Positions 1 through 64,000 of a DNA stretch of 64,000 bases are shown here, piece after piece. The stretch spans positions 90,080,571-90,144,570 of the forward strand of contig NC_134846.1 of the NCBI RefSeq assembly GCF_965363235.1, in the 5' to 3' direction. The position numbers and the translations under genes are program-made. The DNA is from Mytilus galloprovincialis (lineage: Eukaryota > Mollusca > Bivalvia > Mytilida > Mytilidae). The notes beneath the pieces were generated by a model, which was not told where the DNA came from, did no database searches, and saw nothing but the letters and a program-made list of their open reading frames with translations. Each line of letters begins with the position of its first letter. The first letter of the stretch is position 1.

Positions 1-11
1 GGTTCTGAGCT

Positions 12-660
12 TTAGTGGATATGCAATAAACTTGTCCTGAGTCTTAGTGGATACACAATAAAGCTGGTCCTACGCATAAGTGGATAAGCAATAAAGCTGG
101 TCCAACGCAAAAATGGATAAGCATTAAGACTGGTACTACGCATAAATGGATACACAATAAGGCAGGTCCTGAGCATGAATGGATACACAATAAGGCTGGT
201 CATGAGCATTAGCGGATAGGCAATAAAGCTTCTCCTGAGCATTAGTGTATACGCAATAAGACTGGTCCTAAGCATGAGTGGATACAACATGAGGCTGGTA
301 CTGACCATTAGCGGATAGGCAATAAGGTTGGAAATGAGCATAAGTGTAAACACAGTAAGGCTGGTTCTGAGCATGAATGAATACAGAATAAGACTGGTCC
401 TGAGCATTAATGGATACACAATAAGGCTGGTCCTGAGCATTAGCGGATAGGCAATAAGGCTGGTCCTGAGCATTAGTGGATACACAATAAGGTTGGTCCT
501 GGGCATATGTAGATACACAATAAGGCTGGTCATAGCATTAGCGGATAGGCAATAAGGCTGGTTTTGAGCTTTAGTAGATACGCAATTAGGCTGGTCCTCA
601 GAATAAGCGGATACGCAATAAGGCTGGTCCTGATCCATAGTGGATACGCAATAAGGCACT
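12..660. repeat. 33-bp minisatellite, about 19 diverged copies
   Basis: Tandem array with a unit near 33 bp. Each unit contains a variant of GGCTGGTCCTGAGCATTAG followed by GGATA(C/G)(A/G)CAATAA. Because 33 is a multiple of three, the minus strand stays open through the array and would read an 11-residue periodic peptide of the type MLRTSLI(A/V)YPL. No splice context or second domain was seen, so I treat it as satellite DNA rather than a gene. Confidence 0.9.
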
Positions 661-1420
661 GTAATAACCATTAAGGAAAGTAATGTATGCGAATATAACG
701 GAACACATTTGGCCATGCTGTGTCTGATGTCTTTTTGATAAATATACAAGGAGAACTTTAGAACAAGCAGGTCAGGATTATTACAGTCCGTTGGTAGATA
801 GTGGATAGTTTAATCTTTGTTTGATTTAATGGAATTTATTTTTAAGTTCGGTATTTTTATCATATTTATTCATTCCTTAGAGTATAATGATATAAAATGT
901 GACAATTTACATCTGTTATCCGTAAACATGGTATTTATTTAAGATGTGTATTCTCTTTGAATGTCTACAGAGGTGTCATATCCTCCTTAATAAATCCGTA
1001 AATTAATTTTAACCTTCTTACAGATAACAATGTTTTTAACTGAAATTGGTGAACGAATCCATATATTGGGTGGCTTCCATTCATATTCTGAATATCTGTG
1101 TGTGGTTTTTTTTTCTTCAGAAAATTAACAACCAGTGTTTACATCAAAACACACATCGTTTAGTCATAAAAAGATAAATTTAGCTCAAGAACTTTTCGCA
1201 AACTTAGTTATAGTAGTAATACGATAATTGCAGAAAATCCAATAGTAGAATACCGCAGTTCAATAGTCATTAATCGATTGCGAGAAAACAAATCTAGATT
1301 AAAAATTAAAACAGAGAAAAATACTTTAACTATACGAGGAAAAAACGGAATGAAAACACCAGAGTACAGCAAAAATTAAACACCAACATACTGCAATATT
1401 CTAGATTTTAAAACAAAATG
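661..1420. other. Intergenic stretch with nothing recognised
   Basis: AT-rich sequence without a supported exon, RNA gene or clear repeat boundary. Confidence 0.6.
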
Positions 1421-1423
1421 ACG

Positions 1424-1735
1424 GATGGAACCTGGTTTTAGCCAAATCTCCCGCTTATATGGCAGTGTTAAACATATATCGATAAAATGACAAGCTACGT
1501 GACAGGAATATAGTACCGCCAAGAACACTAAGCACAGAAAATCACATAAATATATGATATAAAAGTATATTACACAATTTAAATCGCAGTATAAAAACGG
1601 ACATCCTCCTTTTTCAACAAACAGAACATAACAAACCATGCATGGCGCATATATTATCCCGAAATTCACACAATTAGAGGGACCGAAATTAAAAAATTCA
1701 CAAGTACTTCCACCGTACAAGTTAAAAGTAATTAT
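1424..1735 (-). repeat. Dispersed repeat, 'GGGAGATTTGGC' family
   Basis: Minus-strand copy of a family also seen near 3150-3310, 6355-6640, 12660-13000 and 14395-14475. The shared landmarks are a 'cctggttttagccaaat' block with a CCCGCTT motif and, at the other end, 'ggcaacagtagtatacc'. The 114-codon open frame across it is a property of the repeat and has no recognisable domain. Confidence 0.55.
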
Positions 1736-2039
1736 CAGTATTATGACAATCTCGAATGCTATTTTAAATCATTGTTGTGACTACGTCATAATTATTTAGA
1801 CTTACGCAACACTTTATCCATGTAAATGAGAGTTCAATCGACTATATTTACAAGAAGAAAAATGTGAAAGGTACCAAAATAAATAATTAAAACTACAAAC
1901 GATAGGAAATATCACAATATTCAACTGAACACACAAGGAAACCTCATGACTAAGCACATGAATGTGATGTACAATTACCGAGACACGTCGTATAGCAATG
2001 GAAATTCACACTCGGCAAAACAGTCATTGTGTTTACATG

Positions 2040-2400
2040 TATTTTGATTTAGTTAAGCCTTCCAATTGATATCTTATATTCGATACCTCTGCTGGTGGAC
2101 TAGTAGTCCCCGAGGGTAGCATCTTCTCAGTAGTCAGTGCTTCGGTACTGACATGATTTAACAAACTTACTAAATTGTCCGTTTATAAATTTTGAAATTA
2201 TTATTAAACTAAGGTTTCAACTCCCCCAGGCAAAGATGACTTTAGATGACTTTGGCCTTTTATTTAAGGTACTTTTGACATATAGCTCTTCAACGATTTT
2301 CGCTACTTATCCATCTTCGAATTTCAAATGTTTGGCTTTGAGCGTTCCGGATTAAGGTAAATCCAGAAAAGCGCTTCGGACGCAATTAATTATTAAACGT
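2040..2400. repeat. Likely dispersed repeat ('CAACTCCCCCAGG' block)
   Basis: Non-coding block with 'tttcaactcccccaggcaaa' and 'aaaagcgcttcggacgcaa'. It resembles a repeat commonly found in mussel introns. It is single-copy within this window, so the repeat status rests on recall. Confidence 0.35.
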
Positions 2401-2479
2401 GTTGTTTTCCATTTTATTTTTTATAGTGTGTCTTTCTATGTTGTGATGTAAACTATTGTTTCAGAAAAGGGAGAAGGTT

Positions 2480-2830
2480 TGGAAACATTAAAACGTTGAA
2501 TCCCGATGCAATTGTTTGCACTTGTCCTAAGTCAGAAATCTGATGTTCAGTGGGTGTCGTCTGTTTATATGGTTCATAAATGTTACTCGTTTCTCGTTTT
2601 AATTTGATACTGGTATCTATGATGAGTTTTTTAATATAGATTAGACAGTTGGTTTTCCTGTTTGAATGGTTTGACACTAGTAAATTTGGGAGCCCTGTAT
2701 GGCTTGCTGTTCGGTGTGAGCCAATGCTCCGTGTTGAAGACCGTTTACTTTTATAAATTGTTACTTAGATGGAGAGTTGACTCATTGGAAGTAATACCAC
2801 ATCTTATATCTATGTAAGACATAAACAAAT
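2480..2830 (+). repeat. Dispersed repeat ending in 'accacatctt'
   Basis: Runs from a 'cttgtcctaagtcag' block to 'ggagagttgactcattgg' and 'taccacatctt'. Full or partial copies lie at 8485-8830 (plus), 25000-25035, 26381-26565 (minus), 40926-40975, 52247-52562 (minus) and 57647-57775 (minus). No open frame is conserved between copies, so it is a non-coding interspersed element of unassigned class. Confidence 0.7.
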
Positions 2831-3149
2831 GACAACCATTGAATTACAGGCTCCTGTTAGTTGAATTCCAACCCTTCTCTAACCTCGGCCAGTGGTGTAA
2901 CAGTACAACAAAAGGACGAACTATACAAACCAGTTGAAAAAGGCTTGCATGTAACTCATCATAAGGAATAAAATAGAAATACATTTATTTAACAGAGTGG
3001 ACCTGGCCGGGTTCTTGTATATCTCAATCAAAAAAAATTACAAGTACTCACAGTTACTGCAAGCGATTTCAAAGCCAGTAATAACTAAAAAAAAGTCTTT
3101 AATTTCTTTGAATCCAATTATCTTTTTTCTTTCTTTCTTTATCTTCTTT

Positions 3150-3310
3150 TTATTTTATTGGATGGTGTGGGGGTGTTCATTAGTACTCCTCTTAAATTTG
3201 ATGCGTTTTACTCAGTTTTAGTTTGTAACCCGGATTTGTTTTTTTTTTTTTTCTCAATCGATATATGAGTTTCGAACAGCGGTATACTACTGTTGCCCTT
3301 ATTTAAAGCT
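3150..3310 (+). repeat. Partial dispersed repeat ('cagcggtatactactgttgcc' end)
   Basis: Plus-strand partial copy of the family at 1424-1735 and 6355-6640. It shares 'ttactcagttttagtttgta', a T-rich tract and an 'aacagcggtatactactgtt' terminus. Confidence 0.6.
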
Positions 3311-3509
3311 TGCGGTATGGCGTTGGCTCATTCTAAAAACCTTCAGACACATTGACTTGATAGTTGTATACAGCCTTGTTGTTTTGTTTCTGTAAATGTT
3401 GATCTTCTTTTCCTATGCTATACCATGCATGTATATTCCTTTTAGTTTAAACATATTTAATTATAGTACATTGGGAAACAAGTTTTGCTACTTATATTAA
3501 TCCCTTTCC

Positions 3510-3830
3510 ACTTTGAGTGTGCTGGTGCTGCCTTGTAGCGGCATTAGCCTACTCTTTTTCGAAATCTACAAGGGTGCCTTTAACGTGCAAGAGAATTGGC
3601 TCTCTCTTAACACGGGTCAGCCATTTATCGTCCCCTCCGACAGACTATCATCGTATCCTCAAGACCATACTCGCAAATGGTGTCAAGGAAGAGTCGATAA
3701 TCAGTCCCTAAAATTTTCATCCCAGAACGGGAATCGAACCAGGAACCTTTGTGTTAGTATTCCTTTTACTTTGGCTGGTTGCCATGAAGGTCAGAAGTCT
3801 GTAGCCGCCAATTTGTTATAATTAAACAAA
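3510..3830 (-). repeat. Possible tRNA-related SINE-like repeat
   Basis: The minus strand at about 3728-3745 reads GGTTCGATTCCCG, a close match to a pol III B box. Surrounding text ('atttatcgtcccctccgac', 'gtcaaggaagagtcg') resembles tRNA-derived elements widespread in marine invertebrates. The T-arm flanks do not pair, so it is not a functional tRNA. The open frames over this stretch have no domain support. Confidence 0.4.
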
Positions 3831-3834
3831 GAAG

Positions 3835-5600
3835 ATATAACATTTGCTTTCAGTCTTTTTTCTGTTTTTCATGTGAATTTCATGGACAAGGCAATCATTG
3901 TATCAATAACAGATTGATCAAAATCAGTTTTTGGGGTCATAATCTGGATGCTTTGTTTAACTAAGTGTTGCCTCTTCATCTTTTGTGTCCAAATCTTTCG
4001 TATTTGTGTGTCTTTCGGAAGTGTAAACAAACATAATCCCTTATTACCTGACCTAGTATTACAGTTGTATCAACACATAATACCATAGCCTGTTAAAGAT
4101 TTTTACAAGTTTATGTTCTAAGAGTATTTCGATACCATTGTAACAAAGGACTCAAATTACATCACAGCGAGAAGGAAATAAAGGAAGATAAACAAGGTCG
4201 GTATTTCCCGCATTTTTCGACATCAATATTTATTTTTAGTACCAGCGAGGTTTGGAATTATTGTATAAAATTAAATTTGAAAATTTAAACATAAATTCTT
4301 GCGATTTAAACCTTTTCCTTATAAAAAATTCTACCTTTGCATTTCACATTGAAAGGATATTGCTATAGCGGAAACCTCTCACTTGTATGAAAGTAGCATC
4401 GAATTCCATTATATTGACAACGATGCGTGAATAAAACAACTAGGCATAAGAGGTAAAACTGTCCAAAATACAGCAATCAACATTGTGTTATAATCTTAAT
4501 CACTAAAAACGTAAACAAATATGTAACAAAGAAGCACAAAATGGCATATAGACCAAGCCTATTAAAATATTAAAAGCAAACACAAATTTACCATAGTACA
4601 ATAACGCAATGACGGGATGTACAAGTACAGAGCCACGTCATATATGTAACAAAGAAACACAAAAAGGCATATGGACGAACTTTTTCATTTATTGCTTATA
4701 GTTTGAGAATAAAACATGTTGAGCAGGATAAAAACAAGAAAACATCGAATATCTGATATAATTTTAGTTTCGCGCAATAGTTTCAACATGTTCAAGGTTT
4801 CCGTGTTTATCAATAGTACCAGTTCATTTATTTTTTTTATATGTAGCGTTCTAACTTGTATTGTCAATCTGTGAAATTCCTATTATCTAAATGACATGTT
4901 CCGGTATTTGATGCTTTTCAACGCACAAATAGGAAAAAATAAAAAAGAGATGAAAATTTAAAAAATAAATAACATAGTTCTTTTACTATAAAAACAAACT
5001 TAAGAATGCTTTGTGACGTCTATGTGTAGCATATTGCACAACTGGTCTTTAATTTGTTTATTATGCTTTTATTGATTATTGATTTCTAAAACCACGCCTC
5101 TTTTGTGGAGATATTAATATTCATAGATATGTTAGTTTGTTAACGTACTGGTTCCCATTTATGATCTCTGTGTTATATCGCATAGAGACATCACTTGGGA
5201 ATGTAACCAGTAAAGAAAAACATGGTTGCGCCTAAATTTTAATTTTAAGAAGGTCCAAAAATAGAGATATGGGTAGTACAGAATTTTAGTATAAGTTTAA
5301 ACTCTTTAAAAAAGTTGAAAATATGCCGCACAGCCCTATATTTTGAACATTGAATAAAATAGTAGTGCAAATATAAACTTTCCGTTCTGGTATATTATAT
5401 TTCATTAAACTTCATAGTAAAAGTGTTACAGTTTTAGTCGCAAAAGGAGGTCATATAGGAAATTGCATTGTCTATCTTTACAGAATTGCAACCTATATAT
5501 GTATCTATTCATATCATGTATTGCTCATTACAGAATAACTGGAGTTTTTTATTTTATTTGTGATTAAGATTAGGGCATTACAGGTTCTATGTATGTGTCA
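3835..5600. other. Intergenic stretch with nothing recognised
   Basis: AT-rich DNA downstream of the DCXR-like gene. No exon with splice sites, RNA gene or tandem array was found. Confidence 0.6.
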
Positions 5601-5615
5601 TGTTAATTTGAAGCA

Positions 5616-5621
5616 TTTATT
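5616..5621 (-). terminator. DCXR: Candidate poly(A) signal of the DCXR-like gene
   Basis: TTTATT on the plus strand is AATAAA on the coding strand, 28 bp past the stop codon. If used, the 3' UTR would be very short. It is a hexamer match only. Confidence 0.4.
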
Positions 5622-5648
5622 TAATACGTGAATACACGTGATCATTTG

Positions 5649-5752
5649 TCAATGTACACCTAATCCTCCATCAAGTCGGAGACATTCACCAGAAATCATT
5701 CTACTCTGGTCACTCAGTAAAAACACAACGGCATTAACTACGTCTTCTATCT
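5649..5752 (-). CDS. DCXR: DCXR-like exon 7 (terminal)
   Basis: Acceptor TTTTTCAG. Encodes IEDVVNAVVFLLSDQS to RLDGGLGVH and stop TGA. The tail differs from the vertebrate GGFWAC-type C-terminus. Confidence 0.92.
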
Positions 5753-8700
5753 CTGAAAAATAGTTTTTCTACTAGTACAATTAAGTATTAATTAGTAGTA
5801 TAATTTTCACTGTTATTAATATAAGTTAAATAAGCATGCAAATCTAATCTTGAATTTCCTCCAAATTCTTTCTTAATTTTTGGAACACGTTTAGAAATTT
5901 ACATGTGACGTCACTTTGGTCGTTGCATTGACTATGACTAACAGGGCTGTGATTCTGTAATGTATTCTTTTTTATTCTATAGCTAGTCACCACTTCAGTT
6001 TAATCATGTATATCTATTATATAGTCATTTTATAAAATTTACTGTTTGCAACACTATGTATTATTCTTGATAATAATGATGTTTTTGTCCCAAGCGGATA
6101 ACCCTGGCCTCACAATTTTTTGGCGATCTTCAACTTTGTAGTTGTTATGGCTTTCAAACTTTTTACATCTGAGCATAGTTTTGTGTGGACGTAGCGCACG
6201 TCTGGCGTATAAAAATATTTGTTGACCTGTTACCTTTTGATGGCTATTATTCGTTTGTTTCTCTGGCCTATATTTTCTCACATTTATTTGTTTAGTTATT
6301 GTAACCCTGTCTTGTAATGTTGTGTAATGTTGTCATTTTAATGTTATAATTAACACTGCCATTAAAGCGGGAGGTTTGGCATGCCACAAACCAGGATCAA
6401 CCCACCATTTTTTTCATAAAATGCCCTGTACCAAGTCTGAAAAATGGCCATTGTTACATTATAGTTCGTTTCTGTGTGTGTTACATTTCGGTGTTGTGTC
6501 TCTGTTATGTCGTAGTTCTCTTATATTTGATACGTTTCCCTCAGTTTTAGTTTGTAATCAAGATTTGTTTTTTTCTCTATCGATTTATGAACTTTGAACA
6601 GCGGTATACTACTGTTGCCTTTATTTTTCTAATATGACGTGCTTCTTTCGCTTTGTGAATAAACCCATGCTCTAAATCAAATAAAACTTGTTTGCACATG
6701 CGTATATTAACCACTGCAGAATAATGAATATTATCAAATTAGTATGCACTTGATATATTTCTTGATATATATCTCTTGAATGATGCACATGTTGTTACTA
6801 ATTCATTTATTATGACTGTTATGTGTTGCCTTCCGAAATTGACATACATGTATTGACCTAGATACGACAACCTTTCATGCAGGCTGTTCAAAACTCCTCC
6901 TATTGAAAATTCACAGTGCTCGCCGTTTTCTTCTTTACACACAAAAAAGGGAAAATCATGAAAGAGCCTACACAAAGCTCTACACTTATACAGATCGGAC
7001 ATAGCAATTACCTGAATTGTTCTTATCAGAATCGAAATAATTTATGCAACCTATACTTTATTGTAGTTTTAACATGGTCACGCATTATATTCGTGTTATT
7101 TTAGCCCCACTATCGCTCGGGCAAATATAATCACGAATATAATGCCTACCCATGTTCAAACTACAATAAAGTATACCTTGCATCAATTATTTCTTAATTA
7201 CGTCAAAACAGAAAATGTGGACGAGTAGCCAGTGATTCGATTTTAGGTGCGATGATTTTGGGTACATAATGTTTTTTTTTCTCGCTTTGTGACATGTTTA
7301 CATTATTCCTTTGAGTGCGTACATATTTGTAATTTAATCGTGGAATTATAATTTGTTTGTTAGGTGTAGTTGGGTTTAAACTAGCTTTCCGTAACTGTGG
7401 GTAAATCGGTGTTTGTTACATCATTGTTCTATGTTAGGTTAGGATTGAGCCCCAACCTATTCTTAATGTGTCGGTATATACAGAAGTCAGCAAGTCAGAA
7501 GATGCATTTGGTTCCCGTTTTTCTTTCTTCATTTTTTAAGTAAATATGGCCGGTTTAATATCGGACCTACTTCGCGGTTTGGATTTTGATTATTGATGAA
7601 ATCAACAAAATGGTTCTGCCGTCAAAACACATAACATTGTTTCAACAAAACAGACTCCGTCTCATGATGATGTCTTTTATGATAAATATTTACTAGAAAC
7701 TGAATGACATATCTTGTTGTCTTGTACGTTTCGTCCACACCATAGTGGGATTGATCGTATTTATTTTTACCTGGAAATCTTCCCATTGGTGTCAATGCAA
7801 GCAGTGGCATTAACTCGTCCTTGTATTGCAATGTCAAATCCGTCCACACCACAGTAGGATTAATTGCATTCACTCTAATCTAAAGTATCAAACAAAATAA
7901 TACATCATAACAAAAAATTTAAAATATGCAAGAATCTGCCGCTTACTACAAATCATAACTTGCTTATTTAAAAAAACAGTATTTTTTCCAGTGGCTGAAA
8001 ACAGGGTCAGACAATATACATACTATTTTATATGAATACATTTTGTTATTTGAAAGGAGAGACGTTACAAATAGGTATCAAAGGTACCAGGCTTATAATT
8101 TAATTAATACGCCACACACGCGTTTCATCTACAAAAGAATCATCAGTGACGCTCAGGTCAAAATAAATATAAAGTTGAGGAGCATTGAGGACAAAAAATC
8201 CCAAAACGTTGTGCCAATTACGGCTAAGGTAAATAATGCCTGGGATAAGAAAATCCTTAGAATTTCGACAAATTCATACTTTTGTAAACAGGAAATTTAT
8301 TAAAATTACCATAGTTAGCTGTCAGTTAACTGCGAGTACTCTCAGATCTGTACCTAGTGTGTTTTGGTTTGTTGTTGGAATGTACAAGTAACCGGCCACG
8401 TCCACTTGTTTTTTTGTCCATCTGATGAGTAAAGCTTTTTTTTAATTGAATTTTATAGTTCGTTCTCATGTTGTACTGTTATACCACTGTCCCAGGTTAG
8501 GAGAGGGTTCGGATCCCAATAACATGTTTAACCCCGCCAAATATGTATGAATGTATGTACCTGTCCCAAGTCAGTAGCCTGTAATTCAATGGTTGTCGTT
8601 TGTTTATGTGTTTCATTTTTGTTTTTCGTTTATTTTTCGTACATCGATAAGGCTGTTAATTTTCTCGTTAGAAATGTTTTACATTGTAATTTCGGGTCTT

Positions 8701-11344
8701 TGTTAGCTGACCATGCGGAATTGGATTTACTCATTATTGTAGGCCGAACGGTTACCTATATTTGTTAATTTCTGTGTCATTTTGGTCTATTGTGGAGAGT
8801 TGGCAATCATACCACATCTTCTTTATATATATATATATTATTGATATTTATGTCAACACCGAATGTTGACTACGAGGCTGTTGGTATCCTCGGGGACGAA
8901 ACATCCACCAGCAGTGGCATCCACCCACCGGTGTTAATAGTATCAAAGGTACCAAGGCTTATAATTAAAGACGCCAGACGCGCGTTTCGGCTACACAAGA
9001 CTCATACCAATGGAAAATAAAATCGTGAGTCAAAGAATAATAATAATACTTTACTAGTATTCTAAAGCAATACAGCTTACATAACATACATTTTTACAAA
9101 AAAAAAAAAATAATAAAAAAGGTAACACTAAAGTAAAAAGGAAATATGAGGAAACATTTCACTACACAGATAACACTTTGACAATACAAAGAAAATAAGA
9201 CAAATGATATTCAATGATAATTCACACAACACTACACAAATAACAACATAAACAAAAGGAAATAACTCGATTTTTATTCCAACAAACACTACACAGATTT
9301 GAACAAAATGAAATAAGACGACCAACAATATTTCCCAAACAAAACACAGATAACACCATGACCAAAAAGAAATAGGAACAACATGTTGTACACACTATTT
9401 TCCAGACTCAAGATTATGCAACACATTTCTACACCAAAACCCAATTGAGCTCAGATGTTTCAGAATGGAATGCATTTCCTTGGTATTAAATGGCAAAAAC
9501 ATATTATATAAAACTAATCAAACAAAGTCCATGCGTGAGGACTTCGATTAATAACCATTTCAGTAGGTTTTTGAATGAATTATTCATCAGTATAATTAGT
9601 TATCAAAGGTACCAGGATTATAATTTAGTACGCCAGACGCGCGTTTCGTCTACATAAGACTCATCAGTGACGCTCATATCAAAATATTTATAAAGCCAAA
9701 CAATTACAAAGTTGAAGAGCATTGAGGATCCAACATTCCAAAAAAGTTGTGCCAAATACGGCTAAGGAAATCTATGCCTGAAATTAGAAAATCCTTAGTT
9801 TTTTCGAAAAATTTAAACTTTTGTTAACAGGAAATTTATAAAAAAAAAAATGACCACATTATTGATATTCATGTCAACACCGAAGTGGTGTTGACTACTG
9901 GGCTGGTGATACCCTCGGGGACGAAAAGTCCACCAGCAGTGGCATCGACCCAGTGGTGTAAATAGTTATCAAAGGTACCAGGATTATAATTTAGTGCGCC
10001 AGACGCGCGTTTCGTCTACATAAGACTCATCAGTGACGCTCATATCAAAATATTTATAAAGCCAAACAATTACAAATTTGAAGAGCATTGAGGATCCAAA
10101 ATTCCAAAAAGTTGTGCCAAATACAGCGAAGAAAATCTATGTCTGAAATTAGAAAATCCTTAGTTTTTCGAAAAATTTAAACTTTTGTTAATAGGAAATT
10201 TATAAAAAAAAAAAATGACCACATTATTGATATTCATGTCAACACCGAAGTGGTGTTGAATACTGGGCTTGTGATACCCTCGTGGACGAAACGTCCACCA
10301 GCAGTGGCATCGACCGAGTGGTGTAAATAGTTATCAAAGGTACCAGGATTATAATTTAGTACGCCAGACGCGCGTTTCGTCTACATAAGACTCATCAGTG
10401 ACGCTCATATCAAAATATTTATTAAGCCAAACAATTACAAAGTTGAAGAGCATTGCGGATCCAAAATTCAAATGAGCTATACCTACATTATGAGGTCCTA
10501 GTTCTAATGCCATACATTTAGTTAACATATCAACAGCTGATTTTGTTGTAGAATAGACACATCCATTAGCTAAAGCTTTTTCAGACATGGTACTGGACAA
10601 GTTAACTATACTTCCACCTTTTCCACTGTCTATCATTTTCTTAGCAATAACCTAAATAATCAAAATATTCCATATAAAAAAATCGTCTGCTTTCAAACAT
10701 TATATCGTAAAATCTGTGTTAACCTTTTCATTGGATAGTTTGATTTGTGATGTCTTCATAATTTTTATTAGTAACAAAAAGTTGTATGCAAACTTCCATG
10801 ATGACAAACTAAGTACATTCTACCTGTTTTAATTTGTGGCACAGTTTATTAACAAACTCTATATTTGTAATATATATCAGTCCTGATGTTACAAATCGTA
10901 TCAGTTAAATAAATGATTTCTTTAGTTAAACTAATCATATTAATCCGTTGTAAGTCCCATGCTGGTCTACAAAATATCCAAGCCACGAGACCTCATTTCA
11001 TTGTTTTTTGTTTTTTTTTATAAAATGCCATTTGTTGTCACAAATAATACTAAGTTACAGTGGCTACATTATAGTCAATCATCGAATCTTAGCTACAAAT
11101 AAATTGCTTCATAAAAATTAAGATTTATGATAATCCAAATTGTACATTTTGTAAAAGAGAGATTGAAACATTAGACCATTTATTTTGGTAATATGAACAT
11201 ACCTAATTATCATTAGAACAGATGGAAAATTGGTTTCTGAACAACGGAATTAGTGTTCTTTTTACAAAAGAAGTTTTTTTGTTTGGAAACATTGCAAAAA
11301 TATCAAAAGGCAATGCAGGAAATACTCCTTTTTCTTACTATAAA

Positions 11345-11397
<53 letters not shown>

Positions 11398-14300
11398 AAG
11401 ACGCAAAAAGAAAGTTATATTGATAAGATAATACCAATAGATTTATTTATTATATGTTGCTATTATATTTGTGTATATTATATTGTAAATTAGCAGTTAT
11501 AAATAATAAAAATTTAAAATAAAACTTTACCTGAGACACGTTGAAAGTTCCTTTAAAGTTGACGTCAAACATCCTGTAATCGAAATAAGAAAAGTAAGAT
11601 CACATATTATAAAGCATCAATGGGATTTAGTTTATACTGGGCAAATAGTACGACTAAAAATAAACAATAAATGATTTATTGATTAACTACTGATAGTATG
11701 AAAGGATTGGTACATTTGTGATCAAGTAATCCTGATCCAGGGAAACATAATTTTTATTTCGAAATACAATTCAAAATGTATACGAATACTAACTAAAAAG
11801 AAAAAAAATATATCTTATATCTTCTCAACTATTTGTATATAACATGAAAGCAACAGTAATTAAAGAAACATTATGTCTTGTTTCAAACTTGCAAATACCC
11901 AAAAGTAAATGGCGTATCAAAAAGTTCAGATGCCATCATTGAATAAATATAAGGTTTAGAAATACGTCTACTCCTCGTGAACCGATTGAATTAAAGACCT
12001 ACAATGTATTACACATCATGTAACAATTACATTGATATTACAATAATTTAATTTTGGAAGTAAGGCTTCTTCTGATTGGCTGACGTTATTTTGTTATCAA
12101 CCCATAGACATAATTTTGTCATGTGACCGTGACGTCGTCAACGTTTTTTCATGGTTTTCTACGGTTTAAAATGGAATTTAGAATTAAATTATAAGAAATG
12201 ACTTCTTAAATGTAATACAAAATTTATTTATTCTTTAAACGTCATTCATGTTTGATATCTTACATGTCAATGTTTTCTTTTGGAGTATTGATGAATGATG
12301 ACTTCTTAGATACACCAGCATTGTTGACCAGTAGGTCTATGTGTCCGATCTTACTGACCTCCTCTCTTGTTTTATCCCAGTCTAGTAGGTCTACATTAAG
12401 TATGTTGATAGTTGGTACCTAAAACAGAAAACACCAGTACCATGAGCGAGTAGATATATGTGACCGATCTTACTGACTTCATATCTGGTTTCATTCCAGT
12501 CTTGTAAGACTACGTTAATAATGTTGATATGTTATGTGACACCTAAAACAGTTAACACCAGTATTATAAAACATTAGGTATATGTGGCTGATCTTACTGA
12601 CTTCATCTCTTGATTTATCCTAATCTTTTGGGTTCATGTTAATGACGTTGATGTTTTGTACCTTATTAAAGGCAACAGTAGCAGACCGCTGTTCAATAGT
12701 TATAATTCTAAAACAAATCCGGGTCACATACCAAAACTGAATGACACACATCAACTGTAAGAGAAAGCTAACGCAACAACAGACTAAACTGAACTACAAC
12801 AAAACCAAGCGCAAACATATATAGGGACGGACTATTTTACAACTTCCATATTCCTGACTAAGTTCAGGACATTTTGAGAAAAAAATGTGGGTTGAACCTG
12901 GTTTTATGTCTAGCCAAAATTCCCGCTTTTATGACAAAGTTACAAATACCGCAAAAATGACAACATTACGTAGCAGAAATACAATACACAACTGCTCCTA
13001 TACCAATTGCTAAGAAATAACCCCAATTTCCCTTTTCTTTTCTTATTCAATTGATTTTACCTGTTTTACGGTATGCAAGATGTTTGTTAGCTGTTGATTG
13101 CATTTCTTATTCCCAACAAATAATAAAAAAGATGAACTTATTTGTATATGAGGTATTGAGATATTTCTATTATTTAAGTATAAAAACAAATACTTCCTGA
13201 AAATGTACTCGTATACATCATATGTTAACATTAAGTTACGTCTAGTTCTATTTTTAATTATCTGCCGTTTAATCTATATATTTACCTCCAATTTTAAACT
13301 ATCCAAATCAGCCTGTGTTCTACTAAGTGCAAATGTTTCTGCTCCACATTCTGCTAACTTTTTCGCAATAGCTCGACCAAATCCTAAAATTTATATTGCA
13401 GTACAATTTCATCTGTTTTTGAAACGAAATTAAAATTGTGTTCATAAATTTTAAATCTGATGTTTGAAACTTCTTAAGACTTCAGTATGAACTTAAATAT
13501 AATTTCGGTTCAAAAACAGATGAAATTGTACTGCAATATAAATTCTAGGATTTTAAGTTAACGAATCGAGATGACGTTTGAATATATGTGATATTACGAT
13601 ACAGTATAATATGTTGTATTAAATGAGTTTATCCTAGCATGCAACTAAAAAATCAGGTGTCATGTTAAAAAAAATGATAAAATACAACATATTATACTGT
13701 ATCGTAATATCACATATATTCAAACGTCATCTCGATTCGTTAACTTAAAATCCTAGAATTTGTTCAATGCTTTACATAGATTATACCGAGAGGTAAAGAC
13801 ATATCAGTGTCATCGATCTTAGATTTGGTTCCACTTTTTGGGTAAAATATTCATAATTTCGTCATTCCTTACCTCTTTGATTCTATTTTTGGAGTTGACG
13901 AGTAGTATGTAAACGTATCGATCATTTGATTAAATTTGACTAATACGTTAACATTTAATACTGGTATACGCTCTTTGAATAGTGCTTCGGTATTATCATT
14001 AATTATAAATAAATCATAACATAACTACATATGCATTCCTATAGTTATGAACACTTGTGATAATTATATTTGGCATTGAAAAAGGTCATGAAATGTCAAA
14101 AAAAAGTTATCAAAGGTACCAGGCTTATAATTTAGTACGCCAGACGCGCTTTTCGTCTACGCAAGTCTAAAAACTGTTTATGGCGACTTTAAAACTATTT
14201 CATTTGCCGGAGAAATACTTTAGTACAGAAAACACGATTTGTGTATCAGTTTTTGTTGGATTTAAACTAGCTTCGAGCTGCGAGCTCTTTTAGCTTGGTA

Positions 14301-15509
14301 TTTTGTGTCTTTTGTCTATAGTAAGCTTTTTTTTCTTATGAGTCAAACTATTTTCAACATCGTTTTACAGTTTTTTCTACGATTGTGTTATGATACACAA
14401 AGGCAACAGTAGTATACCACTGTTCAAAAAGTCATAAACCGGGTTACAAACTAAAACCGAGGGAAACACATCAACTTTACCACTGTTCCGGATTCGGTTG
14501 ATGATTGAGCAGTCGCATGTATGATTATCTCCGCCACATTGTCTTTGCATATTCCAAGTCAGGAGTCTGAAATTTAGCGATTGTGGTTTTATATATATAT
14601 CTAAATTTGTTTATCTCCTTATTTTGTTCATAAATCAGGCTGTGTGTTTAGCATGGCGGGATAGAGCTGTAAGCTCATTCTGTCAGGTTGAGTGTTGTTC
14701 ATTATTCCAAAAAATACGATGACCTTAACATGCAATCGGTTTAGCCCTACCCGATCCCCATTCCAAATATCTATTAAAAACCACTAAAACAGCAGCGGAC
14801 ATAAATTGATGATACAGCAAATATATTTGTTAGGAGAAACCTGATGTATTTATCGATCAATGTTATAAAAATCGCGTGTATTTGTTATGACATTTGTCGC
14901 ATAAATAGATATACCGGTTTAAGGTATACTCTAGAGTAATGAGTATTTCACGAGCTAATATAAGCGGGAAAAATTGTAACGGTAAATCTGTGTGTAATTA
15001 TGTGTGATTCGCTTGCATTTCGGACAGTTCAGTCTGGTCATTTACATGAAGCCAACCACCCACCCACCCACTTTTTATTTTGTCAATACTTCAAATTGAT
15101 GTATTCATGCTTATGATTGATGGGGATGATTTTTAAGATTAAACATGCTTGAAAAGATTGTTAACAAAGATGTTTTTTTTGTAGATTGTGTATAATTGAA
15201 AAATGATATGTTGAAGCAGCAGCTACGGGCGTGCAGACAAATATTCATATATTGTAAATAAAATGAATAAAAATGCTTAACTGTACTGTTCAGTCGAGCT
15301 GATATCCCAAATAGTGTTTGGTTTTCTATTTATAAATATTTTATGTTCGTTTGAGTTGACGAACAAGAACATAATATATAATTATTACATTGTATTACTT
15401 TACACCTATTTTTTTTCTGATTTATAGCACCATCAATACAAATCCAAATACACTTACCTTTTCCAGCACCGGTAACGAGAGCTCTCTTCCCATCAAATTG
15501 CATCGCCAT
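5649..15509 (-). CDS. DCXR: Dicarbonyl/L-xylulose reductase-like SDR (complete, 7 exons, 241 aa)
   Basis: Join of 15509-15458, 13383-13286, 12418-12264, 11573-11531, 10651-10487, 7879-7771 and 5752-5649. All junctions are GT/AG and the frame is continuous for 726 nt. DCXR is a cytosolic NADPH-dependent reductase acting on L-xylulose in the uronate cycle and on alpha-dicarbonyls. Visible motifs are the cofactor loop TGAGKGFG (about residues 13-20), LLVNNAG (79-85), N107, S136 (NLSS), and Y149/K153 in YSTTK. These four catalytic positions match the human numbering exactly. ELGPHNIRVNAINPTVV and EDVVNAVVFLLSD also match the family; the human enzyme is 244 aa. Introns are filled with repeats. ATG 15509 is chosen because it begins the conserved N-terminus; a second in-frame ATG lies six bases downstream. 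Another SDR of the carbonyl reductase group is the only realistic alternative. Confidence 0.93.
6070..6250 (-). repeat. Diverged copy of the 'gtttcgtctac' repeat family
   Basis: Minus-strand block with 'tacgccagacgtgcgctacgt' equivalents and an 'aaagttgaagatc' stretch. It is a distant variant of the family at 9596-10470. The open frame across it belongs to the repeat. Confidence 0.5.
6355..6640 (+). repeat. Dispersed repeat, 'gggaggtttggcatgccaca' family
   Basis: Most complete copy of the family with 'ccctcagttttagtttgta' and the 'aacagcggtatactactgtt' terminus, shared with 3150-3310 and, in reverse, 1424-1735, 12660-13000 and 14395-14475. Confidence 0.65.
7036..7191. repeat. Imperfect inverted repeat, arms about 62 bp
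   Basis: Left arm about 7036-7098 and right arm about 7129-7191 are reverse complements with a few mismatches; both contain 'actttattgtagttt' or its complement and a 'cgaatataatg' core. The loop holds 'gccccactatcgctcgggc'. Size and structure fit a small foldback MITE. Confidence 0.7.
7732..7764 (-). pseudogene. Diverged partial copy of DCXR exon 6
   Basis: 'cgtccacaccatagtgggat' and the following bases parallel 'cgtccacaccacagtaggat' in exon 6 at 7840-7872. The spacing of 108 bp is close to the exon length. It ends just before the donor region of exon 6 and is not in a usable exon context. Confidence 0.6.
7771..7879 (-). CDS. DCXR: DCXR-like exon 6
   Basis: Acceptor CTTTAG, donor GTAAAA. 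Encodes IRVNAINPTVVWTDLTL to PMGRFP, the substrate-side loop after the active site. A diverged copy of its first third lies at 7732-7764. Confidence 0.92.
8070..8305 (+). repeat. Single copy of the 'ggtaccagg...gtttcgtctac' family
   Basis: Starts 'aggtatcaaaggtaccagg' and runs through 'acgcgtttcatctac', 'catcagtgacgctc' and 'gttgaggagcattgaggac' to an A-rich end. Same order of blocks as the 365-bp units at 9596-10470. Confidence 0.8.
8485..8830 (+). repeat. Dispersed repeat ending in 'accacatctt' (near-full copy)
   Basis: Parallels 2480-2830: 'cctgtcccaagtcagtagcc', 'ggttgtcgtttgtttatgtg', 'ggccgaacggttacctata' and 'tggcaatcataccacatctt'. It sits in the last DCXR intron. Confidence 0.75.
8838..9010 (+). 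repeat. Partial 'caacaccgaa/gtttcg' repeat
   Basis: Covers the junction part of the 365-bp unit: 'gtcaacaccgaatgttgac', 'gtccaccagcagtggcatc'-like text, then 'atcaaaggtaccaaggctta' and 'cgccagacgcgcgtttcgg'. Confidence 0.75.
9596..10470 (+). repeat. 365-bp tandem array (2.4 units) abutting DCXR exon 5
   Basis: The block 'tatcaaaggtaccaggatta' recurs at 9601, 9967 and 10332, giving periods of 366 and 365 bp. Each unit contains the 'gtttcgtctac' block, an 'aaatcctta' block, a poly(A) tract, and the near-palindromes 'acaccgaagtggtgt' and 'ggacgaaacgtcc'. The third unit stops about 20 bp from the exon 5 donor. A variable number of internal units is reminiscent of bivalve Helitron-like or pearl-type elements, but no Helitron end was identified. 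Confidence 0.85.
10487..10651 (-). CDS. DCXR: DCXR-like exon 5
   Basis: Acceptor TTATTTAG, donor GTAGGT, 55 codons. Carries S136 in NLSSTMS and the YSTTK active site, ending in LGPHN. A dispersed repeat array abuts the donor within about 20 bp. Confidence 0.93.
11350..11395. repeat. (CT)n microsatellite
   Basis: About 22 uninterrupted CT dinucleotides inside a DCXR intron. Confidence 0.95.
11531..11573 (-). CDS. DCXR: DCXR-like exon 4
   Basis: Small exon with ATTACAG acceptor and GTAAAG donor. Encodes MFDVNFKGTFNVSQ with catalytic N107. Confidence 0.9.
12264..12418 (-). CDS. DCXR: DCXR-like exon 3
   Basis: Acceptor TTTTAG and donor GTAAGA. Encodes VPTINILNVDLLDW through LLVNNAG to NTPKENID. 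The first part of this exon and its acceptor are copied twice in the adjoining intron. Confidence 0.92.
12331..12665 (-). repeat. About 110-bp tandem duplication of the DCXR exon 3 start (3 copies)
   Basis: Copy 1 is the 5' part of exon 3 plus its acceptor. Copies 2 (about 12449-12566) and 3 (about 12567-12662) repeat 'gatcttactgact', 'atgttgat' and a 'acctaaaac' or 'tacctt' acceptor remnant. The two intronic copies are diverged; copy 2 has an in-frame stop shortly after its acceptor, so they are pseudo-exons. Confidence 0.85.
12670..13000 (-). repeat. Dispersed repeat, reverse copy of the 6355-6640 family
   Basis: Begins 'aggcaacagtagcagaccgc' and ends near 'cctggttttatgtctagcc' and 'cccgcttttatgacaaag', the same block order as 1424-1735. 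Confidence 0.6.
13286..13383 (-). CDS. DCXR: DCXR-like exon 2
   Basis: Acceptor ATTTTAG and donor GTAAAT. Encodes the end of the cofactor loop (GFGRAIAKKLAECGA) and the second beta strand with LSRTQADLDSL, where the arginine is the expected NADP phosphate contact. Its acceptor sits at the edge of a 44-bp inverted repeat. Confidence 0.92.
13379..13553. repeat. 44-bp inverted repeat overlapping DCXR exon 2 acceptor
   Basis: Left arm about 13380-13423 and right arm about 13509-13553 are reverse complements with one mismatch. 13388-13423 versus 13509-13544 are perfect over 36 bp. The left arm includes the first bases of exon 2 and its whole acceptor. Confidence 0.9.
13541..13760. repeat. Perfect 80-bp inverted repeat with 60-bp loop
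   Basis: 13541-13620 and 13681-13760 are exact reverse complements over 80 bases. The spacer 13621-13680 is unrelated. The outer ends 'aattctagga' overlap the end of the neighbouring 44-bp inverted repeat. Confidence 0.95.
14107..14165 (+). repeat. Fragment of the 'gtttcgtctac' repeat
   Basis: 'ttatcaaaggtaccaggctt' to 'cgcttttcgtctacgcaag' only; truncated after the core. Confidence 0.8.
14395..14600 (-). repeat. Composite of two partial dispersed repeats
   Basis: 14395-14475 is the reverse end of the 6355-6640 family ('ggcaacagtagtataccact'). 14484-14600 resembles the start of the 2480-2830 family ('ccaagtcaggagtctg'). Confidence 0.5.
15458..15509 (-). CDS. DCXR: DCXR-like exon 1
   Basis: Encodes MAMQFDGKRALVTGAGK plus one base. 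It is followed by donor GTAAGTG and holds the first half of the dinucleotide-binding TGxxxGxG motif. Confidence 0.92.
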
Positions 15510-15539
15510 TTTCTAGTATTAATGTACTGTTTCACACTT

Positions 15540-17050
15540 TTTTAACTACAAGAAAGAGATGACATCAACACACTGTCTGTTCAAGGCAACTTATCACTTT
15601 TATCTACATATAGGGTTGAATAAATGTATGCTTTATTGTCTTACGATTTAATAACAAGTAGAATAATAAATATTCATATACTTACATATATATACAATCA
15701 CAGAAATATGGTCAACAGAAAACAAACACTAATACAAAATACATTCGCTGAAGCGTTTAAAAAGTTTATTGAATTTAAACCACATTAACTGTTATTGAAG
15801 TAATATATATATATAAATAGGAAGTGTAAAAACAATTTAGCCTAATGTACAATCGATAGCGTTTTGGGATAAAGTAGAAGCTTCTTCAAGATTTGGGGAA
15901 CTTCACTTTAACCTACAGAATGCAGATGTCGTTATTCATTAGATTATTCAAGTGGCAATAGTGTGAATTCAACCGAGTCTTTTGACAAAGGTCGTGTAAT
16001 CGGTTACTCTCGAGTTTTATTGTTATTCACCTTGGGTCAATTGATGTGGGTGTATTGACACACTTTTCGATGAACTAGAATGTGACCTTCTTTACATCCA
16101 TTAAATCCAGCCTTTGGAATACTATGGTATGATATATTAGTAAGACCGTCTTAGGCCAATTTTATAATCCTGGTACCTTTGATAACTATTGTTTTGACAC
16201 TTCCAATTGATATATGTATTACTTCAATAATAGTAAATGAATATATATATGTTGAAAAGCTATTGAAAGGGCTAGTCATCCACTGAATCTCTGAAACTCA
16301 ACACTATTTACATTCGTACTTTATTTGGTCTTTTTAACCTTTTTTGATTTGAGCCTCACTGATGAGTCTTTTGTAGACGAAACGATTGTCTGACTCAAAT
16401 ACAAAATCTCAATCCTGGTATCTACGTTGAGTTTAATAGGGGTGCCTGATTTATTCCGATTTTCCAGTACTCCACAAGGTCAGTGATGAACTTCGAGTTT
16501 CTCACATGCACTCGTTTTTTTATGATTGAATGGTGTTTGCACGTACTATTTATATATCTTGGTCTTGTCTTATCCTTCTATAATTCGATTAATGACATGT
16601 ACCGGTATTTGAACTAACAAATAAACAAATTTAAATAAACAATCTAAAATAAATTATATTTTTTTAAGTTTCAAGTATAACGAAATCTATAACTTTAAGA
16701 ACAAATCATGTGAAGCATATCAAATCATATCAGACTGTTATTGTCCATTCGTTTCGTGTGTTTGAGTTTTTGATTTTGCCATTAATTAGGGACTTTCCGT
16801 TTTCAATTTTTCTCAGAGTTTGGTATTTTTGTGATATTACTTTTTGCAACGCTCTAGGTAAAAAAGGCATTTGAAAACTGACTTTAATTTAAATATCATT
16901 TTATTTCACTAACAATTAAAACCATTCTGTCCATTTAATCACATCTCAATCTTAAAATAATGCATTGATAGACATGTTCAAAACATGCCTTTTATACATG
17001 TCACAAGTTAAGAACGATGCCGTTTTTCGTTTATCGGCTGTTTAACTTCA
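15540..17050. other. DCXR/lipocalin head-to-head intergenic region
   Basis: 2.2 kb separate the two start codons. It contains reverse fragments of the 'gtttcgtctac' family at about 16143-16190 and 16352-16427 but no exon. Shared regulation is possible but not shown by any visible motif. Confidence 0.6.
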
Positions 17051-17056
17051 TAAAAG

Positions 17057-17225
17057 GTTATCAAAGGTACCATGATTTATATTTTAATAAACCAGACGAG
17101 TGTTTCGTATACATGAGACTCATCAGTGACGCTCAGATCAAAATAGTTATAAAGCCAAAGTACAAAGTTGAAGAGCATTGAGGACCTAAACTTCAAAAAA
17201 GTTGTGCCAAATACAAGTTTTTTTT
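17057..17225 (+). repeat. 'gtttcgtctac' family copy upstream of the lipocalin
   Basis: Runs 'gttatcaaaggtaccatg', 'cagacgagtgtttcgtatac', 'catcagtgacgctcagatc', 'gttgaagagcattgaggac'. It ends about 450 bp before the lipocalin start codon. Confidence 0.8.
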
Positions 17226-17619
17226 AAACAGGAGACCATATAATTGATAAGAGTGATATTGATTTAACCCAACGAAAGCTTATTTATTTAATTTCAGTCT
17301 GCCTTATAATCATGGGTGTGGATCGAGTAAATGCTGCATTCCATTTCTTACCTTTCTGATTAATTTATTGCATAAAACCAGCCGGCAACGGTTTGGCAGA
17401 AAAGGGAATAAATAAATGTGTAAAAACACGAACATCCTCTGATATTATCAAAACTCGTATATTTCTATAGCTGATCGTTTTCGCTAACTGTAATGACATC
17501 TTACTATTATTGTATTTCACAATTTTCCAAACATTTATGTAAGTTTACAATTCTTATCATCACGTTGTCAAAGACCTGTTAAAGACTCGTGTCAGGTGAC
17601 ATGACCCGTCCAGTTATTA

Positions 17620-17640
17620 CACAACCAATACTATAAAACC
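17620..17640 (+). promoter_or_regulatory. TATA box and CCAAT-like element of the lipocalin gene
   Basis: CTATAAAA at 17631-17638 follows AACCAATA at about 17622-17629. A TATA start site about 30 bp downstream would leave a leader of only about 10 nt before ATG 17672. Confidence 0.6.
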
Positions 17641-17671
17641 AAACTGTTATACAAGACCCACACAGAACAAA

Positions 17672-17870
17672 ATGTATACCATTCTACTTACAACTGTGTT
17701 ATTGCCTGTAGTGTCAGGTTTCCTGCTGGGTTCGTTTGGATTAGGCTCTGCAGTAACTACGGTGACACAACTGGACGTGAACAAATATTTAGGAAGATGG
17801 TTCCAAATGTACGCTAGCCAATCTGTTTATGCTACATTCGAAAGAAAAGCCGTGTGTGTAACTGCGGATT
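17672..17870 (+). CDS. Lipocalin exon 1
   Basis: Encodes the signal peptide and the GxW motif, ending with one base of the Tyr codon before donor GTAAGT. Confidence 0.9.
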
Positions 17871-20110
17871 GTAAGTTTTATTTTAGTTAATTGTTGTTTA
17901 TTAAGCCTTTTCTTTTGTTTAAAATGGAAAAAAAAATATTTCCGTCAAAAATTTAATCTTATAAGAATTTATATCCGTTTTGAAAATACATTAATCCCAA
18001 GTTCTATTGTTATACTTTTTCTGAAACATTGAATAGATCTATTGTTTTGAATAACAATGGTTTTTTTTACCGCAGGGTGTTACGTGCAGCGTTTCTGGAA
18101 ACCACTGCTTCTACCATGTCTACATCCTAAACATATTGTTCATTGTTATTCATAACAATAGAAATTGATTATTTTTAAAATAACATGTACACAAGAAATA
18201 ACTTAAAGTGTTCACTACAAGTTTGTTTAGGATATAAAAAAAACCACATAAAGTAAATTCAAATAGCGGAAAAATATTAAGCATCTATTTTCAATTAAAA
18301 AAAAAAACACTTTGAATACTCCTTTGATTTGAGGTAAATTTTTTATCCTAGACATATGTCTCTTTTCTAAGGCATTGATCTAAAAAACAAAAGGGGGGAT
18401 CCTAACTTTCCATCCTTCTTGATTGCCCCCCAAAAGTGAGTTCTTAAATATTCAAACTTTATTTTTGTATGTTGAGCGTGTCCGGTATAAGTGTTTCTAA
18501 TCCAGACACACCTATTTTCAATTAAAAAAAAACACTTTGAATACTCCTTTGATTTGAGGTAAATTTTTTATCCTAGTCATATGTCTCTTTTCTAAGGCAT
18601 TGATCTAAAAAAACAAACGGGGGGATCCTAACTTTCCCTCCTTCTTGATTGCCCCCCAAAAGTGAGTTCTTAAATATTCAAACTTTATTTTTGTATGTTG
18701 AGCATGTCCGGTATTCGGGTTTCTAATCCAGACACACCTATCCCTCGGTATGTCATAAAAAGAATGTTTATTTATTCTTGAGAAGTGAAGGGGGCTTGTA
18801 GTAAAACCGTAACATATAAAATACAGTTATTATTACCTTCATTAAACTGATACAGGAAAGTACTGTATATAACAATCCAAATCACCCAAAAAAAGATCTA
18901 TGCTCCTATCGGCGTCAGTGGCTCAAAATTCGAATTAATACAAATTTTTGATCACACTTTTAATTTTTTCATACATGTAAAAGTAGCCTACACATTGTAT
19001 TTATGTTTCTTCAGATACAATGTCAACAGATGGAAGTGGACATATTAATGTCCTTAACTCTGAGAGACTCAGTGAAGCTAAGGGAGACCTGAAAGTTATA
19101 CATGGATATGCTACACCCACCAAAGATGTCGGAAAATTAACCGTCCATCTAGAAACAGTAGGATTTAATGCACCTTGTAAGTAGAATATATAATAACAAC
19201 TGCAGCTATTATGATTGTTCTGCTTTAAAATGTCCATATTCAATGTTTCCGTTGAAGCAATACCACTTCTTATCTTCATTCGTGATTTGACAAATATTTG
19301 CACGTAGATAAATCATTGTCTATGAACTATCCTTCAGACCAACAATTGGTCACTAAACTGCTCAACAATAGATAAAACCCGTATTTTGATTTGTGATAAT
19401 TTGCAGAGAGGTGGCACAAGAACATTAAGGGAGCTGGCTTCTCAGTTTCAAAGTAATTAACTTTTCAAAACACTAGCATATATTGATATGGGATTAATAA
19501 AGGAATCAAAAGAGCAAAAAAAATATATAGGTCCTCTCTTGACTTTTCATAGCATAATCATTGACAAGTTTAAGTCCTCAAAAATTATTAAAAAGTAATT
19601 AAAATTTTATAAGACTTTAACAGACAGCTTATCATAATACGTGTAAAAGAATTATAAAAAGAAAAATGGGGGTCACCGGGCAAATTTTGTTCAGGCATTC
19701 AAATGGATAAAACCAGAGGATTCCGAAAATCTTACCAAAATTCCAAAAGCTTCCTTAAGTAATTTTCAGTGAATCACCAATTTCTTATTCGATACAATAC
19801 GGGACTCGACATGTGCATCTTTTTTATATTATCATTTAATTAAAACTAAACTGTTGCACTTGTTTCAGACTGGGTGATGAAACTTGGACCTGCAACGTTT
19901 GGACCAGACAACAAATATCAATACGCTCTAGTGTCTGACAATTTGAAGGCCACTTTATTTGTTCTAGCACGTGACCCCGTCGTCTTCAAACGAGATTATG
20001 AGGCAGAGGTTATGCAGTTTCTGAAAAGTGAAGGATTTACTTCCATTATAAACAAACCTATTAGTACTTACCATGGGGCGGACTGTACCTATAATAGTGA
20101 TCACGTCTAG
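17672..20110 (+). CDS. Secreted lipocalin, apolipoprotein D/Blc-like (complete, 3 exons, 200 aa)
   Basis: Join of 17672-17870, 19015-19176 and 19869-20110, with all sites GT/AG and one continuous frame. Lipocalins are beta-barrel carriers of small hydrophobic ligands, usually extracellular. Residues 1-16 form a hydrophobic signal peptide (MYTILLTTVLLPVVSG). The first lipocalin motif is LGRWFQMYA (G41, W43). A YALVSD segment followed by LFVLARDP matches motifs 2 and 3 of the ApoD/Blc group. C62 and the C-terminal Cys in GADCTYN could form the usual barrel-closing disulfide. A TATA box lies just upstream. Length fits the family. The ligand cannot be told from sequence, so no gene symbol is given. 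Confidence 0.88.
18285..18742. repeat. 227-bp tandem duplication in lipocalin intron 1
   Basis: 18285-18511 and 18512-18742 are near-identical. Each contains a poly(A) tract, a 'ggggggatcctaactttcc' block and 'gattgccccccaaaagtgag'. The G-run and C-run face each other about 35 bp apart and could pair. Confidence 0.92.
19015..19176 (+). CDS. Lipocalin exon 2
   Basis: Acceptor TTCTTCAG and donor GTAAGT. Encodes YTMSTDGSGHINVLNSE through GKLTVHLETVGFNAP, the central barrel strands. Confidence 0.9.
19869..20110 (+). CDS. Lipocalin exon 3 (terminal)
   Basis: Acceptor TGTTTCAG. Encodes YWVMKLGPATFGP, YALVSDN, LFVLARDP, the C-terminal helix (YEAEVMQFLKSEGF) and stop TAG. Confidence 0.9.
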
Positions 20111-20281
20111 AACAATTTCACAATTATCATCATACTTCACATATGTGTTGAGCCAGCAAATGACTCGCGGTTATAAACTATAATGCTTACATGTATCAAA
20201 GCTTAATGTTTATTTGCGGCTTTACAGATTTTGTGGTGATGAAATCATTTCTGATCAAGATCAACTCTTCAGTATAAGTGT

Positions 20282-20287
20282 AATAAA
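20282..20287 (+). terminator. Candidate lipocalin poly(A) signal
   Basis: AATAAA 172 bp after the stop codon. Hexamer match only. Confidence 0.4.
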
Positions 20288-20569
20288 TAATATTTTTTAT
20301 ATTTTAATTCTATTTTATACTTGATCAAAAATTAGGTGAAGATGAAACATACCAGTCAGACATGTACACCTTACCATTACTACATACACCAGATATAGTG
20401 GTCATATTATTTAAAGTATCCAAGAACCAGACCAAACCACACAAATTTAACATTGAGCAATAAACAAAACAAAAGTCCAATGTCATACAGAAACTGCTAG
20501 ACAGACATTTACACTAGAAAATCATACCATGCATGAACTATGGTTAAAGAACTGCTTAGTGTCTGATAA

Positions 20570-20900
20570 AAGAGGGGCGAAAGATACCACAGGGACATTC
20601 AAACTCACTAGACAGAAAATAAACTGACAACGCCATGGCTAAAAAAGAAAAAGACAAACGGACAAATTATAGAACAGACCAAAACTTGGAAAACTAAAGA
20701 CTAAGCAATACAAACCCCACCAGAAACTGGGGATTATCTCAGGTGCTCTAGAAGATACTTTGCCCTACATAAGGCACCCCTCGTGTTGCTCATGTTATTA
20801 CAACCCGGTAAATAGTCTAATTCGGTAGGTCACATTCGTGAAAATGGAACAGGATTGCAGTTATGACGTAAGGGACATATCCGATATCATGATCCTTGAA
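20570..20900 (+). repeat. Dispersed repeat 'agggacgaaagatacc' family, copy 1
   Basis: About 310 bp shared with 23165-23475 and 52568-52880. Landmarks are 'gacaacgccatggctaaaa', 'accccaccagaaactgggg' or variant, 'atctcaggtgctc' and 'taaatagtctaattcggtag'. Non-coding. Confidence 0.85.
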
Positions 20901-20904
20901 ACGG

Positions 20905-22150
20905 ATATTCCATAACGGTCAACCAACTCATGATGGCGTCCATAAAATAAACGAACAGCAGATTTCAACTTCACCATTTGTTTTAATAGCTTCTACGTGT
21001 GTAGCAACCCCTATCAAGGAAATCATGATAGGAAAAATAATAAAATATCGTATCAATTGGCAGATATATATTTCATATGCAGGCGCTGCTTGAATGCTAC
21101 TACTTAGAAATTGAAAGTTCACAATTGGGTACCTGAAATCATCTCTTTGTCGTAAAGTTTTGTTTTCAACCGACCCTCATTGTCAATTTCTAGTTGTAAG
21201 TCAAGATATGATACAGACTTAAAGAATCTGCTTGCTCTACAGATGATTACTGAATGTATGTTTCAGACAAAGTTAAATAAAAGTATCATATCAATTTGAC
21301 ATTATCAATGATCAATATATGGACACATGCCAGAAGAACAGAAATGCACACATTCGAATTATTTCAAACACTCAATACACTTTAACTTCTGCTAAAAGTA
21401 TCAAGGACGCAAACTTAACCAAAAAACTTCATTGTAACTAAACCATAAAAATTAATTTACGGTCAGATGATCAGTCATGAACACCATACATTATATATAG
21501 TTAACATGTTGCTTATATAATCTGTTTTGTTCACACATCATTGTCAATATAATGAAACATGATGCGACTGTGGGAGGTTTAGCTAGCTATAAAACCAGGT
21601 ATAATCCAATAAATTTACAACTTAAGACGTTGCCTGTACTAAGACAGGAATAAAACAGTTGTTATGCATTAGTTTGGTATGTTTGAGCTTTTGATTTTTA
21701 CATTTGCTTAGGGACTTTCCATTTAGAATTTTTCTCAGAGCTCTGTGTTTTTGATATTTTACTTTCTATTACTCATCAGATAAATTCACTTTCCGAAAAA
21801 ACATAATTTAAGCAGTCACTGAAATATGAAAATGAGATGAAAGCTAATGGACATGTAACAGATGAAAACTGTGTCAAATAAGGTGACTGTTTTTCAAGGA
21901 TATAATGCATCAATTTTTTCAACCTTCTGGAGTATAAAGGCTTTATTATATACATAGTAAACACCATTGTCATGGAATTCATGCTATAGTGGGAGAAACT
22001 AATGAATCAACATTATTTGATGGAAATCATCAGAAGAATGAAAAATACAAACAGATGCTGACAGCACTAACTGTACCTTGGCCAATACCAAATCCTCGTA
22101 TTCAAATTTAATTTAATTCTTTTTTTGGCCATTTTAACTGTTTTTTTAAT
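20905..22150. other. Intergenic between the lipocalin and ZGRF1 3' ends
   Basis: No exon or tandem structure recognised. The neighbouring genes converge here. Confidence 0.55.
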
Positions 22151-22152
22151 TG

Positions 22153-22235
22153 AAGCGTCACTGATGAGTCTTTTGTAGTTGAAACGCATGTTTGGCGCAA
22201 ATACCAAATCTCAATCCTGGTATCTTTGATGAGTT
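22153..22235 (-). repeat. Reverse fragment of the 'gtttcgtctac' family
   Basis: 'gcgtcactgatgagtctttt' followed by a 'gaaacgcatgtttggcgcaa' block and 'aatcctggtatctttga'. Confidence 0.65.
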
Positions 22236-22312
22236 TATTTTCTCCAAAATAACAATATGTCAACTGATTCAATTCAACTGTTCATTAAATTCAACTTGAA
22301 ATTGGAATCTGG

Positions 22313-22318
22313 TTTATT
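22313..22318 (-). terminator. ZGRF1: Candidate ZGRF1 poly(A) signal
   Basis: AATAAA on the coding strand about 330 bp after the stop codon. Another lies near 22233. Hexamer matches only. Confidence 0.3.
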
Positions 22319-22647
22319 TCTGAGCATTTGGGACTAAACAAAATGAAAAATATAAATATTGTAGATTTTTTTCAGAATCAAAATTATACTTTTCTATAAC
22401 AACAGACTCATAATTTAATCTTATACAACAATAATCCATTTAAAACAACATAAATGTACGATTATCCTAATAAATATCTCTTATACAAAACTTCATATGT
22501 ATAAGATATGACCTTTATGGAGCTCAATCTCAAATTTCATAACCAACCTGGCTTATAATACAAAATATCTGTGTACAAAGTATGTACTGTCTACCCTGTA
22601 TTTCTAGACTAAACAACATGTACTGTTCAATAGAGAATTTAGTTTCG

Positions 22648-22898
22648 TCAGGAATTAAATACATTAGGCAGTTCTTCATCATCACTGTTAATGTTTTCAT
22701 CCTCCTCCAACAAAGACGGGTCTATTTTTCTCCTCTTTCTCCTTTGTCTAAGACCAGCAGTACCTGGTACCCGATAAGTCAGATCTTTCTGAAAGTCCAT
22801 CTCTTCTGACCAATGGTCCCCTTTCTCTAATGATACAGATTCAGGGACCAGTTGCTGTATATTAGGACTATCTGTCGATAATGATGATTTACAGGAAT
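22648..22898 (-). CDS. ZGRF1: ZGRF1 window exon 28 (terminal)
   Basis: Acceptor TTTATAG. Encodes SCKSSLSTDSPNIQQL, the basic RQRRKRRK stretch, an acidic end and stop TGA. Confidence 0.85.
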
Positions 22899-25800
22899 CT
22901 ATAAAATACACAAAAATACTGAACTCCAAGGAATATTCAAAATGGAAAGTCCTTATCAATTAATATAATATTTAACAGAGGGAAAAATAACAAGAGACAA
23001 AACCTATGAACTATTGTTTTTGTTAACCCTAGTACTGCAGGACGTCGATATAGTGACGACCTGTTTAACTTTACTATACTGCCGGTCGTCGATATATATT
23101 GATAACTTCCGGTAGTTTCATTAATTGCCGGTCGTCGATATATTGACTTTCTATACAAGGTAAAAGAGGGACGAAAGATACCAAAGGGACAGTCAAACTC
23201 ATAAATCTAAAACAAACTGACAACGCCATGGCTAAAAATGAAAAAGACAAACAGAAAAACAATAGTACACATGACACAACATAGAAAACTAAAAAATAAA
23301 CAACACGAACCCCACCAAAAACTAGGGGTGATCTCAGGTGCTCCGGAAGGGTAAGCAGATCCTGCTCCACATGCGGCACCCGTCGTGTTGCTTATGTGAT
23401 AACAAATCCGGTAAATAGTCTAATTCGGTAGGTCACATTCAGGAAAGGGAAGGGGATTGTAGTTACGACGTAAGGTTTCGAGTTCTAGCCAATCAAATCA
23501 CGCAGCTATTCTTATTTTTAGTCAATATTACATCAGGAGAAGGATTTCCCCGTAGAAAGATGTTTTCATTGGTTGCTTCCAGCATTCCATTCTAAAATTA
23601 TTTTGATGACAAAATTGACCTGTAGTTTGTTTACATTCGAGTTTGAAACAATGGAAGTTGTCAAAGAAGTAGCGGATGGAGATGCGTTTTTATAGCAAGT
23701 AGACCCTGAAAATTGTAATTTTGTTGAAGAAATAATTCTAAATGATGATTGTAATAAAGGATTTTTATGTTTTGATGAGGATGATCTAGAAAATGATGAA
23801 AAAATAGCGATGTTTAACACGTGGAAACCTGGATACACGTGGTCTCGCTTTTGATTCTGTAAAGAAGTTAAAACTCTGCCGTTTGACAAAATCCAGTGAT
23901 GATAGATTTCTTTAGTTTAATTATTGATTAAAATTTCATAAATAAGTTAGTTGAAGAAACAAACCGATACACTATAAACTTTTTTTTTCGTCAGAAAGGA
24001 CAATAACATTGAAACCACACTCGTGGTTCATATTCAAATTACCAAGGTTGACATGAAGTCGTGTTTCACGAAATAATGAAAATATAATATTGAAACAGCT
24101 ATTTGACTTTTAAGTGCTAATTAAATAAGATAAACAAATATGTTTAATGATCAAATAAATAAAAACATAATTTTTCTACTTTTATTTGATTTAACTAAAT
24201 AATTTCATAATCCACTGTCACTTATTTTACACTATGAAATTCTGCATTCAATTCTGCAAAACAAATACATTCAATGCTATTTTCTAAAATGTTCAGAAAT
24301 CAAAGAAAATTAACAAAACAATAACATTAGCATTAGGCTAATTAGCATCATGGCACTGCAGTGAACTGATAATCTATTTATAGCTGGCAGTACTAGGGTT
24401 AATAGGAAACAAACAGTATTTAAAGCAACAGAGAACATAAAACACTTCTGGATAACAGCAGTAAGCATATTTTCATAATACGTCTGTCGTTTCAAAATGA
24501 TGGTAGTTGGTAACTGGCTCTTGACTAGGACTGAAATATAAACAAATTTCACTTCCCATTAATAAACTCAATGAAGTAGCATTCTAAATATATACCTGTA
24601 AGAGACATTGGTGGACTACTGGAAGCATCATCTGTTAACATTTCTTGGTTGTTATGGTTACGTTTTTTCTTCTGTGAACTTTCCGTTGGTTTAGGTTCTA
24701 ATTTGAATCTTTCTCGTATAGTATCTGCACTCTGTAATCCTTGGAGACTGGAATCTATTAAAAATAAAGTTTGTCAAGTTTTTAAATATGTTTGATGGCC
24801 TATTTAATGTAAACAGGCTGCAATATAAAGACAATACATGTTTTGGCATTGATATTGATGTTCTGTCAGGGGTTAGAAGTGAAGGACTTCCTGAGAGGGA
24901 CTTTCTGAAAACAACCTAAACAACTGCTGGGTCTGTTTGTCTCCAATAGAGTATTGTCTGATTAAAAATTATTCAACATCTTATTTTTTTTATTTAATTG
25001 GAGAGTTTTGACAATAGCAATCATTGCACATCTTCTAGCTTTTATACAAATGGTATCCAAACTATTGTTCAAAATCAGGTTGAGCATGCCCCCAGAAAAA
25101 ATCACCCATGCTAAAATGATTTAGACAGCTATAACGAATCTGGACCCTTTATATTTTCATGTCATGGAAATAGAAATGCTTCTGACAATAACATATATTT
25201 TTGGAAACAATAAATGTTTTATATTCAAAATTTTTCAATTGATTGTATATAGCTCTGAAAGTATGAATGCTCCATTTATCAATTTTCAATTTCTAGATGC
25301 ATTTCAAACTTTTAAAGGCATACAAATTTTCAGATAAATGCGGGCCAACTACCATTACTTAGCCTGGATTAAAAAAAACTTTTGTGAGCATCATCATATA
25401 TCCCATCCCATCTCCCAACATTCTCCCTTGGTAAACAAAATCTTACTTAGATTCCTAAGTTCAAAGTCTTATAACTCCTACAAAAGACAAACTGTGCCAT
25501 ATAGATATATTTAAATATTTAAAAGGTGACCCATTCCAGTGGCACGTCTGTGTACACCTTCACCAAAAGAAATCCCTCCCTTTCTGATACTGGTATCTGT
25601 ATGTGTGTACCTTCATATGTAGGTTTTTGTGTATAAGTGTTTGTTTACGTAACAAACACAGCTGTACAGTGTATCTTACCTTTACATTGCTGTATAATTT
25701 GATGCCACAATTTATTCTTGGTCAGGTTATTTTCATTACCAACAATCAACAGATGATGTTTGGCTCTAGTCAAGGCAACATTGGTTCTCCTGTGAAATCA

Positions 25801-28800
25801 TAGTATCTCATAGAACATTTAAATTTATTTTGTGTTACAAATAAAACTTCTGTATATGGTCATGATTTTTTCTTCATTTTAATATCTTTAAAAAATATTT
25901 TCTTCATTTTAATATCTTTAAAAAATATAAACTGTTAACACAGATTTATATCTTGTCTTTTTGTTATTAGATGGTAAAATGCAAATGTTGAAATTAAAAT
26001 AACAATATGATCAAGTTATGCAAAATATTTAAAGTCAATGAACCATAACTAAAGGAACCAGGCCAAACAATCTCCATGGAAATGAAATGCATCAATGCTA
26101 AAACAACTACATTCCAAATTTCATTGAACAAACACTAGTGGATTCTAATAAAGTTGAACTGACCTAATCACAAACCTATACATGTAAAGTTCATCAAGGC
26201 AAGATGAAATGCGGTCATCTCAACCGTACATAATTAATCCTTATAACTTATTTATACAGATTTACATGAAGGATCACAGAATATAAAGAGGATTTGCTCC
26301 TTCACAATATGTCTTATCCTACCCTTACCAACAACTTAAACTGAATTTAAATATTCAAATTATTACATGCTTTATGTGAAAAAGAAGATGTGGTATTATA
26401 GCAATTAAGACAACTCTTCACATGAGACCAAATGATAGAGAAATTTTCAACTATAGGTCACCGTACAGCTTTCAACAATGAACAAAGTCAATACCATAGT
26501 CAGCTATAAAAGGCGACGAAATAACAAGTGTAAAACAATTCAAACGAGATAACAAATGGCCTAATGAATTGATATCTGTTTTCACCGGACTGGTTTTAGG
26601 CAAAATGGTTTAAAAATTTCAACTGATAAAATGATTAAATATTGTTGGAATCCAGCATACTTTTCATTATCAATAAATCCCACATTTCTGGTTCTGACAC
26701 AAGACAGGAGGATCACATCTCTCTCTCCTCCTTGGAAAGCATCAACTGTAGAAACCATTACACCCTTCAACTCTTTACAGTTTCTGTCAAAATAACAAGT
26801 TAATTCACAAATCATAGAAAGGTATCACAAATGCATTAACTTTGTCCATGTGGATTGACAACAGCTTTTCTTAATTTTGAATCCTTGTCACTTTGTATGT
26901 TAGCTAGTAGTTACTGCAAATGTCAGCTTAGCAAACCTATACTGAGACAAATCTTATAACTTTTGTAGCTTTCACTTACTACCAGTATAAGTCACTGATA
27001 TGAATTGTTTTCAATTTATTTTGTTCGTTAGTTAAGTCTTATGTTTGATTTTGTTCCTTTTTATGGACTCCTTCTTTTTTTCAATACTTTTGTAATACCA
27101 TTTTTCAGCAGTCTAAGTAAAGGTTTATTTTATACTTACTTATTGCTGCCTAGCAAGTTTGTAATTTTATACATCTGAGATTTATAGAGGGAGATAACTC
27201 CAATCCTGACAGGATCTACATCTCGGTCAACCAGTACCTCAATCAGAAACATTATAAACTGGGCCTCTTTGTCATTGTAAAAGCTGCCATCTCTGTCATT
27301 GATTTCTAGGCCATCACATACATCATAAAAGCAAAGGGCAGGTAACTCATCCTTAAAAAGGTATAGTAATCATTCAACATTGAATTTTAAAAATTTCAAA
27401 GTGACTTTTTGTCCCTAGTTAACATGGCTATATAGGTTTTATAAGTATAAAGAAGCAAATAAGCAACATTAAAATATATTTGAAGGTCCCCTAAAGGTTT
27501 TGTAGGACTATGAGAGCCATATTGCACATAAAACCTCCATGTCCATTTTAAACTGTTGGCAGGTATTGACCTATTTTTGTGTCATTTGGTCATATCTTCT
27601 TTTATTCAGATTCATAAACTAAACATAGAAAAATTTTGTAGTCTATAATTTTGATTAATTTTGATATTAAGGGGGCTTGCGGGTATAAATCATTTTTTTT
27701 TTGTAATATAGGATTTCGCTATATTTTTTCAAAAATAAACTTTATCATATACTAATAGGAAAATGAAATATAAAAATGGGGTCACCTTTCATTTAAGCTC
27801 ACAATCTGCCTCCAAAAGAAGCATACATTTTTGTTAATGTCCTTTTTTTCTGTAGAACTAATAGGAGAAATAAAGGTAATATTGAAATAAAAAAAGAACT
27901 AAATTACAGAAATTGCTTAAATTTTACAATTATTTAGTTTATGTAAAGCTTATTTGAAAACAATAATAAAAAATATAGGTCACCGATGAGTTAAAGAAGA
28001 TATTTCAATTCTAATGCCAAAAAATGGCATTTTTGTACAAAAGGGAGATAATTTGGAGCTTTTTCAATAATATAAACATTTTAAAAGTCATCTGGGGCCA
28101 AACTGAATCTATTTTTTAGATGATTTTAGTACCATATCATAAAGTAATAACTAATAGTGTAATAAATAAAATTTGTAATAAAAACACAAATGTTTAATTT
28201 TTTGCCGACATTTTTGTACCGACGAGCCTCCTTCAGTATACATATACTAACCATGACTGGGTCCCTGTCCTCCACAGATATCCCATTCCTCAATACATTA
28301 TCATAAAATAGAGAGTTGGAGACTTGACTGATATATGGATGACATCTGTACTGTGTGTGTAACATAACAGGACTATGACCCTACAAAATATTCCTTATAT
28401 ATTCCCTCACATGAAATTCAAGGCAAGTTATTTTTATGAGTAGCAAATATATCTATTCCCTCACATGAAATTCAAGGCAAGTTATTTTTATGAGTAGCAA
28501 ATATATCTATTCCCTCACATGAAATTCAAGGCAAGTTATTTTTATGAGTAGCAAATATATCAATTTTCACAGGATCAAATATTTGGGGTTTTAATGCAAC
28601 CATTTTTTTTTAATTATCAACTTCGATGGAAACAGATATCAAATAAACCTTTCTATACTCATGATACTGTTTTATAAGTTACAAACATTAAAAAGAATTT
28701 GCATGCAATCTCATGCTAGCATACTCCCACTGGTAATTCAGTATTGACAAACAAGAAGTATATAGATTTGAGTAACACTCACATGTTGCATCTCATTATA

Positions 28801-31800
28801 GTTAAGCTGTTGACCAAATACAAAGTCATTTTTTTAAAGTTTGAAAATTAGGTTATTGCAATTTAGTCTAACTTCTTAAAAGGAACAAACTTAAAAAAAA
28901 AAACCCAGTAATTACCATTAGTGTAATTCTATCAAAGAGGGTCTGTTCCAGTCCATGTACTGTTGATGATTCACTGCCTTGTATTGTAGGATCTAGTTGC
29001 TGGAAAAAAACTTCCATTTGAATGGGTACAATATAGGCCATTTGGAATTGATAACATACACATGCAAAATTTGCTCACATGAATTTCACATGAATCTCAC
29101 ATGAAATTCACATGAAAAATTTCACGTGAGATTCACCTCAATCGAGCTTATACATGAAAATCACGTGAAAATTTTGAGATTCACATGAATTTGATGTGAA
29201 ATTTTTCAAATTTTTTTATTATTGTTATTTGAAATACTATTTTTTTTAAATTCATGTGATTTCTAATTATTGCAATACTCAACCAGTTGCATTATTCAGA
29301 TTAAGAAAAACCTTACAATAATTTTAATGAATTCACAGTATTACAAATGTTATAGAAGATTGTATATGAAGTTTTATGATTGAAATTATCTACCTTAGGG
29401 TCACCAACTAAAACCAATTTCTGACATTTGAACTTTGCCACAGGTAACATAGAGGCTGGCTCAGTCATCTGTGAACATTCATCTAACAACACTATCTAGA
29501 AATAAAAATAATTATCAAATACATATTTTTTTGTGGCTTCTTTTTCATTTTAAAGTTACTAGTCCTAAAAAAATGTAAATTAATACACGTCTAACCAACA
29601 AATAAAATGTGACAGTGGCTATGAGTTACAACTTCTCAGAACAAGTACAGGACACAATATATTTTCACATTTGTTATCTCATGTCTTGAAGTTAATGTAA
29701 AAGCAGTTAAACAATAATAAGGTTAAGGTGGTACCCAACACTTTCACTAAAATTAATTTGGCTCGTTTAATTTTCATAAAATTTGGACAATGTATTTACT
29801 TTGACCCTCTAACAAAAATATAAAAATTTCAACAATTTTGAACCAACCGTTTTGTCAGAAAAATTACACTGGTTATATAGCAGTTTGACAAACACCTATT
29901 TTGATCATTGAGAAGCTTAACATTCCCTATATAACACAACATAATTAAAACCTTTAGCTGACTTTACAGAGTTATCTCCCTGTAGTGTTAGGTACCACCT
30001 TAAATGATGATTTAATTTTTTTTAATATTTTTCTCTTTTTTTGTTTGTTTTTGAAGATATCAGTGTGTATCAGAAGAACTTATAGGATATGTCAATGAAA
30101 CAGAATAATTTTATCCTTTCTACATACAAACTGATATATCGTTTTACAATTTTCATGTTAGATATAGAAATACAACTTGTATGAACCGTGTGATTATTCC
30201 TGTATATTAAAAGATTTAACAGACTTACAGGAAACTTCATATCTTTGAGAGTATTAGCTGAACAGGAAGCACATGTTACTCCAACCACCCGCACTTTACT
30301 CAGTTTCTGTGAAACAGAATACAATGGATTAAATGAACCTCTTTTATCTGCTGGTTTCAAAAATTCTTTACTATTAATGGTACTTTTCATATCGTTTCAC
30401 AAACCCCTTATCACTGTTTGGAGATTTGAGCCTGTTGACGAGAGAATCTGCACCAGTTGAACTTTTGACGTCATATAAAAATCACTCTTCAATTGTGGTG
30501 TCAGATATTTTCTATTGGGACATCAACATTTGTGATGTCCAGTAATGGCTGACAAATAGCGATAAAGTGTATTTGTCACTATGGCAATTTATCACTGAAT
30601 GCTTTACCTCTATTCTATTTTTGACAAATATTTATGTCACAGAAAAAATATATCTGAGATTCATCAATTAAGTAAAAAAACAAAAATTTTCCTAGTCTTA
30701 TCATTTTAATATGTACACAATATAAAAATAAGGAGATGCAATAAGCTACCTACTAAAGTTTAAATGAAGTTGATGTAAGCAATCATAGCTATAGGCAACA
30801 GTACAAATTTCACAATTTTTACTTAGGACAATAAAAAATTACTTACAGCTCTGGACACCATTGGTGTGTAGGCACTAGGGCAGCAACAAACTTATTTCAA
30901 AAGTAACAAAGATTAAAATACCTTTTTATTTTCTCCAAGTTTGTGTTTCTCGATACTTTGTTTTACATGTCTGGAAAAAAATATTTATAAGAAATAAATC
31001 ATTTATGAATCTGCATTAGTCATTATAACCTCACTGGGGTAAATGTGATATCTTCAACTGTTACACTGAAGAATGTAATATTATGTACCAACAAATTTTT
31101 AACACCTCTTTACAAAATACTAAGATTAATACAACAAATAAAAATTCAGTGATTATTCTTCCCTAAATATTCTTTGCTTGGTTATCCACTGCTTTAAAGC
31201 TACAGAAATTATTAATGTTTCACTCTATGACTGTAAAATCCTATTTACTCACTGTTTCTCTGTGGTGGTAAGTTCACCACTACGTAACATCATTTGTAAA
31301 TCTTTCAGTTCCTGACTGTCTGACCCTGTAGCATGTACACTATAATGTAAAATAATTATATGTACACTATAATGTAAAATATTTATATGTAACGTGACGG
31401 TACCCAAATTGCACCTATTTTGACAGTTTTTTCATCTACGTTTTTTTATGATGAAAACAAAAATGTCCATTCTGTGTTTATTTTGTAGCTCTATCCTTCT
31501 TTATTATAAAGGTACACCAATTTGATTTTTATTCCATATGGAATCATAGAAAAATTGGTCTAAACTGACCTCCAAACCATCAATGATTCTGAAATGAGGA
31601 GTACCCAAATTGCTTCCATGCTTAAATTCACATAGTCAAAAGTCTAATAACAGAGCTTTTGTTTAATTTCTTTAAATATTTTGAACAACTGGATATTAGT
31701 CCATGCTTACTCTTCATTATTTTTTAAATGGATACTTGTAACATATTGTATTTGCTCATTTTAAAAAGATGACGTTTTGATGACGTCGCATGGCGACGTT

Positions 31801-34800
31801 TCAGTACATTTTGCTTTTTCAGTAAATACTTCATCTGTTGATAGATACTGTGAACGTTTTGTGCATATCTAAATAGTTTTACCCATGTTGAAAGATGTGC
31901 TTAGTATCAAATCATATAAAAACAAATTGTTTAGTCTCTAGAAAATCTTGTAAGATTTTCGCTGCTAGTTTGCTAAATAGGTGCAATTTGGGTACTCGGT
32001 GCAATTTGGGTACCGTTACGTTACACTATAATGTAAATGTTTATATGTATGTGTGCACTATTATGTAAAATGTTCATAATTATAATCTTCTAAAACTTCT
32101 GGCAACACGGCATCATTACTAGACAAAAAATCTTGAAAATGAAGAGGTATCGTTCCCATGTTTTTGAATAGTGTTGTATGCACCAATAATATTTCTACTT
32201 GCAAATAAATGGAATGAAGAATAGATCTAACACAATGGCTTGCTTTAAAACAATTAAAATATAAAAAAGAAAATCATACTTCAATTAATGTATTTTACAC
32301 AATAAAATTTATGTTTTACTTTTTTCTACTTTTTTATAATGTGAAATTGAAAATTATGAAGATTACTTACCTGAAGGGTAATATAGGTTTGGATATTTTT
32401 TTAACACTACCAACTCTTACAAACTCCTCAAATCCTATGGCTAATAACCTATAAATATATTGTACGTTTTAGTACATTATCACAATAAACTAGGCAAAGT
32501 GATAAAAATCAAAACCTCATGTACACCTTAAAATTATGTACAAACAGCTCAACTATCTCCCAAAAGGCAAATATTAATAAAAATTAAAATCCTGACCACA
32601 ATGCACACCTTTAATTAATGTACAAGCAGCCAGCAAAGAGAAAACTTCCTAGCATACAAACTGTAGGAGGAGTTATGCAAAATAACTATATACCTATAAT
32701 TGGACAGACGGATGGAAGGACAGACAGATGGAGGGACAGAGGGATGGATGGACAGGGGTAAAACAATATGTGCCCCAACTTTTTGTTGCTGGGGTATAAA
32801 AATGTTGAAGTTATAACAATTTTCTGTAGCATGAGTTCTAATTCTGGCCAGGGAGGAACAAAATTTGCTTCCACAAATTTACACATCTTACATTGTTGGG
32901 CTGATATTTAGACGAAACTATATATACAGAATGTGTTTTCAGCCTTGTATCACAATCACTGATGATCCAATGGATAAAACCTATCGTAGAGTTATCACTG
33001 GTTCACCATACTTATTATATATTCTATATACAACATTACTTTTCTGAGACAATTTATGAAAAAAAATTTGAATTATAATCGTAATGTTTTTTTCTACAAT
33101 AAATTGACTTAAAACTTGACAACTAAGTAGTAAACTTGAGAACTAAGGAACTTCTTACCCATTCAGAATTCTGTCTACAGCAACATTAGTGGTGGAGGCT
33201 ATTAAAAGTTTCCATGGAAAGGGAACTCCAGGGGTGTATGTATCATTCCTCTCAAACAACCAAACTAAAAATACTACGACTACTGACAATAGAAAACTTT
33301 TACCGGCTCCAAACACACCTGAAAATGTAAAATGGTATGATAAATATAGGAAGACTGTGTCAAAAGTCACAAATGATCCAGCTCAAGATTGCTTATAATA
33401 TGTTAAATATTTTTTAATCTTTGGTCAGTAAACATTCTGGCAACTTTAATTAATGCTCCTTAACCTTTAGAATAGACATACAAGGTATAAGTAAGATATA
33501 TTTTTGTCGGTCAGTAACCATTCTGGCCACTCTTAATAAATGTTGTAGACCTTGCAATCCCTGACCATTAGTTAAGACATACCATGTATAAGTAATATAT
33601 CTTTCTCTCGGTCAGTAAACATTCTGGCCACTATAATTAATGCTGTAGACCTTGCTATCACTAACCATTAGTTAAGACATACCATGTATAAGTAATATAT
33701 CCTTCTGTTGGTCAGTAAACATTCTGGCCACTATAATTAATGCTGTAGACCTTGCTATCACTGACCATTAGTTAAGACATACCATGTATAAGTAATATAT
33801 CCTTCTGTTGGTCAGTAAACATTCTGGCCACTATAATTAATGCTGTAGACCTTGCTATCACTAACCATTAGTTAAGACATACCATGTATAAGTAATATAT
33901 CCTTCTGTTGGTCAGTAAACATTCTGGCCACTCTAAGTAATGCTGTAGACTGATCTTCATTCAATTTATACTGGTTTATAAGTTCTTCTACCTTCTCATC
34001 CTAAAATGAAGTAAACATACATAAATAAGTCCTATTAACATTCTTTTAATATGCATGTTAATAAGGAAACTATATCATGATATATTATCAAAATTGAATA
34101 TCAATTTCATTGTTACTATGTTTGTTTGCATAAGCCATTGTACAGAATTTGGCTGTACAGAATTTGGCACTGATATTAAGTTAACACATATATTTTGTCG
34201 CTCACCTTGGTCTATGTGAATATTAAACAATGGACACAGATGGATTCATGACAAAATTGTGTTTTGGTGATGGTGATGTGTTTGTAGATCTTACTTTACT
34301 AAACATTCTTGCTGCTTACAATTATCTCTATCTATAACAGTACTTTCTGTGGAAAATGTTATTGAAAATCTTCAAATTTTAAGAAAATTGTTAAAAATTG
34401 ACTATGAAGGGCAATAACTCCTTAGGGGGTCAATTGACTATTTTGGTCATACTGACTTATTTTTAGTTCTTACTTTGCTGTACATTATTGCTGTTTACAG
34501 TTTATCTCTATCTATAATTAATATTCAAGATAATAACAAAACTAGAGGCTCTAAAGAGCCTGTGTCGCTCACCTTGGTCTATGTGCATATTAAACAAAGG
34601 ACACAAATGGATTCATGACAAAATTGTATTTTGGTGATGGTGATGTGTTTGAAGTTCTTACTTTACTGAACGATTTTGCTTCTTACAATTATATCTATAA
34701 TGAACTTTGCCCATTAGTAACAGAGAACTATATTTGGTAAAAATTTACATAAATTTACCAAATTAATGAAAATTGTTAAAAATTGACTATAAAGGGCAAT

Positions 34801-37800
34801 AACTCCTTAAGGGGTCAATTGACCATTTAGGTCATGTTGACTTATTTGTAGATCTTACTTTGCTGAACATTATTGCTGTTTACAGTTTATCGCTATCTAT
34901 AATAGTATTCAGATAACCAAAAACGGCAAAATTTCTTTAAAAATTACCAATTGGAGGGCAGCAACCCAACAACCAGTTGTCCAATTCATCTGAAAAATTC
35001 AGGGCAGATAGATATTGACTTGATTAACAATTTAACTTCTTGTCAGATTTGCTCTAGATGCTTTGGTTTCATAGTTATAAGCCAAAAACTGCATTTTACC
35101 CCTATGTTCTATTTTTAGCCGTGGCGGCCATCTTGGTTGAATGGCCAGGTCATCGGACACATTTTTCAAACTAGATACCCCAAAGATGATTGTGGCCTAG
35201 TAGTTTCAGTGGAGATTTTGTAAAAGATTACTTAGATTTATGAAAAATGGTTAAAGATTGACTATAAAGGGCAATAACTCCTAAACGGGTCAACTGACCA
35301 TTTTGGTCATGTTGACTTATTTGTAGATCTTACTTTGCTGAACATTATTGCTGTTTACAATTTATCTCTATCTATAATAATATTCAAGATAATAACCAAA
35401 AACAGCAAAATTTCCTCAAAATTACCAATTCAGGGGCAGCAACCCAACAACCGATTGACCGATTCATCTGAAAATTTCAGGGCAGATAGATCTTGACCTG
35501 ATAAACATTTTTATCCCATGTCAGATTTCCTCAAAATGCTTTGGTTTTTGAGTTATAAGCCAAAAACTGCATTTTACCCCTATGTTCTATTTTTAGCGGT
35601 GGCGGCCATCTTGGTTGGTTGACCAGGTCACGCCACACATTTTTTAAACTAGATACCCCAAAGATGATTGTGGCCAAGTTTGGATTAATTTGGCCCAGTA
35701 GTTGCAGAGGAGAAGATTTTTGTAAAGGATTACTTTAATTTACGAAAAATGGTTAAAAATTGACTATAAAGGGCAATAACTCCTAAACGGGTCAACTGAC
35801 CATTTTGGTCATGTTGACTTATTTGTAGATCTTACTTTGCTGAACATTATTGCTGTTTACAATTTATCTCTATCTATAATAATATTCAAGATAATAACCA
35901 AAAACAGCAAAATTTCCTCAAAATTACCAATTCAGGGGCAGCAACCCAACAACCGATTGACCGATTCATCTGAAAATTTCAGGGCAGATAGATCTTGACC
36001 TGATAAACATTTTTATCCCTGTCAGATTTCCTCAAAATGCTTTGGTTTTTGAGTTATAAGCCAAAAACTGCATTTTACCCCTTTGTTCTATTTTTAGCCG
36101 TGGCGGCCATCTTGGTTGGTTGACCAGGTCACGCCACACATTTTTTAAACTAGATACCCCAAAGATGATTGTGGCCAAGTTTGGATTAATTTGGCCCAGT
36201 AGTTTCAGAGGAGAAGATTTTTGTAAAAGATTACTTTAATTAACGAAAAATGGTTAAAAATTGACTATAAAGGGCAATAACTCCTAAACAGGTCAACTGA
36301 CCATTTTGGTCATGTTGACTTATTTGTAGATCTTACTTTGCTGAACATTATTGCTGTTTACAATTTATCTCTATCTATAATAATATTCAAGATAATAACC
36401 AAAAACAGCAAAATTTCCTCAAAATTACCAATTCAGGGGCAGCAACCCAACAACCGATTGACCGATTCATCTGAAAATTTCAGGGCAGATAGATCTTGAC
36501 CTGATAAACATTTTTACCCCATGTCAGATTTGCTCTAAATGCTTTGGTTTTTGAGTTATAAGCCAAAAACTGCATTTTACCCCTATGTTCTATTTTTAGC
36601 CGTGGCGGCCATCTTGGTTGGTTGACCGGGTCACGCCACACATTTTTTAAACTAGATACCCCAATGATGATTGTGGCCAAGTTTGGTTTAATTTGGCCCA
36701 GTAGTTTCAGAGGAGAAGATTTTTGTAAAAGTTAACGACGACGGACGCAGGACGACGACGGACGACGACGGACGCAGGACGACGGACACCGGACGCAAAG
36801 TGATGGGAAAAGCTCACTTGGCCCTTCGGGCCAGGTGAGCTAAAAACAGCAAAATTTCCTCAAAATTACCAATTCAGGGGCAGCAACCTAACAACCGATT
36901 ATCCAATTCATCTGAAAATTCCAGGGCAGATAGATCGTGACCTGATCAACAATTTTACTTCCTGTCAGATTAGCTTTGGTTTTTGAGTTATAAGCCAAAA
37001 ACTGCATACCCCCGTGTTCTATTTTTAGCCATGGCAGCCATCTTGGTTTGTTGGTCGAGTTACCAGACACATTTTTTTAACTAGATACCCCAATGATGAT
37101 TATGGCCAAGTTTGGTTAATTTTGGCCCAGTAGTTTCAGAGGAGAAGATTTTTCTAAAAGATTACTAAGATTTACCAAAAATGGTTAAAAATTGACTATA
37201 AAGGGCAATAACTCTTAAAGTGGTCAACTAACCATTTTAGTCATGTTGATTTATTTGTAGATCTTACTTTGCTGAACATAATTGTTCTATTTTTAGCCAT
37301 GGTGGCCATCTTGGTTGGTAGGCGGGGTCACGCCACACATTTTTTAAACTAGATACCCCAATGATGATTGTGGCCAAGTTTGGTTTAATTTGGCCCAGCA
37401 GTTTCAGAGGAGAAGATTTTTGTAAAAGTTAACGACGACGGACGACGACGATGCCGCCGGACGCAAAGTGATGGGAAAAGCTCACTTGGCCCTTCGGGCC
37501 AGGTGAGCTAAAAAAGAACAGTGAAATGATTTTTTCAGTACACCATAATAAATTTAATTTCTGCTAGAGCCATAAATGTATGTTTGCCCTCTAAATGTCT
37601 TTTGGTTAGTTTGATAATTGCTTTGCTGTCTTATTGACCTTTACCCAACATTTCCTTGTATATGTACTTACCACATAACCTTCTGGGACATAAATATTGG
37701 TGTTCTCTGACATTTTTATATGTACTTACCACATAACCTTCTGGGACATAAATATTGGTGTTCTCTGAGACTTTTATATGTACTTACCACATAACCTTCT

Positions 37801-40800
37801 GGGACATAAATATTGGTGTTCTCTGACATTTTTATATGTACTTACCACATAACCTTCTGGGACATAAATATTGGTGTTCTCTGAGACTTTTATATGTACT
37901 TACCACATAACCTTCTGGGACATAAATATTAGTGTTCTCTGAGACTTTTATATGTACTTACCACATAACCTTCTGGGACATAAATATTGGTGTTCTCTGA
38001 CATTTTTATATGTACTTACCACATAACCTTCTGGGACATAAATATTGGTGTTTTTATATGTACTTACCACATAACCTTCTGGGACATAAATATTGGTGTT
38101 CTCTGACACTTTTATATGTACTTACCACATAACCTTCTGGGACATAAATATTGGTGTTCTCCGACACTTTTATATGTACTTACCACATAACCTTCTGGGA
38201 CATAACTATTGGTGTTCTCTGACACTTTTATATGTACTTACCACATAACCTTCTGGGACATAAATATTGGTGTTCTCTGACACTTTTATATGTACTTACC
38301 ACATAACCTTCTGGGACATAAATATTGGTGTTCTCTGACACTTTTGTATGTACTTACCACATAACCTTCTGGGACATAAATATTGGTGTTCTCTGACACT
38401 TTTATATGTACTTACCACATAACCTTCTGGGACATAAATATTGGTGTTCTCTGACACTTTTATATGTACTTACCACATAACCTTCTGGGACATAAATATT
38501 GGTGTTCTCTGACTCTTTTGTATGTACTTACCACATAACCTTCTGGGACATAAATATTGGTGTTCTCTGACACTTTTATATGTACTTACCACATAACCTT
38601 CTGGGACATAAATATTGGTGTTCTCTGACACTTTTGTATGTACTTACCACATAACCTTCTGGGACATAAATATTGGTGTTCTCTGAGACTTTTATATGTA
38701 CTTACCACATAACCTTCTGGGACATAAATATTGGTGTTCTCTGACTCTTTTTATATGTACTTACCACATAACCTTCTGGGACATAAATATTGGTGTTCTC
38801 TGAGACTTTTATATGTACTTACCACATAACCTTTTGGGACATAAATATTGGTGTTCTCTGAGACTCTGTATACCCCACATTTTCCTTTTATATGTACTTA
38901 TCACATAACCTTCTGGGACATAAATATTGGTTTTCTCTGAGACTCTGTATACCCCACATTTTCCTTTTATATGTACTTACCACATATTGGCACATAACCT
39001 TTTGGGACATAAATATTGGTGTTCTCTGAGACTCTGTATACCCCACATTTTCCTTTTATATGTACTTACCACATATTGGCACATAACCTTTTGGGACATA
39101 AATATTGGTGTTCTCTGAGACTCTGTATACCCCACATTTTCCTTTTATATGTACTTACCACATAACCTTCTGGGACATAAATATTGGTGTTCTCTGAGAT
39201 TCTGTATACCCCACATTTTCCTTTTATATGTACTTACCACATAACCTTCTGGGATATAAATATTGGTGTTCTCTGAGACTTTTAAAGGAGCAGTAAATGA
39301 AGAGGAGCTTCTTTCTGTATTGCTGTACAAATAAAAAAAAAAATATAATTAAAAAAAAATTGTTCAACTATTACTCTTATAATCTAACCTAACTAGATGT
39401 GAATTAATGAAACTACATAACTGAAGAAAAGTTTCCTTAAATTGTGACATTAGTTTCTAACTATCAAATGTGTGACATTCCCAAACATAATGCAAAGCAT
39501 TTCTTAACACTTATAAAGACTAAAGACTTGTCCTTTTTTTTTTCCTTCAAATACTAAAGTCCCATTTAAAACTAGTCCTATTGTGGAAAAATTGATAAAG
39601 TAATAATCAAATCCTGTAAGCCAGGTGAGCATAATCCCTAATAAAATCAATTCCATATTTGTGTTGATGATGTGTAAATTTTGACATGATTTACCCTTTG
39701 TGTTTAATACGTTTATTGTCCACTAAGACTAAAATCTTATACTTATTGTAGGCCAATAATTCTATGTACTTAGAATTTTCTCAAGCACCAATCTGTTGCA
39801 CAAATGTTTTATAGAATATTTTAGAGGAATTAATTACTGTTTATTGATAGACTGCTGCATGGCCCACCATCAAACATACAAAGTATATTGAGTATGATAT
39901 TTTTATACTTTTCTGACATGCTAACTCTAAAACAGTTATACAAGAAGACTAGTCACTTAACCATACCCAGATGTCAAATCATTCTGATTTAGTCAATACA
40001 TGTAGTTCTAAGTCCTGAATGCCCTCTGCTTGACAAGAAATTAGCTAATACCATTGATTTCAAGTTTTAGATGGCTTGGTATGTAACCTACCACCTTACT
40101 CAATCAAAGCATCACCCTTCTATCAGATCACTGAAGTTATTTACCAAGCCAGTAAGGACTGTAACACAGGAACATCTGTAATAGTCACATTCTCCTCTAA
40201 GTTCACCAGATAACTTAATTCTCCAGACACATTCCCTCCTAGTATGGCATGACATTTCTCTGAAATAATACAAAAGATATTGCTGTTGGAACATAAAACT
40301 GGAACTTCTTGTAGCCTAGTAAAACACTACTGTACAAGTGTAGCTGATACCACCTTGATTTAAAATCAGGACATACATTTCATTCTAAGGAGATCTTCTT
40401 CAATCAGAATTCATAAGTGGTACATACTAAGGACCATATTGTTCAAATTTTTCCTTGCAAATATCGGAATGCATTTATAAAATGAAAGGAGGCTGATAAA
40501 TTAGAATTGGGTTTGTTTAATATTTATTTAGTGATTACTTGATATCTAAATAAAGAAATTTATTTTCCTATAAAAAAAAATTAAAAAAAAACTTTGTAAG
40601 TTAACATATACCTCCATTTGACCAGTTAGAGGGACAGAAACTGGCTATAGGTTCTATCTCCACTTCATTCCCTGATGTTGGTCCATAATATGTACTCTTA
40701 CACAGAACTGTAGACGAAGGTCTGAAGTCAAGATGTCTGGATATTATCCATAAATCATCTGTAATAAAATATTATGGTGATATATATTTCTTCAAACAAC

Positions 40801-43800
40801 ATAGATAAATTTGTTGTCAGTAACTCTTCGTCTGTGCTTTATAATGAGTCTAAAAAAAATAATATTATTAGTTGTTCTACTTCTTAAAATTTAGCAGCTT
40901 GTATTAATCATCCATGTCATCTAAACTCTGGTGGAAAGTTGTCTCATTGTTTATCATACCACATCTTCATTTTTTCAGTTCGAGTAAAGGATGTTACCTC
41001 TTTACTCATTGAATAGTATATAACTTAAACACGAAAACAACCAAAACAGTTATATAAAGAATACAATATCATCTTTGCAATAACAGAATATATGTATCTC
41101 CTTTTATTTTCTTTACTTCTCACTATAATCCATGGTTATCTTTCCATCATAATTCTATATGCCTCTTTGTTTTTACCTTTTGAGTATAAACCTGAGTTAT
41201 CTTTCTTTGATAATTGTATGTACATCTTTTTCTTGCCCATGTTGCCTGTAATATCCATACCCATCCTCTGTTTTACCCAATTCTGCAAAAAACAAATGTA
41301 AGTTTTCTTTTTGATAAGGTAAATATTGTGCAAGGAACACACACATACAGGTTCTTTAAGTAGAACTTCTTTAATAAATGCACTTTGAAAATTCAAAATC
41401 TACAAGTACTTACTGGTGTGTTTCTTCTGAAATATGTCATAGTGGTTTGTCTGATTACCTCCCAATGTACTTTAAATACTGGTGTGTTTCTCCTGAAATG
41501 TGTTATTTTCTATTGATTACCATCCCTAGTATTTACTGGTGTGTTCCTTCTGAAATGTGTCATGTTTTCTGTTGATTACCTTCCCTGGTACTTACTGGTG
41601 TGTTTTTCCTGAAAAACGGTGTTTTTTTTGTTGATTACCTCACTTGGTATCTACTTGTGTGTTCCTCCAGAAATGTGTCATGTTGTTTTTTGTTGATTAC
41701 CTCCCCTAGTACTAACTGATGTTTTCTCTCTGAAATGTGTCATGATGGTTTGTGTTGATTATCTCCCCTAGTAATTACTGGTGTGTTCCTCTAAAACATG
41801 TCATGATGTTTACTGGTGTGTGTTATTTTGAAGTGTGTCATCTTTTCTGTTGATAACCTCCCCTAATACTTACTGGTGTGTTTATTTTGAAATGTATCGT
41901 GATGTTTTCTGTTAATTACCTAACCTAGTTCTAACTGGTGTGTTCCTCCTGAAATGTGTCATGATGTTTTCTATTAATTACCTCCCCTAGTACTTACTGA
42001 TGTGTTCCTCCTGAAATGTGTCATGATGTTTTCTGTAGATTACCTCCCCTAGTACTTACTGATGTGTTCCTCCTGCAATGTGTCATGATGTTTTCTGTAG
42101 ATTACCTCCCCTAGTACTTACTGGTGTGCTTCTCCTGAAATGTGTCATGATGTTTTCTGTTGATTACCTCCCCTTGTACTTACTGGTGTGCTTCTCCTGA
42201 AATGTGTCATGATGTTTTCTGTTGATTACCTACTGGTGTGTTCCTCCTGAAATGTGTCATGATGTTTTCTATTAATTACCTCCCCTAGTACTTACTGATG
42301 TGTTCCTCCTGAAATGTGTCATGATGTTTTCTGTAGATTACCTCCCCTAGTACTTACTGATGTGTTCCTCCTGCAATGTGTCATGATGTTTTCTGTTGAT
42401 TACCTCCCCTAGTACTTACTGGTGTGCTTCTCCTGAAATGTGTCATGATGTTTTCTGTTGATTACCTACTGGTGTGTTCCTCCTGAAATGTGTCATGATG
42501 TTTTCTATTAATTACCTCCCCTAGTACTTACTGATGTGTTCCTCCTGAAATGTGTCATGATGTTTTCTGTAGATTACCTCCCCTAGTACTTACTGATGTG
42601 TTCCTCCTGCAATGTGTCATGATGTTTTCTGTTGATTACCTCCCCTAGTACTTACTGGTGTGCTTCTCCTGAAATGTGTCATGATGTTTTCTGTTGATTA
42701 CCTACTGGTGTGTTCCTCCTGAAATGTGTCATGATGTTTTCTGTAGATTACCTCCCCTAGTACTTACTGGTGTGCTTCTCCTGAAATGTATCATGATGGT
42801 TTGTGTTGATTACGTCCCCTAGACTAGTACTTACTGGTGTGTTCCTCCTGAAATGTGTCCTGATGTTTTCTTGTGATTTCTTGATGAATGTACAATCACA
42901 GTAGAAATAAACATGATGACTTTTTATAAATGTAGAAATGGATGTTGGGTCAGACATTGTTTGTTTGTCTATTCCTCCTTTCTTATTGTGTCCACCTCCT
43001 TTCTCATCTGACCACTGGAAAAACTGAAGAAAAAAATCAATGACATATTGTACTTTTTAATCGTTTGTCATTTTAACAAAAAAATATGCAAAAATAATAA
43101 AATCATTTAAATATAATTATCACAGCTTATATACAATGACTCTTAAATGAAGTTTTCTGACACTAAAGACATAATTGGCGTTAGGTAGATCTTGGTCATC
43201 TAAGCATCATGATCTTGCCAAGGTTGTTTCTGTTCTAGAAACCTTTTTTTAACCTGTGTGGTCTATTTTAAGCTGTACAGGACCAGTTACAGTCAGTTAC
43301 CAAGTACCCTCATCTGTCATTTAATTTCATTAAACAAGTGTTGCATAAAAATAAAATGTTGAAATCTTTACTTCATTGATAAAAACTCTGTTTTGTTTGA
43401 TCTGATTAAGATAGGGAAATGCAGAATTTTCTGTTAATAAAACTTGTTGTGGAAAGTTACATATGTAGGGACAGGACTTCATTGCTTTATGACAAATTCA
43501 ACATTATTAGGCAAAGCAATATCTAATCTTTATTTTGAATATAGTTTCTTTCAAAAGAATTTAAAAAAAATTATAATTTTCAAAATTAAAGGCTATACAT
43601 CTCCTCAATATAATGTGAGTGGTTGATTTCAAGTTAATTGTTTAAAATGGCTTTCCAAATTAATTGTTAAAATGGCTATGTGTTTTGTTCAGTTGAAATA
43701 CTTTCTTCTCTTCTTGTTATACATATAATATTAATGTCCTAATTATATGTAAGTTGTATCTTTTATTGGCAAACTGACGTTAACTGGTCAACAAACCTAT

Positions 43801-46800
43801 CAAATTTCTAACAAAATTTGGCATTCTAATAACCATTTTTTTGCTGGTTCTAAGTAAAAATGAATTCTGAGTCTATGGTATTATGCCTAACTTTTGGTAC
43901 ACATTTTTATAAAGGAACATTTTCCATAAGGGTTCCTGTTACTGTGGATTCTTTTAATTTCGTAGGTACCAATTTTCGTCGATTGAGAAAAACTTCCACT
44001 TTTCGTAGATATTTGATTTCTTGGTTTTGCTAATGTCTGCATACAAGTCTATGGAAAATTTGTAATTCTTTGATCATTCAAATTCATGGTTCACCTGTAC
44101 CTACATATCCACAGAAATTGGTATCCAATATCCACAGCAATTTACTTTGAGCGAAACAGTGAACTTCTGATGGTGACTGGTGTTTGACCAGTACAGACGT
44201 TATTATTCGTTCCCAGACAATATCTACAACTTCATTTAACAAGAATTAAGACCAAATTAAATGTAAATTTCCCTATTCATTTCTCAAAAGATTTTTTTTA
44301 ATGATAAAAACATCAGAAGACAAGGATGAGAACAGGCACCTAGAACTGGCAATGACTTTCTTTTTACCTTACATTGACTGTTCCTAGCAGCATTACAAGC
44401 ATAGAAGAATCTGTTATGATTGGGACCAGATTTTTTAACTTGTATCATCTTTGATGGAGCTCCACATTTACAGACTGGGTTACTGTTTACTGTTCCTTTA
44501 TTCTCTGTTCCTAAACAAATATATCATAGTGTTTATTTTAAAAAGTGTATGACATTATATATCTAAATCTTTCTCCTTCACCTTTTCATTTTTCCTTTAG
44601 GTTCATATAGAGGATCATAAAATGGCAGTGTTTCTAATTTTCTTCGAAAATCGTTCTCAACCCAACTTTTAATCTATTCTATATCATTTCAGTATCTACC
44701 TATATGAAAAGATATTAATACTACTATTAAATTTAATCAAAATAACATAGACAAACAATTAAATTAAAGGTCCATCAACTCATAAAATTCAGCTTCATAT
44801 TCTAGATATCTTGCTAAGAGTTTTATTTTTAAGTTTTGTAATTCTTGACATTTCACAAAATAGGACAAAATTAACACTTTTTATCTTCTATTGTATCTAC
44901 AAGTTTTTTCTGCAGAGCTAATTTGTGACTTGAAATTTGAGCTTGGAATTGAATAGATATCTTAGTATTGTTAGACATGAGCATCTTTGCAAGTTTGATA
45001 AGGACTGAATTCTTGAAGTTCTGGTTCTGTCAATAATGTAAATCCCTATGTATCTTCAGTCCAAAAGGAAAATAATAACAACTTCATGTTTCAAGTATAC
45101 ATGCATTTATATACTTATTCCTAACCCTTGATAACTTATTAACATACGTAACTATACCTGGCACTGTTGGCAGATATGAGGTGGTATCTATCTTAGATAA
45201 TGCATGGTGATACTTCACTCCAAGGTCAAACAGGATAATGTTCAAATGTTCTGAAAATATATACACCAAGGTCAAACAGAATAATGTTCAGATGTTCTGA
45301 AAATATACATGATATATGCACCAAGGTCACAAACATGACAAAGGATAATGTTCAAATACTCTAAAATATATACAAGGTCAAACAGAATAATGTTTAAATG
45401 TTCTGAAAATATATACACCAAGGTCAAACAGGATAATGTTCAACTGTTCTAAAAATATATACACCAAGGTCAAAACAGAATAATGTTCAAATGTTCTAAA
45501 ATATATACACCAAGGTCAAACAGAATAATGTTCCAATATTCTAAAAAATTATACACAAAGGTCAAACAGGATAAAGTTCAAATGTTCTGAAAATATGAAC
45601 ACCAAGGTCAAACAGAATAATGTTCAAATGTTCTGAAAATATATAAACCAAGGTCAAATAGGAGAATGTTCAAATGTTTTGAAGATATATATATATATAT
45701 ACCAAATATTATAGAATATATATCTATGAATACTTCCACTAGATCCAATTGGATAACCACATAAGGTGAATATTTGTCTATCATCATACCTTTAAGAGCA
45801 GCTGTAAAGACTTGCTTGTAGTTACTAAGGGAGGTAAATCTTGTAGGAATCTCCATCTCTCTAACTAGTTGACTATTTTCTGTTATTTCTTGTATACTTG
45901 GGAACTGTAAGTCTGATCCTAAATTTCTCTGTTGAAATGAAGTAATACAAATTATATAAAGCAGGGGTTACATGTGGAAGAAGCAGTCTGTTGGTCATGT
46001 GTCATCTGTTTGTAACATCATTCACAATGTAAACAATGAAATGATGTTTTATCGTATTTAATTATCATCTAAAAAAAATTCTAACAAATTATAACTGCAT
46101 CAAAAAAGGATAATCATTTCAACATTTTATTTATTTGCAAATTTTTTCTTCATGTTCACCCTCCAAAGAAATCAGCACAGCATATAGTCCTTTGTATTTT
46201 ACAAAAAAAATCACAAAGAATTACTATTACTAACAAGAATGTGTCCAAAGTACACGGATGCCCCACTCGCACTATCCTTTTCCATGTTCCATGGACCGTG
46301 AAATTGGGTAATAATCTAATTTGAATTAAAATTAGAAAGATTATACTAAAGGGAACATATGTACAAAGTTTCAAGTTGATTGGATTTCAATTTCATCAAA
46401 AACTACCTTGACCAAAAACTTTAACCTGAAACTCCCACTTTCATTTTCTATGTTCAGTGGACCGTGAAATTGGGGTCAAAAGTCTAATTTGGCTTTAAAA
46501 TTAGAAAGATCATATCATAAGCAACAAGTGTACTAAGTTTCAAGTTGATTGGACTTCAGCTTCATCAAAAACTACCTTGACCAAAAACTTTAACCTGAAC
46601 GGACGCACAGACAAACGGACGCACAGACGAACAGACGAACGGAGCCACAGACCAGAAAACATAATGCCCATCTACTATCGTAGGTGGGGCATAAAAATAT
46701 ATTGAAATATCTTGTCTGAATGAAAAATAAACCACCTAGACTAATTTAAATAGAAATACTATTACTTACAAGTAGTAGCTATAATTATTACCTTTGTTCC

Positions 46801-49800
46801 TTTCAGGATACTAGAAGTAAGTTGTTGTACAGGACATTTAAATTTCTTTCCTGTATTGATGTTATCTGTTGGAGTAACACATGCCACTGATGTAGATTCT
46901 ACATTGGAAGGATTTCCATGTGAAAAGTTTGGACTATTTGTTATAGTAATTGTGGATTGTGATATATGTTGGCTTGCAATCTGATATCTGTTTGATCTTG
47001 AAGATGCAATTGCTGTAGATAGATATTGCTGTTCTGATATATGCCTTGAAGGATTTCCATGTGAAAAGTTTGGACTATTTGTTCTAGTTATTGTGGATTG
47101 TATATTTGGGTTACAATTCTGATTGTTTGGAGATAAATATTGCTTTTCTGATATATTCCTAGGCTGAAATTGCTCCTTATTGTTTTGAAAAGTGCTTTGA
47201 AATTTTTGAGATGTAGCATGAATGAGTTCGTTCTTGCTAAAGGACTGACTTTCTGTAATTGTATCTAAGGAACTCGAATCTGAACAATCTAATTTATCAC
47301 TATGTCTCTTTGCAGGCTGTAATGAGATAGCGTGTTTCTCTGCTTGATCAGGCATGCCATGTTTGACATTACATTTTGTCCATGGCCGTAAGGAGATTAC
47401 AGTATTTTTTATATGGTCCGTAAATTCTGGAACAACTAATGACTCATCAATATCAAATGTGTCATTGTGTTTTGTCCAAGACCTCAATGAAATTACAGGT
47501 TTCTCTTTCTGTTCAGTCATTTCTGGAACAACTAATGACTTGTCTCCATTAAATGTGTCATTGTGTTTTGTCCATGGTCGTAATGAAGTTGTAGGTTTCT
47601 CTGATTGGTCAGTCACCACTGGGACACTAAATGACTGGTCAAAGGTTAAAAAGTCATCATCCTCATCATCAAAGTCAGCATACTTTCCCCAATTAGATCC
47701 TGTATTTTCACTCTCACTTGTTTCTGTTTCATTAGTAACAGTTGAAGTTTTATCAAATGAATTTCCTCTAATATTTATTTTATTAGATTCATTCCCTTGC
47801 TCATCATAATGTCTAATTTTATCTCTGTGTTGCACTTGGTTCTGTGTAACTGAGTTACTGGACCTGATTATATCAAAATTGAATGGACCACTATTATTTT
47901 CATAATGGTTTTTACATTGGATATTCTCTGTATCATTTCCATAATTATATTTATCTTTTGTCTCCCAATTCTTACAGCTACTTTGCGATGATTCTTGATC
48001 ATTCTTTATAAATATGTTACCACACTTGTGTCTTTGTATCAATTTGTTTTCCCAGTAAGTTAATGACGGTGAACTCATATCACTTTCACTGGAGTTTGGT
48101 GCCTCTACCACATTATTACAACCATTGTCAACATCTGACCTATCTTGAATTAACTTTCTATCAAATAAAGCCGGTTTTTCACCTTCATCATGTGATTTTG
48201 ATCTGGAAACAGAATTGTTATCACCATTTTCTGTCAGACTATCCTCAGGTGCTGATACCAAAGGTATTTTCACTTTTCTCTGTTGACTAACCGTACTTTT
48301 CAAAAAATGATTTTCATTTTCCACAATCTGTTGTAATGAACCTCTTTTTAAGATCTGATTACTGTAGGTGAGATATCTGTGTGACTTGTCAGACTCAGAA
48401 AGGTTGTCATAGTCCAAATAATCTGTATCTCCTGACACTACCAGTTCTTCTTGAGAAGACTTTCCTGATGCTGAAAGATGAAGAAGAAAACCTGTGTAAA
48501 TATAAAATATAATAGGAAACACAGGCTTATTTTTAATTCAAATAGCTTTATTAATTTAAGAATAGCAGGGAAAATGAATAATCCTTTGTAAGAGCTACTT
48601 AGAGCTGGTGTTACTCTTTGTTATATGCATATACATAATAAAATTAACTTTTTTCACAGTACCAGATGGACAATATGATTCAAAATAATAAGTAAGAAGA
48701 ATGTGTCCATAGTACATGGATGACCCACTCACATTATCATTTTCTATGTTTAGTGGACCCTAAAATTTGTGTCAAAACTCTAATTTGGCATTAAAATTAG
48801 AAAGATCATATCAGACGGAACATGTGCACTAAGTTTCAAGTTGATTGCATGGACTTCAACTTCATCAAAAACAAAACACTTTAACCTGAAGCGGGACAGA
48901 CAGACGGTCAAACGGATGGACAAACAGATGTGCAGACCAGAAAGCAGTGTCCATGAATGGGGCATAACAAAATATTGACAGATGTTTAACATTTCCTATT
49001 ATTCATATTTCATCTCTACATGCATCTATTTGGTCAAACACAAATAAATAAATTCAATATACTCAATCCTTAGAAGATATAAGAAATTACCAAAAAAATG
49101 TAAAACTTTAAACTTCAATTTTGGAAATTAAATAACATGATAACAAAATTTTAGTAAAAAAAATAAAGAATCCTGAACTACATTTTGACCTTGTAAAGTG
49201 ATAGGTTCAGATTTAATTTATAGAACAAGGAAGTAAAACTGTTTACCTAGGATCATTCCATTTTTACCTTTGACAGGTAAAGTTGTTTATATTTTGTCCT
49301 TTACTTAACAAAATATATATCAAAATCAACTATTTTAGTAGATTTTTTTAAAATATACAACAAGGGCAGTTCTGAAATAATCCATACTAAAGTAAAAGCA
49401 AGTTGAACACAAATTTGTTATAAAATAATTTACCCTGTCATACCTATTACAATAATTTATTGTAATAGGTATGACAGGGTAAATTGAATAATAACTCAAA
49501 GTAGATCAATACTGAAAGTTTAAAGAACTACTTATTCAGAAATATGGCACAAAATTTTATGACTTGTCAATTTTGCGAAACATCAAATGAGACAAAATGG
49601 AAATGTATCAATTGTGATCTTATTCTATGTCAGGAATGTAAAATTAAAATTCATACAAAACTTAAGAAAAATGAAAATCATAAGGTGATTAGTTTGAAGG
49701 AATTCAGTAATTTAGGAGTAAGTGAAACTATCCGTGATGTTGATCTGAAGAACATTCAGTGTGCAACTCACAAAAACGAACTCTGTTTTATTTATTGTCA

Positions 49801-52800
49801 GGATTGTCAAGTCTTGTCATGTGCAGTGTGTCTATTGGAGTCACACCAAAATCATAAACTGGCTAAGATTGATGAAGTGTACAGTAATAGAGTGAAGGAA
49901 CTTCAAGAACAGGACAATAAAATCAGTCAGAATTTACCTTATATAGAAAAGTGGGGAAGTAATCTACAAGCAATTAAATCAGATGAACAAACCCAATACA
50001 ATGAATTAAAACAAACAATTCAGAAACAACAAAGTGAGCTGAAAGAAAGAATCGCTAAAAAGGAAAATATCATTACAGAATTAGATAAACTGTGGATCCC
50101 CAGAGAAAAAGAAATTTCTAAACACCTCCAGGATATCAAGATAAAGGGGGATGATCTCAATGATAAGAAAAGTAAAATTCAAAAGGCATTTCAATCCCAT
50201 AATGCATCTACCATCTTCAACACATCAGTTCAAGTGGGCACAGATCTACCTGATATACCAGACAATTTATCATCAAAACAACAAATCATACTGTCGCAAA
50301 CAAAAGATGAGAAAATTGGTATAGATTCATTGGTGACAATTCCAATGCTTAAAGTTACAAGAACATATACCCCAGACATCCCTGACATTCATAAAATTAA
50401 AACCTTCAGAAAGGATATCAATATAATCTATTCTGCAAATTATGGAACCATTCATACATTCATTATCAAGGATAACAAATGCATAACTACAAAAATAGCA
50501 AAGGAAATTGGTGATTACATTATAGACATGACTGCAACTGATCGAAACAAATTACTTTTTACAACCTCTTCAAATTCAAAAATAAAAAGCTTGTCAACAT
50601 TCACACTTGACAGTAAGGTGGAAGTATTCACTTTTATATCACCACTTCATGCAAGAGGTATTCATGCAACTTCCACAAATATTCTAATAGGATTTACAGA
50701 TAATGTAGAAGATTGTTTCCCTTTAACAAAGGCTAGCAGAAGAGGGATAATGATATATGACTTTAACCATAGACATGTGAGAACAATTGAACGCGATCAA
50801 GATAATCAACTTATATTTTCATTACCAGAAGCAATCACTACAAATATAAATGGAGATATTTGTGTAGTAGATAATACAAGTATTGAATCATGGGAAGGTA
50901 GGGTGGTTGTTTTAGGGAAATGGGGGGACTTTAAATGGGCTTATGGTGGTCATCCTAGTATTAATACTAAACATAACTTTACACCCTTTGACTTAGTAAC
51001 ATCAAAAGGTTTAATATTAGTGACAGATAGAGAGAGCAATGCAGTACACATCCTGTCTGTGGGTGGTGATCTAGTCACATGTCTCAATGAAAGTCATGGT
51101 ATTGAGAAACCTCACTGTCTCAATTTTGACCACAGCGGTCAGTTGCAAATTGGTTGTGAGAGTGTAGGAACAAAAGATAAAATTGCAAAAATACATATAG
51201 TAAAGATGTCTTTTTGATTAAAATTTTCAATTGTATGTAGACAAACATCAAGTGAGGACAACTCTTGTTTATATAAAATTTTTATGAAATCTTATTTATA
51301 GGTTGATGAGAAAATGAAAATAGATCTCTTCTTTTACAGCCTGCTCCTGCATGGGAGCATAGAATCTCCCGCTTACGGATATCTAGACCTGCAATAACCA
51401 TGATAACTTGGGTCCGTAATTCTCTACCTTTTTCATTACTTTCAATAGAATTAAATAAACAATCTGCGATCATTTGAAATCTTTGGTCAATAGTTTTTTT
51501 GTTTGATATAAAAGTAATGTAGATTGATTTATTTTCTTGGATACCAATTTTCATGGATTGAGGAAAACTAGCATTTTTGTTGATATTTAATTTCTTTGTA
51601 AATGGCAAAGTCTGCATTCATTCCTTAGAAAACTAGAACATTTAAAATTGTGGTTCACCTGTACCCAGGAAATCTGCAGAAATTGGTATCCAACGAATAT
51701 TAATGAATCCATAGTAATCAAGTTCTGCTTTGTCAACTCCAACAAGATAGAGGTCTTTGTCAGGACCAACCAGTAGTGTTGAAAAGAAGAAATAACGTCA
51801 AATCGAAATGTCAAGCAAATTTAAGTGAAAGATTTATAATTTTTACAACCAAGTTTGCTTGGCAATGATTTTTTTGCACATCAGTTCAAACAACTTTTCA
51901 ATTTCCTCTGGTGGTCTGTACAATGTTTGAAAGCATGCTTAGTGTGGCGCACACAACTAAATGAAAATATGGAATGTCAGGAGTTATTAAACTAGGCGGT
52001 ATTGAAAAAGGCTTAAAAAAACTTGGATAGATTATAACCACAGTATATTTATTAAATCTTTTTGTTGTTTTGTAGATGAATATATAAACTAGTCATACAT
52101 TTAAATTGAAAATTTCTTTAGTGCAAAATCTCCCTCTTTGACGTTTTCAGAGGTTGGTATTTATGATCAACGTTATCATTATCATAACAAATATGTAAAT
52201 CAAAATTTAATCAATTGATATCAATATCTGTATTGTAATATAAAAAAAAAAGATGTGGTATGAATGCCAATGAGACAACTATCCACATAAGACCAAATGA
52301 CACAGAAATTAACAACTATAGGTAATCATATGGCCTTCAACAATGAGCAAAGCCCATACCACATAGTCAGCTATGAAAGTTCCCAAATCACAAATGTAAA
52401 ACAATTCAAACAAGAAACTAGCATCCTTATTCATGTACAAAAAAATAACAAAAAACAAATATGTAACACATCAGCAAACAACAAACACCAAATTACAGGC
52501 TCCTTACTTTGGACAGGAACATACATACAAAATGTGGCGGGGTTAAACATGTTAGCGGGATCCCAAAAGAGGGACGAAAGATGCCAAAGGGACAGTCAAA
52601 CCCATAGATCGAAAATAAACTGACAATGCCATGGCTAAAAATAAAAAGACAAACGTAATGTTAACAGACAAATAATAGTACAGAAGACACAAAACTAAAG
52701 ACTAAGCAACATAAAACCCACCAAAAACTGGGGTCATCTCAGGTGCTCTGGAAGAGTAAGCAGATCCTGCTCCACATGTGGCACTCGTCATGTTGCTTAT

Positions 52801-55800
52801 GTTATAACAAATCTGGTAAATAGTCTAATTCTGTTGGTCGCATTCATGAAAAGGGAAAGGTTTTGTAGTTATGACATAAAGCTTTACTACAACTATCACA
52901 TTAACTTAACATGTACACCTTACAACTATTCAATACACTAAATATAGTTGTCCTATTGCTTATAGTTTCTAAGAAGCAGAACGATGAAAATGTCTCAGGT
53001 CAAGGTCCAATAAACCATGCCAGGCTGACATGTACAGCTTACAATTCTTCCATACAACAAATATAGTTGACCTTTTGCTTACAGTGTTAGAAAAACAGAC
53101 TTCTTATATGTTCAGGTATTTCACATCCAATTTTTTATGGAAATATTCTTTATAAAGCACAAAGGTGTCAGTATTCACCTCAGAAACTAACAAAACCTTT
53201 GAATAGACTTTTTTATCCATATTATGAATAAGGTACTATATTTTAGATCTTTAAAAAATTTCCGTGAATTTCGCTCTTCGTATAGTAAAAGTGAATTTGC
53301 GTTTGGTGTACTTTACCTAGAATTTATTTTAAGCACGGAAAGTTTGACACAAGTATTTCTAGTCTTGATTAAAATTAATGAAATATTTATAAATATAAAA
53401 TGAATTATAAAAAAAAAGTATAGTTCATCATGTGCATGTAAAGTTTTGTGGCATTTTTCTTTTCTTCAGATGATATATATACACTTTTAGAAAATTAATT
53501 ATTTGTATATAAAAACACTTAATGGCTGTGTTGTTCAGTGTAATAAAACACCTAATGACTGGTTGTGCGGGTAATAGGTGTATACTAGCTATTACATCTT
53601 TTATAGATAACATTACCATACCTGCTAACTTTCAAAATCTCCAGGGGGATTTTAAGCACAAGAGGACATAATAGTGTCATAACTGTATAAATCTACTACT
53701 ATATTGTTTGAATGAGTATTGTTAACTACCCTTTTAAAAAATTTGAAACCTGTTTTGAAGCTTTAAATTTTGAATATTGACAGGTCTGCATTACATACAA
53801 ATGATTACTTGTCAATGATATTTAAATTGGTTTTAAAATTTTTGTTCTTTTACTTTTAAACATAATTTATTGGATTTATGCCAGTGTTGCACACTTCAAA
53901 TTTGTGAAAATATACCTGTATTTTTAACTGCATATCCATATATACCAAATACTGATTCACTGAGACACAGACCAAATCAATACAATCTATTTGTACCACT
54001 ATAAAGCATGGTCCTATCCTATCATTTTTGTTATTTTACTTTTTATCATAAGCACCCGAAATACATATCCAACTGTTGTATTAATGTATTGTAATGGAAT
54101 AGTGAGCTAAAAGTAACTGTCTCTTATCATTTAGAAGATGTGACAATGTATTTTGTAACAGTGGATTGATATCAACCCTATTTTAGATTTTTTACAATAA
54201 ACTATTTGATTTGATTTTTGTAAGTTGATACATTGTACTAGTGAATGAGAGATTAAGAATAAGATATAAAGGTATTTATATAATATGATAAACAAGATGT
54301 GTCCTAAGTACACGGATGCCCCAATCGCACTATCATTTTCCATGTTCAATGGACCATGAAATTAAGTAAAACAAGAATGTGTCCACAGTACACGGATGCC
54401 CCACTCACACTATCATTTTCTATGTTTAAAGGACTGTGAAATTGGAATAAATTCTCTAATTTGGCATTAAAATTAGAATGATCTTATCAAAGGGAACATG
54501 TATACTAAGTTTCAAGTTGATTGGACTTCTACTTTATCAAAAACTACCTTGACCAAAAACTTTAACCTGAAATTTGCACTATCATTTTCTATGTTCAGTG
54601 AACCGTAAAATTGGGGTCAAAACTCTAATTTGGCATTTAAATTAGAAAGATCATATCATAGGGCACATGTATACTAAGTTTCAAGTTGATTGGACTTAAA
54701 CTTCATCAAAAACTACCTTGACCAAAAACTTTAACCTGAAGCCAAAAACTTTAACCTGAAATTTGCACTATCATTTTCTATGTTCAGTGAACCGTAAAAT
54801 TGGGGTCAAAACTCTAATTTGGCATTTAAATTAGAAAGATCATATCATAGGGCACATGTATACTAAGTTTCAAGTTGATTGGACTTCAACTTCATCAAAA
54901 ACTACCTTGACCAAAAACTTTAACCTGAAGCCAAAAACTTTAACCTGAAATTTGCACTATCATTTTCTATGTTCAGTGAACCGTAAAATTGGGGTCAAAA
55001 CTCTAATTTGGCATTTAAATTAGAAAGATCATATCATAGGGCACATGTATACTAAGTTTCAAGTTGATTGGACTTCAACTTCATCAAAAACTACCTTGAC
55101 CAAAAACTTTAACCTGAAGCCAAAAACTTTAACCTGAAATTTGCACTATCATTTTCTATCAGTGAACCGTAAAATTGGGGTAAAATCTCTAATTTGGCAT
55201 TAAAATCAGAAAGATCATATCATAGGGAACATGTGTACCAAGTTTGAAGTCGATTGGACTTCAACTTCATCAAAAACTACCTCGACCAAAAACTTTAACC
55301 TGAAGCGGGACAGACGGACGAACGAACGGACGAACGAACGGACGAACGAACGGACGAACGGACGCACAGACCAGAAAACATAATGCCCCTCTACTATCGT
55401 AGGTGGGGCATAAAAACTAATTTGGCATTAAAATTAGAAAAATCATACCATATAGGGAACATGTGTACTAAGTTTCAAGTTGTTTGGTCTTCAACTTCAT
55501 CAAAAACTACCTTGACCAAAAACTTTAACCTGAAACTCTAACTTTCATTTTCCATGTTCAGTGGACCGTGAAATTGGGGTCAAAAGTCTAATTTGGCTTT
55601 ACAATAAGAAAGATCATATCATAAGCATCAAGTGTACTAAGTTTCAAGTTGATTGGACTTCAGCTTCATCAAAAACTACCTTGACCAAAAACTTTAATCT
55701 GAAACTCCCACTTTCATTTTCTTTGTTCAGTGGACCGTGAAATTGGGACCAAAAGTCTTTAAGCATCAAGTGTACTCAGTTTCAAGTTGATTGGACTTCA

Positions 55801-58800
55801 GCTTCATCAAAAACTACCTTGACCAAAAACTTTAACCTGAAACTTCCACTTTCATTTTCTATGTTCAGTGGACCGTGAAATTTGGGCAAAAAGTCTAATT
55901 TGGCTTTAGAATTAGAAAGATCATATCATAAGCATCAAGTGTACTAAGTTTCAAGTTGATTTGACTTCAGCTTCATCAAATACAACCTTGACCAAAAACT
56001 TTAACCTGAAACTCCCACTTTCATTTTCTATGTTCAGTGGACCATGAAATTGGTCTAATTTGGCTTTAAAATTAGAAAGATCATATCATAAGCAACAGGT
56101 GTACTAAGTTTCAAGTTGATTGGACTTCAGCTTCATCAAAAACTACCTTGACCAAAAACTTGAACCTGAAACTCCCACTTTCATTTTCTATGTTCAGTGG
56201 ACCGTGAAATTGGAGTCAAAAGTATAATTTGGCTTAAAAATTAGAAAGATCATATCATAAGCAACAAGTGTACTAAGTTTTAAGTTGATTGGACTTCAGC
56301 TTCATCAAAAACTACCTTGACCAAAAACTTTAACCTGAAGTGGGTGAACGGAGGCAAGGACGGAGGCACAGACCAAAAAACATAATGCCCCTCTACTATC
56401 GTAGGTGGGGCATAAAAATAACCTGAAGTGGGGCGAACAAACGCACGGACGGACGAGTGGAGGCACAGACCAGAAAACATAATGCCCCTCTACTATCGTA
56501 GATGGGGCATAAAAATAAATATACTCTGTTGGAAAATATACAACTTATTTGTACAAGCTTTAGAAATAGGAAGAAAAGCAAGACTTGCCGAGCTTTTCTA
56601 ATGTTTCAAAGCTATTATAATTAAATTGAATATTTCTGACTATGAACATAACTATATTGATTTTATCCTGCCATATATATTCAGTACTTTTAATCAATGT
56701 TTAAATCCAAATAGATTTCTAATTTTTCAAAGAGTGTGACATAGTTTTAAAGGGGACTGTGAAGAGGCCCCAAAATGAACTGTCACTCAAACATTTGTCA
56801 ATATGGTATCAGCATATCAGAGCACCATAATAAGCAAGTACAAATAAAGCCAAACATTATTTGTGTACCTGTTATTTAGTTGAATGACTGCAAGATAAAG
56901 TTGTTAATACTAATGTTACCTCCAGGAAGAATTATGTTCAACATAATAGGCAAATCTGTAAAATTGTTCAAGGGAAACTGTTCACAGGCTTATTTAAAAC
57001 AAAGATATTAAGATGAAACTCCAAGGAGAACATAAACGACTACAGATTTCCAGCTTATGGCAGATTCATATTAATAAATTAAAAATAAGGATGGACATAA
57101 CATTTACTCAAAACAGAAACCCTTTGCATTTACACCATTTGTATCAATCAATGCTACAAGAAAATTCTTTACTATTTTGTCTACTTACAGTTTTGTGATG
57201 ACCCTCTTGTCTTTAGTGATTTGAGGAATTCTGGTGTGTTAGGTACAAACTGAGCAGGGGAAGACTGAAACTGAAAACTTTGTACTTTATTTTTTTTTGC
57301 CAGAAAGGGGTTTCAGTGGCCTATTGATATCAGTGGTAAATATCAATACTATTAGTATGATTAGTATACACAAGTCACATGTTAGTTGGTGGCTTATATG
57401 GCCATGTTGTCTCCCAAGCAATATATGAAAAGAAGTAAGATTTCTAACATAAAGTTCATCTGTATCAATTTAAAAAGCTGTTATGCTCATAAAAACTACA
57501 TCTTTTAGTACCAACATGCTATTCCTGCAGCTGTATAGCCAAATGTACATTTTAGGAAATTAATTCATACAAGTGTAACACTATATTCATAAAATTATGG
57601 TATGGCATATATGGAGAAAATGTGAAATCTATAATCTAAATATAAGAAGATGTGGTATGAGTGCCAATAAGACAACCCTCGATCTACTCAAAATTTGTAG
57701 AAGTAAACCGGTATTGATCAAAGTACCACCTTCAACACAGAGCTATAAAGGGCAGGGAAACCAACGGAATAATCTTTAACAAGAATGTGTTCATAGTACA
57801 TGGATGCCCCACTCCCACTATCATTTTCCATGTTCAGTGGACCGGGAAATTGGGGTCAAAACTTTAAATTGGCATTTAAATTAGAAAGATCAAATAATAG
57901 GGAACATGTGTACTAAGTTTTAAGTTGATTGGGCTTCAACTTCATCAAAAACTACCTTGACCAAAAACTTTAACCTGAACTTTGCATTATCATTTTCTAT
58001 GTTCAGAGACCCATGAAATTGGGGTCAAGACTTTAATTCGGCATTAAAATTAGAAAGACCATATTGTGGGGAACATGTGTACTAAGTTTTAAGTTGATTG
58101 GACTTCAACTTCATCAAAAACTACCTTGACCAAAAATTTTAACTTGAAGCGGGACGAACGGACGCACAGACGAACGAACCACCAAACAGACGGACGGACG
58201 AACAGATGCACAGACCAGAAAACATAATGTTCCTCTACTATTGTAGGTGGGCCATAAAAAACGAGAAACGTAAAACAAGAAACACTTATGGAACTTTTTG
58301 GGATTTTGGGTCCTCAATGCTCTTCAACATGTTCAGCTTTGTACTTGTTTGGCTTTATAACTATTTTGATCTGAGCGTCACTGATAAGTCTTATGTAGAC
58401 AAAACGCGCATCTGGCGTACTAAATTATAATCCTGGTACCTTTGAGAACTATTATGAACCACATCTAATAACGACAACCACTGAACATCTATTATATACC
58501 TGATTAATGAGGAAAAGAGAAATATAGTACCTTACAAAATTATCTTTGGAATGGTGAGTATACAATGATTATATATAATTATTAAACTTTAGAGCAAGAA
58601 GAGTTGTATGTCAAACAAATACTGATTATAAGAAATATTTAGTATCAATGCTCTGAAAGCTCTGTAGACAGGAGCTAATGAGTGATGAATTTGAAAATGC
58701 ATCACATGGTATAGCTGACTTTAATAAACCCTGAAACCAAATTTCAGTATCCTTATGATGAAGTTCCTGAGAAAAATGTGACAAAAAATATTCATGGAAC

Positions 58801-61800
58801 TGATGGATGGACTGACAGATGGACAGACAAATGAATGGACAGATGAATGGATGGACTGAGATGAATTGATGGACTGACAGATGGACAGATGAATTGATGG
58901 ACAGACGAATTGATGGACTGACAGATGGAAGGACAGAAAAAAATAAGGTAAAAGGTAAAAACTTTTTTAAAGCAGGGGTATCATTAAGAAAAAATGTGTC
59001 CATGGGACACAGATCCATGGACACAGATGCCCCCAATTGTAAATATATGGTAGATTTAGCAATTTTCAAGGACTGGTGAAAGTAAAAACACCCAAATTAA
59101 AACTTGATCAGTACATGTGTGGTGGACAATTTGCATTAAAATATGCCAAGGACTCCTACTACAAATTTTTTTTTGAAACAGTTCCCACAAGATCATGTAA
59201 TGCACTACCAAGTTTACAAAAGTCATTTACTAAGAAATTGAAAAAATTGCTAACTTTAGAATATTTTGGGTAATTTTGATTTGGGTGATATCTGATTTTA
59301 CAAAATTTGCTTGAGGTAAACTTCAGATAGAGAACAGGAAATTATTTGAAATTTGGAAATGATGCACAAATGGACACACAGACAAATTAGTGTAGACCTT
59401 TGTTCCATCATTTTTGTTTTATATATGAAGTTCTGGGAAACATTTATACAAGATCATAAAAGCACATATGAATTCCCTTATAGGGATATTTTTACCTGGA
59501 ACATAACTGATGACATTTGTTGACTTTTTAATCTTGGTTTGTCATCATTCAAGTCAATGTAGAAACTCTCATCTTCTGCCATTGGTTCTCTCACTGTAAA
59601 ACAAATGATATTTTCATATAAATTTCATGAAAAATGGACACAAAAAACTGAATTGTACATCATATAGTTAACTCAATCCTACATGTCCTAATTTATTTTT
59701 AAAAATAATAAACAGCTGCACCAAGAGCACAAAATATGTCAGTCGTGTGCATATTGAAATTATTGCAAAAAAAAAATATCTAGAAAGCATCTTATCCAAA
59801 TTTAATAAAATGGCTCTGCAGACATACTAAACTAAAGCAATGTAAATATTGCCTTAAATATGACTTTTAAAAGTTGCAAAACTCTTGAATGACAAACCAG
59901 AAAATTCAATAAATTCAAACACAGGCCAACATTCACCAATCCCAATGACCTTATAAAGTTTGCTTTAATTTGATCCAACCAAACTAGAGCTAGTGCATGA
60001 CAGCTTAAAAATAGCAATCTCCGGATTTTTACAAGAAAGGTTAGACTGAGCAAACTGTAAACATGTCGGAGAAAGGTTGGCTGGAAGCCAACAATTAGAA
60101 AAAAGTACATTTCTTCAAAATTTGACAAATTAGAGAATTTTCTTCAGAAAAGAGCTTACGTATTATGTTTTATAACAAATGATGTGTAAGGGTTCTCGCC
60201 TACTTTATGAAGCTAATAAATGCTTCTGTCCAAGTTTGGTAAAAATCAAGGATACTTTTAGGAAAGTTATTAAAATTTTTAAAACTTTAACCACAGAGTA
60301 AATGTTATGTTAACTGGCAGAAAAACTAAGTCCATTTGTAAGTAAAATATGGATAAACAGGATTTCTGTTTACAAAATTTATTTCTGGATACTATCTTAT
60401 GATTATAAAGTAGCTTCTTATCAAGTTTGGTAGAAATCCAGGATAGTTTAGGAAAGTTATTATAACAACAGAGTGAATATTTGTGGTAACTACTGCCGGA
60501 ATATAGGATCACTACGTCTCACTTTATCAACAAAAGTGGAAGGCTCAACAACTAGACATTGGGTAATATAAAAACATATGCAATTGAATAACAACAAACC
60601 ACAATTATTTAATCCCAGCAACAGTGTATAGTTTGACTAAAGGATAAAGATAGGAAAATGATTAGTTTATATTTACCATTGCCGTCTTTCCTTCTGACTG
60701 CACCACTTGTGATACTTCCTCTCATTATATAACTCTCCAGTTTCTCTGAGGCCTGCGGAATTACAATTGCATTGCTAATTTATTTCAATTTACTCTGTTA
60801 CAGGTTTAAAAGTACAGCATATAAGATCATCAACTCTAACAGCAAACAACGTTCTAATCTCTAATTCATTTTTTTTAAATTTCTGAACTGTATAAGTTTT
60901 TTGCATAGTTTATTTCAAATTGCAAGTCTTTTTTAAACTTTACATATAATTCATATCTCTACTTACAGTACATCTCAAGTCACTTTGATTCTGTATCTGA
61001 CAATTTATAGGTATATCTTCACTACCTTCATGGTTTGGTCTTATCATCATCTGGTTTTTCTTTGCAAAAATATCATCTGGATGTTGTAAGACTAAAAGAT
61101 AAAATTAAGATTATTCAACCTATTAACATTTTTTATCATATCCTTAGAATATATAATTTCTAATATTTACAGTATGAGTAATAGCATTAATTTACAAGAA
61201 TTCAATACTTTTGGAAACGGTGCTTACAAAAAATATGAAAAATTTATCAACTTCTTCTGGCTATCATCCCATACCTTTTGTGGCAGTTTGAAAAATATAC
61301 ATTGATATATATCTGTTATATTGAATAAGGTCAGGTTAATAAATTTATCAACCATGATCCATATGCAACCATGTTATTATCCATCAGCAGACAGTGTCCA
61401 TAATTACTTATGTTTACTTATACTTACTATGGTCACTTTGACCTTGAACTGAAGGTTCCATCTTGTTCATTTTATTCATTGAACAAGTTTCTTCTGGAGA
61501 AAAATCTTTCCTTTCAGAGTTGCAGTCTGCAAAGTAATATCCTCTTGCAGAGCTTTCCCTATAATCACCATTTACAAAGTTTTCACTATAATCTGGAGAG
61601 TAATCTTCATTCATAAAGTTCTTTGATTCTGAAGAGAAATTTTCCCTTATAAAGTTATTCCTACAGGTTTGTGAGTTATCTGCCCTAATAAAGTTCTCAC
61701 TCTCCAACATCTCATATTTTCCTTCTTTTCTAGAATGCTTTAATTGGTTTTCATTTTCAAACTGACTCTCAAATTCTGATTCATTATTATAATTGTCTAA

Positions 61801-64000
61801 CTGGCACTGACTGTCTGTTAAAGCTGTGACAAGTGTACTTTGTGACAAATTATCTCCCTTGTCACTTGTTTGTGAAATATTATCAGTGATGTAATATTCT
61901 TTTTCACTACGTATACACTCCTGTACACTTGCATTCTGATCAACTGATTCCCATGTATCATTTAGCATGTATATATTGTCCTGTTCATTTAGATTCTGTT
62001 GTTGAAAAGTCCCGATATTATCAGCGGATTTTAAACTGCTTCCAAATTCAGAAGTTAAATTAATTTTCTCACAAATCTGTTGACAATTTTCTGATGTAAG
62101 ATTCATATTTACATTGGAATGATCAAAGATCTTATTTTCGGTCATCTTTTCTTGATAAAGCTGATTTTCAGAAAATGAATTCCTTTCCATGATTTTTTGA
62201 GATAAATATAATGCAGAATCTTTGATAAAACTTTTTTGTGTACGAGTATTCTGACTTGTACTTTCATCTGATAAATGAAACGAATCAGGAGAAAAATTCA
62301 GATCATTTAAAGATTTAACAGGTAAGTGCTCATCTGGCAAAGTATCTTGTTCTCCTATCTTACATTGTTTATCCATCTGTAAATCCTTAGAAAAATAACA
62401 ACTTATCCTTTCATTGTTGTCAGGATCTTTCACATTTAAACTTTTAAATAAACCCTGTTCCTTAGGTGATAGTACAGTATTATCGTCTAACTTTGTAATA
62501 TCGATGCTACTTTCTGCTACATCCTCAATTATGGTGGCAGATTTAGTGTCTTCCTGCTTCATATCTGAATCAACACTGTGATGAATAGATAAATTACCCT
62601 CAATTGAATTGGAATATTCCTGTATATCAATACTGTCATAAATTATATTATTGGTCACTGTTGATTCAAAATGAGATTTCAGTTGATCATCATTTGAACT
62701 TGACAAATATGATTTATTGATAACTTTATCATCAATGTTTATGTCTGTGTTTTCAGTATATTTAGGAGAACACCCATTAGGAGTCATGTTTGTGTTTTCT
62801 CCACTTTCAGCAGGATTACTATTTTTATCAGAATCATCAAAGCTGTCTTCCGTTAATTGAAATGTTTCACTCTTTTTATCAATAAACTGTTCTTTCATAT
62901 TAATTTCAATGGGGTTGTTAATTTCACACACATTACTACTATTATTTTCCAGTTTAGAATAATCACCATTGTTATCTACCACTGTAGTTTCTGGCTGAGA
63001 CAAGTCTGTTGTATTACCTACAGTTGACTGTCCCTCGGCAGAGTCAGAATCAAACACATTAGACAAGGGAGAGAAATTAATATCAAAGCTCACGGCAAGA
63101 TCATCATTTACATCCAGCATATGTTCATCATCCATTGTAAAAAGATCATTCTTATCAAGTTCAGAACTACCATGTAAAATATCCTGTCTTTTGTTTTGTT
63201 CATCTGGACTTGACTTAGTTTGAATACAACCTTGCAATGTAGTTTTAGGTGGTAGCTTGTTATTAAGTGGAACTTCAGAGCTTTTATGGAATGGAGACAA
63301 TACCTCAGAGCTATTATTTGATAAAATCCCTGCCTTACTGTCATCTTGTGTCACTTGTTTAGAATAAGTGGAAAAGTCTACATTATTGAGATAAATTTCA
63401 TCTTTCAACTCATATGCCATTTCTTTTCCTGTTCTCTCTTGATTTTCTAAAATAACATTAGGTGTAAGGGGAGATAACTCTATTTTTACAGAACTCCATT
63501 CCTGACTAGATCTGACTGAATCATTCAAACACTGTATACTGTCCTGTTCTTCTGTAGATACTTGTTCATTATAAATAGGTGACATTTTACTAATTGTAAT
63601 TTCTGTATGATCTAATTCCAATCTTTCTATCTGATTTTTTCTATGTTCCTCTTTAATGATGTTGTCACTAAAATCTTTCTTTTCTTCACAGTACAAGTTA
63701 TTGCTCTGATTTTTTATGTTATTTGAGTTGGAATATTTAACTTCCTCTTTGTTCAATTCCATTACATGTGACAAAGTTGAAGTTGTAGATTTATTCATTC
63801 CATTGTTAATTTCCATATCGTGTGACAAAGTTGAAGGTGAAGACTTTTTCTTTCCAAGCAATGCCATTATTTGTGTCATCGATCTTTTACAATTTTGATC
63901 CTCTGATGTAGTTTCATTACATAACTTTAGTCCTCCACTTGCTGACTTCTCGTATTTGTTAACATTAGTAATTATTGTATCATTTTTTATGAAGTTAATA
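22648..64000 (-). CDS. ZGRF1: ZGRF1-type GRF zinc finger/SF1 helicase (5' end outside window)
   Basis: 28 coding exons joined by GT/AG introns with a frame continuous for 7,384 nt (at least 2,460 residues in the window; human ZGRF1 is about 2,100). ZGRF1 is a nuclear 5'-3' DNA helicase that promotes RAD51-dependent recombination repair of replication-blocking lesions. In order: Ser/Asn/Glu-rich disordered region (window residues 1 to about 1540), a conserved linker, a GRF zinc finger (about 1630-1672), a conserved middle domain with LYSKDDLWIIS, and a helicase core (about 1881-2324). Helicase motifs: Q motif LNEDQ, motif I GVFGAGKS, Ia ASTTNVAVD, II DECSQ, III GDPKQL, IV QYRCHP, V VDAFQGGERD, VI NVALTRAKHHLL. 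The tail has a basic RQRRKRRK stretch, a likely NLS. The first exon is open to the edge, so the start and N-terminal domain are missing. Confidence 0.93.
23165..23475 (+). repeat. Dispersed repeat 'agggacgaaagatacc' family, copy 2
   Basis: Inserted within the piggyBac-like relic; shares the block order of 20570-20900 and 52568-52880. Confidence 0.85.
23651..23854 (+). pseudogene. Decayed open frame inside the piggyBac-like relic
   Basis: 67 codons from ATG to TGA with one in-frame TAG at codon 15. The conceptual protein is acidic (DPENCNFVEEIILNDD, FDEDDLENDEK) and ends WKPGYTWSRF. It could be the first exon of the element's lost transposase gene; it matches no domain I can name. Confidence 0.45.
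24596..24754 (-). CDS. ZGRF1: ZGRF1 window exon 27
   Basis: Acceptor TTAATAG, donor GTATAT. Encodes SSLQGLQSADTIRERFKL, KPTESSQKKKRNHNN and SSSPPMSLT; a polar tail after the helicase core. Confidence 0.82.
25680..25789 (-). CDS. ZGRF1: ZGRF1 window exon 26 (motif VI)
   Basis: Acceptor TTTCACAG, donor GTAAGA. Encodes RTNVALTRAKHHLLIVGN, including the arginine finger, to LWHQIIQQCK. Confidence 0.94.
25860..25930. repeat. 36-bp tandem duplication
   Basis: 'tttcttcattttaatatctt' followed by an A-rich end occurs twice in succession in a ZGRF1 intron. Confidence 0.85.
26381..26565 (-). repeat. Reverse copy of the 'accacatctt' dispersed repeat
   Basis: Starts 'gaagatgtggtattatagca', then 'caattaagacaactcttcac' and 'ttcaacaatgaacaaagtc'. 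Parallels 52247-52562. Confidence 0.75.
26661..26783 (-). CDS. ZGRF1: ZGRF1 window exon 25 (motif V)
   Basis: Acceptor TTGACAG, donor GTATGC. Encodes VMVSTVDAFQGGERDVILL and SCVRTRNVGFIDNE. Confidence 0.94.
27140..27351 (-). CDS. ZGRF1: ZGRF1 window exon 24
   Basis: Acceptor TTTAAG (not the usual CAG/TAG), donor GTAAGT. Encodes DELPALCFYDVCDG, NDKEAQFIMFLIEVLV and RIGVISLYKSQ, the second RecA-like domain. Confidence 0.9.
27669..28235. mobile_element. Possible MITE with imperfect terminal inverted repeats
   Basis: Left end 'aagggggcttgcgggta' and the reverse of right end 'tgtaccgacgagcctcctt' agree at about 12 of 17 positions. The interior is AT-rich and non-coding. The right end stops about 17 bp from the donor of ZGRF1 window exon 23. 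Confidence 0.4.
28252..28380 (-). CDS. ZGRF1: ZGRF1 window exon 23 (motif IV)
   Basis: Acceptor TTTGTAG, donor GTTAGT. Encodes GHSPVMLHTQYRCHPYIS, the Upf1-like helicase motif IV, to VEDRDPVM. Confidence 0.93.
28395..28560. repeat. 54-bp tandem repeat, 3 copies
   Basis: 'attccctcacatgaaattca' through 'gagtagcaaatat' recurs three times, almost without change, just outside the acceptor of ZGRF1 window exon 23. It does not include exon sequence. Confidence 0.93.
28916..28999 (-). CDS. ZGRF1: ZGRF1 window exon 22
   Basis: Acceptor TTTCCAG, donor GTAATT. Starts QLDP, completing GDPKQL, and ends LFDRITLM. Confidence 0.92.
29068..29215. repeat. Cluster of near-palindromic TTCACATGAA decamers
   Basis: At least eight variants of (T)TCAC(A/G)TGAA in both orientations in about 150 bp. 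Two contain CACGTG-type E-boxes. It may be a decayed foldback or a short satellite seed. Confidence 0.7.
29394..29495 (-). CDS. ZGRF1: ZGRF1 window exon 21 (Walker B)
   Basis: Acceptor TTTCTAG, donor GTAGAT. Encodes IVLLDECSQMTEPAS and KLVLVGDPK: DExxQ motif II and the start of motif III. Confidence 0.94.
29723..30003. mobile_element. 281-bp MITE with TTAA ends
   Basis: TTAA at 29723-29726 and 30000-30003 flank inverted ends GGTGGTACCCAACAC and its near-complement (one mismatch over 15 bp). No coding potential. It lies between ZGRF1 window exons 20 and 21. Confidence 0.78.
30229..30306 (-). CDS. ZGRF1: ZGRF1 window exon 20
   Basis: Acceptor TTCACAG, donor GTAAGT. Encodes KLSKVRVVGVTCASCSA to LKDMKFP, the strand leading to motif II. 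Confidence 0.92.
30922..30970 (-). CDS. ZGRF1: ZGRF1 window exon 19
   Basis: Acceptor TTTCCAG, donor GTATTT. Small exon encoding HVKQSIEKHKLGENKK. Confidence 0.85.
31253..31339 (-). CDS. ZGRF1: ZGRF1 window exon 18
   Basis: Acceptor ATTATAG, donor GTGAGT. Encodes VHATGSDSQELKDLQMMLRS to TTTEK. The acceptor is reiterated in a 27-bp minisatellite. Confidence 0.87.
31338..31391 (-). repeat. 27-bp acceptor-bearing minisatellite (ZGRF1 exon 18)
   Basis: 'acactataatgtaaaat' recurs at 31338 and 31365, and again at 32023 after an inserted element, with a weaker fourth copy. On the coding strand each reads TTACATTATAG/TGT, so each repeats the exon 18 acceptor and first bases. Confidence 0.85.
31389..32024. 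mobile_element. 636-bp element with 27-bp terminal inverted repeats
   Basis: 31389-31415 and 31998-32024 are inverted copies with one mismatch (GTAACGTGACGG then TACCCAAATTGCACC). The 'tacccaaattgc' word recurs inside at about 31603 and again, reversed, at 31974-31994. No open frame. It splits the 27-bp minisatellite. Superfamily not assigned. Confidence 0.78.
32371..32448 (-). CDS. ZGRF1: ZGRF1 window exon 17
   Basis: Acceptor TTTATAG, donor GTAAGT. Encodes LLAIGFEEFVRVGSVKKI to ILPF; RVGS is the family motif Ic. Confidence 0.92.
32700..32760. repeat. (GGACAGAT)n-like simple repeat
   Basis: Degenerate GGA(C/T)(A/G)GA units on the plus strand, of the kind that ends several dispersed repeats in this window. 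Confidence 0.8.
33159..33318 (-). CDS. ZGRF1: ZGRF1 window exon 16 (Walker A, motif Ia)
   Basis: Acceptor TTTTCAG, donor GTAAGA. Encodes VFGAGKSFLLSVVVVF and LLIASTTNVAVDRIL: ATP-binding motif I and DNA-contact motif Ia. Confidence 0.94.
33411..33960 (-). repeat. 100-bp donor-bearing tandem array (ZGRF1 exon 15)
   Basis: 'accatgtataagtaatatat' or a variant recurs at about 33480, 33581, 33681, 33781 and 33881. Each unit carries about 68 bases homologous to the 3' end of exon 15 (through TTACTTATACATG) plus donor GTATGTC, then 32 bases ending in AG. The outermost copy is the real exon end. Confidence 0.93.
33883..34000 (-). CDS. ZGRF1: ZGRF1 window exon 15 (helicase Q motif)
   Basis: Acceptor TTTTAG, donor GTATGT. 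Encodes DEKVEELINQYKLNEDQS to QQKDILLIH. LNEDQ is the Q motif of SF1 helicases, and the last codon opens the Walker A loop. The final 67 or so bases are repeated in the 100-bp array. Confidence 0.92.
34150..37512. repeat. 502-bp tandem array with palindromic terminus
   Basis: 'aaaatttcagggcagataga' recurs at 35471, 35973 and about 36474, a period near 502. Diverged units extend to 34150 and 37512. Each unit has 'gtggcggccatcttggttg', 'aaagggcaataactcct' and 'ccaaaaactgcattttaccc'. The ends carry GGACGACGACGG tracts and the hairpin 'gctcacttggcccttcggg' at about 36813 and 37480. A left-end motif 'gaggctctaaagagcc' is at about 34545. Non-coding, class unassigned. Confidence 0.9.
37655..39237 (-). 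repeat. 58-bp donor-bearing minisatellite (ZGRF1 exon 14), about 25 copies
   Basis: Unit on the coding strand: 45 bases homologous to the end of exon 14 (would read KVSENTNIYVPEGYV), then GTAAGTACATAT. Copies at 38221 and 38279 give a period of 58. Nearest the true exon the unit is lengthened by 'ctgtataccccacattttcc'. Nearly every copy keeps the GTAAGT donor. Confidence 0.95.
39238..39322 (-). CDS. ZGRF1: ZGRF1 window exon 14
   Basis: Acceptor TGTACAG, donor GTAAGT. Encodes NTERSSSSFTAPLKVSENT and NIYIPEGYV. The last 45 bases and donor are repeated about 25 times downstream. I take the outermost copy as the true exon because only it has the acceptor and a continuous frame. Confidence 0.88.
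40145..40259 (-). CDS. ZGRF1: ZGRF1 window exon 13
   Basis: Acceptor ATTTCAG, donor GTAAAT. Encodes KCHAILGGNVSGELSYLVN to VPVLQSLLA. Confidence 0.87.
40612..40758 (-). CDS. ZGRF1: ZGRF1 window exon 12
   Basis: Acceptor ATTACAG, donor GTATAT. Encodes DDLWIISRHLDFRPSSTV to FCPSNWSNG. LYSKDDLWIIS spans this junction and is a ZGRF1 family signature. Confidence 0.9.
41177..41282 (-). CDS. ZGRF1: ZGRF1 window exon 11
   Basis: Acceptor TTTGCAG, donor GTAAAA. Encodes NWVKQRMGMDITGN to LSKKDNSGLYSK. Confidence 0.87.
41390..42834 (-). repeat. 62-bp donor-bearing minisatellite with 236-bp higher order (ZGRF1 exon 10)
   Basis: Unit on the coding strand: 36 bases homologous to the exon 10 end (ENIMTHFRRNTP) then GTAAGTACTAGGGG. 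A shortened junction 'attacctactggtgtg' recurs at 42231, 42467 and 42703, showing a 236-bp higher-order unit. The left third is more diverged. Confidence 0.94.
42835..43023 (-). CDS. ZGRF1: ZGRF1 window exon 10 (GRF finger end)
   Basis: Acceptor CTTCAG, donor GTAAGT. Begins FFQWSDE, the canonical end of the GRF finger, and ends HFRRNTP. Its last 36 bases and donor seed the 62-bp array. Confidence 0.9.
43950..44170. repeat. Dispersed repeat shared with 51530-51700
   Basis: Both contain 'taccaattttc(g/a)t(c/g)gattga', 'gttcacctgtaccca/cta' and 'cagaaattggtatccaa' in the same order. Non-coding. Confidence 0.65.
44368..44510 (-). CDS. ZGRF1: ZGRF1 window exon 9 (GRF zinc finger, first part)
   Basis: Acceptor GTTTAG, donor GTAAAA. 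Carries CKCGAPSKMIQVKKSGPNHN and RFFYACN...SQCK: the CxCG pair, the FY(A/S)C cysteine and the last cysteine of a GRF finger, a single-stranded nucleic-acid binding module. Confidence 0.92.
45158..45250 (-). CDS. ZGRF1: ZGRF1 window exon 8
   Basis: Acceptor TTTTCAG, donor GTATAG. Encodes HLNIILFDLGVKYHHALSKI to YLPTVP. The acceptor and first 30 bases are repeated about ten times in the adjoining intron. Confidence 0.87.
45251..45690 (-). repeat. 46-bp acceptor-bearing minisatellite (ZGRF1 exon 8), about 10 copies
   Basis: Unit on the coding strand: TATATTTTCAG followed by 30 bases homologous to the exon 8 start (AACATTTGAACATTAT, then CTGTTTGACCTTGG). Several copies keep TTTTCAG; others have TTTTAG. 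Ends in an (AT)n tract. Confidence 0.93.
45790..45928 (-). CDS. ZGRF1: ZGRF1 window exon 7
   Basis: Acceptor TCAACAG, donor GTATGA. Encodes RNLGSDLQFPSIQEITE to SNYKQVFTAALK, the start of the conserved linker before the GRF finger. Confidence 0.85.
46230..46696 (+). repeat. 'ggatgcccc ... ggggcataaaa' dispersed repeat, copy 1
   Basis: Begins 'aagaatgtgtccaaagtaca', ends 'atcgtaggtggggcataaaa'. It has two internal 'actaccttgaccaaaaactt' units and a GGACGCACAGAC-type tract before the end. It is in the same family as 48693-48967, 54290-56515 and 57780-58258. Confidence 0.85.
46792..48470 (-). CDS. ZGRF1: ZGRF1 window exon 6 (long, with 32-residue repeats)
   Basis: Acceptor TCTTTCAG, donor GTAATA; 559 codons of polar low-complexity protein. 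Three copies of a 32-residue unit (core SLR(P/S)WTKHNDTF and SLVVPE) plus a decayed fourth lie at about 47300-47660, spaced 96 bp. A second pair (TNSPNFSHGNPS) is spaced about 141 bp near the 3' end. The antisense open frame at 47354-47809 is its shadow. Confidence 0.88.
48693..48967 (+). repeat. 'ggatgcccc ... ggggcata' dispersed repeat, copy 2
   Basis: Single-unit version with 'agaatgtgtccatagtacat', one 'acactttaacctgaagcggg' unit and a diverged end 'gtccatgaatggggcataac'. Confidence 0.8.
49427..49485. promoter_or_regulatory. Perfect 28-bp hairpin upstream of the B-box gene
   Basis: 49427-49454 and 49458-49485 are exact reverse complements with a 3-base loop. It ends 58 bp before the ATG of the nested gene, so it is in its promoter or 5' UTR. 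It could be the remains of an insertion instead. Confidence 0.85.
49544..51217 (+). CDS. Intronless B-box/coiled-coil/beta-propeller protein (TRIM-like, 557 aa)
   Basis: Single-exon frame ATG to TGA. Two zinc-binding B-boxes are visible: C8/C11, C21/C24, C29/C32, H37, H46, and a second with C73/H76, C85/C88, C93/C96, H101/H104. A Lys/Glu/Gln-rich coiled coil spans about 112-215. Residues about 255-557 have the repeating beta-strand texture of an NHL-like propeller (for example GRVVVLGKWG, LILVTDRESNAVHILSVGG). There is no RING finger, so ubiquitin ligase activity is not predicted. This layout is typical of expanded TRIM-like families in bivalves, often linked to innate immunity or RNA binding by analogy only. 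It is nested antisense in a ZGRF1 intron, suggesting a retrogene, although no poly(A) tail or target-site duplication was seen. Confidence 0.88.
   Translation: MAQNFMTCQFCETSNETKWKCINCDLILCQECKIKIHTKLKKNENHKVISLKEFSNLGVSETIRDVDLKNIQCATHKNELCFIYCQDCQVLSCAVCLLESHQNHKLAKIDEVYSNRVKELQEQDNKISQNLPYIEKWGSNLQAIKSDEQTQYNELKQTIQKQQSELKERIAKKENIITELDKLWIPREKEISKHLQDIKIKGDDLNDKKSKIQKAFQSHNASTIFNTSVQVGTDLPDIPDNLSSKQQIILSQTKDEKIGIDSLVTIPMLKVTRTYTPDIPDIHKIKTFRKDINIIYSANYGTIHTFIIKDNKCITTKIAKEIGDYIIDMTATDRNKLLFTTSSNSKIKSLSTFTLDSKVEVFTFISPLHARGIHATSTNILIGFTDNVEDCFPLTKASRRGIMIYDFNHRHVRTIERDQDNQLIFSLPEAITTNINGDICVVDNTSIESWEGRVVVLGKWGDFKWAYGGHPSINTKHNFTPFDLVTSKGLILVTDRESNAVHILSVGGDLVTCLNESHGIEKPHCLNFDHSGQLQIGCESVGTKDKIAKIHIVKMSF
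51530..51700. repeat. Dispersed repeat shared with 43950-44170
   Basis: 'gataccaattttcatggatt' to 'ctgcagaaattggtatccaa' parallels the other copy. Its ends are near inverted copies of each other ('ggataccaattt' and 'aaattggtatcc'). Confidence 0.65.
52247..52562 (-). repeat. Reverse 'accacatctt' dispersed repeat, near-full copy
   Basis: 'aagatgtggtatgaatgcca' through 'atgagacaactatccacat', 'ccttcaacaatgagcaaag' to 'aggctccttactttggacag'. Directly followed by another family. Confidence 0.8.
52568..52880 (+). repeat. Dispersed repeat 'agggacgaaagatgcc' family, copy 3
   Basis: Same order of blocks as 20570-20900. Joined within 10 bp to the preceding element, a composite arrangement also hinted at by other copies. 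Confidence 0.85.
52890..54285. other. Intron stretch with nothing recognised
   Basis: Part of the 8.7-kb ZGRF1 intron; AT-rich, no exon or repeat boundary identified. Confidence 0.55.
54290..56515 (+). repeat. 189-bp array inside 'ggatgcccc ... ggggcata' repeats (2.2 kb)
   Basis: The block 'gccaaaaactttaacctgaa' recurs at 54741, 54930 and 55119, a period of 189. About ten diverged units follow, broken by ends of the form 'tactatcgtaggtggggcat' at about 55393, 56397 and 56491. A (GGACGAACGAAC)n tract lies at 55313-55375. It is an expanded version of the element at 46230-46696. Confidence 0.9.
57189..57264 (-). CDS. ZGRF1: ZGRF1 window exon 5
   Basis: Acceptor GTTTCAG, donor GTAAGT. Encodes SSPAQFVPNTPEFLKSLKTR and GSSQN. 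Followed by the 8.7-kb intron that hosts the B-box gene. Confidence 0.85.
57647..57775 (-). repeat. Partial reverse 'accacatctt' dispersed repeat
   Basis: 'agaagatgtggtatgagtgc' and 'caataagacaaccctc' only. Confidence 0.65.
57780..58258 (+). repeat. 'ggatgcccc ... ggggcata' dispersed repeat, copy 4
   Basis: 'aagaatgtgttcatagtaca' to 'ctattgtaggtgggccataa', with two internal units and a GGACGAACGAACC-type tract. Confidence 0.85.
58300..58450 (-). repeat. Reverse copy of the 'gtttcgtctac' family
   Basis: 'gggtcctcaatgctcttcaa', 'ctgagcgtcactgataagtc', 'tagacaaaacgcgcatctgg' and 'aatcctggtacctttga', the exact reverse order of 8070-8305. Confidence 0.8.
58796..58940. repeat. (GATGGACTGACAGATGGACA)n minisatellite
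   Basis: Degenerate GATGGAC(A/T)GAC units in a ZGRF1 intron. Confidence 0.85.
59496..59593 (-). CDS. ZGRF1: ZGRF1 window exon 4
   Basis: Acceptor TTTACAG, donor GTAAAA. Encodes REPMAEDESFYIDLNDD to MSSVMFQ, an acidic short conserved-looking motif. Confidence 0.85.
60677..60752 (-). CDS. ZGRF1: ZGRF1 window exon 3
   Basis: Acceptor CCGCAG, donor GTAAAT. Encodes ASEKLESYIMRGSITSGAV and a basic RRKDGN. Confidence 0.85.
60967..61091 (-). CDS. ZGRF1: ZGRF1 window exon 2
   Basis: Acceptor CTTTTAG, donor GTAAGT. Encodes LQHPDDIFAKKNQMMIRPN to QSDLRCT. Confidence 0.82.
61428..64000 (-). CDS. ZGRF1: ZGRF1 window exon 1 (partial, very long)
   Basis: Open from the window edge to donor GTAAGTAT, 857 codons. 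Rich in Ser, Asn, Asp and Glu, with short internal repeats such as the (S)TLSH(D/V)ME pair and NF(I/M/V) near the C-terminal end. No folded domain recognised. The upstream acceptor lies outside the window. Confidence 0.88.

Follow-up and report, generated by a model that had tools for sequence, protein, structure and literature searches.

Do tandem arrays that span exon-intron junctions arise there because of the junction, or are junctions simply where they survive? The question is raised by the window (the whole 64-kb stretch of Mytilus galloprovincialis DNA analysed here), for which a preliminary description had claimed at least six exons with arrays across their splice junctions, three at donors and three at acceptors. 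Our preferred answer, to which we assign a probability of about 0.6, is that these minisatellites are exon-biased duplications that have survived since copies spliced out with the intron escape selection.

Junction-spanning arrays in the window

TRF detects all six arrays, and exon models locate the splice junctions that they cross, so that the described set of three donor and three acceptor arrays is borne out (Table 1). Each array overlaps both exon and intron with long tandem units, which makes it a minisatellite at an exon-intron boundary. When window arrays with a TRF period of at least 25 and a score of at least 80 are merged, 6 of the 18 cross one of 56 modelled junctions, where a uniform-seed model expects 1.6, in a window that was chosen for this property. 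Less than 100 bp from a junction, three purely intronic arrays stand against the six junction-spanning ones, a tally that counts against our reading.

Table 1. Exons and arrays in the window (positions within the 64-kb stretch)
Feature	Position	Strand	Evidence
365-bp repeat, fully intronic, 18 bp off SDR donor (counter-example)	9593..10469	-	TRF + exon model
SDR exon, acceptor within array	12264..12418	-	PF00106 23.6 bits, below 26.6 cut-off
Array across SDR exon acceptor, period 119, 2.3 copies	12329..12610	-	TRF
ZGRF1-like gene (GRF zinc finger + UPF1-like SF1 helicase), 26 modelled exons, 5' end beyond window	22648..64000	-	exon models, Pfam
Array fully intronic, 79 bp off exon 24 acceptor (counter-example)	25868..25928	-	TRF + exon model
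Array fully intronic, 16 bp off exon 21 acceptor (counter-example)	28396..28565	-	TRF + exon model
ZGRF1-like exon 16	31253..31339	-	exon model
Array at exon 16 acceptor, period 27, 2.2 copies, AT-rich 27-mer, only 8 exonic bases	31333..31391	-	TRF; weakest case
Array across exon 13 donor, period 100, 4.8 copies; unit 68 bp exon + 32 bp intron	33474..33950	-	TRF
ZGRF1-like exon 13	33883..34000	-	exon model
Array across exon 12 donor, periods 58/79/89; first unit 43 bp exon + 36 bp intron	37655..39280	-	TRF
ZGRF1-like exon 12	39238..39322	-	exon model
Array across exon 8 donor, period 62, higher-order period 236; first unit 37 bp exon + 30 bp intron	41405..42878	-	TRF
ZGRF1-like exon 8	42835..43023	-	exon model
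ZGRF1-like exon 6	45158..45250	-	exon model
Array across exon 6 acceptor, period 46, 10 copies; unit 34 bp exon + 12 bp intron	45220..45691	-	TRF
Array within ZGRF1-like exon 4, period 96 (multiple of 3)	47414..47640	-	TRF
Array within ZGRF1-like exon 1, period 54 (multiple of 3)	63749..63856	-	TRF

Host genes and the outermost splice sites

Two host genes had been proposed, and Pfam confirms both: an SDR gene, which we take to be DCXR-like, and a ZGRF1-like gene that combines a GRF zinc finger with a UPF1-like helicase (PF06839, PF13086, and PF13087), the closest solved relatives of which are NAM7/UPF1. The gene models were curated by hand, as the automatic finder placed false mini-exons in arrays and dispersed repeats. 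With the outermost splice sites used, a single frame of 1477 amino acids runs across exons 4-26 of the ZGRF1-like gene, the part of the model used here because no join was obtained between exons 3 and 4. The inner copies of the splice sites are numerous: 27 donor copies are recognised in the exon 12 array, 24 of them with an intact GT, and 24 in the exon 8 array, all with GT. Use of an inner copy as an alternative or mutually exclusive exon end would rarely keep the frame, since 58 of the 59 inner sites that are intact across the five ZGRF1-like arrays are predicted to lead to a premature stop; the decoy acceptor of exon 16 alone stays in frame.

The SDR exon is recognised less directly, its Pfam match falling short of the cut-off, and its neighbouring exon scores 53 bits for PF00106. 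The arrayed exon shares 86-88% amino acid identity with paralogues L002-L004, in each of which BLAST finds one extra exon copy, against the 2.3 copies given by TRF in the window; these single extra copies are decayed, with a stop in that of L004, and adjoin a well-kept exon. The earlier proposal that the outermost splice site stays in use is thus supported at the level of sequence, by the reading frame in the ZGRF1-like gene and, in the SDR gene, solely by the decay of the inner copies.

Make-up of the repeat units

The units of junction arrays are 25-133 bp long, and their periods are multiples of three in 3 of 17 cases. In the 15 units that were decomposed, the intronic part spans 0 to 36 bp and the exon holds the majority in 14, the median intronic share being 0.27 over all 15 arrays (three window values were obtained by hand), 0.21 in the 12 arrays first measured by script, and 0.14 in the 8 arrays of the exon sample described below. 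The SDR unit, whose copies are too diverged for the script, comprises by hand ~90-107 bp of exon and 17-34 bp of intron. The splice site is intact in 99 of 104 recognised inner copies from 15 arrays, a count raised by a recognition rule that favours intact copies. A strong donor lies in the unit in sense orientation in 14 cases and in antisense in 2, of 51 (13 versus 2 when a duplicate array is left out, L010 being the same as L016). Judged by eye, breakpoint microhomology amounts to 0-4 bp.

Recurrence in unselected exons and across the genome

The preliminary description had also suggested a general phenomenon, and this is upheld in part, by a sample of 83 exon loci not selected for arrays (30 of 125 kinesin matches, 23 of 23 MCM matches, and 30 of 80 dynein AAA_8 matches) and by genome-wide word counts. 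Junction-spanning arrays recur in kinesin and MCM exons of the sample and beside a dynein exon, they sit on conserved exons of core genes, and they affect ~5% of sampled exon ends. Under the seed model, 6-7 junction-spanning arrays are found where ~2 are expected (Poisson 0.016 and 0.005), and at a period of at least 25 and a score of at least 80, eight arrays (7 loci, 6 genes) have an end inside an exon, against none ending within the first 100 bp of intron (binomial 0.004). A looser threshold adds one intronic array, in L038 (period 24, score 65), at a distance of 42 bp from its exon. The counts in this sample are low, and several arrays share their gene with another. Among neighbouring arrays, that of L079 is confirmed to lie at a dynein exon; that of L027 has a kinesin as its sole PDB match, at E = 0.35, with no Pfam match; that of L022 found no match in sequence searches, and its assignment is a reading of the sequence.

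The claimed enrichment over junctions stands in the seed and edge statistics but not in per-base coverage: arrays cover 4.2% of bases at exon ends, ~3% at 51-150 bp, and 10.5-12% at 1.0-1.4 kb, and the metaprofile has no junction peak. Seed and edge statistics were adopted because a single intronic array counts across its full length in a coverage profile; the null result for coverage still holds.

Genome-wide, the donor word CAGGTAAGT and its control word are equally frequent as single sites (10,610 and 10,824), whereas tandem pairs number 322 against 134, and 378 against 140 in a further count. Over the stretch of the genome listed for both words, C1 to C5:42.28 Mb, the contrast in distinct tandem loci is 31 against 10. 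A second donor word, AAGGTAAGT, forms 356 tandem pairs against 81 for its control, in a count of pairs alone, and the acceptor word has a modest excess of 204 over 135 pairs, with 26,411 and 25,304 single sites, in pairs rather than distinct loci. When four units from six of the donor-pattern loci were compared with the PDB, one match to the CAGGTAAGT pattern proved to encode the end of a GPSM2 exon, and the other three units had no PDB match.

Origin of the arrays

We propose that a short tandem duplication begins within an exon and stops just beyond the splice site. The copy joined to the remaining exon would retain a working splice site, and all other copies would end up on the intron side, to be removed with the intron. 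Fully exonic duplications would be purged unless their length is a multiple of three, whereas those that carry the splice site would be cut out and therefore escape selection; being nearly invisible to it, they could grow to a score or more copies. The largely exonic units, together with the scarcity of arrays immediately outside exons, suggest that exonic DNA is favoured either in duplication or in the retention of duplicates. One candidate cause of such a bias is that, in a very polymorphic genome, exons alone are similar enough between homologues for unequal exchange; staggered-nick repair is another. In experiments, tandem equal donors are reportedly not always resolved towards the outer one, which counts against this mechanism. 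Its widest form, a genome-wide process of tandem duplication in this lineage with a strong exon bias and with splicing as an escape hatch, in which ~5% of exon ends would carry 2 to ~27 splice-site copies and the bias may stem from unequal exchange, we put forward tentatively, at well short of even odds.

The earlier suggestion that the splice junction is itself a duplication hotspot, linked to transcription or splicing, draws on the short intronic part of the units, which means that one breakpoint always lies near the splice site. We nevertheless consider it unlikely, as nearly all units consist chiefly of exon and reach only a little way into the intron, coverage does not peak at junctions, and junction-free arrays occur inside exons where the protein tolerates them, as in two cases in the window. 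Exonic duplications that lack a junction are likely to be lost to selection, and junction arrays would therefore stand out regardless; an exon-biased process filtered by splicing fits the units at least equally well. Chance alone, with random minisatellites of an array-rich genome occasionally landing on junctions, is more doubtful still: arrays are indeed common everywhere (62 TRF rows per 64 kb of window) and cover exon ends less densely than deep introns, yet the seed and edge counts, the strand asymmetry of donors in the units, and the excess of distinct loci over an equally frequent word all speak against an absence of bias.

That the arrays are functional, as alternative exon ends or in the regulation of splicing, seems very improbable given the stops predicted from nearly every tested inner site and the decay of inner copies in the SDR paralogues, even though most recognised inner sites are intact, under a rule that favours such copies, and the decoy of exon 16 keeps the frame. 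Genome assemblies are prone to error in tandem repeats, but we find an assembly error, or repeats misread as exons, scarcely credible, since the copies differ among themselves, the units are mostly locus-specific, the exons are backed by Pfam and a continuous frame, and the extra SDR exon copy is also present in paralogues.

If exon-biased duplication with escape through splicing is correct, the mussel genome holds many natural constructs in which an exon end is repeated together with its splice site, offering a direct test of the choice among several equal sites and of exon definition. Splicing would then be a filter allowing DNA of exonic origin to accumulate in introns as raw material for intron change, and an exon-biased duplication process would be at work whose cause is open to testing. 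Should that cause be unequal exchange, the same arrays would be expected in other highly heterozygous animals and be absent from genetically uniform ones.

Relation to known systems

Boundary arrays as such are already known, from human paralogues and from work on intron gain. A study of human segmental-duplication genes (PMC2812944) describes variable internal tandem repeats (ITRs) at exon-intron boundaries, which may be kept or spliced out, with 27 intron modifications after manual inspection. Both systems share minisatellite arrays at these boundaries; the human ITRs belong to recent paralogues, have units of ~30 bp on average, and alter transcripts on RNA evidence, whereas the mussel arrays lie on conserved exons of core genes, occur at ~5% of the exon ends sampled, and have units of 25-133 bp that lean towards the exon. 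Literature searches did not find this frequency and exon bias elsewhere, and none of the matches listed in the open-licence literature reports junction-spanning arrays in a mussel or other mollusc.

Intron gain likewise involves tandem duplication of a segment with a splice signal, as described for the intron-exon structure of potato RdRp (PMC4974935), for fission yeast, where multi-copy cases have several 24-nt copies (PMC3629103), and in review (PMC3443670). In those accounts a new intron is created, whereas the mussel intron, the present existence of which is shown by exon phases, is taken to be pre-existing and to gain decoy copies at its edge. Introners and transposon-derived introns, the subject of PMC9860276, also place repeated, splice-site-bearing sequence at many loci of a genome, but they form a dispersed family, whereas the mussel units copy the local exon. 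A similar element dispersed at unrelated loci was not found among the loci compared, 6 of the 8 junction units of the sample matching no other locus; the units of L030 and L016 each match two others, which we take to be kinesin exon paralogues.

Junction-spanning arrays and their host genes

TRF returned 62 rows in the window and, at a period of at least 25 and a score of at least 80, 18 merged arrays, six of which span a splice junction. The preliminary description had reported at least six such arrays in two genes, three at donors and three at acceptors, and this is borne out by TRF together with exon models, which were built with a small gene finder, hand curation, and splice-site matrices whose training set was 72 acceptors and 73 donors of homology-anchored exons. 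In the large minus-strand gene, exons 5–24 combine a GRF zinc finger with a UPF1-like SF1 helicase, a domain pair on which we base the presumptive name ZGRF1-like. Exons 4–26 of this gene form a single 1477-aa frame, upstream of which exons 1–3 are provisionally assigned to it. In the exon 8 array, many units also have an AG lying 13 nt 5′ of the donor copy, which would in principle allow a micro-exon of 13 nt.

Junction-spanning arrays and neighboring features (window positions unless a contig of the window's genome, G000, is named)
Feature	Position	Strand	Unit (bp)	Basis or remark
Donor array, ZGRF1-like exon 13	33474–33950	gene on minus	100	TRF, exon model
Donor array, ZGRF1-like exon 12	37655–39280	gene on minus	58/79/89	TRF, exon model
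Donor array, ZGRF1-like exon 8	41405–42878	gene on minus	62	TRF, exon model
Acceptor array, ZGRF1-like exon 6	45220–45691	gene on minus	46	TRF, exon model
Acceptor array, ZGRF1-like exon 16	31333–31391	gene on minus	27	TRF, exon model
Acceptor array, one SDR exon	12329–12610		119	TRF, exon model
Three tandem SDR paralogues (L002–L004)	G000:C9:90027814–90076049			near window; each carries a single additional, decayed version of the arrayed exon
TRIM-type B-box/NHL-like intronless gene	49505–51217	plus		inside 11-kb ZGRF1-like intron, opposite strand
Dispersed element, ~325 bp	12665–12988			just upstream of SDR array; 36/40 scored genome matches at 74–80% identity
Mutually similar repeats	46265–46599, 54290–56339, 57819–58224		169–189	akin to 168–169-bp units in other fetched loci: dispersed satellite-like element
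Tandem repeat, 20 copies	1–657	minus, long open frames	33	unit a multiple of three
Donor array, 35 exact copies of CAGGTAAGT	G000:C1:7066749–7069966		mostly 78
Second donor array	G000:C1:7060302–7061206		64	~6 kb from the preceding
Donor-word arrays	G000:C2:33940610, C2:33943427			2.8 kb apart; first encodes GPSM2 exon end

Probable splice site in use

The ZGRF1-like frame holds when each arrayed exon uses the splice-site copy adjoining its unrepeated portion. When this outermost site was swapped for every inner copy retaining GT or AG, 58 of the 59 intact inner sites in the five ZGRF1-like arrays brought a premature stop (exon 13, four; exons 12 and 8, 24 each; exon 6, six), the frame being kept only by the single 27-bp shift of exon 16; an earlier run on 25 shifts agrees. 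In the SDR paralogues, the real exon is 86–88% identical in protein, whereas the extra upstream copy is 59–70% identical and contains a stop in L004, so that inner copies are not under the same constraint; its presence in all three suggests a duplication older than the gene copies. Frame and decayed copies together support the earlier proposal that the outermost site is left in use, which we infer from sequence. The splice dinucleotide is intact in 99 of 104 recognized inner copies from 15 arrays, under a recognition rule that favors intact copies.

Frequency at sampled exons

Because the window had been picked for the pattern, exons from other families, not so picked, were taken for the test. 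Exon-level Pfam matches in the 1.385-Gb genome numbered 125 for kinesin, 23 for MCM, and 80 for dynein AAA_8, of which 30, 23, and 30, respectively, those supplied with sequence, made up the sample of 83 loci (L009–L091). An array overlaps an exon end at seven of these loci (eight arrays in six genes), or at eight of the 166 sides of the 83 exons, about one in twenty: at five kinesin loci (L011, L016, L019, L030 with an array at each end, and L036) and at L051 and L058, which by their coordinates are one MCM gene. No dynein query exon among the 30 sampled loci has an exon-end array; at L079, from the dynein sample, an array lies at the exon next to the query exon. In the clearest case, L030, a 133-bp unit comprising ~21 bp of intron end and ~112 bp of kinesin exon is present in six copies with 97% similarity. 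A further kinesin case, L092 (118-bp unit, 2.8 copies across a donor), was chosen because it looked repeated in the match list; it contributes to the figures on unit parts and periods and is excluded from those on frequency and edges.

Excess over chance near junctions

With the first unit of each array placed anywhere and 140 junctions located, six or seven junction-spanning arrays, depending on threshold, were observed against about two expected (Poisson 0.016 and 0.005 for the two thresholds), L011 not being counted since its acceptor was unplaced by the matrix. In the sample, the near array edge lies inside the exon in eight cases, within the first 100 bp of intron in none (8 vs 0, P = 0.004), and at 100–200 bp in four; a looser threshold adds one short array 42 bp into the intron (L038), and the same comparison within the window gives 6 vs 3. 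Of 51 arrays, 14 have units with a strong donor in the gene's orientation and two in the opposite orientation, or 13 vs 2 once an array double-counted in overlapping loci is removed. Array base coverage, however, is 4.2% at exon ends and 10.5–12% at 1.0–1.4 kb, a measure that weights long intronic arrays, some of them dispersed repeats. The junction pattern suggested earlier is partly supported in this genome, by array seeds and edges; base coverage shows no junction peak, and most array DNA is not located at junctions.

Exon bias of the repeat units

Median intronic shares of the unit are 0.27 over 15 arrays, among which only exon 16 exceeds one half, 0.14 over the eight sample arrays, and 0.21 over the 12 arrays first measured by script. 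A random junction hit would spread the shares evenly from 0 to 1, from which the three sets depart (Kolmogorov–Smirnov 0.001, 0.0003, and 0.0001, respectively). In the 15-array set, the shares for SDR, exon 12, and exon 8 are hand readings; the script, when rerun, gave nearly the same for exon 12 (36 of 79 bp intronic) and exon 8 (30 of 67 bp), while the SDR share rests on the hand reading, its copies being too diverged for the script. Periods divisible by three number 3 of 17 junction arrays, as in untranslated sequence, in a set that includes L092 and the neighboring candidate exons L022 and L027; for the two arrays inside long ZGRF1-like exons, the periods, 96 and 54, are each divisible by three.

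Proposed mechanism

A duplication wholly inside a coding exon would be removed unless in frame, whereas one that starts in the exon and ends beyond the splice site would leave a single intact exon joined to its splice site, with all further copies on the intron side. If splicing follows exon definition, in which the acceptor and donor closest to each other on either side of an exon are paired, the extra copies would leave together with the intron and, being invisible to selection, might grow into arrays. Such escape via splicing is the most likely explanation, and would place arrays at junctions rather than inside conserved exons. Arrays confined to the adjacent intron would be equally harmless and yet are rarer, which escape does not explain and which calls for a process favoring exonic DNA. 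One candidate is unequal exchange confined to stretches shared by homologues in a highly polymorphic genome, beside which we cite the SDR paralogues, whose BLAST similarity stops 9–12 bp past the donor; another is staggered-nick repair, which fits the near lack of microhomology seen by eye at breakpoints.

Relation to known systems

The arrays resemble the minisatellites at exon–intron boundaries that alter gene structure in human paralogues (PMC2812944). It is accepted that new introns can arise through tandem duplication (PMC4974935; PMC3629103; PMC3443670), with a duplicated intron–exon structure in potato (PMC4974935) and 24-nt units in multiple copies in fission yeast (PMC3629103). The kind is already known; among the literature matches listed, we found neither a genome reported with arrays at about one in twenty exon ends nor an exon bias of junction-array units, and this frequency and bias are what appears new here.

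Genome-wide splice-site word counts

An annotation-free test compared tandem pairs of splice-site words with those of a control word. The donor word CAGGTAAGT and its reversal, the control, are similarly frequent as single sites (10,610 vs 10,824), whereas tandem pairs number 322 vs 134 with 31–61 bases between and 378 vs 140 with 62–92. As long arrays inflate pair counts, distinct loci were counted instead, giving 31 vs 10 (P = 0.0006) from C1 to C5:42.28 Mb, the stretch common to the first 100 places of both lists. A second donor word, AAGGTAAGT, gives 356 vs 81 for its control as raw pair counts, with 28 distinct loci among its 100 listed places; the acceptor word TTTTCAGGT shows a weaker excess (204 vs 135 pairs; single sites 26,411 vs 25,304). 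At the six CAGGTAAGT loci whose sequence was read, the units differ. In a PDB comparison of four such units, no relative was found for three, and one encodes a GPSM2 (LGN) exon end (E = 0.0002); the pair of arrays on C2 to which it belongs possibly represents, as in the window, several junction arrays within one gene.
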